Positions 1 through 53,999 of a DNA stretch of 53,999 bases are shown piece by piece. The notes under the pieces are model-generated. The model was not told where the DNA came from. It was given only the letters and a program-made list of their open reading frames with translations, and did no database searches. Position 1 is the stretch's first letter, and every line of letters begins with the position of its first letter. The stretch spans positions 1-53,999 of the forward strand of contig JAAURJ010000016.1 of assembly GCA_012032285.1 (NCBI GenBank). The letters are read 5' to 3'. Both the position numbers and the translations under genes were made by a program. The stretch is from Sphingomonadales bacterium (GTDB lineage: Bacteria; Pseudomonadota; Alphaproteobacteria; Sphingomonadales; Sphingomonadaceae).

Positions 1-499
1 ATAGCCTCCATTTTGGACGCCTGCTGGCGACGATGCCTGCAAAAATTAGCCCCATCAGCATCAATTGAGCCTCGCTCCCTTTAAGGAACTTGGCCCAATC
101 TGGAATTTGCAGACCGCGAATATCCTCCCTGTATTCCTCGCCACACGGACCTCGGTCGTCATTCAGGCACACAACGTCTCCTGTGGCATACATCGGGCCG
201 CGAGGGAGATAATGATTCACATAATATATGCCGGCACAGAGACTAATAACAGCGAACCATATTGCACCAGATGCCCAGCGCCAAAACGTGTCCACAGAGT
301 CTGCTGAAATCGTGCGAAAATAACTGGTGCGCGCCAGACCTATCCAACAGGCCCATCCGCACAGCCAAGGTATGCCGCCGTAAATCAGGAGAGACCGCCA
401 ATCCCATCCATTCTCAAGAAATACGATAAATAGCCAAAGTGGACCGATCCAGCGTGGAAACGGCGATGGTGGCAATGGTTGTGTATTCGGCGATGGCAT
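1..499 (-). CDS. Partial multi-pass membrane protein, unknown function
   Basis: An open frame starts at ATG 499-497 and runs 166 codons to the window edge with no stop, so the C-terminus is missing. The start is supported by a GGAAGGA ribosome binding site eight bases upstream. The protein is rich in Trp and hydrophobic residues, with probable membrane segments around residues 17-28, 36-55, 76-98 and 143-158. A short polar loop between the third and fourth segments carries two Cys residues (VVCLNDDRGPCGEE) and would suit a periplasmic disulfide. I recognise no family. It is transcribed away from the relaxase remnant, and a recombination junction probably lies between the two, near 500-560. 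The reading is sound; the function is open. Confidence 0.6.
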   Translation of the reverse strand, partial: MPSPNTQPLPPSPFPRWIGPLWLFIVFLENGWDWRSLLIYGGIPWLCGWACWIGLARTSYFRTISADSVDTFWRWASGAIWFAVISLCAGIYYVNHYLPRGPMYATGDVVCLNDDRGPCGEEYREDIRGLQIPDWAKFLKGSEAQLMLMGLIFAGIVASRRPKWRL

Positions 500-559
500 T
501 GCTGAAGTCCTTCCCAACCGAAGTCATATCAATTCAACAAGCTGTCGTCATCATTCACA

Positions 560-1785
560 ATCCGCATCATCCTCACCCACACCAATGACGAGGTGTGCGA
601 GCTCAATGACGCCGCGCGCGGGCGGCTGCGTGACGCGGGCGAACTGGGATTGACGTGTCGATCAAAGCTAATCGCGGCGAGCGCCAGCTCGCCAGCGGCG
701 ACCGCATAATGTTCCTGCGCAACGAACGCGGGCTGGGCGTCAAGAACGGCACGCTTGGCACTGTCGAACGGATTAGCGCGCAACGCATGGCCGTGCGCAC
801 CGACGATGGCCGCAGGGTCGCCTTTGATACCAAAAACTATGCCCACATCGATCATGGCTATGCCGCCACGATCCACAAGGCGCAGGGCATGACGGTGGAC
901 CGCGCCCATGTGCTGGCGACGCCGGGCATGGACAGCCACGGTGCCTATGTCGCGCTGTCCCGACACCGTGACGGCCTTGCTCTGCATTATGGGCGCGAGG
1001 ACTTCGCCGATCAGTCAAAGCTGGTCCGCACGTTGGGCCGCGAGCGCGGCAAGGACATGGCCAGCGACTACAAGCCTGAGCAGCAGTTTGCCGAACGGCG
1101 CGGCATCACCTTCCGCGAGCGCGTTGCCGAAATCGTCCGCAAGATCGTGCCAGAGAGGGCGAAAGGGATCTTTGCCAACTTCCGGCCCGCGCTCGAAACG
1201 CAGCGCGACATCGCCTTGGCACCGAAGCCGAAGACAAGGCCGCTCGACATGCAGCGCGGTGTCGAACGCTACGCCCGCGCCATTGAGGACATCGGGCGGA
1301 CGCAGGCCAAAGGGTTGGAGGCCATGCCGCACCAGATTGCGGCGCGCGAGAAGGCCTATGGCACGCTGAATGACCAAAAACCCCATGTAGGCCGCGATCT
1401 TGTATCCGCGTTCAACCGCCAGCCCGAACTTGTCAGCGAGGCCGCCAGCGGGCGCACTGGCAACACTATCCGCGCGATGCAGCTTGAGGCGGAAATCCGC
1501 ACCAACCCGCAACTGCGCGCCGACCGCTTCGTCAGCGACTGGCAGCGGCTCAACCGTCAGCGCGAAATTGCCTTCCGCACCGCAGACCGGCCCCGCGCCA
1601 ATGCCGCAACCGCCAGCATGGGCGCGATGGTGAAGGGGCTGGAGCGCGACCCGCAGGTCGATTCCCTGCTGCGCAATCGCAAGATCGAGCTGGGCCTGCA
1701 CTCCGGCGTTTCGGGCGGCATCAGCCACCAGCTCAACGACTATCTTGGCCTCAGTCGCGGACGCGACCTGGGCATCGGCATGTGA
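560..1785 (+). pseudogene. traA: C-terminal fragment of Ti-type conjugative relaxase/helicase TraA, frameshifted
   Basis: Homology starts abruptly near 563 with RIILTHTNDEV, which matches the inside of the helicase part of TraA. The N-terminal relaxase domain and the Walker motifs are absent. The frame then breaks near 646-651: adding one G to the GGG run would restore ELGIDVSIK. From 655 it reads intact to 1785 and shows late helicase motifs (GYAATIHKAQGMT, YVALSRHRDG) followed by the long charged C-terminal tail typical of the family. Full-length TraA is roughly 900-1000 residues; about 405 remain. The missing N-terminal half means this is a degraded remnant even if the frameshift is a sequence error. 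It is followed after 12 bases by the DUF6118-like gene, an arrangement I associate with sphingomonad plasmids and integrative elements. Confidence 0.85.
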
Positions 1786-1797
1786 AGGAGAAGAACG

Positions 1798-2526
1798 ATG
1801 GAACAAAATCTGACTGTTGAGAAGCCGACGGAGATCGACAGCAACGATCCTGCCAGCAAGGAGTTCAGAAGGCTCAAACGCGAAGTCGGGTTGCTGCGGA
1901 TCGCGGTTGAGAAACTCGCCGATGAACCGGCCAGCATCGTCATTCCCGACTACACCGAGACGCTTGAAGGCATATCGGAGCAGATGCAAGCGACCGCCGA
2001 CCAGCTCGCCAAATGGGCTGAGAAGCCCGCTTTGCGGCTGACGGAGCAAGCCTTGAGCGAGGCCATTGCGAAAGCGGGCAATGATGCACGAGCCGACGAC
2101 CATGCCGCGCTTGCGAAAGCGACCAGCACGATGCGGGAAACAGAGCGCCGAATCGCCGACGTGGTTGCATCTGCCCGGACCGCCGACCAGCAGCGCACAT
2201 GGATATGGCGGGCTGGCCTGATGGGTGCAGCCATCGGCGCATTCGCTGCGTTCGCGTTGCCTTTCATTGCCATAAGCATCGCACCGACAAGCTGGCATTG
2301 GCCTGAAAATCGCGCAACGAGCATCTTGGGCGGCGATATGTGGTTCGCAGGCGAGCGCTTACAAGCGCGTGCCGACCAAGATCGCTGGGTGATGCGATCG
2401 GACTTCGAGCGCATGACTGACGGCAGCCGCGAGCGCCTTGCCAGATGTTTGCGAGCGGCGGCCAAGGCTCAGCGGCCCACAAAATGCGAAATCACCTTGA
2501 AGGCGCCACAGCCGGAGGCCCGATAG
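1798..2526 (+). CDS. DUF6118-like protein of a conjugative-transfer region
   Basis: A 242-residue protein beginning 12 bases after the relaxase fragment, preceded by an AAGGAGAAG ribosome binding site. The N-terminal two thirds is charged and helical (probable coiled coil, residues about 15-135), then a strongly hydrophobic segment near residues 138-160 follows a WIWRAGLMGAAIG entry, and a basic C-terminal part follows. This layout (coiled coil, DYTETL motif near residue 50, one membrane anchor, short C-terminal domain) resembles DUF6118 proteins encoded next to traA in sphingomonads. The biochemical role is unknown. The frame is intact, unlike its upstream neighbour. Family assignment is from memory of the motif pattern and is moderate. 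Confidence 0.7.
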   Translation: MEQNLTVEKPTEIDSNDPASKEFRRLKREVGLLRIAVEKLADEPASIVIPDYTETLEGISEQMQATADQLAKWAEKPALRLTEQALSEAIAKAGNDARADDHAALAKATSTMRETERRIADVVASARTADQQRTWIWRAGLMGAAIGAFAAFALPFIAISIAPTSWHWPENRATSILGGDMWFAGERLQARADQDRWVMRSDFERMTDGSRERLARCLRAAAKAQRPTKCEITLKAPQPEAR

Positions 2527-2748
2527 GCGGGGATTTTGATGTCGATGCAGCGCAATGTTGGCGGCCATCGCCTTTCGTGCCGCAGCACCTCGTTTCCATT
2601 CACCCTTTCCTGACCGCGCGCGGTCGTGCGTCAATGTCCGGCCCGCGCCCGTGCGCCAGCGCACCCGTGTAGGACATGACGCCCGCCCTTGGTCGCGCGG
2701 CTTTTCGGAGGGTGGCAACGAGCCGAACGGACACGAAAGGATTTCATC

Positions 2749-2955
2749 ATGGCACGCTCAAACACCGCAGCAACACACGAACCCAAAACGCCCGCCTTCC
2801 AAGCCTGGCACGTCACCAACAAGGGCGACGACAGTTTCTGGACCAAGGTTGGAGCCGCATGGCCGCACCGCGATGGCAAGGGGCTTTCACTGATACTCTC
2901 GGTCATCCCGATGAACGGCCAGATCGTTCTCCGCGAACCGCAGCCCAGACAGTGA
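2749..2955 (+). CDS. Small conserved mobile-element protein (68 aa)
   Basis: The start ATG at 2749 has an AAAGGA ribosome binding site (2736-2741) and the frame ends at TGA 2953-2955. The 68-residue product has the pattern AWHVTNKG..FWTKVGAAWPHRDGKG.....L.VIPMNGQIVLRE, which I recognise from short proteins encoded beside transfer genes on sphingomonad and rhizobial plasmids. No function is known to me. Compact beta-rich character suggests a small soluble protein. It is the last gene of the element before the tRNA, and a GC-rich hairpin follows nine bases after its stop codon. Confidence 0.7.
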   Translation: MARSNTAATHEPKTPAFQAWHVTNKGDDSFWTKVGAAWPHRDGKGLSLILSVIPMNGQIVLREPQPRQ

Positions 2956-2963
2956 AGCAGCAT

Positions 2964-2987
2964 CGGGGCGTGATCAATCGCGCCCCG
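2964..2987 (+). terminator. GC-rich hairpin after the small mobile-element gene
   Basis: CGGGGCG (2964-2970) and CGCCCCG (2981-2987) form a perfect seven-base-pair stem with a ten-base loop, nine bases past the stop codon at 2955. There is no good T-run after it, so an intrinsic terminator is possible but not certain. Confidence 0.35.
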
Positions 2988-3154
2988 AATCCTGTTGCTT
3001 TAGCGTCTGGAGTCGATCATCGACAGTCCAAGGCAATGCCATCAAGCCCCGAACGGCCTCACCAAATCCCGATCAAAATGTGGGAACGATTGTGGGATCA
3101 ATTTTCAGAAATTTGCGATTTCTTGATTAAAAACAACAAGATAAACCGCTTGAC

Positions 3155-3229
3155 TGGTGACCCCTACGGGAATCGAACCCGTGTTTCAGCCGTGAAAGGG
3201 CCGCGTCCTAACCGCTAGACGAAGGGGCC
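3155..3229 (-). tRNA. tRNA-Glu (anticodon TTC), CCA encoded
   Basis: Read on the minus strand, the sequence starts GGCCCCTTCGTCTAG at 3229 and ends with the encoded CCA at 3157-3155. The acceptor stem pairs over seven positions (one G-T), the anticodon loop has CTTTCAC giving anticodon TTC, and the T arm carries GGTTCGATTCC. All features fit bacterial tRNA-Glu. Its 3' end faces the conjugative remnant at 1-2955, the geometry expected when an integrative element uses the 3' end of a tRNA as attachment site. No integrase gene lies between 2956 and 3154. Confidence 0.95.
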
Positions 3230-3331
3230 ATCCGGTGCAAAATGCTTGATGGAGCCGCGCGTTTACGGATTCGTTTTCATTTGGTCAAGCCTATTTGACG
3301 GATTCTTTTGACAATATCCCACGCGCCGGAC

Positions 3332-5108
3332 TTAATCGGCAAAGGCGGCATCGTCGATGTGTAATTCCGCTTTTGCAACGCTGCCCCAATCGTCGATTTT
3401 GGCCCGCCCCGCCAGCCAATATTTCCGTCCCCCGCCGCCGTGGAGCAGCATTTGGCCCAATTCGCTCTCGCCTTGACGGAAAGCCATGGCTTTGAAAGAG
3501 CGGCCATCATCGCCGGCCACAATGGCGCGGACATGGTCTTTGCCGACAATATCCGATTTTATGACGCGCAGCGGCCCTGTAACTACACGCGGGCCAGGCC
3601 AACCCATGCCATAGGGACCGGCGGCCTCCATTGCTTCGATAAAAGCAGGGTTCAGCCCGCCCGGCGCCAAAAGCGCGTCCACCAGCAGCGATTGATCATC
3701 GCAGGCGCGGGCAACTTCGTCCTCCAGCCGGTCATTCAACCAGCTGGCCAGCGCCTCCACCTTGTCCGCCCGCACCGTCAGCCCGCCGCCATGGCATGAC
3801 CGCCGCCCGCCTCAAGCAGCCCGGCCTCTTTGGCAGATATGATCGCCGCGCCCAGATCGACCCCGGAGATGGACCGTCCTGACCCTTTGCCGACACCGTC
3901 CTCATCCACAGCTACAACGATGCTTGGCCGCCCGGTTTTTTCCTTGATCCGTCCCGCCACAATGCCGATCACGCCGGATGCCATCCCATGCCAGATAGCA
4001 AGGTGACCGCCCGGTTATGCTGCGCAGACAGCATGGCTTCGGCCTCTTCTTGTACGGCGGCCTCAATGGCGCGGCGTTCTTGGTTGAGCCGGTCCAACTC
4101 GGCGGCAATTTCGCGGGCTTCATCCGGATTTTCGGTGGTCAGCAAGCGCACGCCAAGATCGGATTTTCCAACCCGGCCTCCGGCATTGATCCTCGGTCCA
4201 AGTGCAAAACCAAGATCGGAGCATAGGGGCGCACGGTTCAGCCTGCTCGCTTCTATCAACGCCGCCATGCCGATATTGCGCCGCCCGGCCATGATTTTCA
4301 GGCCCTGTGCAACAAAGGCGCGGTTCAGCCCTTGAAGCTTTGCCACATCGGCGACCGTGCCAAGCGCAACCAGATCGAGCAATTCCATGATTTTAGGTTC
4401 GCTGCGGCTGCCGAAATATCCGCGCCCGCGCAGTTCGCGGATAATCGCTGCGCCAAGCAAAAAAGCAACCCCTACCGCAGCCAAATGGCCATGGCTGGCG
4501 GCTTCGTCGTCTTCATCCAAACGGTTGGGGTTTACCAGCGCAAAGGCATCGGGCAGCATGGGCGCACATTTATGATGGTCAACGACAATCACTTCCAGCT
4601 CCGCCGCCTTCGCCTCTGCTAAAGCCTCATAGGCCATGGCTCCGCAATCGACGGTGACGATCAGGCGGCTTCCGCCCTCGCCGATACGCACCAACGCTTC
4701 GCCGGACGGGCCATAACCTTCCATCAATCGGTCGGGAATATAATAATCGGCCCCAAGGCCCAGCATCTTAAGCAACCGGATCAGCAGCGCCGCGCTGGTT
4801 GCGCCGTCGACATCATAATCGCCATAAACGGTTATCTGCTCCCCGCGCTCCACAGCATCGGCGATGCGGCGTGCGGCATGGTCCATATCGCGAAAAATCG
4901 ACGGATCGGGCATAAAATCGCGGATCGTGGGCTGTCTGTTGCGCTCCAGATCATCGCGGGGCACGCCGCGGGCCAATAGTAACTGCGTGACCAGATCATC
5001 AGGAATAAAGCCCGCATCACGCGTATCGACATTGCCGCTGCGCCAACGCCAGGCTTGCCCGGTGATCGAATTGTTTATGCCGCAAACCAGCTCCATATTA
5101 GGCTTCAT
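3332..5108 (-). CDS. recJ: Single-stranded-DNA-specific exonuclease RecJ (two frameshifts)
   Basis: RecJ degrades single-stranded DNA 5' to 3' in recombination and mismatch repair. The DHH phosphoesterase motifs are visible: DYDVDG (residues 97-102), VDCG (153-156) and DHH (177-179), followed by a DHHA1 region with GSGRSISGVDL and GGGHAMAAG and a C-terminal OB-like part. The gene reads in three frames: a break near 3976-3978 after GMGWHP and another near 3781-3784 after AMAAG. Each is repaired by one extra base (CC to CCC; GGG to GGGG), giving 592 residues, normal for RecJ. I interpret both as sequence errors. The ATG at 5108 overlaps the TGA of the upstream gene by four bases (ATGA), implying translational coupling. 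Confidence 0.92.
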
Positions 5109-5809
5109 TTGACTAAGTCGCCGCCGACCTGTTTGGCTCGGATGCAGCTGTCATCGGGCGGCCATGCGGCAACGCCCATACTGCGCCGGATCATCCGCGT
5201 CCATACGGTTGCCTTGCTATCAGCCGCGCTGGCATGGTCGAGATAGGATAATAATGCGCCGCTGCAACTGCGGAAAGTGGCGAGATTGGAAACAATTCGG
5301 GCGCCAAGCCGTGGGTTGGTTTCGCTGCCGGGCAATTTGACCCGGCTTTCTTCTTCCTGCGCTTCATCGCTGCGCGGCTGCGGGAAGGGGGAATTGCCGC
5401 TGCGTGCTGTGCGTTTTTCGGTCCCTTCTGCATTGCCAATGATCAGCCGGGGGCCGGATGGTTCTTCCATGATTTTTTCCTCATGCGCCCGGTCGCGGTA
5501 GGCAGCCATGATCGAGGACAGCGCCCGTGCATCATTTTCATCGCGCGCGGCGGTGACCAAGCTGGAAGCAATTTTCAACACGCCTTCGTCATTGGTCAGC
5601 GGCTTATCCTCTTCCCATTCATCGACACTTACATAGGCTCCGACCGGGTTTTTGAAGCGGTTGTCGAATAAAAATCGCTCTAGTGCTCCGCTGTTCGGGG
5701 CGGGTGCGTTCTGGTCAATATTGCGCAGGTCGAACGCGTCAGGCGTCGGCTCCGCCGCTTGGGCAAGCAGGCTGAATATAATCATTATGGCATTTGAGGC
5801 CAAAGGCAT
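5105..5809 (-). CDS. Secreted protein of unknown function, coupled to recJ
   Basis: The chosen start, ATG 5809, follows an AAGGA site and gives 234 residues beginning with a short hydrophobic leader (MPLASNAIMIIFSLLAQAAE), a likely signal peptide. Longer in-frame starts upstream would collide with the divergent flavodoxin-like gene. The mature part is acidic and helical in the middle and ends with a Cys-containing, Trp-containing C-terminal third (CSGALLSYLDHASAADSKA, RMIRRSMGVAAWPPDDSCI). I recognise no domain. Its stop overlaps the recJ start by four bases, so the two are probably co-translated although no functional link to DNA repair is evident. Confidence 0.7.
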   Translation of the reverse strand: MPLASNAIMIIFSLLAQAAEPTPDAFDLRNIDQNAPAPNSGALERFLFDNRFKNPVGAYVSVDEWEEDKPLTNDEGVLKIASSLVTAARDENDARALSSIMAAYRDRAHEEKIMEEPSGPRLIIGNAEGTEKRTARSGNSPFPQPRSDEAQEEESRVKLPGSETNPRLGARIVSNLATFRSCSGALLSYLDHASAADSKATVWTRMIRRSMGVAAWPPDDSCIRAKQVGGDLVK

Positions 5810-5882
5810 TTGATAACATTCCTTTTCCAGCGGCGCCGACGTCATGCTAAGCCAATGCGTCAATAGCAGCAGGAGCGCAGCT

Positions 5883-6380
5883 TTGAAAATAATCAATATC
5901 ATCTGGCACAGCATGACCGGCGGGTCAAAGGCATTGGCGCAGGCCGCCTATGATGGCGCATGGGCCGCAGCGCAGGACGGGTGCAGTATCAGGCTATTCC
6001 ACGCAGATGTGGTGACGGAGCCGGCAATGTTGGAGGCGGACGGATTTATCTTTGTCTTTCCCGAAAATCTCGCGGCGATTAGCGGGGTTATGAAGGCTTG
6101 TTTTGACAGGCTTTATTACCCCTGTTTGGGATCATTGGAGGGCCGCGCCTATGCGCTGATTGTCTGCGCCGGATCGGATGGCAGCAATGCCGTGCGTCAG
6201 GCCGAACGCATCGCAACTGGCTGGCGGCTGAAGAAAATTGCCGATAGCCGGATCATCTGCACCCACGCGCAAAGCAAAGAAGCAATATTAGCCCCCAAGA
6301 TTATCGGCGCAGATGATCTTGAAGAGGCAAGGCAGATTGGCGGCGCATTGGCCGCCGGGCTGGTCATGGGGGTATATTAG
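5883..6380 (+). CDS. Flavodoxin-like NADPH-dependent FMN reductase family protein
   Basis: A 165-residue protein starting at TTG 5883, chosen because AGGAG sits at 5871-5875, seven bases upstream, while the upstream ATG lacks one. The first strand KIINIIWHSMTGGSKALA carries the phosphate-binding loop of flavodoxin-like folds, and FVFPENLAAISGVMKACFDR plus YALIVCAGSDGSNA match the flavin-contact segments of NAD(P)H-dependent FMN reductase/flavodoxin families. It presumably binds FMN; substrate unknown. It is divergent from the secreted protein upstream, and its stop overlaps the glpX stop tail to tail (6377-6380). Confidence 0.75.
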   Translation: MKIINIIWHSMTGGSKALAQAAYDGAWAAAQDGCSIRLFHADVVTEPAMLEADGFIFVFPENLAAISGVMKACFDRLYYPCLGSLEGRAYALIVCAGSDGSNAVRQAERIATGWRLKKIADSRIICTHAQSKEAILAPKIIGADDLEEARQIGGALAAGLVMGVY

Positions 6381-7351
6381 TTTTTTGGCCGGTGTTCGCT
6401 TTTGACCCAGCGCACGGTGCCCGATGATGCGCGCATCACCACGCTTTCGGTTGTGGTGCGCCCGTCGCGCAATGTCTTGACGCCCTGCAACAAAGAACCA
6501 TGGGTCACACCAGTCGCAGCAAAGATACAATCGCCTTTGGCCAGATCCTCCAGATCATAGATTTTGTCGAGATCCTCCACGCCCCATTTTTTGGCGCGCA
6601 GCCGTTCATCATCATTGCGGAACAACAATCGCCCCTGAAACTGTCCGCCAACACAGCGCATGGCCGCCGCAGCCAGAACGCCTTCGGGTGCGCCGCCCGT
6701 GCCCATATACAAATCGACCGTGGTTTCGGGATCGCTGGTCGCAATCACGCCGGCCACATCGCCATCGGGGATCAGCATGATGCCGCAGCCGATGTCGCGC
6801 AGTTCGGTGATAATCTTCTCATGCCGTGGCCGGTCTAGCACACATATGATCAGGTTGGCAGGGGCAACGCCCTTTTCCTTTGCCACGGCGGTCACATTTT
6901 CGGTGACCGATTTTTGCAGCGAAATAATCCCTTTGCTATAGCCGGGGCCAACCGCGATTTTTTCCATATAGACATCGGGGGCGTTGAGCAGATTGCCTTC
7001 CTCCGCCACCGCCAGCACCGCGAGCGCATTCGGCCCGGCCTTTGCGGTGATGGTGGTGCCTTCCAATGGGTCAAGCGCGATGTCAATCTTTGGTCCTTTG
7101 CCAATGGCCGCACCGACTTTTTCGCCGATAAACAGCATTGGCGCTTCGTCGCGTTCGCCTTCGCCGATGACCACCGTGCCGTCCATATAAAGCTCATTAA
7201 GCGCGGCGCGCATTGCTTCGACCGCGGCGGCATCGGCCGCCTTTTCATCACCCCTGCCGATCAGCTTCGCAGCGGACAGGGCCGCGGCCTCGGTCACGCG
7301 GACCATTTCCAGAACAAGAACGCGGTCCAATATTTGGCTTGCGGTTGTCAT
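6377..7351 (-). CDS. glpX: Fructose-1,6-bisphosphatase class II GlpX
   Basis: Hydrolyses fructose 1,6-bisphosphate (often also sedoheptulose 1,7-bisphosphate) to the monophosphate in gluconeogenesis. The 324-residue product is full length for the family. Hallmarks are VIGEGERDEAPML (about 61-73, metal site) and ALDPLEGTT (92-100). ATG 7351 is preceded by AGGAAAG at six bases. In alphaproteobacteria glpX commonly lies between hom and recJ, as here, though other genes have been inserted on both sides. Gluconeogenic use fits the nearby glyoxylate-shunt malate synthase at 45.9 kb. Confidence 0.97.
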   Translation of the reverse strand: MTTASQILDRVLVLEMVRVTEAAALSAAKLIGRGDEKAADAAAVEAMRAALNELYMDGTVVIGEGERDEAPMLFIGEKVGAAIGKGPKIDIALDPLEGTTITAKAGPNALAVLAVAEEGNLLNAPDVYMEKIAVGPGYSKGIISLQKSVTENVTAVAKEKGVAPANLIICVLDRPRHEKIITELRDIGCGIMLIPDGDVAGVIATSDPETTVDLYMGTGGAPEGVLAAAAMRCVGGQFQGRLLFRNDDERLRAKKWGVEDLDKIYDLEDLAKGDCIFAATGVTHGSLLQGVKTLRDGRTTTESVVMRASSGTVRWVKSEHRPKN

Positions 7352-7474
7352 TAAGCTTTCCTAATCCTTCTATTGTACCGGATAATCAGCATCTTGGGGA
7401 AGATCGATAAACGGGGGCACAGGCAATCGGGGCGACGCCTTTATCTGCGGCACCGATAGGATAGGCGGAGTGCT

Positions 7475-7891
7475 ATGTCGAGGCTGGTTTTGTTCCCTTT
7501 GGCTATGACATTGTTGTCATGCTTTTTTCTGGCCCCACAACAGGTTCTGGCGCAGCAACTATCCGATGCCGACATTGCCGCGATGATTGCAAGGCAAAAG
7601 CTGATGGTGGCTATCGACCGCAATGGCTGTTTGATCGATCCTGAAAATGACGGCAATACGATCATCGTATGCGGCCCCGACGAAGTGGCAGAGGGGCAGA
7701 AGACCGGCGCACCGCCCGTGATCGACACCGACCGCATCCGGCGCGGAGAGGCGGTATCGACCGATCGCGCGGGCGCAAGAGATAACCGCAATTGCGGCGT
7801 AGTGGGCAGCGGGCTTGGCTGTACGCGGTTACCCGAAAACTGGATAAAGGGCAGTTATAGCCCGCCCTATCCGCCCGATTTGCAGAGGTGA
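7475..7891 (+). CDS. Small secreted protein, unknown function
   Basis: 138 residues with an N-terminal signal peptide (MSRLVLFPLAMTLLSCFFLA, probable cleavage after VLAQ). The mature part contains three to four Cys residues (NGCLIDP, IIVCGPDE, RNCGVVGSGLGCTR), suggesting disulfides in the periplasm. A GGAG site precedes ATG 7475 by six bases. It is transcribed divergently from glpX and convergently with hom. I know similar small secreted sphingomonad proteins but no function. The first copy of the interspersed AAGTTTACA element begins 59 bases after its stop. Confidence 0.75.
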   Translation: MSRLVLFPLAMTLLSCFFLAPQQVLAQQLSDADIAAMIARQKLMVAIDRNGCLIDPENDGNTIIVCGPDEVAEGQKTGAPPVIDTDRIRRGEAVSTDRAGARDNRNCGVVGSGLGCTRLPENWIKGSYSPPYPPDLQR

Positions 7892-7949
7892 TGAAAGGCC
7901 TGCCCGACCAGGAACAAGTGGACGCGGCCAAGATCGCAGCGCCAGAGTA

Positions 7950-8024
7950 AAGTTTACAAAGTTTACACCAAGGAGGCTATATTTTCGGCCATTCTGGCCT
8001 GATTTTGTAGGGTTTATCCTACAA
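7950..8024 (+). repeat. Interspersed element, copy A
   Basis: Starts with a tandem AAGTTTACA AAGTTTACA followed by CCAAGGAGGCTATATTTT, then two potential hairpins: GGCCA-TTC-TGGCC (7987-7999) and TTGTAGG-GTTTAT-CCTACAA (8005-8024). The same element occurs at 23604-23675 (minus) and 28693-28767 (plus). It lies between the convergent gene ending at 7891 and hom, in the orientation of the former. No coding potential; terminator, RNA element or miniature mobile repeat are all possible. Confidence 0.85.
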
Positions 8025-8035
8025 GCACAGGCGGC

Positions 8036-9379
8036 TTATTCGCCCAATATATGCATCACCATCGGTTCGCCCAGCATTGAATCCGATCCCGATAATGCCG
8101 CCAATGTCTGTGTAATCGCCTGTTCCTGTCCGGCATGGGTAACCATAGCGATCAGGGCGCTGCCATCCTCATTCGCCTCTTGCTGGATCAGGCTTTCGAT
8201 CGAAAGGCCCGCATCGCGCATCGCGGCGGTAATTTCGGCAAGCACGCCGGGTTTATCCGCGACCAGCATCCGCAAATAGGTTTTGCCCACCCGGTGCCCG
8301 CTGGGCGCGGGCGGCAATTTGTCCAGCATTTCGCCCGGCATGGCAAAGGCAGGACCGGTTTCACCTCGCGCAATATCCACAAGGTCGGCAACCACCGACG
8401 AAGCGGTTGGCTTGTCGCCTGCACCGGCACCCTGAAACAAAAGCCGCCCGGAAAAATTACCCTCAGCCACCACCGCATTGGTTGGCCCTGTCACATGGGC
8501 GAGTGGGTGGCTGGTGCGCACCAAATAGGGGTGAACGCGCTGAAACAGGCTGGCATTGCCGTTGCTGCCGTCCACTTCGGCTAGGCCGAGCAAGCGGATG
8601 CGGTAACCCAGCGCCTTGGTCTGCGCGATGTCAGCAGCCATGATTTTGCGGATACCGCCTATTTCCACCGCGCCGAAATCCAATTGGGTGCCAAAGGACA
8701 GCGACGCCAATATCGCCAGCTTATGTGCGGCATCGACGCCGTCAATGTCAAAAGCGGGATCGGCCTCGGCAAAGCCTTTATCCTGCGCGTCTTTCAAGAC
8801 ATCGGCAAAATCGCGTCCATGCTTTTCCATCGCCGAAAGGATATAGTTGCAGGTGCCGTTCAATATCCCGTAAACCCGTTCTATCCGGTTGGCGGCCGCG
8901 CCTTCGCGCAGGCCCTTAATCACCGGAATCCCGCCCGCCACGGCGGCCTCATATTTAAGAGCCAGCCCTTTGGTTTCGGCCAAAGTGGCCAGTTCTAGGC
9001 CGTGATGCGCGACCATCGCCTTATTGGCGGTGACAAAAGATTTCCCGCTGCCCAAGGATTCGCGGGCAAGCGTGAGCGCCGGACCATCCGATCCGCCGAT
9101 CAGTTCGACGACGACATCGACATCATCGGCACCGGCCATCGCGGTCATATCATCCATCCAGCGATAGGGAGACAGGTCCACGCCCCGGTCCTTACCGCGT
9201 TCCCGCGCGGTTACCGCGATAATTTCGATGGACCGTCCGGCACGGCGGGTGATGATGTCGCGGTTCGCCTCAATCAACTGGATCACGCCAACACCCACGG
9301 TGCCAAGGCCAGCCAAGGCAATACGCAAAGGACGGGTGCTTTGGGGGCCGGTGTTTTGTGGATCGGGGTTCTGGGACAT
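8036..9379 (-). CDS. hom: Homoserine dehydrogenase
   Basis: Reduces aspartate semialdehyde to homoserine for threonine and methionine synthesis. The 447-residue protein has an N-terminal Rossmann motif LAGLGTVGVGV (about 23-33), the catalytic/substrate region GILNGTCNYIL and AFDIDGVDAAHKLAILA, and a C-terminal ACT domain (about 370-447, with DKPGVLAEITAAMRDAGLSI) for feedback regulation by an amino acid. Length and domain order are those of monofunctional Hom. It heads the hom/glpX/recJ neighbourhood. The 217 bases upstream hold a short palindromic repeat but no riboswitch I could recognise. Confidence 0.97.
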   Translation of the reverse strand: MSQNPDPQNTGPQSTRPLRIALAGLGTVGVGVIQLIEANRDIITRRAGRSIEIIAVTARERGKDRGVDLSPYRWMDDMTAMAGADDVDVVVELIGGSDGPALTLARESLGSGKSFVTANKAMVAHHGLELATLAETKGLALKYEAAVAGGIPVIKGLREGAAANRIERVYGILNGTCNYILSAMEKHGRDFADVLKDAQDKGFAEADPAFDIDGVDAAHKLAILASLSFGTQLDFGAVEIGGIRKIMAADIAQTKALGYRIRLLGLAEVDGSNGNASLFQRVHPYLVRTSHPLAHVTGPTNAVVAEGNFSGRLLFQGAGAGDKPTASSVVADLVDIARGETGPAFAMPGEMLDKLPPAPSGHRVGKTYLRMLVADKPGVLAEITAAMRDAGLSIESLIQQEANEDGSALIAMVTHAGQEQAITQTLAALSGSDSMLGEPMVMHILGE

Positions 9380-9524
9380 GATACAGGCTTTCCGGCTTTT
9401 GTAATTTATGGCTTCGAAACGCCGCTGCGCCTAATGCAAAATTACGCTTATGGCTAGGGGTGAAACACTGCCATGCTATATAAAATCCCTTAATCCCTAA
9501 CCCGGTGCAGGCGAGCCTGGCCTG

Positions 9525-9565
9525 CCAACCCGGCTTCGACAAGCTCAGCCTGAGCGCGGGGTTGG
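9525..9565. repeat. REP-like palindromic repeat
   Basis: Nested inverted repeat: outer CCAACCC (9525-9531) with GGGTTGG (9559-9565) and inner GCTCAG-C-CTGAGC (9543-9555). The central CTTCGACAAGCTCAGCCTGAG is a motif that recurs between genes in many sphingomonad and other bacterial genomes. It lies between hom and the DUF1176 gene (intergenic 9380-9596). Confidence 0.7.
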
Positions 9566-9596
9566 GAAAATACCCCATATTAGGATGCACTGTATT

Positions 9597-10658
9597 TTAC
9601 GCGCCAAATTCGACCTTGGCTCTCCAAACGGTTATCCAATCGAGGGAGCCGCGGCATTCCTCCATGCGCCGGGCGCGGATCAGGCGGAACATTTCCCCGT
9701 CCCAGACATAATCGGCGCTTTGCCCACAATCGCCAAACCCGCGCCCCTTATTATAGCTGGTCAGGCTTTGTGTTTCCGGGTTCCAATCTGCGTTGATCAA
9801 TATTTCGATTTGCGCCGCTTCACTGGCCGTATCGCTGCGATAGTCAAAACGGGCGGGCAGAAAGCTCCAATAACCGTCCGCGCTGCGTGTGCCGATATAG
9901 GGGGCGCTGCCAAAATTATACGCGCCGCTGCCGCAGCTGACGAGGACCAACGCCTGCGCTTTGCCATCATGGCTGCCCAGACTATAGGCCGAATCTTCTG
10001 TAACGCCGTAGCGTTCCTCCTTGCACGCGCTATTTTCGATCAGCGTGACAAGGTCGGCGGCGGGCGGGACAATATCATCGGGGGTGATTTTCCGGGCGGC
10101 GATAACCGGCAAGGCGGGTTTCCCCAATTTGGCTTTTTTCCGGCCCGTAGCCGCGATGGCGTCTGCGGTCCTTGCCCGGCCCTGTGCGCTGTCCAAATAA
10201 CGCAATGCCGCAGCAGAACCTGTGAGCGATATTTTTCCCATGATGACATCATTACCATCATACAGCACCGCTTCCCGTCCGCGCACGACCGCACGGGCCA
10301 GCTTCATCGCGTCCTTTCCGGTGACGGTAATGGACGCATTGTCATCTTGGACGATTGGGCCAGTATCGACCAATTCCCCGTCAATAAACAGTCGGTATCG
10401 ATCGCTTTCGCTGTCAAAATCGAATATCTGAACAGTCAAATCACCGTCATTTCCGGCGTCACGCTTAATAATCATCGACAGATTGTCAGCCGGAATATCG
10501 GGTGGCAATAACGACACCGCTTCACAGGAAAGCGCATTATCACAGCCCGACGCCCAATTTTTGAAATAATAGGTTTCGCCTAGGTCCACCGACGCATAAG
10601 CGGGCATCGCCGTGGCGGCGCAAACGCATAAAATGATCTGGCCAATCATTCTCGACAT
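9597..10658 (-). CDS. DUF1176 domain secreted protein
   Basis: 353 residues starting with a signal peptide (MSRMIGQIILCVCAATAMPA, cleavage near YAS). The body matches the DUF1176 layout: an N-terminal jelly-roll-like half starting FKNWASGCDNALSCEA, a central Pro/Lys linker, and a C-terminal half ending in GFGDCGQSADYVWDGEMF and a Trp-rich tail. Paired cysteines (CDNALSC, DCGQS..EEC) suggest periplasmic disulfides. The role of DUF1176 proteins is not established. It stands alone, divergent from the hydroxyacyl-CoA dehydrogenase gene. Confidence 0.85.
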   Translation of the reverse strand: MSRMIGQIILCVCAATAMPAYASVDLGETYYFKNWASGCDNALSCEAVSLLPPDIPADNLSMIIKRDAGNDGDLTVQIFDFDSESDRYRLFIDGELVDTGPIVQDDNASITVTGKDAMKLARAVVRGREAVLYDGNDVIMGKISLTGSAAALRYLDSAQGRARTADAIAATGRKKAKLGKPALPVIAARKITPDDIVPPAADLVTLIENSACKEERYGVTEDSAYSLGSHDGKAQALVLVSCGSGAYNFGSAPYIGTRSADGYWSFLPARFDYRSDTASEAAQIEILINADWNPETQSLTSYNKGRGFGDCGQSADYVWDGEMFRLIRARRMEECRGSLDWITVWRAKVEFGA

Positions 10659-10729
10659 GGATGCAGGCTAGTCCTTTTGTGCCCGCTAGGCTAGAGGCAA
10701 GTTGAATTTGATCAATTGGGAGACCGGAT

Positions 10730-11598
10730 ATGCGGGCAGTGGCAGTGATTGGTGCAGGACAAATGGGGGCAGGGATCGCGCAGGTCAGCGCACAGGCCGG
10801 TTATCATGTTTATCTGTCCGATATTGATCTGTCCCGTGCAGAGGCAGGTAAGACGGGCATTGCCACAGCGCTTAAAAAACTGGCCGATAAGGACAAAATC
10901 AGCGAATCCGAAGCGGCGACCGCATTGGACCGGATAGAGGCTGTGGCAAGCTATGAACCCATGGCGGGTGCGGACCTGATCATCGAAGCGGCCACCGAAC
11001 GCGAAGAGATTAAGCGCAAAATTTTTGAAGATGTCGGCAAGGTTTTGGGGCATCAGGCCGTGCTGGCCTCCAATACCAGTTCCATCCCCATCACCCGCCT
11101 GGCGCAGGCATCGCCGGACCCGGCCCGGTTTATCGGCGTGCATTTTTTCAATCCGGTTCCAGTTATGGGATTGATCGAGGTGATCCGCGGCCTTGCGACA
11201 TCAGACGGCACGGTGGCGAAAATTAACGATTATGGCGAGGCGCTGGGCAAGCGGATGGTGTTCGCCAATGACGCGCCGGGCTTCATCGTCAACCGTATCC
11301 TGCTGCCTATGCTGAACGAGGCTTGCTTTGCGCTGGGCGAAGGGGTGGCGACAATCACCGATATTGATACCGCAGTGCAGATGGGACTTAATCACCCCAT
11401 GGGCCGCTTACGCTCGCCGATTTTATCGGGCTGGATACCTGTCTGGAAATCACCAATGTTCTGCACAGCAGCACCGGCGATCCCAAATACCGCCCCGCCC
11501 CGCTTTTGCAAAAATATGTCGAAGCGGGCTGGCTGGGCCGCAAGTCAAAGCGCGGATTTTATGATTATACCGGCGATGCACCGGTGCCGACGCGGTGA
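10730..11598 (+). CDS. 3-hydroxybutyryl-CoA dehydrogenase family protein (frameshifted near C-terminus)
   Basis: NAD-dependent oxidation of 3-hydroxyacyl-CoA in beta-oxidation or butanoate metabolism. The N-terminus has the Rossmann motif [11 protein letters not shown] (about 7-17); [15 protein letters not shown] and [19 protein letters not shown] are the conserved catalytic His and helical signatures. At 11404-11405 the frame breaks after NHPMG; one added C (GGCC to GGCCC) restores [16 protein letters not shown] and the normal end [14 protein letters not shown] with stop at 11596-11598, total 289 residues as usual for the family. Without the repair a spurious tail runs to 11602. ATG 10730 follows a GGAGA site. 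Confidence 0.93.
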
Positions 11599-11617
11599 AT
11601 AGATGACATCAATAAAA

Positions 11618-11644
11618 AAGGGGACGCTATAACAGCGTCCCCTT
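11618..11644 (-). terminator. Intrinsic terminator between hbd and the TonB receptor gene
   Basis: Perfect 11-bp stem AAGGGGACGCT (11618-11628) / AGCGTCCCCTT (11634-11644) with loop ATAAC. On the minus strand the stem is followed by a T-run (A-run at 11614-11619 on plus), so it terminates the receptor gene; it may also act on the converging dehydrogenase transcript. Confidence 0.85.
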
Positions 11645-11668
11645 AATGCGACCCGGGCTAATGCCGGA

Positions 11669-14600
11669 TTAGAACTTCACACTGATCCCACCAGTAATGC
11701 GGCGGTCGGTAAGTCCTTGGAAGCATAATACCGCATTATTGTTGACGCAGAATAACCGTTGGTCACCGCGCAGCAGGTTAATGCCTTCCACACCGATGTT
11801 GATATTATCGGTAATGTCATAGTTGATGCTGGCATTCAGCTGTCCGCGCTCTCCGGCAATCAGGGGCAGGTTCCAGCGGAATTGTTGGTTGCCGGCATCC
11901 AGCGCATAGCTGGAACGCCATGTATAGCGCAAACGGGCGTTCAGGCCATATTTGTCATAAAAAAGCGTGGCGTTATAAGCATATTGCGACAGGTTGGCCA
12001 GTGGCGCCACATTGGACAATGAACCGCGTGTAAAACCAAGCGCTACATCCGTGTTCCGTCCGACATCCAAAGCCGCGAAGTTAAATGCCTTTGCCCCGCC
12101 GACTTTTTGATAGGTGAAATTGCCGATCACACCAAAACCGGAAGCGAAACCGATTGCATCTTCATAAGCCGAAAGATCATGCTGGAACGCGACTTCAACA
12201 CCGGTTTGAGTGGTCGAACCCGGCACGTTGAATTTGGATTGCAGACCTTGGCAAATACCATTGCCAGCAGTCAAGCTGAACAGATTGCGGTCGGGAAGCG
12301 GGTTGAAAATCCCGCCGCCAGGGCAATCGCGATCAATCGAATAAAGTGGGCCGTTGGTATTGGGGTTCACACCAATGGCAGGCGCTGGCTCGACTGTATC
12401 GGCAAACAGGTTGGTCCGTATTTTGTGGAAGAAGCCGACGCTGATCAGGCTGGCCGGGGAGAAATAATATTCGCCCGAAAGGTCGAATGACCACACTGCC
12501 TCCGGCACCAAATTCGGGTTGCCGCCTGTTGTCACGCCGGTTGCTGAACCGGAATAAGAAAGCGATGTCGACAAATCGTCAAAATCGGGACGACGAATAT
12601 CTCTTGCTATGCCTGTTCGCACGATGACATTCTTGGCTGGTTCCAAAACCAGATTAAACCGAGGCAAGAGGAAATTATAATTTGATTCCCGAACAATTTG
12701 ATCTGTTACAGCGCCATTTTGGACATTGTTACCCGTTGAGCGGAGCTTCGTTGACAACCAGCGAAGGCCGATATTGCCGCGGGCGTCCATACCAAAGATA
12801 TTGCCTTCGCCATTGGCTTGAAAATAGGCAGCATTGGTGGTTTCCTTAATGCTGAAAAATCCAAGCACCGACTCGGTCGGCTCCGCTAGTTGCGGGACAG
12901 CGGGAAATTGCGGGTTGGCCGTGTTGCTGGCGGTGATGGCGGCATTGAGCGCGGCCAATACCCCCGCGGGATCATTAAAGGATTGGGTCCCGTCGATGAT
13001 CAGGAAGTCGGAGAAAAACAAGGACCGCCCGTCGGCCGCGTTGAAATTGCTGGGCGCGGCGACCAACAAATCCGCAAATAAATTGCCCTCAGGCCGGTTG
13101 AACCGGTTGGCCGACGCGCTTGATGAATTGGATGTCAGGCTTATATTGTTAACAAAATCATTGTTCACCGCACTGGTTTCGTTCCAGCGATAACCGAAAT
13201 CAACCGATGTGATGAAGGGGTTTAGGTCGGTTGTGTCATAGGTGAAATCAATCCTTACCGCCTTTTCCTCATTATCCGACCTGTTGGCGCTTTGCTGTAC
13301 CTGCTGCAGTTGATAATTTGCAGGATCAAGCAATTGTGCAGTCGTTGGTGCCAGCGGGTTGGATGTATCGATTCCAGCCTGCAGCATCCCGTTGCGCAAA
13401 TCAAAGGCAACCGGGCTAGCATTGTCCAAGGTTCCGCGTCCGAAAATAGGCTGAACCCCATTGGGGTTGATGAAATCCAATGTCGTTGAGAAATTCGGGT
13501 TTACGGTCTTTGCTGTCGATAATGCGGCTTCGGCACTAATCGTCAGCTTCTCGCCCTCCCATTCAAAACCGGCATTGTAAATCCGGCTTTTTGTGACGCG
13601 CGACCCTGTGTCGCTCGACATACGCAAATTCGGGTCCAGTGTGCCGCCGCTTGCCCCTACAACGCCAATTGTGCCGCCAATGCTTGTTTGAATAGTGCCC
13701 AAATTGACGGTGCCGGTTGGGGTTTCCAATGTTCCCAGATTGATGGTTTCAAACCCGATATGGTTGGCTGTGTTAACGGCACCTGAAGTGCCCGACACCT
13801 GAACCCGGTTGCCGTCCTGACGGCGTTCCTGGTCACTGATTGTAGCGTCAAAATACAGCTTCAGATTATCGGACGGTTTCCATTCCAGCGCAGCGGTGCC
13901 GGTTTTGGTTTCATAATTAAAACGGTCCACTTCCTGTTGCAGGAACTGTATTTGCAGATAGTTGAAATTCTGGTTCGCATTGCTCCCCGGCAAATTTGCG
14001 GCGCTCGACGCCAGCCGTGCGTTGTCACGGTCGATACGCGGGGCAAATTGTGCGACTTCTGTGCGGCTATAGCTGCCGCCCAAAACGATACCGATTTCCC
14101 CAATGCCAGTATCCCATTTATTGCCAATTGTTGCCGATATGCGGGGCAGAGTAGATTCGGCAAGGTCGCTATTTTCATATTGCACACGCGCGGCAATAAG
14201 CGGCTCTGATAGCGAAAGCGGACGGATTGTCCTCAGATTGATGGTGCCGCCAACCGATCCTTCGATCGTTTTGGCTTCGGATACCTTTGTAACTTCTACC
14301 GAACCGATAATTGCTGCTGGAATATCTTCAAAGCTGATACCGGACCGGCCTGCTCCTGAACCAACGGTCGATACTCCGTTAATTTCGGTCCGGTTGGCAT
14401 CGGTGCCGCGGATTTGAACGGTCGTGCCGACGCCGGCGTCGCGCGTGATTTGAATGCCGGTCACATTTTCAAGAACTTCGGCCAGATTCTGGTCGGGAAG
14501 CTTACCAATATCCTCTGCCTGGATCACCTCGACCAAATTGTCGGACGCCCGTTTTTCGCCAAGCGCCGATTCGAGCGAGCTACGAATACCGCTGACCACA

Positions 14601-14746
14601 ATGACATTGTCATCATCAGATACCGCTTCATCCGCATTTTGCGCATAAGCAGGGGCCGCGCCAATAGTCAGCGCCGTTCCCGCCAGCAGCAGCGCAAGCA
14701 AACGACGCGAATCCCGGCCAGACATATTTATAGCGTATTTTGTCAT
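11669..14746 (-). CDS. TonB-dependent receptor, TonB-Xanth-Caul type
   Basis: Outer-membrane ligand-gated transporter of 1025 residues energised by TonB. ATG 14746 follows GGGAGG at seven bases. A signal peptide ends near APAYAQ (about 36). The plug domain contains SGIRSSLESALGEKRASDN, EDIGKLPDQNLAE and the RGTDANRTEINGV segment, all characteristic of the TonB-Xanth-Caul subfamily, which in Caulobacter and Xanthomonas is tied to carbohydrate uptake. The beta-barrel ends in the outer-membrane signature ISVKF with C-terminal Phe. The frame is intact over 3 kb. No sugar-utilisation genes flank it, so the substrate is open. A 12-bp palindrome 82 bases upstream could bind a LacI-type repressor. 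Confidence 0.95.
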   Translation of the reverse strand: MTKYAINMSGRDSRRLLALLLAGTALTIGAAPAYAQNADEAVSDDDNVIVVSGIRSSLESALGEKRASDNLVEVIQAEDIGKLPDQNLAEVLENVTGIQITRDAGVGTTVQIRGTDANRTEINGVSTVGSGAGRSGISFEDIPAAIIGSVEVTKVSEAKTIEGSVGGTINLRTIRPLSLSEPLIAARVQYENSDLAESTLPRISATIGNKWDTGIGEIGIVLGGSYSRTEVAQFAPRIDRDNARLASSAANLPGSNANQNFNYLQIQFLQQEVDRFNYETKTGTAALEWKPSDNLKLYFDATISDQERRQDGNRVQVSGTSGAVNTANHIGFETINLGTLETPTGTVNLGTIQTSIGGTIGVVGASGGTLDPNLRMSSDTGSRVTKSRIYNAGFEWEGEKLTISAEAALSTAKTVNPNFSTTLDFINPNGVQPIFGRGTLDNASPVAFDLRNGMLQAGIDTSNPLAPTTAQLLDPANYQLQQVQQSANRSDNEEKAVRIDFTYDTTDLNPFITSVDFGYRWNETSAVNNDFVNNISLTSNSSSASANRFNRPEGNLFADLLVAAPSNFNAADGRSLFFSDFLIIDGTQSFNDPAGVLAALNAAITASNTANPQFPAVPQLAEPTESVLGFFSIKETTNAAYFQANGEGNIFGMDARGNIGLRWLSTKLRSTGNNVQNGAVTDQIVRESNYNFLLPRFNLVLEPAKNVIVRTGIARDIRRPDFDDLSTSLSYSGSATGVTTGGNPNLVPEAVWSFDLSGEYYFSPASLISVGFFHKIRTNLFADTVEPAPAIGVNPNTNGPLYSIDRDCPGGGIFNPLPDRNLFSLTAGNGICQGLQSKFNVPGSTTQTGVEVAFQHDLSAYEDAIGFASGFGVIGNFTYQKVGGAKAFNFAALDVGRNTDVALGFTRGSLSNVAPLANLSQYAYNATLFYDKYGLNARLRYTWRSSYALDAGNQQFRWNLPLIAGERGQLNASINYDITDNINIGVEGINLLRGDQRLFCVNNNAVLCFQGLTDRRITGGISVKF

Positions 14747-15076
14747 TGATATTCCTCCCAAACTCTCTCGAAATCACACTCCAAAGTAGATTTTTGGTAG
14801 CGTGTTATGATAGCGGTGACCGAAAAAGACACCGGTGTCAATATGCTTTTCATCTGTTTGTGCGCCAGCAATCTGGAATAGTCAACCAATAAACATTACC
14901 AATTATGCCAATAATCAAAATTTATGTCATACCAATCATAGGAACCGCATGACAGGAAGCGGCCTATGTCATGACCCCTTATCGCAAATTCGCTTCCCAA
15001 GCGTTGCCCACAAAAAGCTATAAGCAGCGCAGAGAGGAAGCGCGGTGCAATCGCTCTATAAAAATACATTGAAATT
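14747..15076. other. 330-base intergenic region: receptor leader and tRNA flank
   Basis: AT-rich upstream region of the TonB receptor. It holds the GACACCGGTGTC palindrome at 14828-14839 and a TTGACA hexamer overlapping it on the minus strand. The half towards tRNA-Arg (14900-15076) shows no credible coding frame; short open frames here lack ribosome binding sites. Confidence 0.6.
14828..14839. promoter_or_regulatory. Operator-like palindrome upstream of the TonB receptor
   Basis: GACACCGGTGTC is a perfect 12-bp palindrome with a central CG, the form of LacI/GalR-family operators. It sits 82 bases before the receptor start and overlaps TTGACA read on the minus strand, so a repressor bound here could block a promoter. 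Regulation is an inference; no regulator gene lies nearby. Confidence 0.5.
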
Positions 15077-15153
15077 TGGCGCGCCCTGCAGGAGTCGAAC
15101 CTGCGGCCTCAAGATTAGAAGTCTCGCGCTCTATCCAGCTGAGCTAAGGGCGC
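15077..15153 (-). tRNA. tRNA-Arg (anticodon TCT), CCA encoded
   Basis: Read on minus: acceptor GCGCCCT pairs with AGGGCGC, discriminator G then encoded CCA (15079-15077). D arm TAGCTCAGCTGGATAGAGC, anticodon loop CTTCTAA giving TCT, T arm GCAGGTTCGACTCCTGC. All are standard for tRNA-Arg reading AGA. Confidence 0.96.
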
Positions 15154-15180
15154 GCACCGTGGATGCCAATAACCGCTTTA

Positions 15181-15198
15181 CGGCTTTAAGCAAAGCCG
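15181..15198 (+). promoter_or_regulatory. Stable hairpin in the leader of the queuosine-precursor transporter gene
   Basis: CGGCTTT-AAGC-AAAGCCG is a perfect seven-bp stem with a four-base loop ending 14 bases before ATG 15213. It could influence translation of the transporter or terminate a plus-strand transcript, though no T-run follows. It does not match a preQ1 riboswitch consensus that I know. Confidence 0.3.
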
Positions 15199-15212
15199 GT
15201 TATGTGACAAAA

Positions 15213-15953
15213 ATGACCATGCCGATCACAAAAGCGACAATAGCCAATGAAACCGCGGATCGGCGGTTCTTATATTATGATTTTATCATGGCGGCTTTTG
15301 TGGCGATTTTGCTGCTGTCTAATATCATCGGCGCGTCGAAACGGTCGGAGGTGGTTTTGCCGGTCATCGGCGAATGGTCATTCGGCGCGGGCGTGCTGTT
15401 TTTCCCGATTAGCTATATTATTGGCGATGTCCTGACCGAGGTATATGGCTATGCCCGGGCGCGGCGGGTGATATGGACGGGTTTTGCCGCGTTAATCTTC
15501 ATGGCGTTTATGAGCTGGGTTGTGGTGGCATTGCCCCCCGCCGAAGGATGGCCGTTTCAAAAGGATTATGAAAATGTGTTCGGCAATAGCTGGCGCATTG
15601 TGTTGGCGTCGATTGCCGCTTTTTGGGCGGGCGAATTTGCCAATAGCTTTGTGATGGCTAGGATGAAGATTTGGACGAAAGGCAAGGCGCTGTGGACGCG
15701 CACAATCGGATCGACCATCGTGGGGCAGGGGCTGGACAGCCTTATTTTCTACCCGCTGGCCTTTTGGGGTTTGGCGGGCTGGCCGGTGGAACAGATTTGG
15801 CAGGTGGTTGTTTCCCAATTCCTGATCAAGACGCTGTGGGAGGCGCTGTTGACCCCTGTGACCTATGCGGTGGTCGGATTCCTGAAACGGCGGGAGGGTG
15901 TGGATATATTTGACGAGGGCACGGATTTCTCACCATTTAAGGCGAAGCTTTGA
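15213..15953 (+). CDS. yhhQ: Queuosine precursor transporter, VUT/YhhQ family
   Basis: Inner-membrane importer of the queuosine precursor (7-cyano-7-deazaguanine in E. coli YhhQ) for tRNA modification. The 246-residue product has about six membrane segments; the family signature NIIGASKRSEVV, FPISYIIGDVLTEVYGY and GQGLDSLIFYPLAF are all present. I start at ATG 15213; GTG 15204 and ATG 15219 are alternatives, none with a strong ribosome site. The longer open frame reaching back to 15045 is an artefact of reading through tRNA-Arg. Its stop overlaps the TTG start of the next gene (TTGA). Confidence 0.9.
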   Translation: MTMPITKATIANETADRRFLYYDFIMAAFVAILLLSNIIGASKRSEVVLPVIGEWSFGAGVLFFPISYIIGDVLTEVYGYARARRVIWTGFAALIFMAFMSWVVVALPPAEGWPFQKDYENVFGNSWRIVLASIAAFWAGEFANSFVMARMKIWTKGKALWTRTIGSTIVGQGLDSLIFYPLAFWGLAGWPVEQIWQVVVSQFLIKTLWEALLTPVTYAVVGFLKRREGVDIFDEGTDFSPFKAKL

Positions 15954-16390
15954 CCCAAGATTTTTGGATGTGGTTATCTGGTCAGCTTATCGCTGGCAAG
16001 ATAGGGCTGCGTGACTTTTTGGGTATGCATGATGATGCGCTGCAAGTGCATTTTTCGCTGCTTTTGCTTTTTGGTGCGGCGCTGATCCTGCGGCGGCGGC
16101 CCGACAGCCTTTTATGCTGGTTGATCGTATTCGCGTTGGAGATGGTTAATGAATTTGCAGACCTGACAGGACCGGCGGCAGGCGAGGGCATGGTTCGGGC
16201 GGCTTGGGAGGATATTTTTACCACCATGTTCTGGCCAACGGTCATATTGCTGCTGGGCCGGATATTGTTTCCGCCGCAAAGGCCGCCGGTTGTGGCAGAA
16301 GAGGCTTTAGCGGATCCCGAAGGCGCACCCGATGTACGGCCGTCAGGCGATTTGCCGGATCAACCCTTCGAAAAGTCGCCTGCCGTCTGA
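15950..16390 (+). CDS. Small inner-membrane protein, unknown function
   Basis: 146 residues starting at TTG 15950, four-base overlap with the stop of the transporter gene, so probably co-translated. Hydrophobic segments lie near residues 33-48, 55-68 and 90-106; the C-terminal 35 residues are Pro- and acid-rich. The pattern [15 protein letters not shown] and [19 protein letters not shown] recalls VanZ-like small membrane proteins but I cannot assign it. Its last 48 bases overlap the end of purQ tail to tail. Confidence 0.65.
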
Positions 16391-17011
16391 TCCGCCCTGA
16401 AGCGGTTCGATCATCCGTTCAGGGTGCGGCATCATGCCCAGCACATTGCCCGCATCATTCAGCAAACCGGCAATATCGCGCGCCGAACCATTGACCGGCT
16501 CCAAATAACGCAGTGCAACACGGCCTTCGCCTTCCAACCGGTCCAATGTCGCATCATCGGCAAAATAATTGCCGTCATGATGGGCAACCGGGATATGGAT
16601 TTGTTCGCCCTGTTCATAGCCATTGGTAAAAAGCGATTGATTATTGTCCACACGCAGCGCGACATTGCGGCACACAAATCGGATGCCGCTGTTGCGCATC
16701 AATGCGCCGGGCAAAAGGCCTGCCTCTGTCAAAATCTGAAAACCATTGCAGACACCCAGTACCGATATGCCGCGATTGGCGGCCGTTATAACCGCTTTCA
16801 TAATCGGTGAACGCGCCGCCATTGCGCCGGAACGCAGATAATCACCATAGGAAAATCCACCGGGAATGGCGATCAGGTCCAACCCTGATGGCAGCTCGCT
16901 ATCGGCGTGCCAGACAATATGGGTTTCAGCGCCGGTGATTTGCCGTATCGCCACCGCCATATCGCGGTCGCAATTGGATCCGGGAAATTGGATGATGGCG
17001 GCGCGCATCAA
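16343..17011 (-). CDS. purQ: Phosphoribosylformylglycinamidine synthase, glutaminase subunit
   Basis: Supplies ammonia from glutamine to PurL in the fourth step of purine synthesis. 222 residues, class I glutamine amidotransferase: nucleophile Cys in [11 protein letters not shown] (about 84-94), [13 protein letters not shown] upstream, and the His-Glu pair in MMPHPERM near the end. The start ATG 17011 overlaps the purS stop by four bases (ATGA), the usual purS-purQ coupling. The gene's 3' end overlaps the convergent membrane-protein gene. Confidence 0.97.
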
Positions 17012-17238
17012 TTTTCCTCTATCGCGTAATTTTCGATGACGGTGTTGGCGAGCAGTTTTTCACACATCGCCTCCATCTGTTCGCGGGTGACGTCCTCTTC
17101 ATGCTCCAGTTCAATCAAACGGCCGGCACGGACATCGCTGACGCCGTCAAAGCCCAGCCCCTCCAATGCATGGTGAATGGCCCGACCTTGGGGATCAAGG
17201 ACGCCGTTTTTCAAAGTCACAAATATTCTGGTTTTCAT
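17008..17238 (-). CDS. purS: Phosphoribosylformylglycinamidine synthase subunit PurS
   Basis: 76-residue bridging subunit that docks PurQ onto PurL. The start [20 protein letters not shown], the segment [17 protein letters not shown] and the end [10 protein letters not shown] are typical. It is translated directly into purQ. purC lies 3.15 kb upstream on the same strand, with a Slam/lipoprotein pair and a small antisense gene between; purL is not in the window. Confidence 0.96.
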
Positions 17239-17265
17239 ATCGGCACCGCCTTAGCGAGTTTATTG

Positions 17266-17311
17266 TTCGCCCTCCCTATAGAAGCCCATGGGAAGGACGC
17301 AAGAGGGCGAA
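17266..17311 (-). promoter_or_regulatory. Inverted repeat in the purS leader
   Basis: TTCGCCCTC (17266-17274) pairs perfectly with GAGGGCGAA (17303-17311) around a 28-base loop that contains the palindrome CCCATGGG (17285-17292). The structure lies 28-73 bases upstream of the purS start. It may form a leader structure or a tandem regulator site; function is unproven. Confidence 0.35.
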
Positions 17312-17430
17312 TAAAGCTGATATAAGGTAAAGCATAAATTAACCATGATCCCAAACCGGATTTTGACGATCACACGTATATAGATATTCACTGTAAAAAG
17401 GTTTTGGCGTGGTACCGAAAGGAATATGTC

Positions 17431-17583
17431 ATGGTGGGATTGGCAGCTGCGATGTTTGTGGGCCTGTTTGCCTTTGGTCAGGAAATGATCGGATGGAGCA
17501 AAACGTCCAATGAAGAGGTGCAACTGGCACTTTTCCTCACCTTTATCCTTGGCATTATCTGCGGCTATAAAACCAGAGGATGA
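17431..17583 (+). CDS. 50-residue two-helix membrane protein
   Basis: ATG 17431 has AAAGGA seven to eight bases upstream and the frame closes at TGA 17581-17583. The 50 residues hold two hydrophobic stretches, MVGLAAAMFVGLFAFG and LALFLTFILGIICGY, separated by a polar loop, and end in a basic tail (KTRG), a plausible small inner-membrane protein. It is antisense-oriented to both flanking operons, between purS and the Slam gene, and unrecognised. A good ribosome site and clean two-helix topology are the evidence; expression is unknown. Confidence 0.5.
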   Translation: MVGLAAAMFVGLFAFGQEMIGWSKTSNEEVQLALFLTFILGIICGYKTRG

Positions 17584-17629
17584 TGGCGCATATAGCGCCC
17601 CCAGAGTATTTTATAGAATGAATCAGTGT

Positions 17630-19036
17630 TTAGAAATAACGGGCGAGTTTGAAATTCACCCGGTGCCGATCGGATTTATACAGCGTATAATTGCTGTCTA
17701 CTTTTGAAAAATTATATTCAATCGACGGCGAAAAACCGAGCATTTTGAACGCACGAATTCCGGCATAGGCGCGGCCGAACAAGCGCAAATCGCTGCGCCT
17801 TTCGTCCGAATAAATATATTGCGGGGCATCGAACAGCGCCTTGGAAATAGTGCCGCTGACCCCTGCATTGATGCCAAGGGGCAATTCGCCGCCTATGCCC
17901 ATGCTCGCACCGTAGCTGACATTGGAAAAAGCCTTGCTGTCCAGCATATCCTTTCGCCCGAAAAGGCTGGCCGAGGCGATAAAGGCCCGGCCAATGACGC
18001 GCTCATAGGTCAGGTTGCTGCCCACTTGCCATCCCGAATAAATGTCGGAATAACCCGAATCGCTGTGACGACCATCGAGGGCAAAGCCCAAACGTTGCCC
18101 TTCATCCAGCGCCTTTTGAAAGCCGATACGTGCCCCGAAATCGGTGCTGGCGCGGTTCCCCCCACGCCAGCGCTGCTCACCGAGCGCTTGCAAGGAGAGG
18201 CTGCTGCTGTCGCCGATGCGCAGTTCAGGACCGATGGCGAACTGTGTTTGGATATCATCGGCAATCTTGCCTTTATAATTGACCATACGGGCATCACCGT
18301 CGATCAGCAAAGCGAGATTGTCATTGGCCCGCAGCCGCAGACCCGCACTCAAGCCCGCAGTTTGCCCAATACCCGATTGCTGGCGGGCATTGTCATCCAA
18401 GGTTAGCGGGAATTGGATCGGGCCGAAATTGATGTTGACGGTTTCCGCCGACGTGGCGCTGTTGATATTGGTGTCGGGCGCGATACCCAGATCAAGGCTG
18501 AGATTCCAGCTGCGTTGATTGCGCAAAATGCCGCGAATACCACGCACGGTTTGCTTAATCTCTTCGGGTAAGTCCTTATCCTGCTGTGCCAGACGGAAAT
18601 GATAGTTGGCCGAACCCTCTTTGCCTTTCAACATCATCACGCGGGCAAGCTCCAGCCGCACGCGCGTTTGTTTGGGGTCGTCATCCAATATTTTGCGAAA
18701 CATTTTTTCCGCGCCGTCCAAATCGCCGGTTTCCACGGCCATAAAGCCTTTCAGAAAACGGTGCTGAAACTGATAATCGGGGGCAAGGCTAAGCGCTTCG
18801 ACTATGGGCCGTGCGTTGATGAAGTCGCGGTCCTGAATCATCTTTTCCGCCGCTGCGAGCATTTGCGGTGCGGTCAGCTTGATTGTGCAACCGCCAGCCG
18901 GGCAGGCGGAGGCGGCGGAATTACCATTGCCCGCAACAGCAATTCGGCCTGCGTCCGCTTCATCAGCTTGCGCTATGCCAGGGACAGCCGCCACCCATGC
19001 CGCGAATCCAGCGGCGAGAAAAAACCCTGATTTCAT
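17630..19036 (-). CDS. Slam-family surface lipoprotein translocator (DUF560)
   Basis: Slam proteins are outer-membrane barrels that move specific lipoproteins to the cell surface (type XI secretion, known from Neisseria). This 468-residue protein has a signal peptide (cleavage near IAQA-D, about 24), an N-terminal TPR-like helical region (about 55-180, with FLKGFMAVETGDLDGAEKMF and TRVRLELARVMMLKGK), and a C-terminal beta-barrel (about 190-468) ending VNFKLARYF with terminal Phe, the BAM signature. Domain order and length fit Slam. It starts six bases after the stop of a TbpB-like lipoprotein gene, its likely substrate. Assignment rests on architecture and context. Confidence 0.85.
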   Translation of the reverse strand: MKSGFFLAAGFAAWVAAVPGIAQADEADAGRIAVAGNGNSAASACPAGGCTIKLTAPQMLAAAEKMIQDRDFINARPIVEALSLAPDYQFQHRFLKGFMAVETGDLDGAEKMFRKILDDDPKQTRVRLELARVMMLKGKEGSANYHFRLAQQDKDLPEEIKQTVRGIRGILRNQRSWNLSLDLGIAPDTNINSATSAETVNINFGPIQFPLTLDDNARQQSGIGQTAGLSAGLRLRANDNLALLIDGDARMVNYKGKIADDIQTQFAIGPELRIGDSSSLSLQALGEQRWRGGNRASTDFGARIGFQKALDEGQRLGFALDGRHSDSGYSDIYSGWQVGSNLTYERVIGRAFIASASLFGRKDMLDSKAFSNVSYGASMGIGGELPLGINAGVSGTISKALFDAPQYIYSDERRSDLRLFGRAYAGIRAFKMLGFSPSIEYNFSKVDSNYTLYKSDRHRVNFKLARYF

Positions 19037-19042
19037 AAATAC

Positions 19043-20307
19043 TTACTTCTTTGATCCGGTGAAGACACCCAATATGTCGATCCGTTCATCGGGCGTGCCG
19101 CCAACGATACGGAAATTGCCGCCAACCTCTTGTGCCTGCGGTCCATAAAAAGCACCGTCAACACTGGATCCACCGATTAACAGATTATAGCGTGTATTGT
19201 CGGGGTTGACGAACCAAGCTTGTTGGAATTGTCCCAAAAAGCCGCCGGTGGCGACAAGGTCGATACGGCCCGCACCCGTTGCGTTGAAGGTGGCATTATC
19301 ACGGATGGTGTGGTTTCCGCTTGTACCATTGTCGAAATAAGGTGCAAAAACACGGCCGTTCAAACCTACGGCAAAAGTGTTTTGGCCAAAGTTGAAATCA
19401 AGATTGGCTCTGCCTTCAATCCATTGGAAATAGGTGGAGCCATCTTCGCCATCGGCCAAATCGATATTGTCACGGCGGTCGTTGATAACCGATGACGCAA
19501 TCATTTCACCCGAAAAGGAACCTGTCCCGGAGGCGGGCACAGAACTACCGTCCGTCTGCTGACCGAATATAAAGGCGGAGCGGGAGAAGTTATAACGCGA
19601 CCGTGTCGAAGATGTGGCAAGTTCCCGAACGCGGGTTCCGTCTGGAAGGGTGACGAGAACATAAGTGTTATTCAAATCGGCCTGAACGACATTGCGCAAA
19701 ATCCGGCATAGGTCACATAGCTGGTTGTCGTGCCGGGGCGCTGATAGAAAAAGGTCGTCCGGTCGTATACAGATTGCGGTTGCAATTCGGATACTTCAAG
19801 GTTGAAGCGCCCGTTAATAAAGTTTGCAGTGGTGACCCCCGATGCAATTTGCAGATATTGGATGCCTTGAGCGTTCAAGTCAGGAACGCCAAATTGGGGT
19901 TGAACGGTGCCCCCAAAATCTGTGCGGTGCGCAGGATCTTGGAACCGGTTTGAAAATGTGACATTGCCCAAAGGCTGAACTATGCTCAATTCAAAAATAG
20001 CATCGCGGGGGTTATAGTTTACAGAAATGCCGCTGTCGCGCACTGTGGTCGCGTCGCCCGCATATAATTGGTCAAACTGACCGATGCTATTGCCTGTTAT
20101 GTTGTCCAATTCCGTTTGATATTGGAAATTATGGGCAACGCCAACGGCGCGATAGGTTTGCGGTTTCGTTGGATTGACAAAAGTATGCTGATCCGCTGTG
20201 CCGATACCGGGCTGACCAACAGGAGATCCTGCGGTGCCAATTTCGCTGCTGCCGCCGCCGCAGGCAGCTAGCATGGAAGTTCCGACCAAAAGTGCAACCA
20301 AACGCAT
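19043..20307 (-). CDS. TbpB-like surface lipoprotein, probable Slam substrate (frameshifted)
   Basis: Start ATG 20307 follows GGGGA at eight bases. The leader MRLVALLVGTSMLAACGGGS has a lipobox (LAAC), so the mature protein is a lipoprotein. The body is beta-rich in two halves, the second with FSGEMIASSV, NTFAVGLNGRVFA and GGFLGQFQQAWFVNPD, like the eight-stranded barrel domain of transferrin-binding-protein-like lipoproteins. The frame breaks at 19698-19701: one added T (TTTT to TTTTT on the coding strand) joins YVTYAGF to LRNVVQADLNNTY and gives 421 residues. I read this as a sequence error. Ligand unknown; haem, metal or host/environmental glycan are all possible. The gene is co-oriented and six bases from Slam. 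Confidence 0.82.
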
Positions 20308-20390
20308 AACGATATTCCCCTGCAAATTCTTCTAGGGAAGATTTAAGCGCGGATGGTTAATTTTTGGTAACTGCCACAGGGCAAATTTCG

Positions 20391-21170
20391 TTATTTGCCT
20401 TTTTTGGCGCGATGCTCGACCAAGTCCAATACCGCGCTGTCGCCCTCTTCGGGAAGCAGGCCCAAACGGCGGGCAACCTCTTGATAGGCCTCCACCTCTC
20501 CGCCAAGGTCGCGGCGAAAGCGGTCCTTGTCGAGTTTTTCGCCTGAATCCATATCCCAAAGGCGGCAACCATCGGGGCTGATTTCATCGGCCAGGATGAT
20601 CCGCGAAAAATCACCGTCAAATAACCGGCCAAATTCCAGCTTGAAATCAATTAGGCGGATATTGATCGCCGCGAACATACCGCACATAAAATCATTGATG
20701 CGGATTGCCATTGCGGAAATGTCCTGCATTTCTTCCTGACTGGCCCAGCCAAAGCAGGCAATATGTTCCTCTGCGATTAACGGATCGCCCAGTGCATCAT
20801 CCTTGTAGCAATATTCCAGCAAAGTGTGCGGCAGCGGCGTTCCTTCCTCAATGCCCAATCTTTTGGTCAGCGACCCTGCGGCTACATTGCGCACGATTAC
20901 TTCGATGGGAACGATTTCAACCTGTTTCACCAATTGTTCGCGCATATTCAAACGGCGGACAAAATGGGTGGGAATGCCGATATGCGAAAGGCGGGTGAAC
21001 ACATATTCAGAAATACGATTATTGATCACGCCCTTGCCCGCAATGGTGCCTTTTTTCTGGGCGTTAAAGGCGGTGGCATCATCCTTGAAATATTGAATGA
21101 TTGTGCCGGGTTCGGGGCCTTCATAAAGGATTTTGGCCTTGCCTTCGTAAATTTTGCGGCGGCGTGTCAT
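20391..21170 (-). CDS. purC: SAICAR synthase
   Basis: Joins CAIR and aspartate in purine synthesis. Start ATG 21170 ([20 protein letters not shown]) has AAGGA seven bases upstream; longer in-frame extension upstream has no support. 259 residues with SAICAR synthase motifs [40 protein letters not shown]. Normally adjacent to purS-purQ in this lineage; here the Slam pair intervenes. Confidence 0.97.
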
Positions 21171-21329
21171 GCTGTGGTCCTTAATATGTTTGGCATTTGT
21201 AAACAGTCTTTCCCGGCCCAATGGACCTAATGAAAAAAGACACATTGAACGGGATTCTTTGAGCGGCCTATAAACAATTGCATTGGGCAGTGCAATTCGA
21301 GATAGCAAGCATATGGTAAAGAAGCCTTT

Positions 21330-22115
21330 ATGACGATTGATCTTAATCTGTTGCTGCGCGCTTATGCGTCGGGCTATTTCCCAATGTCCGATGCGCGGGA
21401 TGATCCCGATATATATTGGGTGGAGCCGAAAAAACGCGCGATATTTCCGCTAGATGGCCTCCATATTTCCAAATCCCTGGCAAAGGTGATCAAAAAGGAT
21501 CGGTTCCGCCTTACCGCCGATACTGTTTTTGCCGATGTCATCGCGCACTGTGCCGAAGCGGCGGCGGACCGCGACGACACCTGGATTAACGCGCAGATTG
21601 AAGACGCCTTTATCCGCCTGCATCAATTGGGCCATGCACATAGCGTCGAATGCTGGATTGATGAGGATGGGGAATCGCGGCTGGTTGGCGGGTTATATGG
21701 CTTATCTCTGGGCCGTGCCTTTTTTGGCGAAAGTATGTTTTCGCGGACGGATAATGCGTCCAAGGTTGCACTGGTCTGGCTCGCGGCGCGGCTCCGTCTG
21801 GGCGGATATCAGCTGCTCGATTGTCAGTTTATGACCGGTCATCTGGCGAGCTTAGGCGCAGTGGAAATATCGCAAAAGCAGTATCTGCAAAAACTGGCAT
21901 CGGCCCTGTCGCTGGGTAATGCCGATACGGCGAATCAGGTTGCGGTGACGGCTTCTTCTGCGGACGGCGCGTTTTCTTCATCCTCTGATGGTGCGGCTTC
22001 CTGGTCAGCATTGGACGGTTTACTGGACGCTGCGGAAGGTGAATCGGATTTCTCTGGAGCCGCTTCTTCCTCTCCGGGGAAGCTCATTCTACATTCCTTG
22101 ACCCAGACATCATAA
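21330..22115 (+). CDS. aat: Leucyl/phenylalanyl-tRNA--protein transferase
   Basis: Transfers Leu or Phe to proteins with N-terminal Lys/Arg, marking them for ClpAP degradation (N-degron pathway). Core motifs: [19 protein letters not shown] at the start, [40 protein letters not shown], and [16 protein letters not shown]. 261 residues: the core ends near 200 and a Ser/Ala-rich linker leads to a C-terminal [13 protein letters not shown]. This tail lies wholly inside the antisense DUF2155 gene (181-bp overlap). Similar tails occur in sphingomonad Aat proteins as I recall them, so the overlap is probably real and conserved. Confidence 0.95.
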
Positions 22116-22579
22116 ATTTGATGCTGGACCACATTGGCGGCCGGATTTTCCTTGAACAACCAGCCGGAAAATACCTGACGCCAGCGTTCGGATTGGTTGG
22201 TACCGGGCGGGCGTTCGTTAACGATCACCTGCACAAAGGCCCCTTGATCGGGATAATTTTCCCATGGCGCGGTTTTTTCGCAGGCACGCAAACGAATAAC
22301 AACCTTGCCAATGCGAATATCCTGACCGGGTTTCAATTCAATATCGCGGGTATCGCCATTGCGTTTATTGAGCAGGCCCAAAACCGCAACCCGTTCCGCC
22401 ATTGGTGTGCCGATCGATTCTTCGGCGGGTTTGACCATCTTGTCTGCGCTTGCCCTTGGCTTTTCCGTGGCTTTGGAGGCAGATTTTTGTCCTGCGACTT
22501 CGGCGCTGTCATCGCCGCTGCCACAGCTTGCCAGCACGCCAAATAGCGCGGCCGCAATAAAGGCTTTACGCCGGATCAT
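21935..22579 (-). CDS. DUF2155 lipoprotein
   Basis: 214 residues with a lipobox leader (AALFGVLASCGSGDD), so probably a periplasm-facing lipoprotein. DUF2155 core from about 85 to 170: [51 protein letters not shown]. The C-terminal 40 residues are low-complexity (Ser, Ala, Glu) and are encoded antisense to the aat tail. Its ATG overlaps the stop of the NDUFA12 gene (TAATG), so the two are coupled. Function of DUF2155 is not established. Confidence 0.85.
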   Translation of the reverse strand: MIRRKAFIAAALFGVLASCGSGDDSAEVAGQKSASKATEKPRASADKMVKPAEESIGTPMAERVAVLGLLNKRNGDTRDIELKPGQDIRIGKVVIRLRACEKTAPWENYPDQGAFVQVIVNERPPGTNQSERWRQVFSGWLFKENPAANVVQHQIYDVWVKECRMSFPGEEEAAPEKSDSPSAASSKPSNADQEAAPSEDEENAPSAEEAVTAT

Positions 22580-22962
22580 TATTCACCCGGACTCCATGCC
22601 TCATAATCGCCGGTTGCCCGTGCCCGTTTGCTCGATGATTCCAATGCTCCAGCGGGCCGGTATGCGGCGGACGTTCCGGTTAAATTGCCGGTTGCGCCCT
22701 GTTCCCAGCCGCGCACCGGCGGCAGATAATCTTCGGGATTGCCATCATGCGTGCCGTGCAGCCAGCCATGCCAGTCGGGCGAAATCCGGCTGGCATCATT
22801 GGGGCCGTTATAAATGACCCAGCGGCGGCTGCCATCTTTGGAATGATAATAGACATTGCCCGCTTCGTCGCTTCCGGCTTTGACGCCGTTGCGCGCACTG
22901 AACAACAATGTGCCGATTGTGGCACCGTCCCACCATGTAAATATCTTTGCTAATATACCCAT
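22579..22962 (-). CDS. NADH:ubiquinone oxidoreductase accessory subunit NDUFA12
   Basis: 127 residues matching the 17.2-kDa (B17.2/NDUFA12) supernumerary subunit of complex I, shared by alphaproteobacteria and mitochondria. Motifs: IFTWWDGATIGTLLF, GNVYYHSKDGSRRWVIYNG, ISPDWHGWLHGTHDGNPED. It presumably binds the peripheral arm of complex I. Co-transcribed with the DUF2155 gene. The nuo genes are not in the window. Confidence 0.95.
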   Translation of the reverse strand: MGILAKIFTWWDGATIGTLLFSARNGVKAGSDEAGNVYYHSKDGSRRWVIYNGPNDASRISPDWHGWLHGTHDGNPEDYLPPVRGWEQGATGNLTGTSAAYRPAGALESSSKRARATGDYEAWSPGE

Positions 22963-23044
22963 GATTGCCGATTAAGCGTTCCTGTTTGCCCGTGCAATGA
23001 AAAAGGTCAAATTTTTATAAGGTCATTTATGCAATGACGGCGCG

Positions 23045-23551
23045 TTACCAAGATATGGTGTCACCCGCCTTTATTCCCAATTCGGACGTTAAGCCGCCGC
23101 GCAGTTCCAACACCGCCTGTACGCTTCCTTTTGAAGAAACGGTGTCGAGCGAATAGGGCACGGCATTTTCACCAATACTTTCAATTGTGCCGTCGGCCCC
23201 GATAAAGATAATGTCGAGCGGGATTACGGTATTTTTCATCCAGAAACTGGCAGGCCGCGCCTGCGGAAAGGGAAATATCATCCCGGCATCGTCGGCAAGC
23301 GAACGCCGGAACATCAACCCTTGTGCCTGTTGTGGCCCGGTGGCGGCGATTTCTGCGGTAAAGCTGTGCGTTTTTTTGCCGCTTTTGATGCATAATCGGG
23401 TGAGGTTAAGCCCCGCTTCGGACTGGCCCAATGGCGTGCCTGCAGTGCATCCGGTTTTTTTTCCCGCATTATTACCTGCCATCGCTCCGCCGGGCATATT
23501 GCAGGCGGTCATAGCAAGGGTAAGGGCGGTCAGCAGCAGTAGGCGCATCAT
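23045..23551 (-). CDS. DUF192 lipoprotein
   Basis: Start at ATG 23551 (MMRLLLLTALTLAMTACNM) follows GGAAG at five bases; ATG 23563 is an alternative. The leader carries a lipobox (MTAC). DUF192 core from about 55: VEIAATGPQQAQGLMFRR-like segment reads TAEIAATGPQQAQGLMFRR, then ADDAGMIFPF, ASFWMKNTVIPLDIIFI and VLELRGGLTSELGI, a full-length small beta-rich domain. Function unknown. The minus copy of the interspersed repeat lies immediately upstream, between this gene and the DUF2807 gene. Confidence 0.9.
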   Translation of the reverse strand: MMRLLLLTALTLAMTACNMPGGAMAGNNAGKKTGCTAGTPLGQSEAGLNLTRLCIKSGKKTHSFTAEIAATGPQQAQGLMFRRSLADDAGMIFPFPQARPASFWMKNTVIPLDIIFIGADGTIESIGENAVPYSLDTVSSKGSVQAVLELRGGLTSELGIKAGDTISW

Positions 23552-23603
23552 TCTTGCTTCCATATAAATAGTCGGGTCTTTGGCTTCCGGTTCATTATCA
23601 TTG

Positions 23604-23675
23604 TTGGAATTATCCTACAATTCCAATCAAAAGTGGCGGAAAAAAAGGCTTCCTTGGTGTAAACTTTGTAAACTT
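23604..23675 (-). repeat. Interspersed element, copy C
   Basis: On the minus strand it begins AAGTTTACAAAGTTTACACC at 23675, 20 bases after the stop of the DUF2807 gene, and continues AAGGAAGCC. Over its first 28 bases it is identical to copy B. It ends in an inverted repeat TTGGAATT-GTAGGAT-AATTCCAA (23626-23604), replacing the hairpins of copies A and B but keeping a GTAGGAT motif. Confidence 0.85.
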
Positions 23676-23695
23676 AGCAGGCGGGCAAGGCAGGC

Positions 23696-24415
23696 CTAAT
23701 CCTCTTTAGGGCATTGGATCGCTGCATTGCCTGCCCGGCGGATCAGGCATTCAGCGGTGCCGGTGATGGTGATATTGCCCGATCCCTGACTGCTGATGGT
23801 CGCGGATTCCTCTGCCTGCGCAATGATTTTGGCATTGCCGTTCAGATCAAGGCTGATCTTGCGGCTCGCCACATTGGCAAGATCAATCCGCGGCGAACCT
23901 TCAATACTCAGCGTGGTTTCGCGGGCGGTGCCGTCATTCAACGCCACCTCGCCTGTACCAAATATATTGACGAACAAACGGTCCACCTTCATCCGGTCCA
24001 CATTGATGCTGCCGCCGCCATTCAAATAAAGGCGGGTATTGCCGGGGCGGTCGATGGCATTGATCTTTATACTGCCATTGCCGGTCAGGGCGACATTGCG
24101 AACCTGCAGCGTCGTCAGCGTTACCACCAACGGCTCGCTCACACGAACACCGACTTCGTTATTCGGCGGGCGCTGCACCCGGATGGTGAGCGTATCGGAT
24201 GTGTGGTCGAGTTTCAGCAGGTCCAATATCCGCCGGTCGCCGCTGGCCCGCCCCGAAGATCCTTTGCCGGTGGTGATCACAACACGGATATCGCCATCAA
24301 CCACCAGATCCTGAAACCCGCTGACCAGCAATTTCCGGCTTTCCGCCTGTGCGTGCTGCGCTGTTGAAACAGCGAACAAGAATGCGGCGGCCACAATAAA
24401 TGCCCGGTAAATCAT
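23696..24415 (-). CDS. Secreted DUF2807 (GIN domain) beta-helix-like protein
   Basis: 239 residues with signal peptide (MIYRAFIVAAAFLFAVSTAQ, cleavage near AQA). The rest is a repetitive beta-rich fold with runs such as VRNVALTGNGSIKINAID, TRLYLNGGGSINVDRM, LFVNIFGTGEVALNDGT and KISLDLNGNAKIIAQAEES, the pattern of DUF2807 domains, once called auto-transporter adhesin head GIN domains. It ends with a Cys pair (AECLI, IQCPKED). Periplasmic or surface role unknown. Confidence 0.88.
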   Translation of the reverse strand: MIYRAFIVAAAFLFAVSTAQHAQAESRKLLVSGFQDLVVDGDIRVVITTGKGSSGRASGDRRILDLLKLDHTSDTLTIRVQRPPNNEVGVRVSEPLVVTLTTLQVRNVALTGNGSIKINAIDRPGNTRLYLNGGGSINVDRMKVDRLFVNIFGTGEVALNDGTARETTLSIEGSPRIDLANVASRKISLDLNGNAKIIAQAEESATISSQGSGNITITGTAECLIRRAGNAAIQCPKED

Positions 24416-24512
24416 TACTTATCCAACCCCCGTCCGATGATACGGTTTGATGCTATGTGCATCAAATCTCCTTCGATGAAAAGTTATTACCGCTAGCCCT
24501 CTGTTTACAGGC

Positions 24513-24542
24513 AAAAAAGAGCGCCCAGCAGGCGCTCTTTTT
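24513..24542 (-). terminator. Intrinsic terminator of carD (bidirectional)
   Basis: Perfect 12-bp palindromic arms AAAAAGAGCGCC / GGCGCTCTTTTT with loop CAGCA; on the minus strand the GC stem is followed by T-run, 23 bases after the carD stop. Confidence 0.9.
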
Positions 24543-24564
24543 CGGTCATTTGAACAGGGCAAGC

Positions 24565-25092
24565 TTATTCAGGCTTGTCATAATATTGCGGTGCAGCCTC
24601 ATTCAGGACATTGAGGATTTTCTGCAGCGCGGCCGGCTCATCGGTTTTTTCCATCGCGGCCAATTCACGGGCCAAACGGCTGGAGGCGGCTTCAAAAATC
24701 TGCCGCTCGGAATAGCTTTGCTCTGGCTGATCATCGGGTCGGAACAAGTCGCGGGTCACTTCGGCAATGGAAACTAGGTCGCCCGAATTGATCTTTGCTT
24801 CATATTCCTGCGCCCGGCGTGACCACATGGTGCGTTTCACCTTGGGCTTGCCAGTCAGCGTGGTCATCGCTTCTTTTAGCGTCTTGTCCGAAGATAATTT
24901 ACGCATTCCTACACCTTCCGCCTTGTTGAACGGAACGCGCAGGGTCATTTTTTCTTTTTCAAACCGCAGCACATATAGCTCAAGCTGCATACCGGCGATT
25001 TCGCTGTTTTGCAGCTCGATAACACGGCCAACGCCATGTTTGGGATAGACGACATAATCGCCAACTTCAAAGGACACCGCTGAGGACGTCAT
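24565..25092 (-). CDS. carD: CarD family transcriptional regulator
   Basis: Binds the RNA polymerase beta subunit and promoter DNA to stabilise open complexes. I start at ATG 25092, giving 175 residues beginning MTSSAVSFEVGDYVVYPKHG; an upstream extension lacks support. The N-terminal Tudor-like RNAP-interaction domain (about 8-65, VGRVIELQ, MTLRVPF) and the C-terminal helical domain with KRTMWSRRAQEYEAKINSGD are typical. Alphaproteobacterial CarD is linked to rRNA transcription and stress. It has its own terminator. Confidence 0.95.
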   Translation of the reverse strand: MTSSAVSFEVGDYVVYPKHGVGRVIELQNSEIAGMQLELYVLRFEKEKMTLRVPFNKAEGVGMRKLSSDKTLKEAMTTLTGKPKVKRTMWSRRAQEYEAKINSGDLVSIAEVTRDLFRPDDQPEQSYSERQIFEAASSRLARELAAMEKTDEPAALQKILNVLNEAAPQYYDKPE

Positions 25093-25333
25093 AAATATGG
25101 ACCCTTTCTGGAAAATACTTTTTTTGGAGATTGTAAGGCGCACAGTGTCTGTTTGCGCCTGTTGATATGAAACATCTCCTGTCTGCATCATACGGGTTAT
25201 ACCGACATGACGAGTTGGCCTAAAATTAAGCCGGAATGGTATTTATACCAGATTCGTTCGGAAATTTCAAATTTACTTTGCTGTCAGTAAATTATGACAT
25301 AAAAATGAATTATATCAAAATTCTACAAACAAA

Positions 25334-25850
25334 CTACATATGGCCGATCTTGCGCACATTATTTGATGCACTATCGCCGAAAGCGGAGCCGGGCGCTTTA
25401 ATTTCACTCGCGTCAAGCCAGCACAGATCCCTTGGTCCCAAAACCTTATCGTCATGGCTCCTTATTGTGACAGGCAAAATCGGCTGCTGGTCCTTTTCAT
25501 CAACCAGTACCGGGTTAGAAATAATGCCGGTTCCCCATTTTCGCCCCACTGACGCAGCGCAATCATTGCCGGCAAAGGTCCAGTCCCTTTTCGGTAAGGC
25601 GATATTCAACCTTGCGCCGATCATCGGGGCAAGGGGTGCGGTGTAAAATCCCGGCCTCGGTCAATTTTGTCAACCTGTTGGCCAATATATTACGCGCAAT
25701 ACTGATTTCCGACAGGAAATCTTCGAAATGATAAATACCGTTGAAAGAGGCCCGCAAAATCATAAAGGACCATCTTTCTCCCATCGCTTCCAAAGCATTG
25801 GGCAGGCCGCAATCATCGATGTCTTTTAGCGATTCTCTCAACTTGCCCAT
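25334..25850 (-). CDS. HxlR-type winged-helix regulator (two frameshifts)
   Basis: The first frame from ATG 25850 reads an HxlR DNA-binding domain: CGLPNALEAMGERWSFMILR (Cys near residue 14), FEDFLSEISIARNILANRL and RRKVEYRLTEKGLDL. It breaks at 25574-25576; one added T on the coding strand gives LLPAMIALRQWGE, and one added A at 25538-25541 gives KWGTGIISNP and continues to the stop at 25334, total about 172 residues. The C-terminal extension is longer than many HxlR proteins. Such regulators often sense redox or aromatic ligands through the N-terminal Cys. It is divergent from a small secreted-protein gene. Confidence 0.82.
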
Positions 25851-26000
25851 ATAACCTCCTTCTTACCATCTAAAGCGAACGGCGTGCAAAAATCAAAAAA
25901 AATATCAGTTTTAAGTTGCAACTTAAAATCGAATCGTATAGGTAGTTTTTGCAACTTAATTGCAAATATGGTTTTGCCAATGAATATAAGGAATATGAAG

Positions 26001-26375
26001 ATGACCCTCTCCCACTTTTCATCTCGTTTGGGCGCTATGGTTGGCGCTGTTTTGATCAGCTTCACATTAGTTTTTGTCGCGCCGCAAGCCCATGCCGCAA
26101 AGCGTGATGCCAATTTTTATAATATTGAGTTGATTCAGAATAACCCCATAGAAAAACAGCGCGTTAAAGGCGTTACCGTAAAGTGCACAGACGGTGAATG
26201 CACCGCACCGCTGGCCAGCACAGCACATAAAAATATGTGTATTGCCGTGGTCAAGCAATTTGGCGCGGTCAAATCCTTTGGGGCCGGTGGACGCCAGTTT
26301 GATGATCAGGAAATCAGCAGTTGCAATGCAAAAGGCGGTGCAGCGGAGCAACCAGATTTAGCCAAAGCCAGATAA
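26001..26375 (+). CDS. Small secreted protein, CC_3452-like
   Basis: I choose ATG 26001 since AAGGA lies eight bases upstream. 124 residues: signal peptide MTLSHFSSRLGAMVGAVLIS, cleavage after AHA near residue 32, then a short domain with CTDGEC and CIAVVKQFGAVKSFGAGGRQFD..EISSCN. The paired Cys and the AVKSFGAGGRQFD segment recall the CC_3452 family of alphaproteobacterial secreted proteins, assigned tentatively. Divergent from the HxlR regulator across a 150-base AT-rich gap, so it may be that regulator's target. Confidence 0.65.
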   Translation: MTLSHFSSRLGAMVGAVLISFTLVFVAPQAHAAKRDANFYNIELIQNNPIEKQRVKGVTVKCTDGECTAPLASTAHKNMCIAVVKQFGAVKSFGAGGRQFDDQEISSCNAKGGAAEQPDLAKAR

Positions 26376-26564
26376 TATCGCTTAATATATTTTCCGGTTC
26401 TGCTCTCCTCACCCCCTGATGCATTCCGGTATTTGGGCCGGGATGCCCTCAAACAGAATCGGAAAAACACCCTGCGCGGTCCGTCATCTGCATCTTGATG
26501 CAAAAACGACGGTTCCGGCGCATTTTTTTGTTGCAACATCGCGCATTTATCCCAAGCTAGGCAT

Positions 26565-28669
26565 ATGATGCGGCAATATGAATTGGTGGACCGGGTGCGT
26601 GCCTATACGCCCGATGTCGATGAGGACCGGCTGAACCGGGCTTATGTGTATACTGTGCAGATGCACGGCAGCCAAAAACGCGCAAGTGGTGACCCTTATT
26701 TCAGCCATCCTGTGGAGGTTGCGGGGTTGATGACCGATTTGAAGATGGATGAGGAAACCATCATCACCGCGCTGCTGCACGATACGGTCGAAGATACGCT
26801 GACCACGATTGAAGATGTCGAGATCAAATTTGGCAGCGAGGTGGCGCAGCTGGTCGATGGTGTGACCAAATTGTCAAAGATTGAGGCGCAGACTGAGGAT
26901 GAACGGGCGGCGGAAAACCTGCGAAAATTCCTGCTAGCTATTTCAAACGACATCCGTGTGCTGCTGGTCAAATTGGCTGACCGGCTGCACAATATGCGCA
27001 CCTTGCACTATATTAAGAGCGAGGAGAAACGCCGCCGTATCGCCAAGGAGACGATGGACATATATGCCCCGCTGGCCGAACGGATCGGTATGTATGAATA
27101 TATGCGCGAAATGCAGCTTCTGGCCTTTGAGCAATTGGAGCCTGAAGCTTATGAGACGATTATCAGGCGGTTAAAACATATCCGTGATAATGCCGAAACT
27201 AGTCTGGATACGATTAATCAAGGTATCAGCAAAGAGATGCAGCGCCACGGGTTGAAAGTCGCTGTTTCGGGCCGGGAGAAGCACCCCTATTCGATTTGGC
27301 GCAAGATGCAGGAACGCCACGTCGCCTTTGACCAGCTATCGGATATTAACGCCTTTCGCATCATCACCGAAAATCCGGAGGATTGCTATTGGGCGCTGGG
27401 CGTGCTGCACCGTAAATGGCAAATGGTGCCGGGACGGTTCAAGGATTTCATCTCCACGCCAAAGCGCAACGGATACCGGTCGATCCACACCACCATATTG
27501 TTTGCGCAGAATATGCGGGTAGAGGTGCAGATACGCAGCAAGGCGATGCATGAGGCCTCCGAATTCGGACTGGCGGCACACTGGGCCTATAAACAGCATG
27601 ACGCCGCCGATGGGCAAGCGGGCTGGATCCGCGATTTGATCGAGATTTTGGACACCAGCCATGATGCCGAAGACCTGCTCGAAAATGCCCGTATGGCCAT
27701 GTATCATGACCGCATCTTTGCTTTTAGCCCCAAGGGCGCATTGCACCAATTTCCAAAGGGCGCAACGGCGGTAGATTTCGCCTATGCCGTGCATACCGAT
27801 TTGGGTGACAAGACGGTCGGGGCAAAGATTAACGGCCGTCATGTGCCGCTGCGCACACAGCTGTCCAATGGCGACATGGTCGAGATATTGAAAAGCGCCG
27901 CACAGGAGCCGCAGGCCAATTGGCTTAACTTTGTGGTCACCGGCAAAGCGCGGGCCGCCATTCGCCGTCATGTCCGCTTTCAGGAGCGCGATGAGCTGAT
28001 CGCTATTGGGCGGGAGCTTTATGATGAGGTGGTGCAGCGTTCGCCGATCAAGATTGGCAAAAAAGCGCTCGATGCGGCGGCAGACCGCCTTGGTTATGAT
28101 GGCGAAGAGGATTTGATGCACGCCGTTGGCACCGGAAAAGTGAATGATAAGCAGCTTATCAAGGCGCTGGTTCCCGGCCTATGATCCCGATCGATGATGG
28201 CAGCGAATGGACCAGCCAGGAACGGGCGATATCGATCCGTGGCCTGACGCCTGGCATGGGCTATCATCTTGGCGATTGCTGCCACCCGGTTCCGGGCGAC
28301 CGGATTGTTGGCCTGCGCATATCCGGGCAACCGGTGGAGGTGCATACGATTGAATGCGACCGGCTGGCCAGCGGCACCGATATTGACTGGGTCGATTTAA
28401 GCTGGGGGCAGGATAGCGACGGAGCGGCGGCGCGGGTGCGTGTCATCGTCCATAACCGTCCCGGCACTTTGGGTGAAATTGCGGGTATATTCGGGTTTCA
28501 AAAAGCCAATATCCTCAACCTGCGTTTGACAACAAGGGATCAGCAATTCCACACTTATGAAGCCGATTTGGAGGTGCATGACCTGCAACATTTGATGCGT
28601 ATCATTTCCGGCCTGCGCGCGTCTGAAGCGGTGGCGCAGGCGACCGGGTTTATGAATGAAGACGGCTGA
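26565..28669 (+). CDS. rsh: Rsh bifunctional (p)ppGpp synthetase/hydrolase (frameshifted)
   Basis: Makes and degrades the alarmone (p)ppGpp in the stringent and general stress response. Domains in order: HD hydrolase (FSHPVEVAG near 46-54, LLHDTVEDT near 71-79), synthetase (IWRKMQERHVAFDQLSDINAFRII, KDFISTPKRNGYRSIHTT), TGS (FAFSPKGALHQFPKGATAVDFAY) and, after the break, a Cys/His conserved GYHLGDCCHPVPGDRIVGL and ACT domain (HNRPGTLGEIAGIFG). The frame breaks around 28174-28180; one added C in the GGCC run joins the parts into about 700 residues, the normal length. Read literally it would be two proteins with a four-base ATGA overlap; I favour one gene. Confidence 0.93.
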
Positions 28670-29399
28670 TTATCCGCAACCGGCCCGATCCTAAGTTTAC
28701 AAAGTTTACACCAAGGAAGCTATATTTTGGGCCATTTATTCCCGATTTTGTGAGGTTTTGTCCTACAGATTGATAAAAGGCCTCTTCCTCTTTTTCGTTC
28801 AGCAACAGATTTTTGAAATCATCCGGATGCATCAATTTATGCGGGTCGGCCGGGCATTGCGGCTCCAATCCATCGATCAATGCGGCAACGGGCGTTCCTA
28901 GCGCTGTATCATCCAGTGAGAAATCTGTTTGCAGTTGATCCCTATGGGCATAATCCGGGCTGCCGATACGTTCTTGCCCGTAATGTTTCAAAAGGAACAT
29001 CAACAGCCGGTCATTATACCGCTTTTTGGTGTAGATATGATTGCCTTCACGGTCCAAAATGAAATCTTCAACACCATTGATTGCGCGGTCAAAGGCGATA
29101 TCGATCAACTGTCTGCTGGCCTGTTCAATCGCGGCATCCCACGCGGCGGCAAATCGTTCCGCACCGGGCGACCGGCGCAGCTTGTAACAGGCCATGCGCG
29201 ACATTCCGCAAGCCTGCGCCGCAGTGGTCACAGAGCCGCTATCTGCCAAAGCTTCGATGAACTGCCGCTGGCATTGCGGGGTCCATCCATCGCTTCGGCG
29301 GCGCTTGGCAACGGGTATCCATTCATAATCATTGGGATTAAAACCATTGCTATCAAGGGCAGTGGTTTTGGCGGATGGGGGGATATTTGGATTTTTCAT
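28650..29399 (-). CDS. HTH-like protein with repeat-derived C-terminal tail
   Basis: 249 residues. The region 35-140 (WTPQCQRQFIEALADSGSVT, AAQACGMSRMACYKLRRSPG, RYNDRLLMFLLKHYG) is a helix-turn-helix layout known from uncharacterised sphingomonad proteins that resemble phage small-terminase DNA-binding domains. A Pro-rich acidic tail follows. The last ~38 residues (from SVGQNLTKSGINGPK onward) are the antisense translation of interspersed element copy B and then of the rsh 3' end, so the native C-terminus was probably near FYQ. Overlaps rsh tail to tail by 20 bases. Function unknown; DNA binding is inferred. Confidence 0.7.
   Translation of the reverse strand: MKNPNIPPSAKTTALDSNGFNPNDYEWIPVAKRRRSDGWTPQCQRQFIEALADSGSVTTAAQACGMSRMACYKLRRSPGAERFAAAWDAAIEQASRQLIDIAFDRAINGVEDFILDREGNHIYTKKRYNDRLLMFLLKHYGQERIGSPDYAHRDQLQTDFSLDDTALGTPVAALIDGLEPQCPADPHKLMHPDDFKNLLLNEKEEEAFYQSVGQNLTKSGINGPKYSFLGVNFVNLGSGRLRIISRLHS
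28693..28767 (+). repeat. Interspersed element, copy B
   Basis: Begins AAGTTTACAAAGTTTACACC 24 bases after the rsh stop, continues AAGGAAGCTATATTTTGGGCC as in copy A, then GGG..CCC and an imperfect TGTGAGG..TCCTACA hairpin. It lies inside the 3' coding end of the convergent HTH-like gene. Confidence 0.85.
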
Positions 29400-29480
29400 A
29401 GGCTATTTTGTAACCTATATGGTTATTTGTAGGAAAGAGAAAAATTCACAACCCCCGCCATCGTTAATATTGCCCTAACC

Positions 29481-30029
29481 CTAGATTTTGACTTCGCGCC
29501 ATGCGCCTGATTCTAACCCGTCCAGATTCCAATCGCCAATACGCCATCGTATCAACCGCAGCGTGGGCAGGCCGACAGCCGCAGTCATCCGCCGGACCTG
29601 ACGGTTGCGCCCTTCGGTGATGGTCAGGCTGATCCAGCAATCGGGTACGGTTTTGCGGAAACGCACCGGCGGGTCGCGCGGCCATTGGGCAGGGGGATCT
29701 ATGCGATCGGCTTTGGCAGGCGCGGTCATTCCGTCCTTTAACCGCACACCGCGGCGCAGCAGGGTAAGATGATCCTCGCCCGCATCTCCTTCGACCTGCA
29801 CACAATAGGTTTTGGGCATTTTATATTTGGGATCGGAAATCCGCGCCTGCATCCGCCCGTCATCGGTGAGCAGCAACAACCCTTCGCTATCCCGGTCCAG
29901 CCTGCCCGCCGGATAGACACCGGCTATGGCCAAATAGTCCGAAAGCGTCGAACGCGCCGTTTCGCTACCTCTATCGGTAAATTGCGACAGCACGCCATAA
30001 GGTTTGTTAAAGAGGATCAGCTTGGCCAT
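29481..30029 (-). CDS. RluE/RsuA-family pseudouridine synthase
   Basis: Isomerises specific uridines in rRNA. Start ATG 30029 (MAKLILFNKPYGVLSQFTDR) yields 182 residues without an S4 domain, the compact RluE form. Motifs: the catalytic GRLDRDSEGLLLLTDDG (Asp near 45), KMPKTYCVQVEG, and EGRNRQVRRMTAAVGLPTLRLIR. A longer open frame upstream has no start signal. RluE in E. coli modifies 23S U2457; the exact target here is inferred. Confidence 0.93.
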   Translation of the reverse strand: MAKLILFNKPYGVLSQFTDRGSETARSTLSDYLAIAGVYPAGRLDRDSEGLLLLTDDGRMQARISDPKYKMPKTYCVQVEGDAGEDHLTLLRRGVRLKDGMTAPAKADRIDPPAQWPRDPPVRFRKTVPDCWISLTITEGRNRQVRRMTAAVGLPTLRLIRWRIGDWNLDGLESGAWREVKI

Positions 30030-30152
30030 AGCCGCTCTTTGCCACCGGCGGGCGCGATAGGCAATTGGCCGGGTTAAACGATGTGCTGCTCCTGTTATTC
30101 CTGTTTGAAAATTTCTGCTGTGCCTGACCATTATTAAGTGTAGCAAAAGCCG

Positions 30153-31301
30153 ATGAACCTCAACAATTTCGATCCCGGCGTTTTCCTGCGTGATTATTGG
30201 CAGAAAAAACCGCATTTGATCCGCGGCGCTTTTGGTCATTGGCAAAATCCCCTTGCTCCCGATGCTCTTGCAGGGCTTGCCTGCGAGGAGGAGGTGGAGT
30301 CGCGTCTGGTGGTGCAAGAGTCGCATGGGCTGCGGGCTGAATTTGGTCCCTTTGACGAAAGCGATTTTGCCCGGCTGGGCGCTGAGCCATGGACGCTTTT
30401 GGTGCAGGCGGTCGATCATTTTGATCCAGAGGTGGCAGCGCTTATTGCGCCATTTCGTTTCATTCCCGATTGGCGCATTGACGATGTAATGGTCAGCTAT
30501 GCCAGCGATGGCGGCGGGGTAGGGGCGCATTTTGACCAATATGATGTTTTCTTGATTCAGGGGCTGGGGCGGCGGCGCTGGCAGATAGGCGGATTTTGCG
30601 ATCAGGGCAGCCCGTTAATCCCGCACGATGATCTGCGGCTTCTCGCCGAATTTCAGGCGGAGGAGGAATGGGTGCTTGAACCGGGTGATATGCTTTATAT
30701 CCCGCCCGGTATCGCGCATAATGGCATTGCAGTGGGCGACGACTGCATGACCTATTCGATCGGATTTCGTGCCCCGTCTGTAGCAGAGATGCTGGGCGAT
30801 TATTGCGACCATATCATTGAAACCATGGTCAAGGATGAACGCTATGGTGACCCCGGTTTGACAGGTCAGGACAATGCAGGCGAGATTGGCGCGCACGCCA
30901 TTGATCGGCTGCACGCGATGATGGTCGGGGCGCTTTCGGACAAGGCCGATTTTGCCCGCTGGTTCGGCCATTATAACAGCCTTCCCAAATATCCCGATAT
31001 GGACTGGACAGCCGAAAAGGCGTTTACAACAAAAAGCCTGATCGGTCGTCTGGAGGGCGGTGCCTATGTGATCCGCAATCCGGCCGCCCGAACGGCCTTT
31101 ATCGAAACGGGCGGCGGCGATGTGATGTTGTTTGCAGGCGGGCAGGAATTTGCCTGCACCGGACATCTGGCCATATTTGCAAGGGCGCTGTGCGGCGATA
31201 TGCGGGCGGAGGCCGGTTCGGAGCTTTTGGCGGATCAGGAAGCAAAGCCGGTGTTGCTCACCTTGTTAAATCAGGGAATTATCGCTTTTTCCGATCCTTG
31301 A
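30153..31301 (+). CDS. JmjC/cupin ribosomal protein arginine hydroxylase, RoxA (YcfD) type
   Basis: 2-oxoglutarate/Fe(II) oxygenase; YcfD in E. coli hydroxylates Arg81 of ribosomal protein L16. 382 residues with DYWQKKPHLIRGAF at the N-terminus, the iron-binding HxD in GAHFDQYDVFLIQ (about 125-137) and distal His in YIPPGIAHNG, and a winged-helix-like C-terminal part. The whole length and the KKP(H/L)LIR start fit the family. Monocistronic; upstream gene is an rRNA pseudouridine synthase on the other strand, a loose ribosome-modification theme. Confidence 0.92.
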   Translation: MNLNNFDPGVFLRDYWQKKPHLIRGAFGHWQNPLAPDALAGLACEEEVESRLVVQESHGLRAEFGPFDESDFARLGAEPWTLLVQAVDHFDPEVAALIAPFRFIPDWRIDDVMVSYASDGGGVGAHFDQYDVFLIQGLGRRRWQIGGFCDQGSPLIPHDDLRLLAEFQAEEEWVLEPGDMLYIPPGIAHNGIAVGDDCMTYSIGFRAPSVAEMLGDYCDHIIETMVKDERYGDPGLTGQDNAGEIGAHAIDRLHAMMVGALSDKADFARWFGHYNSLPKYPDMDWTAEKAFTTKSLIGRLEGGAYVIRNPAARTAFIETGGGDVMLFAGGQEFACTGHLAIFARALCGDMRAEAGSELLADQEAKPVLLTLLNQGIIAFSDP

Positions 31302-33599
<2,298 letters not shown>

Positions 33600-33643
33600 A
33601 GATTAAAAATCATTTCAGGATTTTCTATATCCTAATAGCAAAT

Positions 33644-33680
33644 AAAAGCGGCGTTTCCGGGGGACGGGAACGCCGCTTTT
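33644..33680 (+). terminator. Intrinsic terminator of katG
   Basis: Arms AAAAGCGGCGTTTCC (33644-33658) and GGGAACGCCGCTTTT (33666-33680), loop of seven, one G-T pair, followed by TTT. Also A-rich upstream, so it may serve the convergent recX transcript. Confidence 0.92.
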
Positions 33681-33739
33681 TTTAATCGCCAAGGCTTTGC
33701 CGGACAGGCGAAAGCAGCTGATCCTGGGTGCAATTACCC

Positions 33740-34288
33740 TTATGTTCCTGTCTCATCGCCTTCGACATATTCTCCCGGCTGTGTTTCGACGAATTTTCGA
33801 GCAATGTCATAGGCATGGCCCGCCCGCACGAATGCGGCCAGTTGCTTTTGCCGTTTTTCCGGCGGCGCGGTTTCTTTTGCATAGGGGCCAATGCCCTTGC
33901 GCCGGGCAAAGGCATGGGCGCTTTGCCATAGCTGCGCTGCGCTTTCGCTGCGGGCTTCTATGGCATCATAGTCGCTGATTCCGGCGGCGTATAAATCCTG
34001 TTCCAACCGTCTTTGCCCATAGCCGCGCCGGGCAAAACTGCGCGCCCGTGATGCAGCATAGGCAGCGTCATCAATATAGCCCAAGTCGGCAAATTCCGCC
34101 GACAATGCTTCCAAATCGGGCTTTGTTTCCGCCGCTGTCCAACCTCTCTCGCGTATCTTTCGTGCTAAATAGCTGTTAAGTTTTGCTTTTGTTGTGGCAT
34201 AGCGTCCCACATAGTGCAGCGCTAGATCGCGCAAATGGCGATTATTGAGCGGCGGGGCGGGCCTTTTTTGAGTCGAACGGTCTTTCAC
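33740..34288 (-). CDS. recX: Regulatory protein RecX
   Basis: Limits RecA filament formation. 182 residues of three-helix repeats: LRDLALHYVGRYATTKAKLN, YLARKIRERGW, FADLGYIDDAAYAASRARSF, ARRGYGQRRLEQDLYAAGI. The basic N-terminus (MKDRSTQKRPAPPLNNRHL) is family-like. recA is not adjacent. Converges on katG. Confidence 0.92.
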   Translation of the reverse strand: MKDRSTQKRPAPPLNNRHLRDLALHYVGRYATTKAKLNSYLARKIRERGWTAAETKPDLEALSAEFADLGYIDDAAYAASRARSFARRGYGQRRLEQDLYAAGISDYDAIEARSESAAQLWQSAHAFARRKGIGPYAKETAPPEKRQKQLAAFVRAGHAYDIARKFVETQPGEYVEGDETGT

Positions 34289-34418
34289 GCCCCATTGTTG
34301 CCACAGTCATACCCAATTTTAAACTTGCATCACCGTCTATACACGCCCGAAAATAAAAATATGGGCTATAGTTTCGGAAGCAGGCCTATGGTCGCCAGTA
34401 ATAAGGAATGGGATATTT

Positions 34419-36146
34419 ATGGGTGAACTCGCACCAACGCCAACGGTGGATAAATTACCGCGCCGTTTGTCCGACTTTTCAACATTGGGGGAAGCTTTGG
34501 ATTATGCCGCCAGCGGGAAACGCGGGCTTAATTTCCATGATATGCGGGGCAATCTGGCGCGGCCCTATCCTTATTCGGAAATGCAAAAAGACGCTCTGGA
34601 TGTCGCTTACCGGTTGATCAGTCATGGTGTGAAAAAGAAGGACCGGATTGCGCTTATTGCCGAAACTGGGCCAGATTTTGCGGCGCTATTTTTTGGCTGC
34701 GTCTATGCGGGCGCTTGGCCTGTGCCCTTGCCCCTGCCAACCAGTTTTGGCGGCAAGGAAAGCTATATTGACCAATTATCGGTGCAGTTGAAAAGCAGCG
34801 ATCCGGCGATATTATTCTTCCCGCCCGAACTGTCCGAAATGGCGGGTGCTGCTGCACAAAATTGCGGGGTAGAGGGGATTGACTGGGCGGAGTTTTCGGA
34901 CCGGATCGCGCTGCAATGCGAATTGCCAAAAGCGGACACAGACGAGATTTGCTATCTGCAATATTCGAGCGGTTCGACCCGTTTTCCGCACGGTGTTGCG
35001 GTGACGCATAAAGCGTTGCTCAATAACCTGTCTGCTCATTCGCACGGGATGGAAGTGGTGGAGGGCGACCGCTGTGTATCCTGGCTGCCATGGTATCATG
35101 ATATGGGCCTTGTCGGATGCTTTCTCTCTCCGGTCGCCAATCAAGTATCGACCGATTATATGAAGACCGAAGATTTCGCTCGGCGCCCCTTGGCCTGGCT
35201 CGATATGATCAGCAATGCCGATGGCACCGTCATCAGCTACTCACCGACCTTTGGGTATGACATTTGCGCCCGCCGCATTTCCAGTCAAAGCCATGTTGGC
35301 GACCGTTTTGATTTATCGAAATGGCGGCTTGCGGGCAATGGTGCCGATATGATCCGCCCTGATGTTATGCAAAGTTTTGTCGATGCCTTTGGGGATGCAG
35401 GATTTAGCGCAAGGGCCTTTGCCCCCAGCTATGGCTTGGCCGAGGCGACCCTGGCGGTGTCGATCATGCCGATGGGAGAGGGGATTAAGGTCGAACTGGT
35501 TGAGGAAACCGAACTCAGCGGCCAAGCGGGCAGCGTAGAACGCCCGACACGCTACCGCGCGATTGTCAATTGCGGCAAAGCCGTCAAGGATATGACGATT
35601 GAGGTGCGCGACGAAGATGGCAATGTCTTGCCCGATCAAACCATTGGCAAAGTGTGGTGCAATGGGCCCAGCCTGATGAAAGAATATTTCCGCGATCCAG
35701 AATCAACCGCCGCCTGTCTGGTCGATGGCTGGCTGGATACCGGCGATATGGGATATATGTCGGACGGTTATGTCTTCATTGTTGGCCGGGCAAAGGATAT
35801 GATTATCATCAATGGCAAAAACCATTGGCCGCAGGATATTGAATGGGCGGTAGAACAATTACCGGGTTTCAAATCGGGCGATATTGCCGCCTTTTCCATT
35901 ACCACACCGGGCGGAGAGGAAACGCCGGCTGTATTGGTGCAATGCCGCACGTCGGACGATGCCGAACGGATGAAACTGCATGAACAGATTAAGGATAAGG
36001 TTCGTTCTGTCACCGGTATGAACTGCGTTGTCGAACTGGTGCCGCCGCGAACATTACCGCGTACCAGCTCCGGCAAACTTAGCCGGGCAAAGGCGCGAAA
36101 TCTGTATTTATCGGGGGAGATTCAACCCTATCCAGTGGCGGCATAA
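34419..36146 (+). CDS. Fatty acyl-AMP ligase (FAAL)
   Basis: Activates a fatty acid with ATP to acyl-adenylate, usually for transfer to an acyl carrier protein. 575 residues. AMP-binding signature YSSGSTRFPHGVAVTH (about 180-195), SWLPWYHDMGLVG (FAAL-typical), APSYGLAEATLAVS, GWLDTGDMGYMSDGYVFIVGRAKDMI and the C-terminal Lys in TSSGKLSRAKAR. The YHDMGLVG and lack of a CoA-ligase tail favour FAAL over acyl-CoA synthetase. In related alphaproteobacteria FAALs serve sphingolipid synthesis, but no spt or ACP gene lies here. Confidence 0.9.
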   Translation: MGELAPTPTVDKLPRRLSDFSTLGEALDYAASGKRGLNFHDMRGNLARPYPYSEMQKDALDVAYRLISHGVKKKDRIALIAETGPDFAALFFGCVYAGAWPVPLPLPTSFGGKESYIDQLSVQLKSSDPAILFFPPELSEMAGAAAQNCGVEGIDWAEFSDRIALQCELPKADTDEICYLQYSSGSTRFPHGVAVTHKALLNNLSAHSHGMEVVEGDRCVSWLPWYHDMGLVGCFLSPVANQVSTDYMKTEDFARRPLAWLDMISNADGTVISYSPTFGYDICARRISSQSHVGDRFDLSKWRLAGNGADMIRPDVMQSFVDAFGDAGFSARAFAPSYGLAEATLAVSIMPMGEGIKVELVEETELSGQAGSVERPTRYRAIVNCGKAVKDMTIEVRDEDGNVLPDQTIGKVWCNGPSLMKEYFRDPESTAACLVDGWLDTGDMGYMSDGYVFIVGRAKDMIIINGKNHWPQDIEWAVEQLPGFKSGDIAAFSITTPGGEETPAVLVQCRTSDDAERMKLHEQIKDKVRSVTGMNCVVELVPPRTLPRTSSGKLSRAKARNLYLSGEIQPYPVAA

Positions 36147-36300
36147 AGGCGTTTTGGCATTCCAGATGGCCGAATTTTCATGGTAAAAATCTGGTAAATA
36201 TTATAAGTATATGTAAATCATAGATAAAAAATATTCTATTCATCCCGCGTCGGTGCTTTTGCTTACCAATCGGTAAGGTTCCGCAGCTAGAAGCGGTTTT

Positions 36301-38653
36301 GTGACTGATTTTGACCAAAATACAGATTTACCGGCGAATATTTCGTTTCGGGCGCTTTTGGGGCTTGCCGAGCCCGTTGGCATGGATAGCGATTTTGTGC
36401 GCTCGATCCAGACACGCTCGCTGCGCGACCGTTCCTTTTTACGGGTGGCGATCAATCTGTTTTTCGCGGTTGTCGCGCTCGCTCTCTACCGGGAAACCGC
36501 GCCGATGTGGGCGACCATAGGCTGGCTGATCATTTTGTCGGCTTCCACGCTTATTCCTTCCACAAATTTGATAGCAATGCGGCCGTCCCGCGCCAATATT
36601 ATGGCAAATCTGATCTTTTGTTATTCCAGATTCATGCTGGTTTGACTGGGGTTGCATGGGGATCGGCATTTTTCCTGCTTGGCCTGCACGGCGATGTGAT
36701 GCAGATGCTCGGCCTGTGGTCGATTGCGCTGGCGATGATGGTTTATGCCTCGCTCTTGCTGCCCACCGCGCCCATGTCGGCCACGATTTTCATCAGCGTG
36801 ACCAGTGTGTGTGCTTCGGCGATTTTCGTATATCAAGAGGGTTATTATCTTGCCCTTGCGGCGCTGGCGATAGGCGGCTTGCTGATCGGAGCGACATTAC
36901 GATCAGCCCGGGCTCAGATATTGTTCGAAGTTGCAGGCAAGGTATTGCAGGATAAATCGGAGACGGTCAGCCTGCTGCTGCGCGAATTTGAAGATAGCGG
37001 TGCCGACTGGCTTTGGCAGACCGATACATCGCGCTGCGTTACCCATGTCAGCCCCCGTTTTGCTTATGCCTTGGGACAGGATCCCAAGACGATTGAGGGG
37101 CAACCTTTGCTCAAATTGATCGCGGGCGATGCATGGGAAAACGGGAAATATGATAAAGCCTTACACGATGTGGCCGACCGGCTTAAAAAACGCGAAGCGT
37201 TCAGCAATCTTATCGTTCCGGTTGTCATTAACGGGCAAAACCGCTGGTGGGAATTATCGGCTTCGCCCCGCTTTGGCGAAAATGGCAGCTTTTTGGGCTT
37301 TCGTGGCGTGGGTTCAAACGTCACTGAGCAACGCGAATCCGCCGACAAGATTTCGCATCTGGCCCGATTTGATACGTTGACGGGCCTGCCCAACCGGTTG
37401 CAATTGACCGAAACATTGGGAACGGCCCTGCAGGATTCGGACAAATGGCGGCGGCGCTGCGCCTTTTTGATGATCGACCTTGATCGGTTTAAGGCGGTGA
37501 ACGACACATTGGGGCATCCGATAGGCGACCGTTTGCTGGCGCAGGTGGCAAAGCGGTTGCAGCTGATTATGTCCGACAATGAATTGTGCGGCCGTTTGGG
37601 CGGCGATGAATTTGCCGTTGTCGTCAAGGATGCATCCAGCGCCGAATATCTGTCCCGGCTTGCAAAGCGGATTATCGAAGCTCTCTCGCGCCCTTATGAG
37701 GTGGATCAGAATAGCCTGTTCATCGGGGCCAGCGTCGGCAGTGCCTATGGCCCCGCCGATGGCCGCACCGTGGAACTGCTGATGCGCAGTGCCGATCTTG
37801 CGCTATACCGGTCAAAGGAAGTCGGCGGTAACAGCCATAATAGCTATCAGCATAAGCTGCACGCCAGCGCGGAGGAACGCCGCCTGATGGAGGTGGAACT
37901 GCGTGATGCGGTGGACAAGAAACAGCTTCATGTTGAATATCAACCAGTCGTCAACGCCGCAAACGACCATACATTGGTCGGCTTTGAAGCGCTCGTGCGC
38001 TGGAACAACCCCAAATTCGGCAATGTCTCACCCGGCAAATTCATTCCCGTTGCCGAAGATGCCCGGCTGATAGTGCCCATTGGCGAATGGGTGCTGCGCC
38101 AAGCCTGCTCTGATGCGATGCAATGGCCGGAAACGACCAAGGTTGCGGTCAATATCTCGGTGGATCAGCTAACGTCACCCGCCTTTATGGAAACGGTTAT
38201 CTCCGCTCTGCATGATAGCGGTCTGCCGGCCTGGCGGCTGGAATTGGAAGTGACCGAAAGCATTTTCCTGCGCGATGGCGGTTTGGCGATCAAGGTTTTG
38301 GAACGGATACGCGGTCTTGGGATCAAATTGTCGCTGGATGATTTTGGCACCGGCTATAGCTCGCTTGGCTATTTGTCCAATGTCCGTTTTGATACGATCA
38401 AAGTGGACCGCAGTTTTGTACAGGGCGCTGCAAAAACAAAGCCGAAAGCCTTGCCATTATCCGCGCGGTGGTCGCCATGGCCGATGCGCTCGATTTGTCC
38501 ACAACAGCAGAAGGCGTGGAGACAGAAGCAGAATTGAATCTGATCCAGGAACTGGGCTGCAAAAAAATTCAGGGCTATTATTTCGGCCGTCCAATGCGGT
38601 TTGCCGACAGTTTGGAACTGTTCAAAGCCGCACAAAGCAGGAATGTGGCATAA
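36301..38653 (+). CDS. Membrane PAS-GGDEF-EAL c-di-GMP enzyme (two frameshifts)
   Basis: Probable bifunctional c-di-GMP cyclase/phosphodiesterase. From GTG 36301: N-terminal part with five or six membrane helices (about 45-195), PAS domain (DWLWQTDTSRCVTHVSPRFA), GGDEF domain with an intact active site (RLGGDEFAVVV) and EAL domain (GFEALVRW, LSLDDFGTGYSSLGYL, KVDRSFV). Breaks at 36616-36619 (TTTT, one T short: ANLIFLLFQIHAG) and 38432-38436 (AAAAA, one A short: AAKNKAESLAIIRAV) both repair to a 784-residue protein ending AEGVETEAEL...RNVA. Catalytic residues of both domains seem present. Confidence 0.92.
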
Positions 38654-38655
38654 GG

Positions 38656-39489
38656 CTAAAGCCGCGCCGCGTGCCAGCGTAAATGCTCCGCCATGAAGGT
38701 GGAGATGAAAAAATAGCTATGGTCATAGCCATCCCGCATATTGAGCGTCAGGTCGATACCCGCATCGCGGCAGGCGGCATCCAATAATGCGGGCTGCAAC
38801 TGATCGTGCAGGAAATTGTCCGCCGTCCCTTGATCCACCAACAAAGCAGGGGTGCGGGCGCCATCCTTTATCAGGGCGCAGGCGTCATATTGCCGCCAAA
38901 TTGCCGGATCATCACCCAGATAACCGGTCAGCGCCTTTTGCCCCCATGGGCATTGGATGGGGCTAACGATCGGGGAAAAGGCGGAGATGCTTTTATAACG
39001 ATCGGGATTACGCATTCCGATGGTCAGCGCACCGTGCCCGCCCATGCTGTGCCCCATAATGGCCTGCCTGCTCCTGTCGGCCGGAAAATGCGCGGCGATG
39101 ATTTCGGGCAATTCATCCTCAATATAACTGCGCATCCGATATTGGGCGGCCCATGGATGGCGCAGCGCATCGACATAAAAGCCCGCGCCCTGACCGAAAT
39201 CATAAGCGTCATCATCGGGCACATCATTCCCGCGCGGGCTGGTATCGGGCGCAATGAAGATCAGGCCCAGCTTGGCGCAGGCGCGGCGATATTCGCCCTT
39301 TTCCATGACATTGGCATGGGTGCAGGTGAGGCCGGATAAATACCAGATCACGGGCAGCTTCGCGCCGGGATCATGCGGCGGGACAAAGACGGCAAATGTC
39401 ATGTCCGTCTTTGTCTGTGCCGATTTATGCCGGTATACGCCCTGAACCCCGCCAAAAGACAGGTTGGCCGATAGCGTTTCCAGCGTCAT
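38656..39489 (-). CDS. fghA: S-formylglutathione hydrolase
   Basis: Hydrolyses S-formylglutathione to formate and glutathione, second step of glutathione-dependent formaldehyde removal. Start ATG 39489 (MTLETLSANLSFGGVQGVYR), 277 residues, esterase D fold: oxyanion region WYLSGLTCTHANVMEKG, nucleophile GHSMGGHGALT (Ser about 147), Asp and His in LLVDQGTADNFL and GYDHSYFFIS. Begins seven bases after the VOC gene, in one operon with frmA. Confidence 0.97.
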   Translation of the reverse strand: MTLETLSANLSFGGVQGVYRHKSAQTKTDMTFAVFVPPHDPGAKLPVIWYLSGLTCTHANVMEKGEYRRACAKLGLIFIAPDTSPRGNDVPDDDAYDFGQGAGFYVDALRHPWAAQYRMRSYIEDELPEIIAAHFPADRSRQAIMGHSMGGHGALTIGMRNPDRYKSISAFSPIVSPIQCPWGQKALTGYLGDDPAIWRQYDACALIKDGARTPALLVDQGTADNFLHDQLQPALLDAACRDAGIDLTLNMRDGYDHSYFFISTFMAEHLRWHAARL

Positions 39490-39496
39490 GGAACCG

Positions 39497-39883
39497 TCAA
39501 CCCATACGCAGCAATGTGCAGATTTTATTGCCCGACGGGTCACGCAAATATGCAAGGTGCATTTTCATGCCGCCGCCTTCCCGAATGCCGGGCGGGTCTT
39601 CAATAGCGCTGCCGCCATGGGCAAGTCCGGCGGCGTGCCATGCCTCGGCCTGCTCTGCGCTTTCCACTGCAAAACCAATGGTGCTGCCATTGCCGCAGCT
39701 GGCGGGATTGCCGTCAATCGGGATTGACAGGCCGAATGTTCCGCGCTTGTCATAGTAGAAAAGCCGGCCCTTGGGATCGATCACCCCTTCGCGGTAACCA
39801 AGCACGCCCATGGTCGCGTCGTAAAATTTCTTTGCCTCGTCAATATCGCGGGCGCCCAGCATGATATGGCTGAACATAGACAT
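39497..39883 (-). CDS. VOC (glyoxalase-fold) protein in the formaldehyde operon
   Basis: 128 residues of the vicinal-oxygen-chelate fold: SHIMLGARDIDEAKKFYDAT start, GYREGVIDPKGRLFYYDKRG, GNPASCGNGSTIGFAVESAE, and YLRDPSGNKICTLLRMG end. AAGGAG seven bases before ATG 39883. Enzymatic substrate is unknown; placement between frmA and fghA suggests a thiol-adduct or aldehyde role, perhaps aiding formaldehyde-glutathione chemistry, which is inference only. Confidence 0.88.
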   Translation of the reverse strand: MSMFSHIMLGARDIDEAKKFYDATMGVLGYREGVIDPKGRLFYYDKRGTFGLSIPIDGNPASCGNGSTIGFAVESAEQAEAWHAAGLAHGGSAIEDPPGIREGGGMKMHLAYLRDPSGNKICTLLRMG

Positions 39884-39933
39884 AATATTCTCCTTCTTTT
39901 GTAGAACCTAATAACATTATCGCCGCCCTGCGC

Positions 39934-40024
39934 ATCATTGCGAGGAGCGGTGCGGCGAAGCAATCCGGGGGCGGGCTTGGCTGCTTTGGATTGCCGCGCC
40001 TCCTTTTGAAGGCTCGCAATGACG
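39934..40024. repeat. Palindromic interspersed repeat (REP-like)
   Basis: Outer inverted repeat CATTGCGAG (39936-39944) / CTCGCAATG (40013-40021) with inner GCAATCC (39959-39965) / GGATTGC (39988-39994). The ends CATTGCGAG..GAAGCAATCC belong to a repeat type widespread between bacterial genes. It fills the gap between frmA and the VOC gene and could stabilise or attenuate the operon mRNA. Confidence 0.8.
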
Positions 40025-40042
40025 GGCGTAATGAATATCACG

Positions 40043-41149
40043 CTAAAAAACAACAACGCTGCGGATGCTTTCGCCCTTGTGCATCAGGTCAAAAGCGGTG
40101 TTAATCTCTTCCAGTTTCAACACATGGGTGATCATCGGGTCAATCTGTATCTTTCCGTCCATATACCAATCGACAATTTTGGGCACATCGGTGCGGCCCT
40201 TTGCCCCGCCAAAGGCGGTGCCGCGCCAGTTGCGGCCGGTAACCAGTTGGAACGGGCGGGTGGCGATTTCTTTACCTGCTTCGGCAACGCCAATGATTAT
40301 GCTCGTCCCCCATCCCCGGTGACAGCATTCCAGCGCTTGGCGCATGACATCAGTATTCCCGGTGCAATCAAAACTGTAATCCGCTCCGCCGTCGAGCATA
40401 TCCACCAGATATGCGGTGACATCGGTAACATTTGCCGGATTGACGAAATCGGTCATGCCGAATTTGCGGCCCCATTCCTCTTTGGCAGGGTTTACATCAA
40501 CCCCGACAATCCGGTCCGCACCCGCCATTTTTGCGCCCTGTATGACATTAAGCCCAATGCCGCCAAGCCCGAAGATCACGACATTATCGCCGGGGCGGAC
40601 CTGCGCGGTATTTACAGCCGCCCCCACGCCGGTGGTCACGCCGCAGCCAATATAACAACTGGATTGAAAAGGCGCGTCCTTCCGAATTTTGGCCACCGCA
40701 ATTTCGGGCAAAACGGTGAAATTGGAAAAGGTGGAACAGCCCATATAATGATAAACAGCCTGACCCTTATAGCGGAAACGGCTGGTGCCGTCGGGCATTA
40801 CGCCCTTGCCCTGTGTCGCGCGGATGGCGGTGCATAAATTGGTTTTGCCCGAAAGGCAGCTTTTACACTGCCGGCATTCGGGTGTGTAAAGCGGGATAAC
40901 ATGGTCGCCGGGTTTCACGCTGGTGACGCCCGCACCCACATCGCGCACGATGCCAGCGCCTTCATGCCCCAAAACGGAGGGAAACAACCCTTCGCTATCC
41001 AATCCGTCCAGCGTATAGGCATCGGTGTGGCATATGCCGGTTGCCATAATCTCGATCAGCACTTCGCCTGCCTTTGGTCCTTCTAGATCCAGTTCGACAA
41101 TTTCGAGCGGGCGTTTGGCTTCAAAGGCGACAGCGGCTTTGGTCTTCAT
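40043..41149 (-). CDS. frmA: S-(hydroxymethyl)glutathione dehydrogenase (class III ADH)
   Basis: Oxidises the formaldehyde-glutathione adduct to S-formylglutathione with NAD. 368 residues, zinc ADH: catalytic zinc site in [14 protein letters not shown] and GHEGAGIV, structural zinc Cys cluster [16 protein letters not shown], coenzyme motif [13 protein letters not shown]. The [10 protein letters not shown] and long [13 protein letters not shown] segments are class III specific. I start at the second ATG (41149), since GGAGAG sits too close to 41152. First gene of the frmA-VOC-fghA operon; divergent from purU. Confidence 0.97.
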
Positions 41150-41208
41150 CATCTCTCTCCATTGAATCTCTTTTTTTATTCATCCCTTTGTGCAACAGGA
41201 ACGCTATT

Positions 41209-42072
41209 ATGTCATTACACAAGTTCGTTATGTCGCTTTCCTGCGACGATCAACCTGGCCTTGTCGCCGCCGTCACCACCATGTTGGCGCAGCTTGGCGG
41301 CAATGTCCTTGAATCGCAGCAATATGACGATCTGGAACAGAAACGGTTTTTCATGCGCATCGGGTTCGATTTTCCCGATAGCGATATGGATTTGCACGCG
41401 GTCCGCTCCGCTTTTGCGCCGCTGGTCAAAAAATACGCGATGGACTGGAAATTATGCGACAATAATGCATCGCGTAAGGTGTTAATCCTGGTGTCGAAAT
41501 TTGACCATTGCCTTGTCGACCTGCTCTACCGCATGAGCACGGGGGAGCTTAATATGGAGGTGGTGGGCATAATTTCCAACCATCCCAAAGAGGCGATCAA
41601 CAGCGCGCTGATCGGCGATATTCCTTTCCACCATTTGCCCGTGACAGGTGAGACAAAGGCCGTGCAAGAGGCCGGGATAAAGGCAATAGTCGAGGATACA
41701 GGCGCGGAGCTGGTGGTCCTTGCCCGCTATATGCAGATATTGTCCGATGATCTGGCCGCCTATTTACAGGGGCGCTGTATCAATATCCACCATAGCTTCC
41801 TGCCTGGGTTTAAGGGCGCAAAACCTTATCATCAGGCCTATGATCGCGGAGTCAAAATGATCGGCGCGACCGCCCATTATGTTACCACGGATCTGGACGA
41901 AGGCCCGATCATCCACCAAAATGCCGAAAGCATCACGCATAGCGATACACCCAGCGATCTGGTCCGCAAAGGCCGCGACATTGAACGCCGCGTTTTGGCC
42001 GCGGCGGTGCATCTGCATTTGAATGACCGGGTGTTTTTGAACGGTTCCAAAACCGTTGTGTTTAAGGATTAG
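41209..42072 (+). CDS. purU: Formyltetrahydrofolate deformylase
   Basis: Hydrolyses 10-formyl-THF to formate and THF. Start ATG 41209 with AGGAA eight bases upstream; 287 residues. N-terminal ACT domain (SCDDQPGLVAAVTTMLAQLG) and formyltransferase-like domain with catalytic Asn-His (INIHHSFLPGFKGAKPYHQA) and Asp (YVTTDLDEGPII). Divergent from frmA across 59 bases: the formaldehyde pathway and the folate pathway both yield formate, so shared control is plausible. Confidence 0.96.
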   Translation: MSLHKFVMSLSCDDQPGLVAAVTTMLAQLGGNVLESQQYDDLEQKRFFMRIGFDFPDSDMDLHAVRSAFAPLVKKYAMDWKLCDNNASRKVLILVSKFDHCLVDLLYRMSTGELNMEVVGIISNHPKEAINSALIGDIPFHHLPVTGETKAVQEAGIKAIVEDTGAELVVLARYMQILSDDLAAYLQGRCINIHHSFLPGFKGAKPYHQAYDRGVKMIGATAHYVTTDLDEGPIIHQNAESITHSDTPSDLVRKGRDIERRVLAAAVHLHLNDRVFLNGSKTVVFKD

Positions 42073-42081
42073 GGGGCGGCC

Positions 42082-42867
42082 CTAATCGATAAAATTCGCA
42101 GCGCGTTTTTGCATGAAGGCCATCACAGCCTCTATTTGATTGGGGTGGCTGGCAACGCCGTCCTGTTCGCGCGATTCCATCATCAATATCGCATCCTCAT
42201 CCATATCGGGCAGGGCGTTGATCAACCGTTTTGCCGCCTGAATCGCATGGGGGTTTTTGCCCGCTATCTCCCGGGCGAGTTCCATCGCTTTGGCATGGGG
42301 ATCATCCGATAAATGACTAGCAAAGCCAAGCTCCCCAGCTTCTTCGCCGGAAAAAATACGGTTGGTATAGGTGAGTTCACGAAGCACATCGTCGCGCACA
42401 AAATTGCGCCATGTGGCATAGCTGCCCATATCGGGGATCAGGCCCCAGCGCATTTCCATGATCGACATTTTTGCGGCCGGATGAACGATGCGTATATCGG
42501 CCGCGCTCGCAAATTGTAGGCCGCCGCCAATACAGGCACCATGTACAGCGGCGATCACCGGCGCAGGCAAGCGCCGCCATTGCAGCACAATATGCTGGAA
42601 GATATTGGCATTGCCATGGCTGCGATCGGTAAGGTTGGTGGTGACGGCATTGCCCGGTTGGAACAGCGACATATCCAGCCCGGCGCAAAATGCATCGCCA
42701 TTACCCGACAAGACCACAGCGCGCACGCCCTTGGCAGCGGACAGCTCTTTGCCGGCTTCGATTATTGCGTCAATCTGTTCCCGGTCAAGCGCGTTCAGCT
42801 TATCGGGGCGGTTAAAGCGGACATCGGCAATATGGTCCTGAATATCTATTGTAACGCGGGCGGTCAT
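42082..42867 (-). CDS. Crotonase/enoyl-CoA hydratase family protein
   Basis: 261 residues, crotonase fold acting on acyl-CoA. Oxyanion-hole segments: AVVLSGNGDAFCAGLDMSL (about 50-68) and AAVHGACIGGGLQFASAADI (about 108-127). Ser/Thr in place of the classical catalytic Glu pair cannot be excluded; MRWGLIPDMG suggests a hydratase/isomerase or hydrolase subgroup. Last gene of a thioesterase-isomerase-crotonase operon. Confidence 0.9.
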   Translation of the reverse strand: MTARVTIDIQDHIADVRFNRPDKLNALDREQIDAIIEAGKELSAAKGVRAVVLSGNGDAFCAGLDMSLFQPGNAVTTNLTDRSHGNANIFQHIVLQWRRLPAPVIAAVHGACIGGGLQFASAADIRIVHPAAKMSIMEMRWGLIPDMGSYATWRNFVRDDVLRELTYTNRIFSGEEAGELGFASHLSDDPHAKAMELAREIAGKNPHAIQAAKRLINALPDMDEDAILMMESREQDGVASHPNQIEAVMAFMQKRAANFID

Positions 42868-42885
42868 ATCTTTCTCCCTCTTGTC

Positions 42886-43500
42886 CTATCGCGCGGCTTT
42901 AATCTTGGCTTCTATCAGCGGCAATTGGTCATTGCCAAAATACATATCATCGCCGTTTACAAATATCGACGGCGAACCATAGCCGCCCCGTGCAATCACC
43001 TCTTCGGTGTTGCTGCGCAGCCGGTCTTTCACCGCCTGTTCCTGCGTCCGCGCGATCAGCGCCTGTCCGTCAAAACCCGCGGCATCGGCAATGCCCGCCA
43101 ATATGGCCGGATCATCCAGATTGGCCTGCCCGGTAAAATAGGCGGTAAAGGCGGCCTCGGCAAAATGTTCCAGTGCGTCCTGATCCTCTTCCAAGGCGCA
43201 GCAAGCCCGCATGGCCAGCACGCTTTTTAAGGGGTGGTGCGGGGAGGGAAAACGCATCGTCACCCCGGCGAGAGCGGCCCAGTCTTTCAGCGATTTTGCA
43301 TAATGCCGCGCTTTTGGCCCGCGCATATCCTCCCTCGCGGCGTAAACCGCCGGGTTCACCGCATTGAATACACCGCCGACCAATATCGGCCGCCAGACAA
43401 TAGCGGCGCCATGCTTCGCAACAACCGGACGGATATTGTGAAAGGCAAGGCAGGTCCAGGGGCTGGAGAGATCAAAGAAAAATTCGACTTTTGCATTCAT
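42886..43500 (-). CDS. 2-hydroxychromene-2-carboxylate isomerase family (DsbA-like)
   Basis: 204 residues of the kappa-GST/DsbA fold: FFDLSSPWTCLAFHNIRPV (active-site Ser where DsbA has Cys), WRPILVGGVFNAVNP, and YGSPSIFVNGDDMYFGNDQLPLI end. In naphthalene degradation this family isomerises 2-hydroxychromene-2-carboxylate using glutathione; here it is in an acyl-CoA context, so substrate is uncertain. Its ATG overlaps the upstream thioesterase stop by four bases. Confidence 0.9.
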   Translation of the reverse strand: MNAKVEFFFDLSSPWTCLAFHNIRPVVAKHGAAIVWRPILVGGVFNAVNPAVYAAREDMRGPKARHYAKSLKDWAALAGVTMRFPSPHHPLKSVLAMRACCALEEDQDALEHFAEAAFTAYFTGQANLDDPAILAGIADAAGFDGQALIARTQEQAVKDRLRSNTEEVIARGGYGSPSIFVNGDDMYFGNDQLPLIEAKIKAAR

Positions 43501-43941
43501 TGCTGCGTTTCTCCTTGCGCGTCAAAGTCGGTAAATTCCTTGCCAAGCCATTGCGGGAGCGGCGCGGGCCGGTGCGTTGCTAAGTCGACATGGACATAGA
43601 CCATTTCAATCTCGGCACGCAAATCATCCTGCTGCGTCTCGGTGCCATGGATTTCGACAAGCTGGGTAAAACTGGTCCGTCCGACGTGAAGCGTGCGGAC
43701 CATGACTTCGATTATCTCATCCGGTCGGATGGGAGCGGACCATAGGATCGTTGCTTTTTTCACATGGGTTTTGCACTTGGGTATCGGGATATTTCTGTGC
43801 AAAATTCAATGCCCGCCAATATTCGGTGATCGCTATATCGGCATAGTCAAGATACCGGGCATTAAAGACAATTCCTTGCGCATCGGTTTCCGCCCAACGG
43901 ACGCGGAATTGATGGTGAAAGGCAAAATCGGTGCGGGACAT
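43497..43941 (-). CDS. 4-hydroxybenzoyl-CoA thioesterase family (hotdog, frameshifted)
   Basis: Start MSRTDFAFHHQFRVRWAETD with the catalytic Asp of the FRVRWAETDAQGIVFNARYLDY hotdog helix. The frame breaks between 43755 and 43774: removing one base from the A6 run or a neighbouring run restores a beta-rich C-terminus (ATILWSAPIRPDEIIEVMVR, QLVEIHGTETQQD). Repaired length 147 residues is normal. Hydrolyses an acyl-CoA. The break is probably a homopolymer over-call. First gene of the operon with the isomerase and crotonase. Confidence 0.87.
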
Positions 43942-44055
43942 GATTAGGTCGATGCCCTATTTCGGCGGTGGTGACAAGCCTGTCGCAAGGCATGATTTTT
44001 GCGCTTGTCTTTTCAATTTTTCCGCCGCACAAAAAGGCTTTGAACAGGGGGCAAT

Positions 44056-44496
44056 ATGGAATGGATGTTCTTACCGTTTAAACGTTATGCCGAATTTCAT
44101 GGCCGGTCATGCCGCCGTGAATATTGGATGTTCACGCTGCTGCAATTTTGTGTCCTGATGGTGGCGATATTGATACCGGGCGTTCTGACCGGATTTGAAT
44201 TTCTGGAACAGGAAAGCGCGAGATTTGATTTTGGAGGAATGTTGTTTTTTATACTTTTGGGAATTTTGTTTTTCATCTTCTTAATCCCTTCGATAGCCGT
44301 CAATATCCGCCGCTGGCATGATTTGGGCTATTCGGGTTGGATGTTCGTGATTTTTGCGGTGGTAGGCGCTATCCCCTATATCGGGGGGATAGCGTCTATT
44401 GTGAATATCATCTGGTTCACCCAGCGCGGCACCATCGGGGCCAACCAATATGGAGAAGACCCGCTTGGAGAAGAATATGTGGCCCCGATCGTTTAG
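44056..44496 (+). CDS. DUF805 inner-membrane protein
   Basis: 146 residues, AGGGGG five bases before ATG. DUF805 signature FKRYAEFHGRSCRREYWMFTLL, then three more membrane helices (about 30-48, 60-80, 98-120) with IPSIAVNIRRWHDLGYSGW and the C-terminal WFTQRGTIGANQYGEDP. Function unknown; common in proteobacterial inner membranes. Confidence 0.92.
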   Translation: MEWMFLPFKRYAEFHGRSCRREYWMFTLLQFCVLMVAILIPGVLTGFEFLEQESARFDFGGMLFFILLGILFFIFLIPSIAVNIRRWHDLGYSGWMFVIFAVVGAIPYIGGIASIVNIIWFTQRGTIGANQYGEDPLGEEYVAPIV

Positions 44497-44548
44497 GATC
44501 ACGGCCATAGGCTAAGGGCCGGCGGTTTATTGCGCGGCCCTTACCCGA

Positions 44549-45760
44549 TCAAACCGCCTCTTTTTCTGCCGGGGTGGTGACACCCATGCTTTGCAGATAT
44601 TTTTTTACATTGCGCGCCGCTTGCCGGATCCGCTGTTCATTTTCCACAAGCGCGATGCGGACATAGCCTTCGCCATCTTCGCCATAGCCAACGCCCGGAG
44701 CGACAGCGACGCCAGCCTGGGTCAGCAACTGTTTGGAAAATTCAAGGCTGCCCATATTATGCAGTTTGGGGGGCAATGGTGCCCATGCAAACATGGATGC
44801 GGGCGGGGCGGGAATATCCCATCCGGCGCGCCCAAAGCTTTCGACCAGAACATCGCGGCGTTTGTGATAAAGCTGCCTATTCTGCTCGACAATATCCTGC
44901 GGACCATTGAGCGCGGCGCAGGCGGCGGCCTGTATCGGCGTGAACGCGCCATAATCAATATAGCTTTTCACCCGCGTCAGCGCGGAGATCAGCGTTTTAT
45001 TGCCAACCGCAAATCCGACGCGCCATCCCGCCATGGAATAGGTTTTCGACAAGGAGGTAAATTCCACCGCCACATCTTTGGCGCCCTTTGCCTGAAGGAT
45101 AGAGGGGGTAGGCTTGCCATCATAATAAAGCTCTGAATAAGCCAGATCGGACAGGATCCAGACCTTATTCTCCTTTGCCCAGGCGACCAGCCGTTCGTAA
45201 AAGGCAAGGTCCACCGTCTCCGCTGTCGGGTTGGACGGATAATTAACCACCAGCAAGGTGGGGCGCGGCACAGTGAAGGCCATAGCGCGTTCCAGCGTTT
45301 CAAAATAGCGTTCATCGGGCGTGGTCGGAACGCTGCGCACCGTTGCCCCTGCAATAATGAAGCCGAATGTGTGGATCGGATAGCTTGGATTGGGGGCCAA
45401 TATGCAATCCCCCGGCGCGGTGATGGCGGTGGCCAGGCTCGCCAGCCCTTCCTTCGATCCCAAAGTTACCACCACTTCGGTTTCTGGGTCCAGATCGACA
45501 CCAAAGCGGCGGCCATAATAATTGGCCTGTGCCTTGCGAAGACCGGGTATTCCTTTCGATGCGGAATAACCATGGGCATCGGGTTTTTGCGCCACTTCGC
45601 ACAATTTTTCAATGACGTGCGGCGGCGGCGGCAAGTCGGGATTGCCCATGCCAAGGTCAATTATATCCTCGCCCGCCGCCCGCGCCGCCGCCCGCATCGC
45701 ATTGACTTCTGCGATGACATAAGGGGGCAGGCGTTTTACGCGGTAGAAATCTTCGGACAT
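44549..45760 (-). CDS. alaC: Aminotransferase, AlaC/alanine transaminase type
   Basis: PLP class I/II transaminase. Start ATG 45760 (MSEDFYRVKRLPPYVIAEVN), GGAAAG before it; 403 residues. MGNPDLPPPPHVIEKL, NYPSNPTAETVD, and PLP Lys in TSLSKTYSMAGWRVGF. The start and the GNPDLPPP segment match AlaC (pyruvate to alanine), though LL-diaminopimelate aminotransferases are close relatives. Monocistronic; upstream gene malate synthase is 104 bases away on the same strand. Confidence 0.88.
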   Translation of the reverse strand: MSEDFYRVKRLPPYVIAEVNAMRAAARAAGEDIIDLGMGNPDLPPPPHVIEKLCEVAQKPDAHGYSASKGIPGLRKAQANYYGRRFGVDLDPETEVVVTLGSKEGLASLATAITAPGDCILAPNPSYPIHTFGFIIAGATVRSVPTTPDERYFETLERAMAFTVPRPTLLVVNYPSNPTAETVDLAFYERLVAWAKENKVWILSDLAYSELYYDGKPTPSILQAKGAKDVAVEFTSLSKTYSMAGWRVGFAVGNKTLISALTRVKSYIDYGAFTPIQAAACAALNGPQDIVEQNRQLYHKRRDVLVESFGRAGWDIPAPPASMFAWAPLPPKLHNMGSLEFSKQLLTQAGVAVAPGVGYGEDGEGYVRIALVENEQRIRQAARNVKKYLQSMGVTTPAEKEAV

Positions 45761-45864
45761 AATCACTTTCCGTTTTGGGTTGATAATTTTCAACCCATGC
45801 GGGATTTTAACGCAAACTTCCAGCAAAAGCTTGTCCGGCGATATTTTTGCTTTGCTGGCTTCCG

Positions 45865-47963
45865 CTACGAAGCCAACGCCGCTTTCTTCTCCAGCCGGAA
45901 TTTGTGCAATAATGGTTCGGTATAGCCATTTGGCTGTTTCGTCCCTTCAAAAACCAGCGCCCGCGCGGCTTTATAGGCGATGCTATCCGGCGTCAGTTTT
46001 TCATAGAGCGGGTCGCCCGCATTTTGTGCATCGACTTTCGCGGCCATTTTGGTGAAAGCGGCGTCCACTTGCTGGGCCGTGCATATCCCGTGGTGCATCC
46101 AATTGGCGATATGCTGCGAACTGATGCGCAGCGTCGCCCGGTCCTCCATCAGGCCGATGTCATTAATGTCGGGCACCTTGGAACAGCCAATGCCCTGATC
46201 AATCCACCGCACAACATAGCCCAATATGCCTTGGGCATTATTCTCCAGCTCCTGCGCGACTTCTTCTGCGGACCAGTTATGCCCGTTTGCCGCCACGGGA
46301 ATGGTCAGCAGCGGCTCCAACCCCGACACCTCCATTCCGGCGACTTCTTTTTGACGGGCGAACACGTCGCAGCGGTGATAATGAATGGCGTGCAGCGTTG
46401 CCGCCGTCGGGCTGGGCACCCACGCGGTGTTTGCGCCTGTCATAGGATGACCGATTTTCTGTGTCATCATATCGGCCATCATATCGGGCGCGGCCCACAT
46501 TCCCTTGCCGATCTGCGCCTTACCAGACAAGCCGCAGGCAAGGCCAATACCAACATTGCGCGATTCATAAGCGGTGATCCAGCTGGATGTTTTCATATCC
46601 GCCTTGCGGATCATCGGTCCGGCTTGCATGGAGGTGTGCATTTCATCGCCAGTGCGATCCAAAAATCCAGTGTTAATGAACACGATCCGGTCCTTTACCG
46701 CATTGATACAGGCGGCCAGATTGGCCGATGTGCGCCGTTCCTCGTCCATCACGCCGACTTTGATGGTATGGCGGACAAGGCCCAGAATATCCTCGACCGC
46801 ATCGAACAGGTCATTGGTAAAGGCACATTCTTCCGGCCCGTGCATTTTCGGCTTTACGATATAGATGGAACCGGTGCGGCTGTTGCGAAGACGGCCCAAC
46901 CCTTGTAAATCATGCATCGCGCAAAGGCTGGTGAACAGCGCGTCCAATATCCCTTCAGGGGCCTGTGACCCATCGGGCAACAATATCGCTGGATTGGTCA
47001 TCAAATGGCCGACATTGCGCACAAAAAGCAGGCTGCGTCCCTGCAGCGTCAGGCCGCCGGAATAGCTACGGTCGGGATTGGCGCTGCGTTTTACCGTCTT
47101 GCCGCCTTTATCAAAGGCCGATTGCAGGTCGCCGCGCATCAGACCGAGCCAGTTGCTATAGCCCAGCACCTTATCCTGCGCATCAACGGCGGCGACACTG
47201 TCCTCTAGGTCGATGATCGCGGTCAGGGCGCTTTCCAATATCACATCGGCAATGCCCGATGGATCATCGCGGCCAATCGGGTGATCAGGATCAAAGACGA
47301 CCTCAATATGCAGGCCGTTATGACGAAACAGGCGGCCTTTCTCGTTTTGGCCCACATATTGCGATGGATCGGCAATCTCAATGCCGCCTGATGGATCACC
47401 AAGATCGGCCCATTTGCCCGATGTCAGCGGCACCGCTTCGTCCAGAAACGCCTTAGCCGCCGCGACCACAGCAGCGCCGCGCACCGGATCATAGCCGCCG
47501 GGCCTTGCGGGCGGCGCGTCGATCGCATCGGTGCCGTAAAAGGCATCATAAAGGCTGCCCCAACGGGCATTAGCGGCGTTCAGGACAAAGCGGTCATTCA
47601 GCGCAGGCACCACCAGTTGCGGCCCGGCCATGACGGCGATTTCGGGATCGACATTTTGCGTGCCAATGACAAAGGGTGCGGGCGGCTCCACGCTATAGCC
47701 AATCTCCCGCAAATAGTCCTGATAGGCAGGCATATCGCTGATCGGGCCAGGATTTGTCCTATGCCATGCGTCCAGCTTTCCTGCAACGCATCACGTTTGG
47801 CGAGCAGCTCTGCATTGCGCGGGGCAAAGCGTTCCAGCAATCCGGCTAGGCCATTCCAAAATGCCTGTGCGTCTACCCCAGTTTCCGGCAGCGCTTTTTC
47901 TTCAGCAAATTCGGCAAGCTCCGCCGCGATTTGCAGGCCGGATCGATTTACATATTTGGTCAT
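45865..47963 (-). CDS. glcB: Malate synthase G (frameshifted)
   Basis: Condenses glyoxylate with acetyl-CoA to malate. N-terminal frame from ATG 47963 ([20 protein letters not shown]) breaks at 47777-47779: one more A on the coding strand joins RDALQEK to [21 protein letters not shown]. Repaired length 699 residues, as expected for the G isoform. Catalytic segments: [68 protein letters not shown]. No aceA in the window; glyoxylate could come from the shunt or from glycolate. Confidence 0.95.
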
Positions 47964-48120
47964 AATGGCTCCATATGGATGATGGTGCCCGGGGAGAATA
48001 ATTGCGGCTTTTACCGCTTACACCTTTGTCCTAGCGGCAGATTGCTCTCAAAAAAAGGGCAAATGTGATCAATGGTGCAATTTATCATTTCTTCAACCGG
48101 TTATCGCTTTATAAGGCGCC

Positions 48121-48954
48121 ATGGAATTGGCACGGCAAATGATTGTGAAACCATGGGGACGGTGCGATATCGCGCCGGACTTTGCCGTGCCCGATGGGCA
48201 GCGCATTGGCGAAATCTGGTATGATGCGCCGGGTGCGGACGCACTGCCCCTGCTGGTTAAATGGCTCTTCACGTCTGAAAAATTATCGGTTCAGGTCCAT
48301 CCCAATGACGCACAGGCAAAGGCGCGGGGGCATTTGTCGGGCAAGGAAGAATGCTGGTATATCGTCGGCGCAGAGCCGGGCGCCATGCTAGGTATCGGAT
48401 TGAAGGAAACGGCGGATATAGACACGCTGCACCGCGCCGCATTGTCGGGCGAAATTGAAGCGCTTATCGATTGGCGTCCGGTTCAGGCGGGTGAATATTA
48501 TTATATCCCGGCGGGCACCATCCACGCCATTGGGCAAGGCGTGACCCTGATCGAGGTGCAGCAATATTCCGATATCACCTACCGCTTATATGATTATGGC
48601 AGGCTGGATAATGGCAAGCTGCGCACATTGCATCTTGATGATGCGCTTGCGGTGGCGAATCCCGAACCCTATCGGGATAGCCGGTCGGGGCGGGCGGCAA
48701 TCGGCCAGATGCTAGTGGACGGGCCGCATTTCCGCATGATGCTGTTGGATGGCGGCTGCTTGCAGCGCCTGTCCGAATTTGACGGCCGCAAATGGATTGT
48801 GCCGGTCAAAGGGACGATCAGCCATGATGGCGGTGATGCCGGTGCGGGCGATTGCCTGTTGCTGCCGCCAGATGCAACGATCAATTTATCTTATGATGCG
48901 TTGATCTTGGTGGCTGGGGTTGGCCTTGACCCTAAATCCGCCGCGCCGCGATAA
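48121..48954 (+). CDS. manA: Mannose-6-phosphate isomerase, class I
   Basis: Interconverts mannose 6-phosphate and fructose 6-phosphate, feeding GDP-mannose or glycolysis. 277 residues, short cupin type I form. Zinc residues: Gln-His in SVQVHPNDAQA, Glu in GKEECWYIVGAE, His in YIPAGTIHAIGQG. The last 23 bases overlap the DUF1223 gene tail to tail. Length is short of the E. coli enzyme but usual in sphingomonads. Confidence 0.92.
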   Translation: MELARQMIVKPWGRCDIAPDFAVPDGQRIGEIWYDAPGADALPLLVKWLFTSEKLSVQVHPNDAQAKARGHLSGKEECWYIVGAEPGAMLGIGLKETADIDTLHRAALSGEIEALIDWRPVQAGEYYYIPAGTIHAIGQGVTLIEVQQYSDITYRLYDYGRLDNGKLRTLHLDDALAVANPEPYRDSRSGRAAIGQMLVDGPHFRMMLLDGGCLQRLSEFDGRKWIVPVKGTISHDGGDAGAGDCLLLPPDATINLSYDALILVAGVGLDPKSAAPR

Positions 48955-49672
48955 TCGCGCCGCCGCCCGGTTTCTGCGCTAAAATCACACTGTCAAAATA
49001 GCGGCTTGGATTGGCGGGCAGGGTATAGCTGCTGGATGTTCCGTTCCAGTCACCCAATTTAACCAATTGCCGCACGACATTTTGATGCGGCAATTTGCGG
49101 CCGCTATTTTCACCCGCTTTTACCGCGACATTTTGCACCCTGCGGTCATAGCGGACGAGCCATATGTCGGCTTTGCCGTTGCCGCTGCCTATTGTTACCT
49201 TGCCCGCATTTGCCGATATCGACGGCCCGCCTGTAACCGGTGAAGCAATCGACAGCGCTTTTTTAAGCTCACCGGGACTGTTGCCGACAAATTCCGTCCG
49301 GCCATTGATAATCATTTGCGGCGTATAGACATTTTTCAATCTGAAGGCGCCTGCATAATCATATTGGCGCTGGGTATATTTGGGATTGCCGAAAACATCT
49401 TTCCAGCCAAGCCGGTCCCAATAGGTCACCGAAAAATTGAGTGCGATCACATCGCTGCGCCCGGCTTCCAAATTCAGTGCGGCATTGGCGGGCGGGCATG
49501 AGGAGCAGCCTTGGCTTTGATACAGTTCTACCACAATCGGGTTGGCGGCGCTTGGCTTTAGCTTTGCGGTTTTTTGAACAGGGGCCGCTTTTGCCGGCGC
49601 GGTGAATGGCTCGCTTTGCGAACAAGCCGAAAGCAGCAACGGAAGCAGGAGCAGGGGAGTCATCTTCAACAT
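48932..49672 (-). CDS. DUF1223 thioredoxin-like lipoprotein
   Basis: Start ATG 49672 (MLKMTPLLLLPLLLSACSQS): lipobox LSAC. 246 residues; DUF1223 thioredoxin-like domain with VVELYQSQGCSSCPPANAAL (CxxC), NVYTPQMIINGRTEFVG and a Trp near WLVRYD. Periplasmic disulfide or redox role is inferred from the CxxC. Converges on manA. Confidence 0.88.
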   Translation of the reverse strand: MLKMTPLLLLPLLLSACSQSEPFTAPAKAAPVQKTAKLKPSAANPIVVELYQSQGCSSCPPANAALNLEAGRSDVIALNFSVTYWDRLGWKDVFGNPKYTQRQYDYAGAFRLKNVYTPQMIINGRTEFVGNSPGELKKALSIASPVTGGPSISANAGKVTIGSGNGKADIWLVRYDRRVQNVAVKAGENSGRKLPHQNVVRQLVKLGDWNGTSSSYTLPANPSRYFDSVILAQKPGGGAIIAARRI

Positions 49673-49794
49673 GGTCAATCCTGATATATCAGCAAAAAAT
49701 TGTCGGACAGGAAAAAGGGGGAAGGGTATTTTCCTGTCCTGTCCTTCATTCGCTGTACCGATAAAAAAGGTTACTCTTCGCAAACTGGTAGCAG

Positions 49795-50625
49795 ATGAAA
49801 CCAATTGGCGTTATGCTTTATGCCATGACCGATATGACCCCGCAAATGACTTATGCCCGCTATTTGGCGCTGGATGATTTGACTCGTTTGCAAAATCCGA
49901 TCAGCGGCGAGGACGACGAACTCCTTTTCATCATCATTCATCAAACCAAGGAATTATGGCTGAAACAGATGATCACCGAATTGCGGCTGGCGGTGACGCA
50001 GATTAGCGCCGATGCGCTTGTTCCTGCCTATAAGGCGCTGGCCCGGGTCAGCCGGATACAGGCGGTGATGACGCTCAGCTGGGATATTTTGTCCACCATG
50101 ACCCCGTCCGACTATACCCGTTTCCGCCATGTCCTGGGGCCATCAAGCGGATTCCAGTCGGATCAATTTCGCACGGTGGAATTTATGCTCGGCCTGAAAG
50201 ACAAATCTTTCCTGAAATATCAGGATGAACGGCCAGAGGCGCAGGCCGCAATGCAGGCGGCGTTGGATAATCCTAGTCTGTGGGATGAAACGATATTGGC
50301 GGCGGGGCGGGCAGGATTGGATCTGCCCGATGAGGTTACAAAGCGCGACTGGAGCAAAGCTTATCATCCGCACGCCGCGGTCGAGGCGGCGTTCCTGACC
50401 GTTTATATGCAACCGGAGCGTTATTGGGAACTATATCAGCTAGCCGAAAAACTGGTCGATCTTGACGATGCGCTTGCGGCATGGCGGCATAAACATATGC
50501 TGACCGTAGAACGCATCATTGGGGGTAAGCCCGGAACAGGCGGCACTGCAGGCGCACATTATCTACACGGGACTTTGGCGAAACGTGCCTTTCCGGAGCT
50601 TTGGACATTAAGGACACAGCTTTGA
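49795..50625 (+). CDS. kynA: Tryptophan 2,3-dioxygenase
   Basis: Haem dioxygenase opening the indole ring of tryptophan to N-formylkynurenine. 276 residues from ATG 49795, but the first 14-20 residues are doubtful and ATG 49822 or later (before MTYARYLALDD) is possible; no clear ribosome site decides. Haem-contact and substrate motifs: DELLFIIIHQTKELW, FRHVLGPSSGFQSDQFR, HMLTVERIIGGKPGTGGTAG. Overlaps the next gene by four bases (TTGA). Confidence 0.95.
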   Translation: MKPIGVMLYAMTDMTPQMTYARYLALDDLTRLQNPISGEDDELLFIIIHQTKELWLKQMITELRLAVTQISADALVPAYKALARVSRIQAVMTLSWDILSTMTPSDYTRFRHVLGPSSGFQSDQFRTVEFMLGLKDKSFLKYQDERPEAQAAMQAALDNPSLWDETILAAGRAGLDLPDEVTKRDWSKAYHPHAAVEAAFLTVYMQPERYWELYQLAEKLVDLDDALAAWRHKHMLTVERIIGGKPGTGGTAGAHYLHGTLAKRAFPELWTLRTQL

Positions 50626-51741
50626 GCTACAAACATCTCTTCACCCGTTCGCTAGCCGCTGATGCGCAGCGGCTGCATTTTGCGGCGCATAGCCATCATT
50701 TATGGCCCGATGCCGCCTTTGCCGGACATGAGGAAGCCGCCGCCGATGCCGCTATGTTAGCCGACCGGAAATGGGCGAAGGTGATGGGACCGGTCTGGCA
50801 AGAGGCGCAGCAGCATCTAGCCTACGAGCTTGCCCTACCCGATAGGCAAAGCATTTGTTTTGCGCCTAATACGCATGATTTCCTGCTGCGGATATTGTCC
50901 GCTATTCACCGCCGTCCGGTGCGCGTGCTGACCACCAATGGCGAGTTTTTCAGCTTTCGCCGGCAAATGATGCGCTGGGTGGAAACGGGTGAGGTGCAGA
51001 TGACCAGCGTCGCGCCATGCGATCTGTTGGAAAAGGGTAAGGCGGGCGGCTATGACCTGATCTTTGCCAGCCAGATATTATTTGGCACCGGCGCAGTTAC
51101 CCCCGATTTGGACCGGTTGGCCGCGCTGGCATCCGCAGACGGGCCATGGGTGGTGATTGATGGCTATCATGGTTTTATGGCAGTTACGACCGATTTGTCG
51201 GAGCTATCGGACCGGATATTTTACCTTGCGGGCGGGTATAAATATGCAATGTCAGGCGAAGGCGTCTGTTTCCTCCACGCCCCTGCCGGTTTTGCCCCGC
51301 GCCCGCCGGTGACCGGTTGGTTTGCCGAATTTGACGATCTGTCTTTGCCGCCCGGTGCGATAGGGTATGCGCCCTGTGGCCGGCGGTTTTTTGGGCAGTA
51401 GCTTTGATCCTTCCGGGCTTTATCGGTTCAACGCGGTGCAAAGGATGCTCAACGATCACGGCCTGACGACGGCGGCAATTTCGGACCATGCCAGCCGCTT
51501 GAAAAACCAGTTTCAGGCAGCCGATCCCTTGCCGCAGTTACAGCTGCTCAATCCGGCCTCTGATGAACCGCAAGCCCGCTTCCTTGCCTATCGGGGAGCG
51601 GCAGCGGCGGATGTCCATGCGGCACTTGAACGGCGCGGAGTAATAACCGATGTGCGCGGCGACGTGTTGCGCATCGGTTTTGGTCTGTATCAGGATGAAC
51701 GGGACGTGGCGATCTTGCTCGGCTTCATCGCGGCGCTCTAA
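50622..51741 (+). CDS. Kynureninase-like PLP enzyme (frameshifted)
   Basis: Start TTG 50622 with AAGGA seven bases upstream and TTGA overlap with kynA. Class V aminotransferase fold: HFAAHSHHLWPDAAFAG, VIDGYHGFMAV, and PLP Lys in YLAGGYKYAMSGEG. The frame breaks at T6 51387-51392; removing one T gives CGRRFLGSSFDPSGLYRFN, matching the family, and runs to 51741 for about 372 residues. Kynureninase would cleave kynurenine to anthranilate; the motif context and neighbour fit, but other class V enzymes are possible. No kynurenine formamidase lies beside it. Confidence 0.8.
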
Positions 51742-51774
51742 CCACCCTTGTGACATCAAACTGCAATCTACCCG

Positions 51775-52218
51775 TTAACGCGGATATTTTGCATCCATAT
51801 AAGCCATATCGGTGCGGATCATTTCCGCCAAAATGTCAAGATCAACTGATGATAACTGCCCTAGATACAAGCAGCTTTTGCCGGTTTTGTGCTTGCCAAG
51901 CCCCGTCCTTAGCGCGTCCATCTTCGCCCCCGTTTCTGGATTTTCATATCCGCCGATCAGGTAAACCACCATATTGGCTTTGCGCGGGCTGAAGCCGCAG
52001 CGCATAGAATCACCTTCACGCCCGCTTTCATATCTATAATGATAGCAGCCAAAGCCGATAATGGTGCCTCCCCACATTTTGGGCGGCAAACTGGTCACCT
52101 TTTCGAATAGGGCGAGTAGGATCCGTGCATCTTCGCGCCGCCCGTCATCGGCGATGTTATCGATAAAAACGCTAACGTCGCTGTTATTTTCTGCGGTCTT
52201 GCTCGCTTCGTGCGCCAA
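51775..52218 (-). CDS. DUF1801 domain protein
   Basis: 147 residues: VFIDNIADDGRREDARILLA, PKMWGGTIIGFGCYHYRYESG, MVVYLIGGYENPETG, GKSCLYLGQLSSVDLDIL. This is the YdhG/DUF1801 layout, a small SRPBCC-distant fold of unknown function. Follows the S46 peptidase gene by 10 bases on the same strand. Confidence 0.85.
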   Translation of the reverse strand: MAHEASKTAENNSDVSVFIDNIADDGRREDARILLALFEKVTSLPPKMWGGTIIGFGCYHYRYESGREGDSMRCGFSPRKANMVVYLIGGYENPETGAKMDALRTGLGKHKTGKSCLYLGQLSSVDLDILAEMIRTDMAYMDAKYPR

Positions 52219-52228
52219 TTGTTACTCC

Positions 52229-53999
52229 TTACTCTTTGCCTTTCAACTCCGCGACCAGAGTGGGGGCAGGGTATAGCACCTCCAGCCCCTGTTGAATCGC
52301 TTCTGTTGACACCGAAACCGTGCGGTTCAATTCGCCATCATAGCCATAATTGCCGCCCAGTGAATGGATATTGCCGTCAAAGGCCGCGCCGATCACCGTG
52401 CCTTCTTTATCGAGCACGGGCGAACCCGAATTGCCGCCAATAATATCATTGGTCGATACAAAGTCATAGGTGGCGTTTTTGTCAATTCGGGCTTCATTTT
52501 CTGCAAAAGCCTTGGCGAGTATGTAAGGCTCTGCGCCCGTGGCCCGGTCATAGGTGCCGCCCATCATGGTCCGTGTGGGAATATCAATGCCGTTTTCGCG
52601 CCATCCCTTAACGGTGCCATAGCTGATCCGCAGCGTGAAGGTTGCGTCGGGGTAATTGCTGTCGCCATAAGCAGCAAAGCGGGCATCGGCAAGCTTTGCC
52701 TGCGCACCGGTGACCGGTGCTTCATATTCCTTTTCAAATTGTTTTTGCAGTGCACGGGCGCGGGCATCCTGGGACAAGGCAAGTTTGATCAACGGATCGT
52801 TTGACGCCGTGATTGCCGCCATGCCGCCAACCCATAGCGTTTTGCGCACCGCAGGATCGGCAAGTTTAGTGCCGGATACCAATCGCTCTGCCATGCTTTC
52901 AGGAGATTCTTTTCCCAATAATGCCTTTACATCGGGATGATCGGTGGTCAGTTTTTCACGCGTTTTTGACAACCAGAAACGCAGGCTCATTTCCTCCAGC
53001 CAGGGATAGGTCGGCACCGGATCCAGCACACGTTTTTGGGTGAGCGGCAAACGCGATTCGGTGAATTGCGGCAATCGTTCCTGATTCGGCTTTTCCCGTT
53101 CTGCTGCCGCACGGACAAGCGTACGGGCATAGCCATAAAGCGCCGAGCCGCCGCTGCTGTCAATTTGTCCGCTCACCTTCGCAAAATCGCGGTAGGCGCT
53201 CACCGCTTTTTCGATGTCCCCCCATGGGTCGCCTTCCACCTTGCCTGCGCTTTTGGTTTTCAAGTCGGCTTCAGCAGCGTCCAGTCTGGCAGCAAATTCG
53301 GCATTGTTCAGCGCCTGCATCCGGCCATAAAGCGCTTTGAAACTGTTTTCATATCCGAACAATGTATCCTTGCCTTCACGCAGGCGCACCGGATCATCAC
53401 CCATCGCTTCGATCAGGCGCCCGCGAAATTCGGATAGCTGGATAAGCCGGTCGGGCAAGACCACTTCGCGTTGGAACGCCCGCTGCGCCGCTGTCATGCC
53501 GCGCTGCGTTGATCCGGGGTTGCCGACAACAAAGGTCATTTCGCCGTCCACCGGCGGACGCGGATTCCATTTCAAATGCACCGGCGTGCTGGCCGGTTTG
53601 CCGCCTTCATAAGCGCGCAGAAATGCACCATCCATTGCATAGCGGGGGAAGTTAAAATTATCAGGATCACCGCCAAAAAAAGCCGCATTAAATTCCGGGG
53701 CCCAAGCGATACGAACATCGGAATATTTGCGATATTGATAAAGCTTATATTGGCCGCCGCCGAACAGGGTGACGACCTGACACCGGGTCGTTTCACGGTC
53801 GGGGCACTGATCGGCCTCGATTTGTGAAATACGGGCATCGCGGGCCTTTACCAATGCTTCGCCGGCCGAGCTGCCCATGGCTTTTTAATGTCCATGGTGA
53901 CATCGCTAATGGCGGTCACTACCTCCGCCTGCTGTCCCGGGCATTGTTTTTCGCGCAAGCGGTCGCCCGCGTTAAAGCCTTTTTCAACAAAATCGCTAT
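52229..53999 (-). CDS. S46 family dipeptidyl peptidase, partial (frameshifted)
   Basis: Periplasmic serine peptidase of the DPP7/DPP11 family removing N-terminal dipeptides. The catalytic Ser sits in NDIIGGNSGSPVLDKEG near the C-terminus; other family segments are FNFPRYAMDGAFLRAYEGGKPA, FVVGNPGSTQRGMTAAQRAF and YDFVSTND. Upstream of 53878 the frame shifts at T5 53882-53886; one extra A on the coding strand gives TMDIKKAMGSSAGEALVKAR and the gene continues past the window edge, so the N-terminus with His and Asp of the triad is missing. Signal peptide not visible for the same reason. Confidence 0.92.

Follow-up and report, generated by a model that had tools for sequence, protein, structure and literature searches.

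What is the short element that recurs behind genes in one stretch of a Sphingomonadales genome, and what keeps it there? The window analysed here, the whole 53,999-nt stretch of contig JAAURJ010000016.1, contains three copies of an intergenic sequence for which a sequence-only reading had proposed three options, namely a miniature mobile element, an RNA element of the 3' UTR, and a tandem site for protein binding. The copies lie where that reading had placed them (Table 1), and its head, two AAGTTTACA units followed by CCAAGGARGC, is exact; the first 28 bases are identical in copies B and C (28/28), and copy A differs at position 26 only. Its description of the tails required correction, as TATATTTT and GGCC are common to copies A and C, not to A and B, and the TTGGAATT...AATTCCAA repeat belongs to copy B (23602), not to copy C. 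Each copy lies 3' of a stop codon and in the sense of that gene, as had been noted, at distances of 58, 20, and 23 nt (7950, 23602, and 28693, respectively). Two of the three (7950 and 28693) also adjoin a second gene on the other side: copy A stops 12 nt short of where a homoserine dehydrogenase gene has its 3' end, and copy C sits inside the 3' end of an ORF (28650–29399, minus strand) that reads through its reverse strand, a reading that, like that of the ORF end at locus L022, is provisional. A model of the element, of which the same three copies are part, gave them E-values of 5e-24 to 8e-19.

Table 1. Coordinates of the element and its parts within the window.
Feature	Position	Strand	Length	Sequence or remark
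Full element, copy A	7950..8023	+	74 bp	
Copy A head	7950..7977	+		tandem AAGTTTACA AAGTTTACA CC AAGGAGGC
Copy A palindromic tail	8006..8023	+		TGTAGGGTTTATCCTACA
Full element, copy B	23602..23675	-	74 bp	
Copy B head	23648..23675	-		
Copy B palindromic tail	23602..23619	-		TGTAGGATAATTCCAACA
Full element, copy C	28693..28767	+	75 bp	
Copy C head	28693..28720	+		
Copy C diverged tail	28749..28767	+		TGTGAGGTTTTGTCCTACA; missed by tail-palindrome pattern

Searching the genome with the head, a check that the sequence-only reading had proposed, revealed 18 full copies on 16 contigs, 14 of them exactly 74 bp long, and two further copies consisting of the head alone. Exact 18-mer heads occur 19 times in 2.78 Mb, as against none for the reversed control; the sequence is repeated in this genome far beyond chance. 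A tail search allowing up to three mismatches returned 14 places, all inside the 18 elements, and a tail-palindrome search allowing up to two returned 27, of which 17 fall in elements and 10 elsewhere (control, 10); two of these 10 orphans carry only one mismatch, the control figure taking all mismatch levels together. Because tail-based searches recover the elements, the set is not merely an artefact of searching with the head. The coordinates of the copy loci in the relative G031 no more than suggest that they are widely spread. Among 44 same-genus genomes, none contains a full copy, and 29 give only weak partial matches (best E-value, 0.004). The presence of only three copies, together with none in relatives, had been named as evidence against a repeat family; just the second half of this was found, with many copies here and none in the relatives. 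Across GTDB genomes, the exact head 20-mer has four occurrences, which look like chance. The same 20-mer has no match in viral contigs and copy L024 has none in plasmids or phages, and an origin from either was rejected on these grounds. The head 18-mer or its complement does not occur in the published literature searched, and none of the literature matches listed has a title or abstract start about the element.

Every one of the 18 full copies follows a gene, in line with the fixed 3' position proposed from the window. Twelve occupy gaps between convergent genes and six between co-directional ones; none lies between divergent genes. With background gaps drawn from the copies' own loci, the convergent excess (12/18 versus 14/74 gaps) has a p value of about 1e-5, and the divergent deficit (0/18 versus 35% of gap bases) one of about 4e-4. 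The claim that copies follow the orientation of the upstream gene fared less well: five of the six co-directional copies are sense and one (L015) is antisense, but the point carries little weight overall because with 12 of 18 copies between convergent genes, either orientation follows some gene. Genes were called with a simple codon-usage script, and several neighbouring genes appear frameshifted in the assembly, so some gene distances are probably overestimates (L017 and L024, by inspection). The genes adjoining the copies have no obvious function in common.

The option of a mobile element gained ground, both from the 18 dispersed copies and from relatives. At 11 of the 18 loci, the corresponding stretches of relatives (49 stretches, 122,563 bases; L022 counted through its downstream gene only) contain no match to the element at E≤1, as insertion of a miniature inverted-repeat transposable element (MITE) would leave them, although exact empty sites could not be drawn. 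At the one locus compared, the closest relative reaches 79% DNA identity. Where a relative keeps the two flanking genes side by side, little separates them; for example, at L014, the gap is 2 nt in G031 and an overlap of 4 in G022 and 32 in G061, as against about 91 nt here, and at L010, the genes overlap by 4 in both G031 and G022, as against about 206 nt here. A classical MITE was rejected because the ends are not inverted; no terminal inverted repeats were found (7/18 flush matches), and the best 12-base window was reached by 455 of 500 shuffles. Flush target duplications are absent from all 18 copies, and a loose test gave a mean of 1.9 versus 1.0 (sd 0.4) in permutations. The joined flanks, a potential target structure, fold slightly but inconsistently better than simple shuffles (mean z, -0.86). 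Mobilization as a RAYT-driven REP was rejected since the genome, 97% complete, has no match at E≤0.001 to the Y1 transposase family PF01797, which the search does detect in 5 of 14 control genomes. An autonomous parent with the same ends, looked for with Y1 as the transposase family searched, gained no clear support: orphan tails are at control level, and there are only two head-only sites.

Several known families share features with the element. In PMC3733652, REP sequences are described as small extragenic repeats lying behind coding regions, mostly in convergent or co-directional gaps, some of them private to one species and with family sizes often of 20–100 or fewer. The placement of the element is thus that of GTAG and CGTC REPs. 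In 16 of the 18 copies, the tail has GTAG at its base, but inside the palindrome and not as an unpaired tag. The element lacks the REP palindrome of 20–40 bp with a stem of 5–13 bp (GTAG) or 8–9 bp (CGTC), having instead 74 bp with a non-palindromic 25-bp tandem head and a tail stem interrupted in most copies (an A-A mismatch in 12/18); unlike GTAG families with an associated transposase, it is also found in a genome in which no Y1 match was detected. Like the bacterial MITEs treated in PMC2229807 (Correia/NEMIS, RUP, ERIC, and RPE), it is short, dispersed, and sometimes read into ORFs; it differs from them in its ends, in the missing flush duplications, and in having no long stem-loop in most copies. 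The same source describes the CIR elements of Caulobacter and Brucella as intergenic, about 110 bp long, carrying a DNA motif, and without terminal inverted repeats. The present element is likewise alphaproteobacterial, intergenic, and without such repeats; however, none of its 18 copies contains the GANTC site that CIRs carry in a two-armed structure, its own consensus structure is not two-armed, and it was found in one genome only, whereas CIRs are conserved between species.

In the alignment of the 18 full copies, which omits L013 (C29) and C86 because neither has a recognisable tail, parsimony assigns no changes to the 25 columns of the head, 77 to the 28 columns of the middle, one to the 11 columns of the tail half-sites, and 15 to the remaining 7 tail columns. 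The middles differ by 34% on average, and 51 of their 77 changes fall on terminal branches, where the head has none. No two copies have identical middles (smallest difference, 1/28), and they therefore provide no proof of recent movement. Both copies that lack a recognisable tail have a head with one mismatch in 24 bases, and no heads with two or three mismatches were found in the genome. A frozen head and frozen half-sites around a drifting middle support the third option of the sequence-only reading, with both ends putatively read by protein.

Other readings can be weighed against this pattern. It is improbable that the element acts as RNA, transcribed behind the upstream gene as the target of an RNA-binding protein or of nuclease cleavage, although every full copy lies behind a gene and most co-directional ones are sense. 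The CAAGGANG of the head fits the CsrA/RsmA motif, CANGGANG, one N of which coincides with the variable head position 26, and a two-hairpin structure pairs 75.6% of positions as against at most 43.8% in slid versions, though it was drawn from these same sequences. Against this, neither the tail nor the middle hairpin covaries beyond shuffles; with 12 of 18 tails carrying the A-A mismatch, the structured RNA tail suggested earlier found no support, and the tail as an RNA hairpin was rejected. Folded individually, 15 of the 18 copies have z above -2 (L009, L021, and L023 fold better), Rfam covariance models matched only two tRNAs in the window at gathering score and not the element, L015 is antisense inside a co-directional pair, and the head-only copies lie upstream of genes. 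A bidirectional intrinsic terminator would suit the strong preference for convergent gaps, and terminator-like hairpins occur within copy A and, formed with the tail, at L023 (forward) and L021 (reverse). Nevertheless, this reading is very unlikely, as a tail hairpin followed by T was detected in 2 of 18 copies by a simple, non-exhaustive scan that missed the one in copy A, L020 and L017 already possess a hairpin and T6 in front of the element, and the frozen head lies outside the consensus structure. A further candidate draws on the head-only copies, one of which lies between an isocitrate lyase gene and a RamB-like regulator gene (in two ORF pieces, both with a match to NCBIfam NF038139 below cut-off, and with a PF09856 match above cut-off) and the other upstream of a ScyB-like dehydrogenase (pieces match below cut-off). 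According to PMC10370305, RamB/ScfR operators consist of two boxes, nearly identical to each other, that precede genes of the glyoxylate cycle, and one head-only copy lies at such a promoter; the passages of PMC4448153 consulted do not give the motif letters. The element could in principle be such an acetate-regulator operator copied around the genome, and the head core TGTAAACTTTGT is close to the neighbouring TGTAAAGTTTGT, but we judge this quite doubtful. An isocitrate lyase match is present in 39 relatives, and the stretches of 29 of them were compared: the regulator adjoins the lyase in 26, the head is absent from all 29 (best, 7 mismatches of 23), and the conserved boxes are other sequences close by. 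An ancestral operator at this locus was accordingly rejected. On a RamB box model, the head scores a weak 3.6, compared with 10.7–11.1 for the genome's own boxes, and a score of this size or larger is reached at 20 of 107,970 positions in the window, a count that presumably includes the three copies; moreover, full copies lie behind genes, mostly convergent ones.

The more serious rival is a purely selfish repeat, the ends of which are frozen only for movement and which has no role in place. The relative stretches without the element, a placement typical of extragenic repeats, and neighbours without obvious shared function all fit, and a frozen head could be explained if every copy were young and derived from old, diverse source copies now lost. 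This remains somewhat doubtful given the concentration of changes in the terminal branches of the middle and their absence from the head, the well-preserved heads of the two tail-less copies, and the gap at two to three mismatches. In our judgement, the element is probably, though by no means securely, a 74-bp REP/MITE-like repeat, non-autonomous and private to its lineage, with candidate protein-read ends and a head that also seems to be kept in place. Its copies would owe their insertion to a trans-acting enzyme with specificity for the tandem head and the TGTnGGA-N4-TCCnACA tail, and insertions would survive mostly where no promoter is broken. The head, at least, may also be held by selection, since it stays intact on long private middle branches and within one mismatch on the tail-less copies; its likeliest role in place is as a putative binding site for a DNA-binding protein. 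An unlikely but far-reaching version of this proposal holds that the mobile repeat has spread the operator of a host regulator or architectural protein to 18 gene ends, where it is selected and one DNA-binding protein marks convergent ends across the genome, with the two stripped copies serving as promoter control sites.

Small repeats behind genes are common. A 25-bp head frozen at 18 loci beside variable neighbouring bases provides a clean handle on whether such a sequence is maintained by local function or by its own movement. Should a protein prove to bind the element, that protein would mark the ends of convergent genes.

The three copies described in the window by the sequence-only reading are present and belong to a larger family in the genome under study, G000 (2.78 Mb in 96 contigs, 97% complete). 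G000 contains 19 exact instances of the 18-mer AAGTTTACAAAGTTTACA, 10 on the forward strand and 9 on the reverse, compared with none of the reversed control; the longer head TAAGTTTACAAAGTTTACACCAAG, searched with up to three mismatches, lies at 20 places. All 20 fall within one mismatch; the head family is therefore bimodal, with heads either intact or absent. Eighteen of these heads open an element of 73-75 bp (exactly 74 in 14), consisting of the 25-28-bp head (two AAGTTTACA units, CC, and AAGGARGC), a middle of about 28 bp with a T-run at its start in most copies, and a tail that forms an 18-bp palindrome, TGTnGGA-N4-TCCnACA, diverged in the copy at 28693. The two ends, compared with each other, are not inverted repeats. 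The earlier assignment of tail features to copies was mixed up: TATATTTT and the GGCC stretch are common to the copies at 7950 and 28693 rather than to those at 7950 and 23602, and the TTGGAATT inverted repeat is carried by the copy at 23602, not by that at 28693.

Copies were located via the head, with tail searches serving as a check. In G000, a tail search with up to three mismatches returned 14 places, every one within these elements. The palindrome with up to two mismatches returned 27, of which 17 mark elements (one of the 18 being missed) and 10 lie elsewhere (two with one mismatch, eight with two); the reversed control gave 10. A full-length profile search of G000 added C86, a head-only copy, and a few weak partial matches; copies decayed at both ends would escape these searches.

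Parsimony on a neighbour-joining tree built from the middle and tail placed no changes in 25 columns of the head, where about 69 would be expected at the rate of the middle, and three in columns 26-28. The middle received 77 changes in 28 columns (51 on terminal branches), and the tail one in its 11 half-site columns and 15 in the 7 others. On average, copies differ by 34% in the middle (4-57%) and 13% in the tail. RNAalifold retained the tail palindrome only, with no pair altered on both sides. When a two-hairpin fold was scored against the alignment, none of five measures set it clearly above shuffles; on most it beat its slid versions, which is unsurprising because the fold was derived from the copies themselves. 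Folded singly, 3 of 18 copies (at loci L009, L021, and L023) gave z below -2 and the remaining 15 did not, and 12 of 18 tails contain an A-A mismatch. We infer that the tail is a predicted protein site with two-fold symmetry, not a conserved RNA hairpin. At L023, the palindrome continues into its flanks, forming a long stem with six T after it, likely an intrinsic terminator.

No full-length match was found among 44 same-genus genomes, searched with stricter filters; 29 of them gave partial matches with E of 1 or less, the best at E 0.004 over 28 positions. Of 60 relatives, three each hold a single occurrence of AAGTTTACACCAAGGARGC when up to two mismatches are allowed. The exact 20-mer occurs four times in the GTDB collection (from which the nearest records may be excluded); the organisms are unrelated, as is the sequence that follows it, and viral contigs lack it. 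The copy at L024 matched nothing in plasmids or phages. In relatives, the element model found nothing at E of 1 or less across 49 stretches totalling 122,563 bases, of which 29 came from the RSH locus of the copy at 28693 and 20 were placed by chimera and isocitrate lyase searches. These stretches represent 11 of the 18 full-copy loci (L022 by its downstream gene only) and that of C29, the other head-only copy. In relatives that keep the two neighbours side by side and convergent, stop-to-stop gaps are 2 nt or overlaps of 4 and 32 (L014), an overlap of 4 (L010), 4 and 70 nt (L023), 109 and 36 nt (L012), and 74 nt (L017). The element is thus most simply an insertion of G000's lineage. Relative DNA is 79% identical at best at the one locus compared, and exact empty sites cannot be drawn. 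Copies have no flush target duplication; their flanks prefer G/C, C, T just ahead of the head and G at +3 on the right.

By a simple codon-usage gene caller, 12 of the 18 full copies occupy convergent gaps (including the copy at 28693, scored so owing to an ORF on the other strand), five are co-directional sense, one is antisense, and none is divergent. For comparison, the same loci offer 74 gaps of 30 bp or more without an element: 14 convergent, 38 co-directional, and 22 divergent (convergent excess, p ~1e-5 by count; absence from divergent gaps, p ~4e-4 by length). The flanking genes appear unremarkable and unrelated (by Pfam, homoserine dehydrogenase, RSH, DUF192 and DUF2807 proteins). The copy at 28693 is read through by the opposite ORF, that at L022 by the preceding ORF, and at L009 and L021 the first bases of the element complete the stop codon; these readings are provisional because of frameshifts in the assembly. 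Three conserved genes are each split in two, perhaps by assembly frameshifts that blur some gene ends too.

Coordinates of element copies, split genes, and neighbouring stretches
Feature	Location	Strand	Remark
Full copy A	window 7950-8023	+	
Full copy B	window 23602-23675	-	
Full copy C	window 28693-28767	+	behind RSH gene
RSH stringent-response enzyme, split	window 26565-28184 and 28181-28669	+	overlapping ORFs, different frames
RamB-like regulator, split	L111 2103-2966 and 2888-3496		overlapping ORFs, different frames
ScyB-like dehydrogenase, split	L013 1871-2662 and 2419-2931		overlapping ORFs, different frames
ORF opposite copy C	window 28650-29399	-	
Stretch with TAACCTATATGGTTA	window 29411-29437		~27 bases, upstream of ORF 28650-29399
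AAACCGGTnCCCnCTTTTTCGCGCGATGC in relative G029	L052 1427-1472 and L115 3209-3254		no further copies seen
Extended tail stem and six T	L023 3041-3125		

Many same-genus genomes carry a near-identical TAACCTATATGGTTA stretch, several of them in more than one position, and it looks like a conserved operator. In G029, AAACCGGTnCCCnCTTTTTCGCGCGATGC, a different repeat, occupies two sites homologous to those of copy C and C86, respectively: one behind the RSH gene, the other in the interval from isocitrate lyase to the RamB-like gene.

The two head-only copies lack a recognisable tail, although C29 is still matched by the element model over positions 1-57. C86, in L111, is flanked by isocitrate lyase (NF005074, above cut-off; 80-84% identical to plasmid-borne enzymes of Microvirga, Sphingobium, Agrobacterium, and Rhizobium) and a RamB-like regulator, the sole PF09856 match in G000; C29, in L013, sits upstream of the gene for a ScyB-like dehydrogenase (pieces below cut-off). 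The lyase identities suggest that the host is an alphaproteobacterium. The neighbours of the two copies point, as a lead, to the head as a possible RamB operator. However, the head is missing from all 29 relative lyase loci fetched. A two-site motif fitted upstream of the regulator in 26 relatives, with two sites per sequence imposed, yielded double boxes such as TTTTGTAATATTTGTTG and TTGTAATGTTGTAATAT (L115, L119-L143), clear in most relatives and weak in a few; G000 retains such boxes, and they are probably the RamB operator of this genus. On the fitted matrix, the head reaches 3.6 and the best three sites of G000 10.7-11.1; a score of 3.6 or more is found at 20 of 107,970 window positions. 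Paracoccus RamB is described with two near-identical boxes separated by an 18-bp spacer (PMC10370305), whereas the head is a 9-bp tandem.

REP and MITE families are described as dispersed, placed behind genes, and private to one lineage (PMC3733652, PMC2229807). The element resembles both in these respects but lacks some defining marks of each, and the Y1 transposase PF01797 has no match in G000 (control genomes positive, 5 of 14). The most economical reading is a repeat that is non-autonomous and mobilised in trans, by an enzyme that would recognise the tandem head and palindromic tail. Alternatively, all copies may be young and descended from a diverse lost source. No decayed head was found, even in copies with long private middle branches or in the two tailless copies, which argues that the head is additionally kept in place, most likely as a putative protein-binding site.
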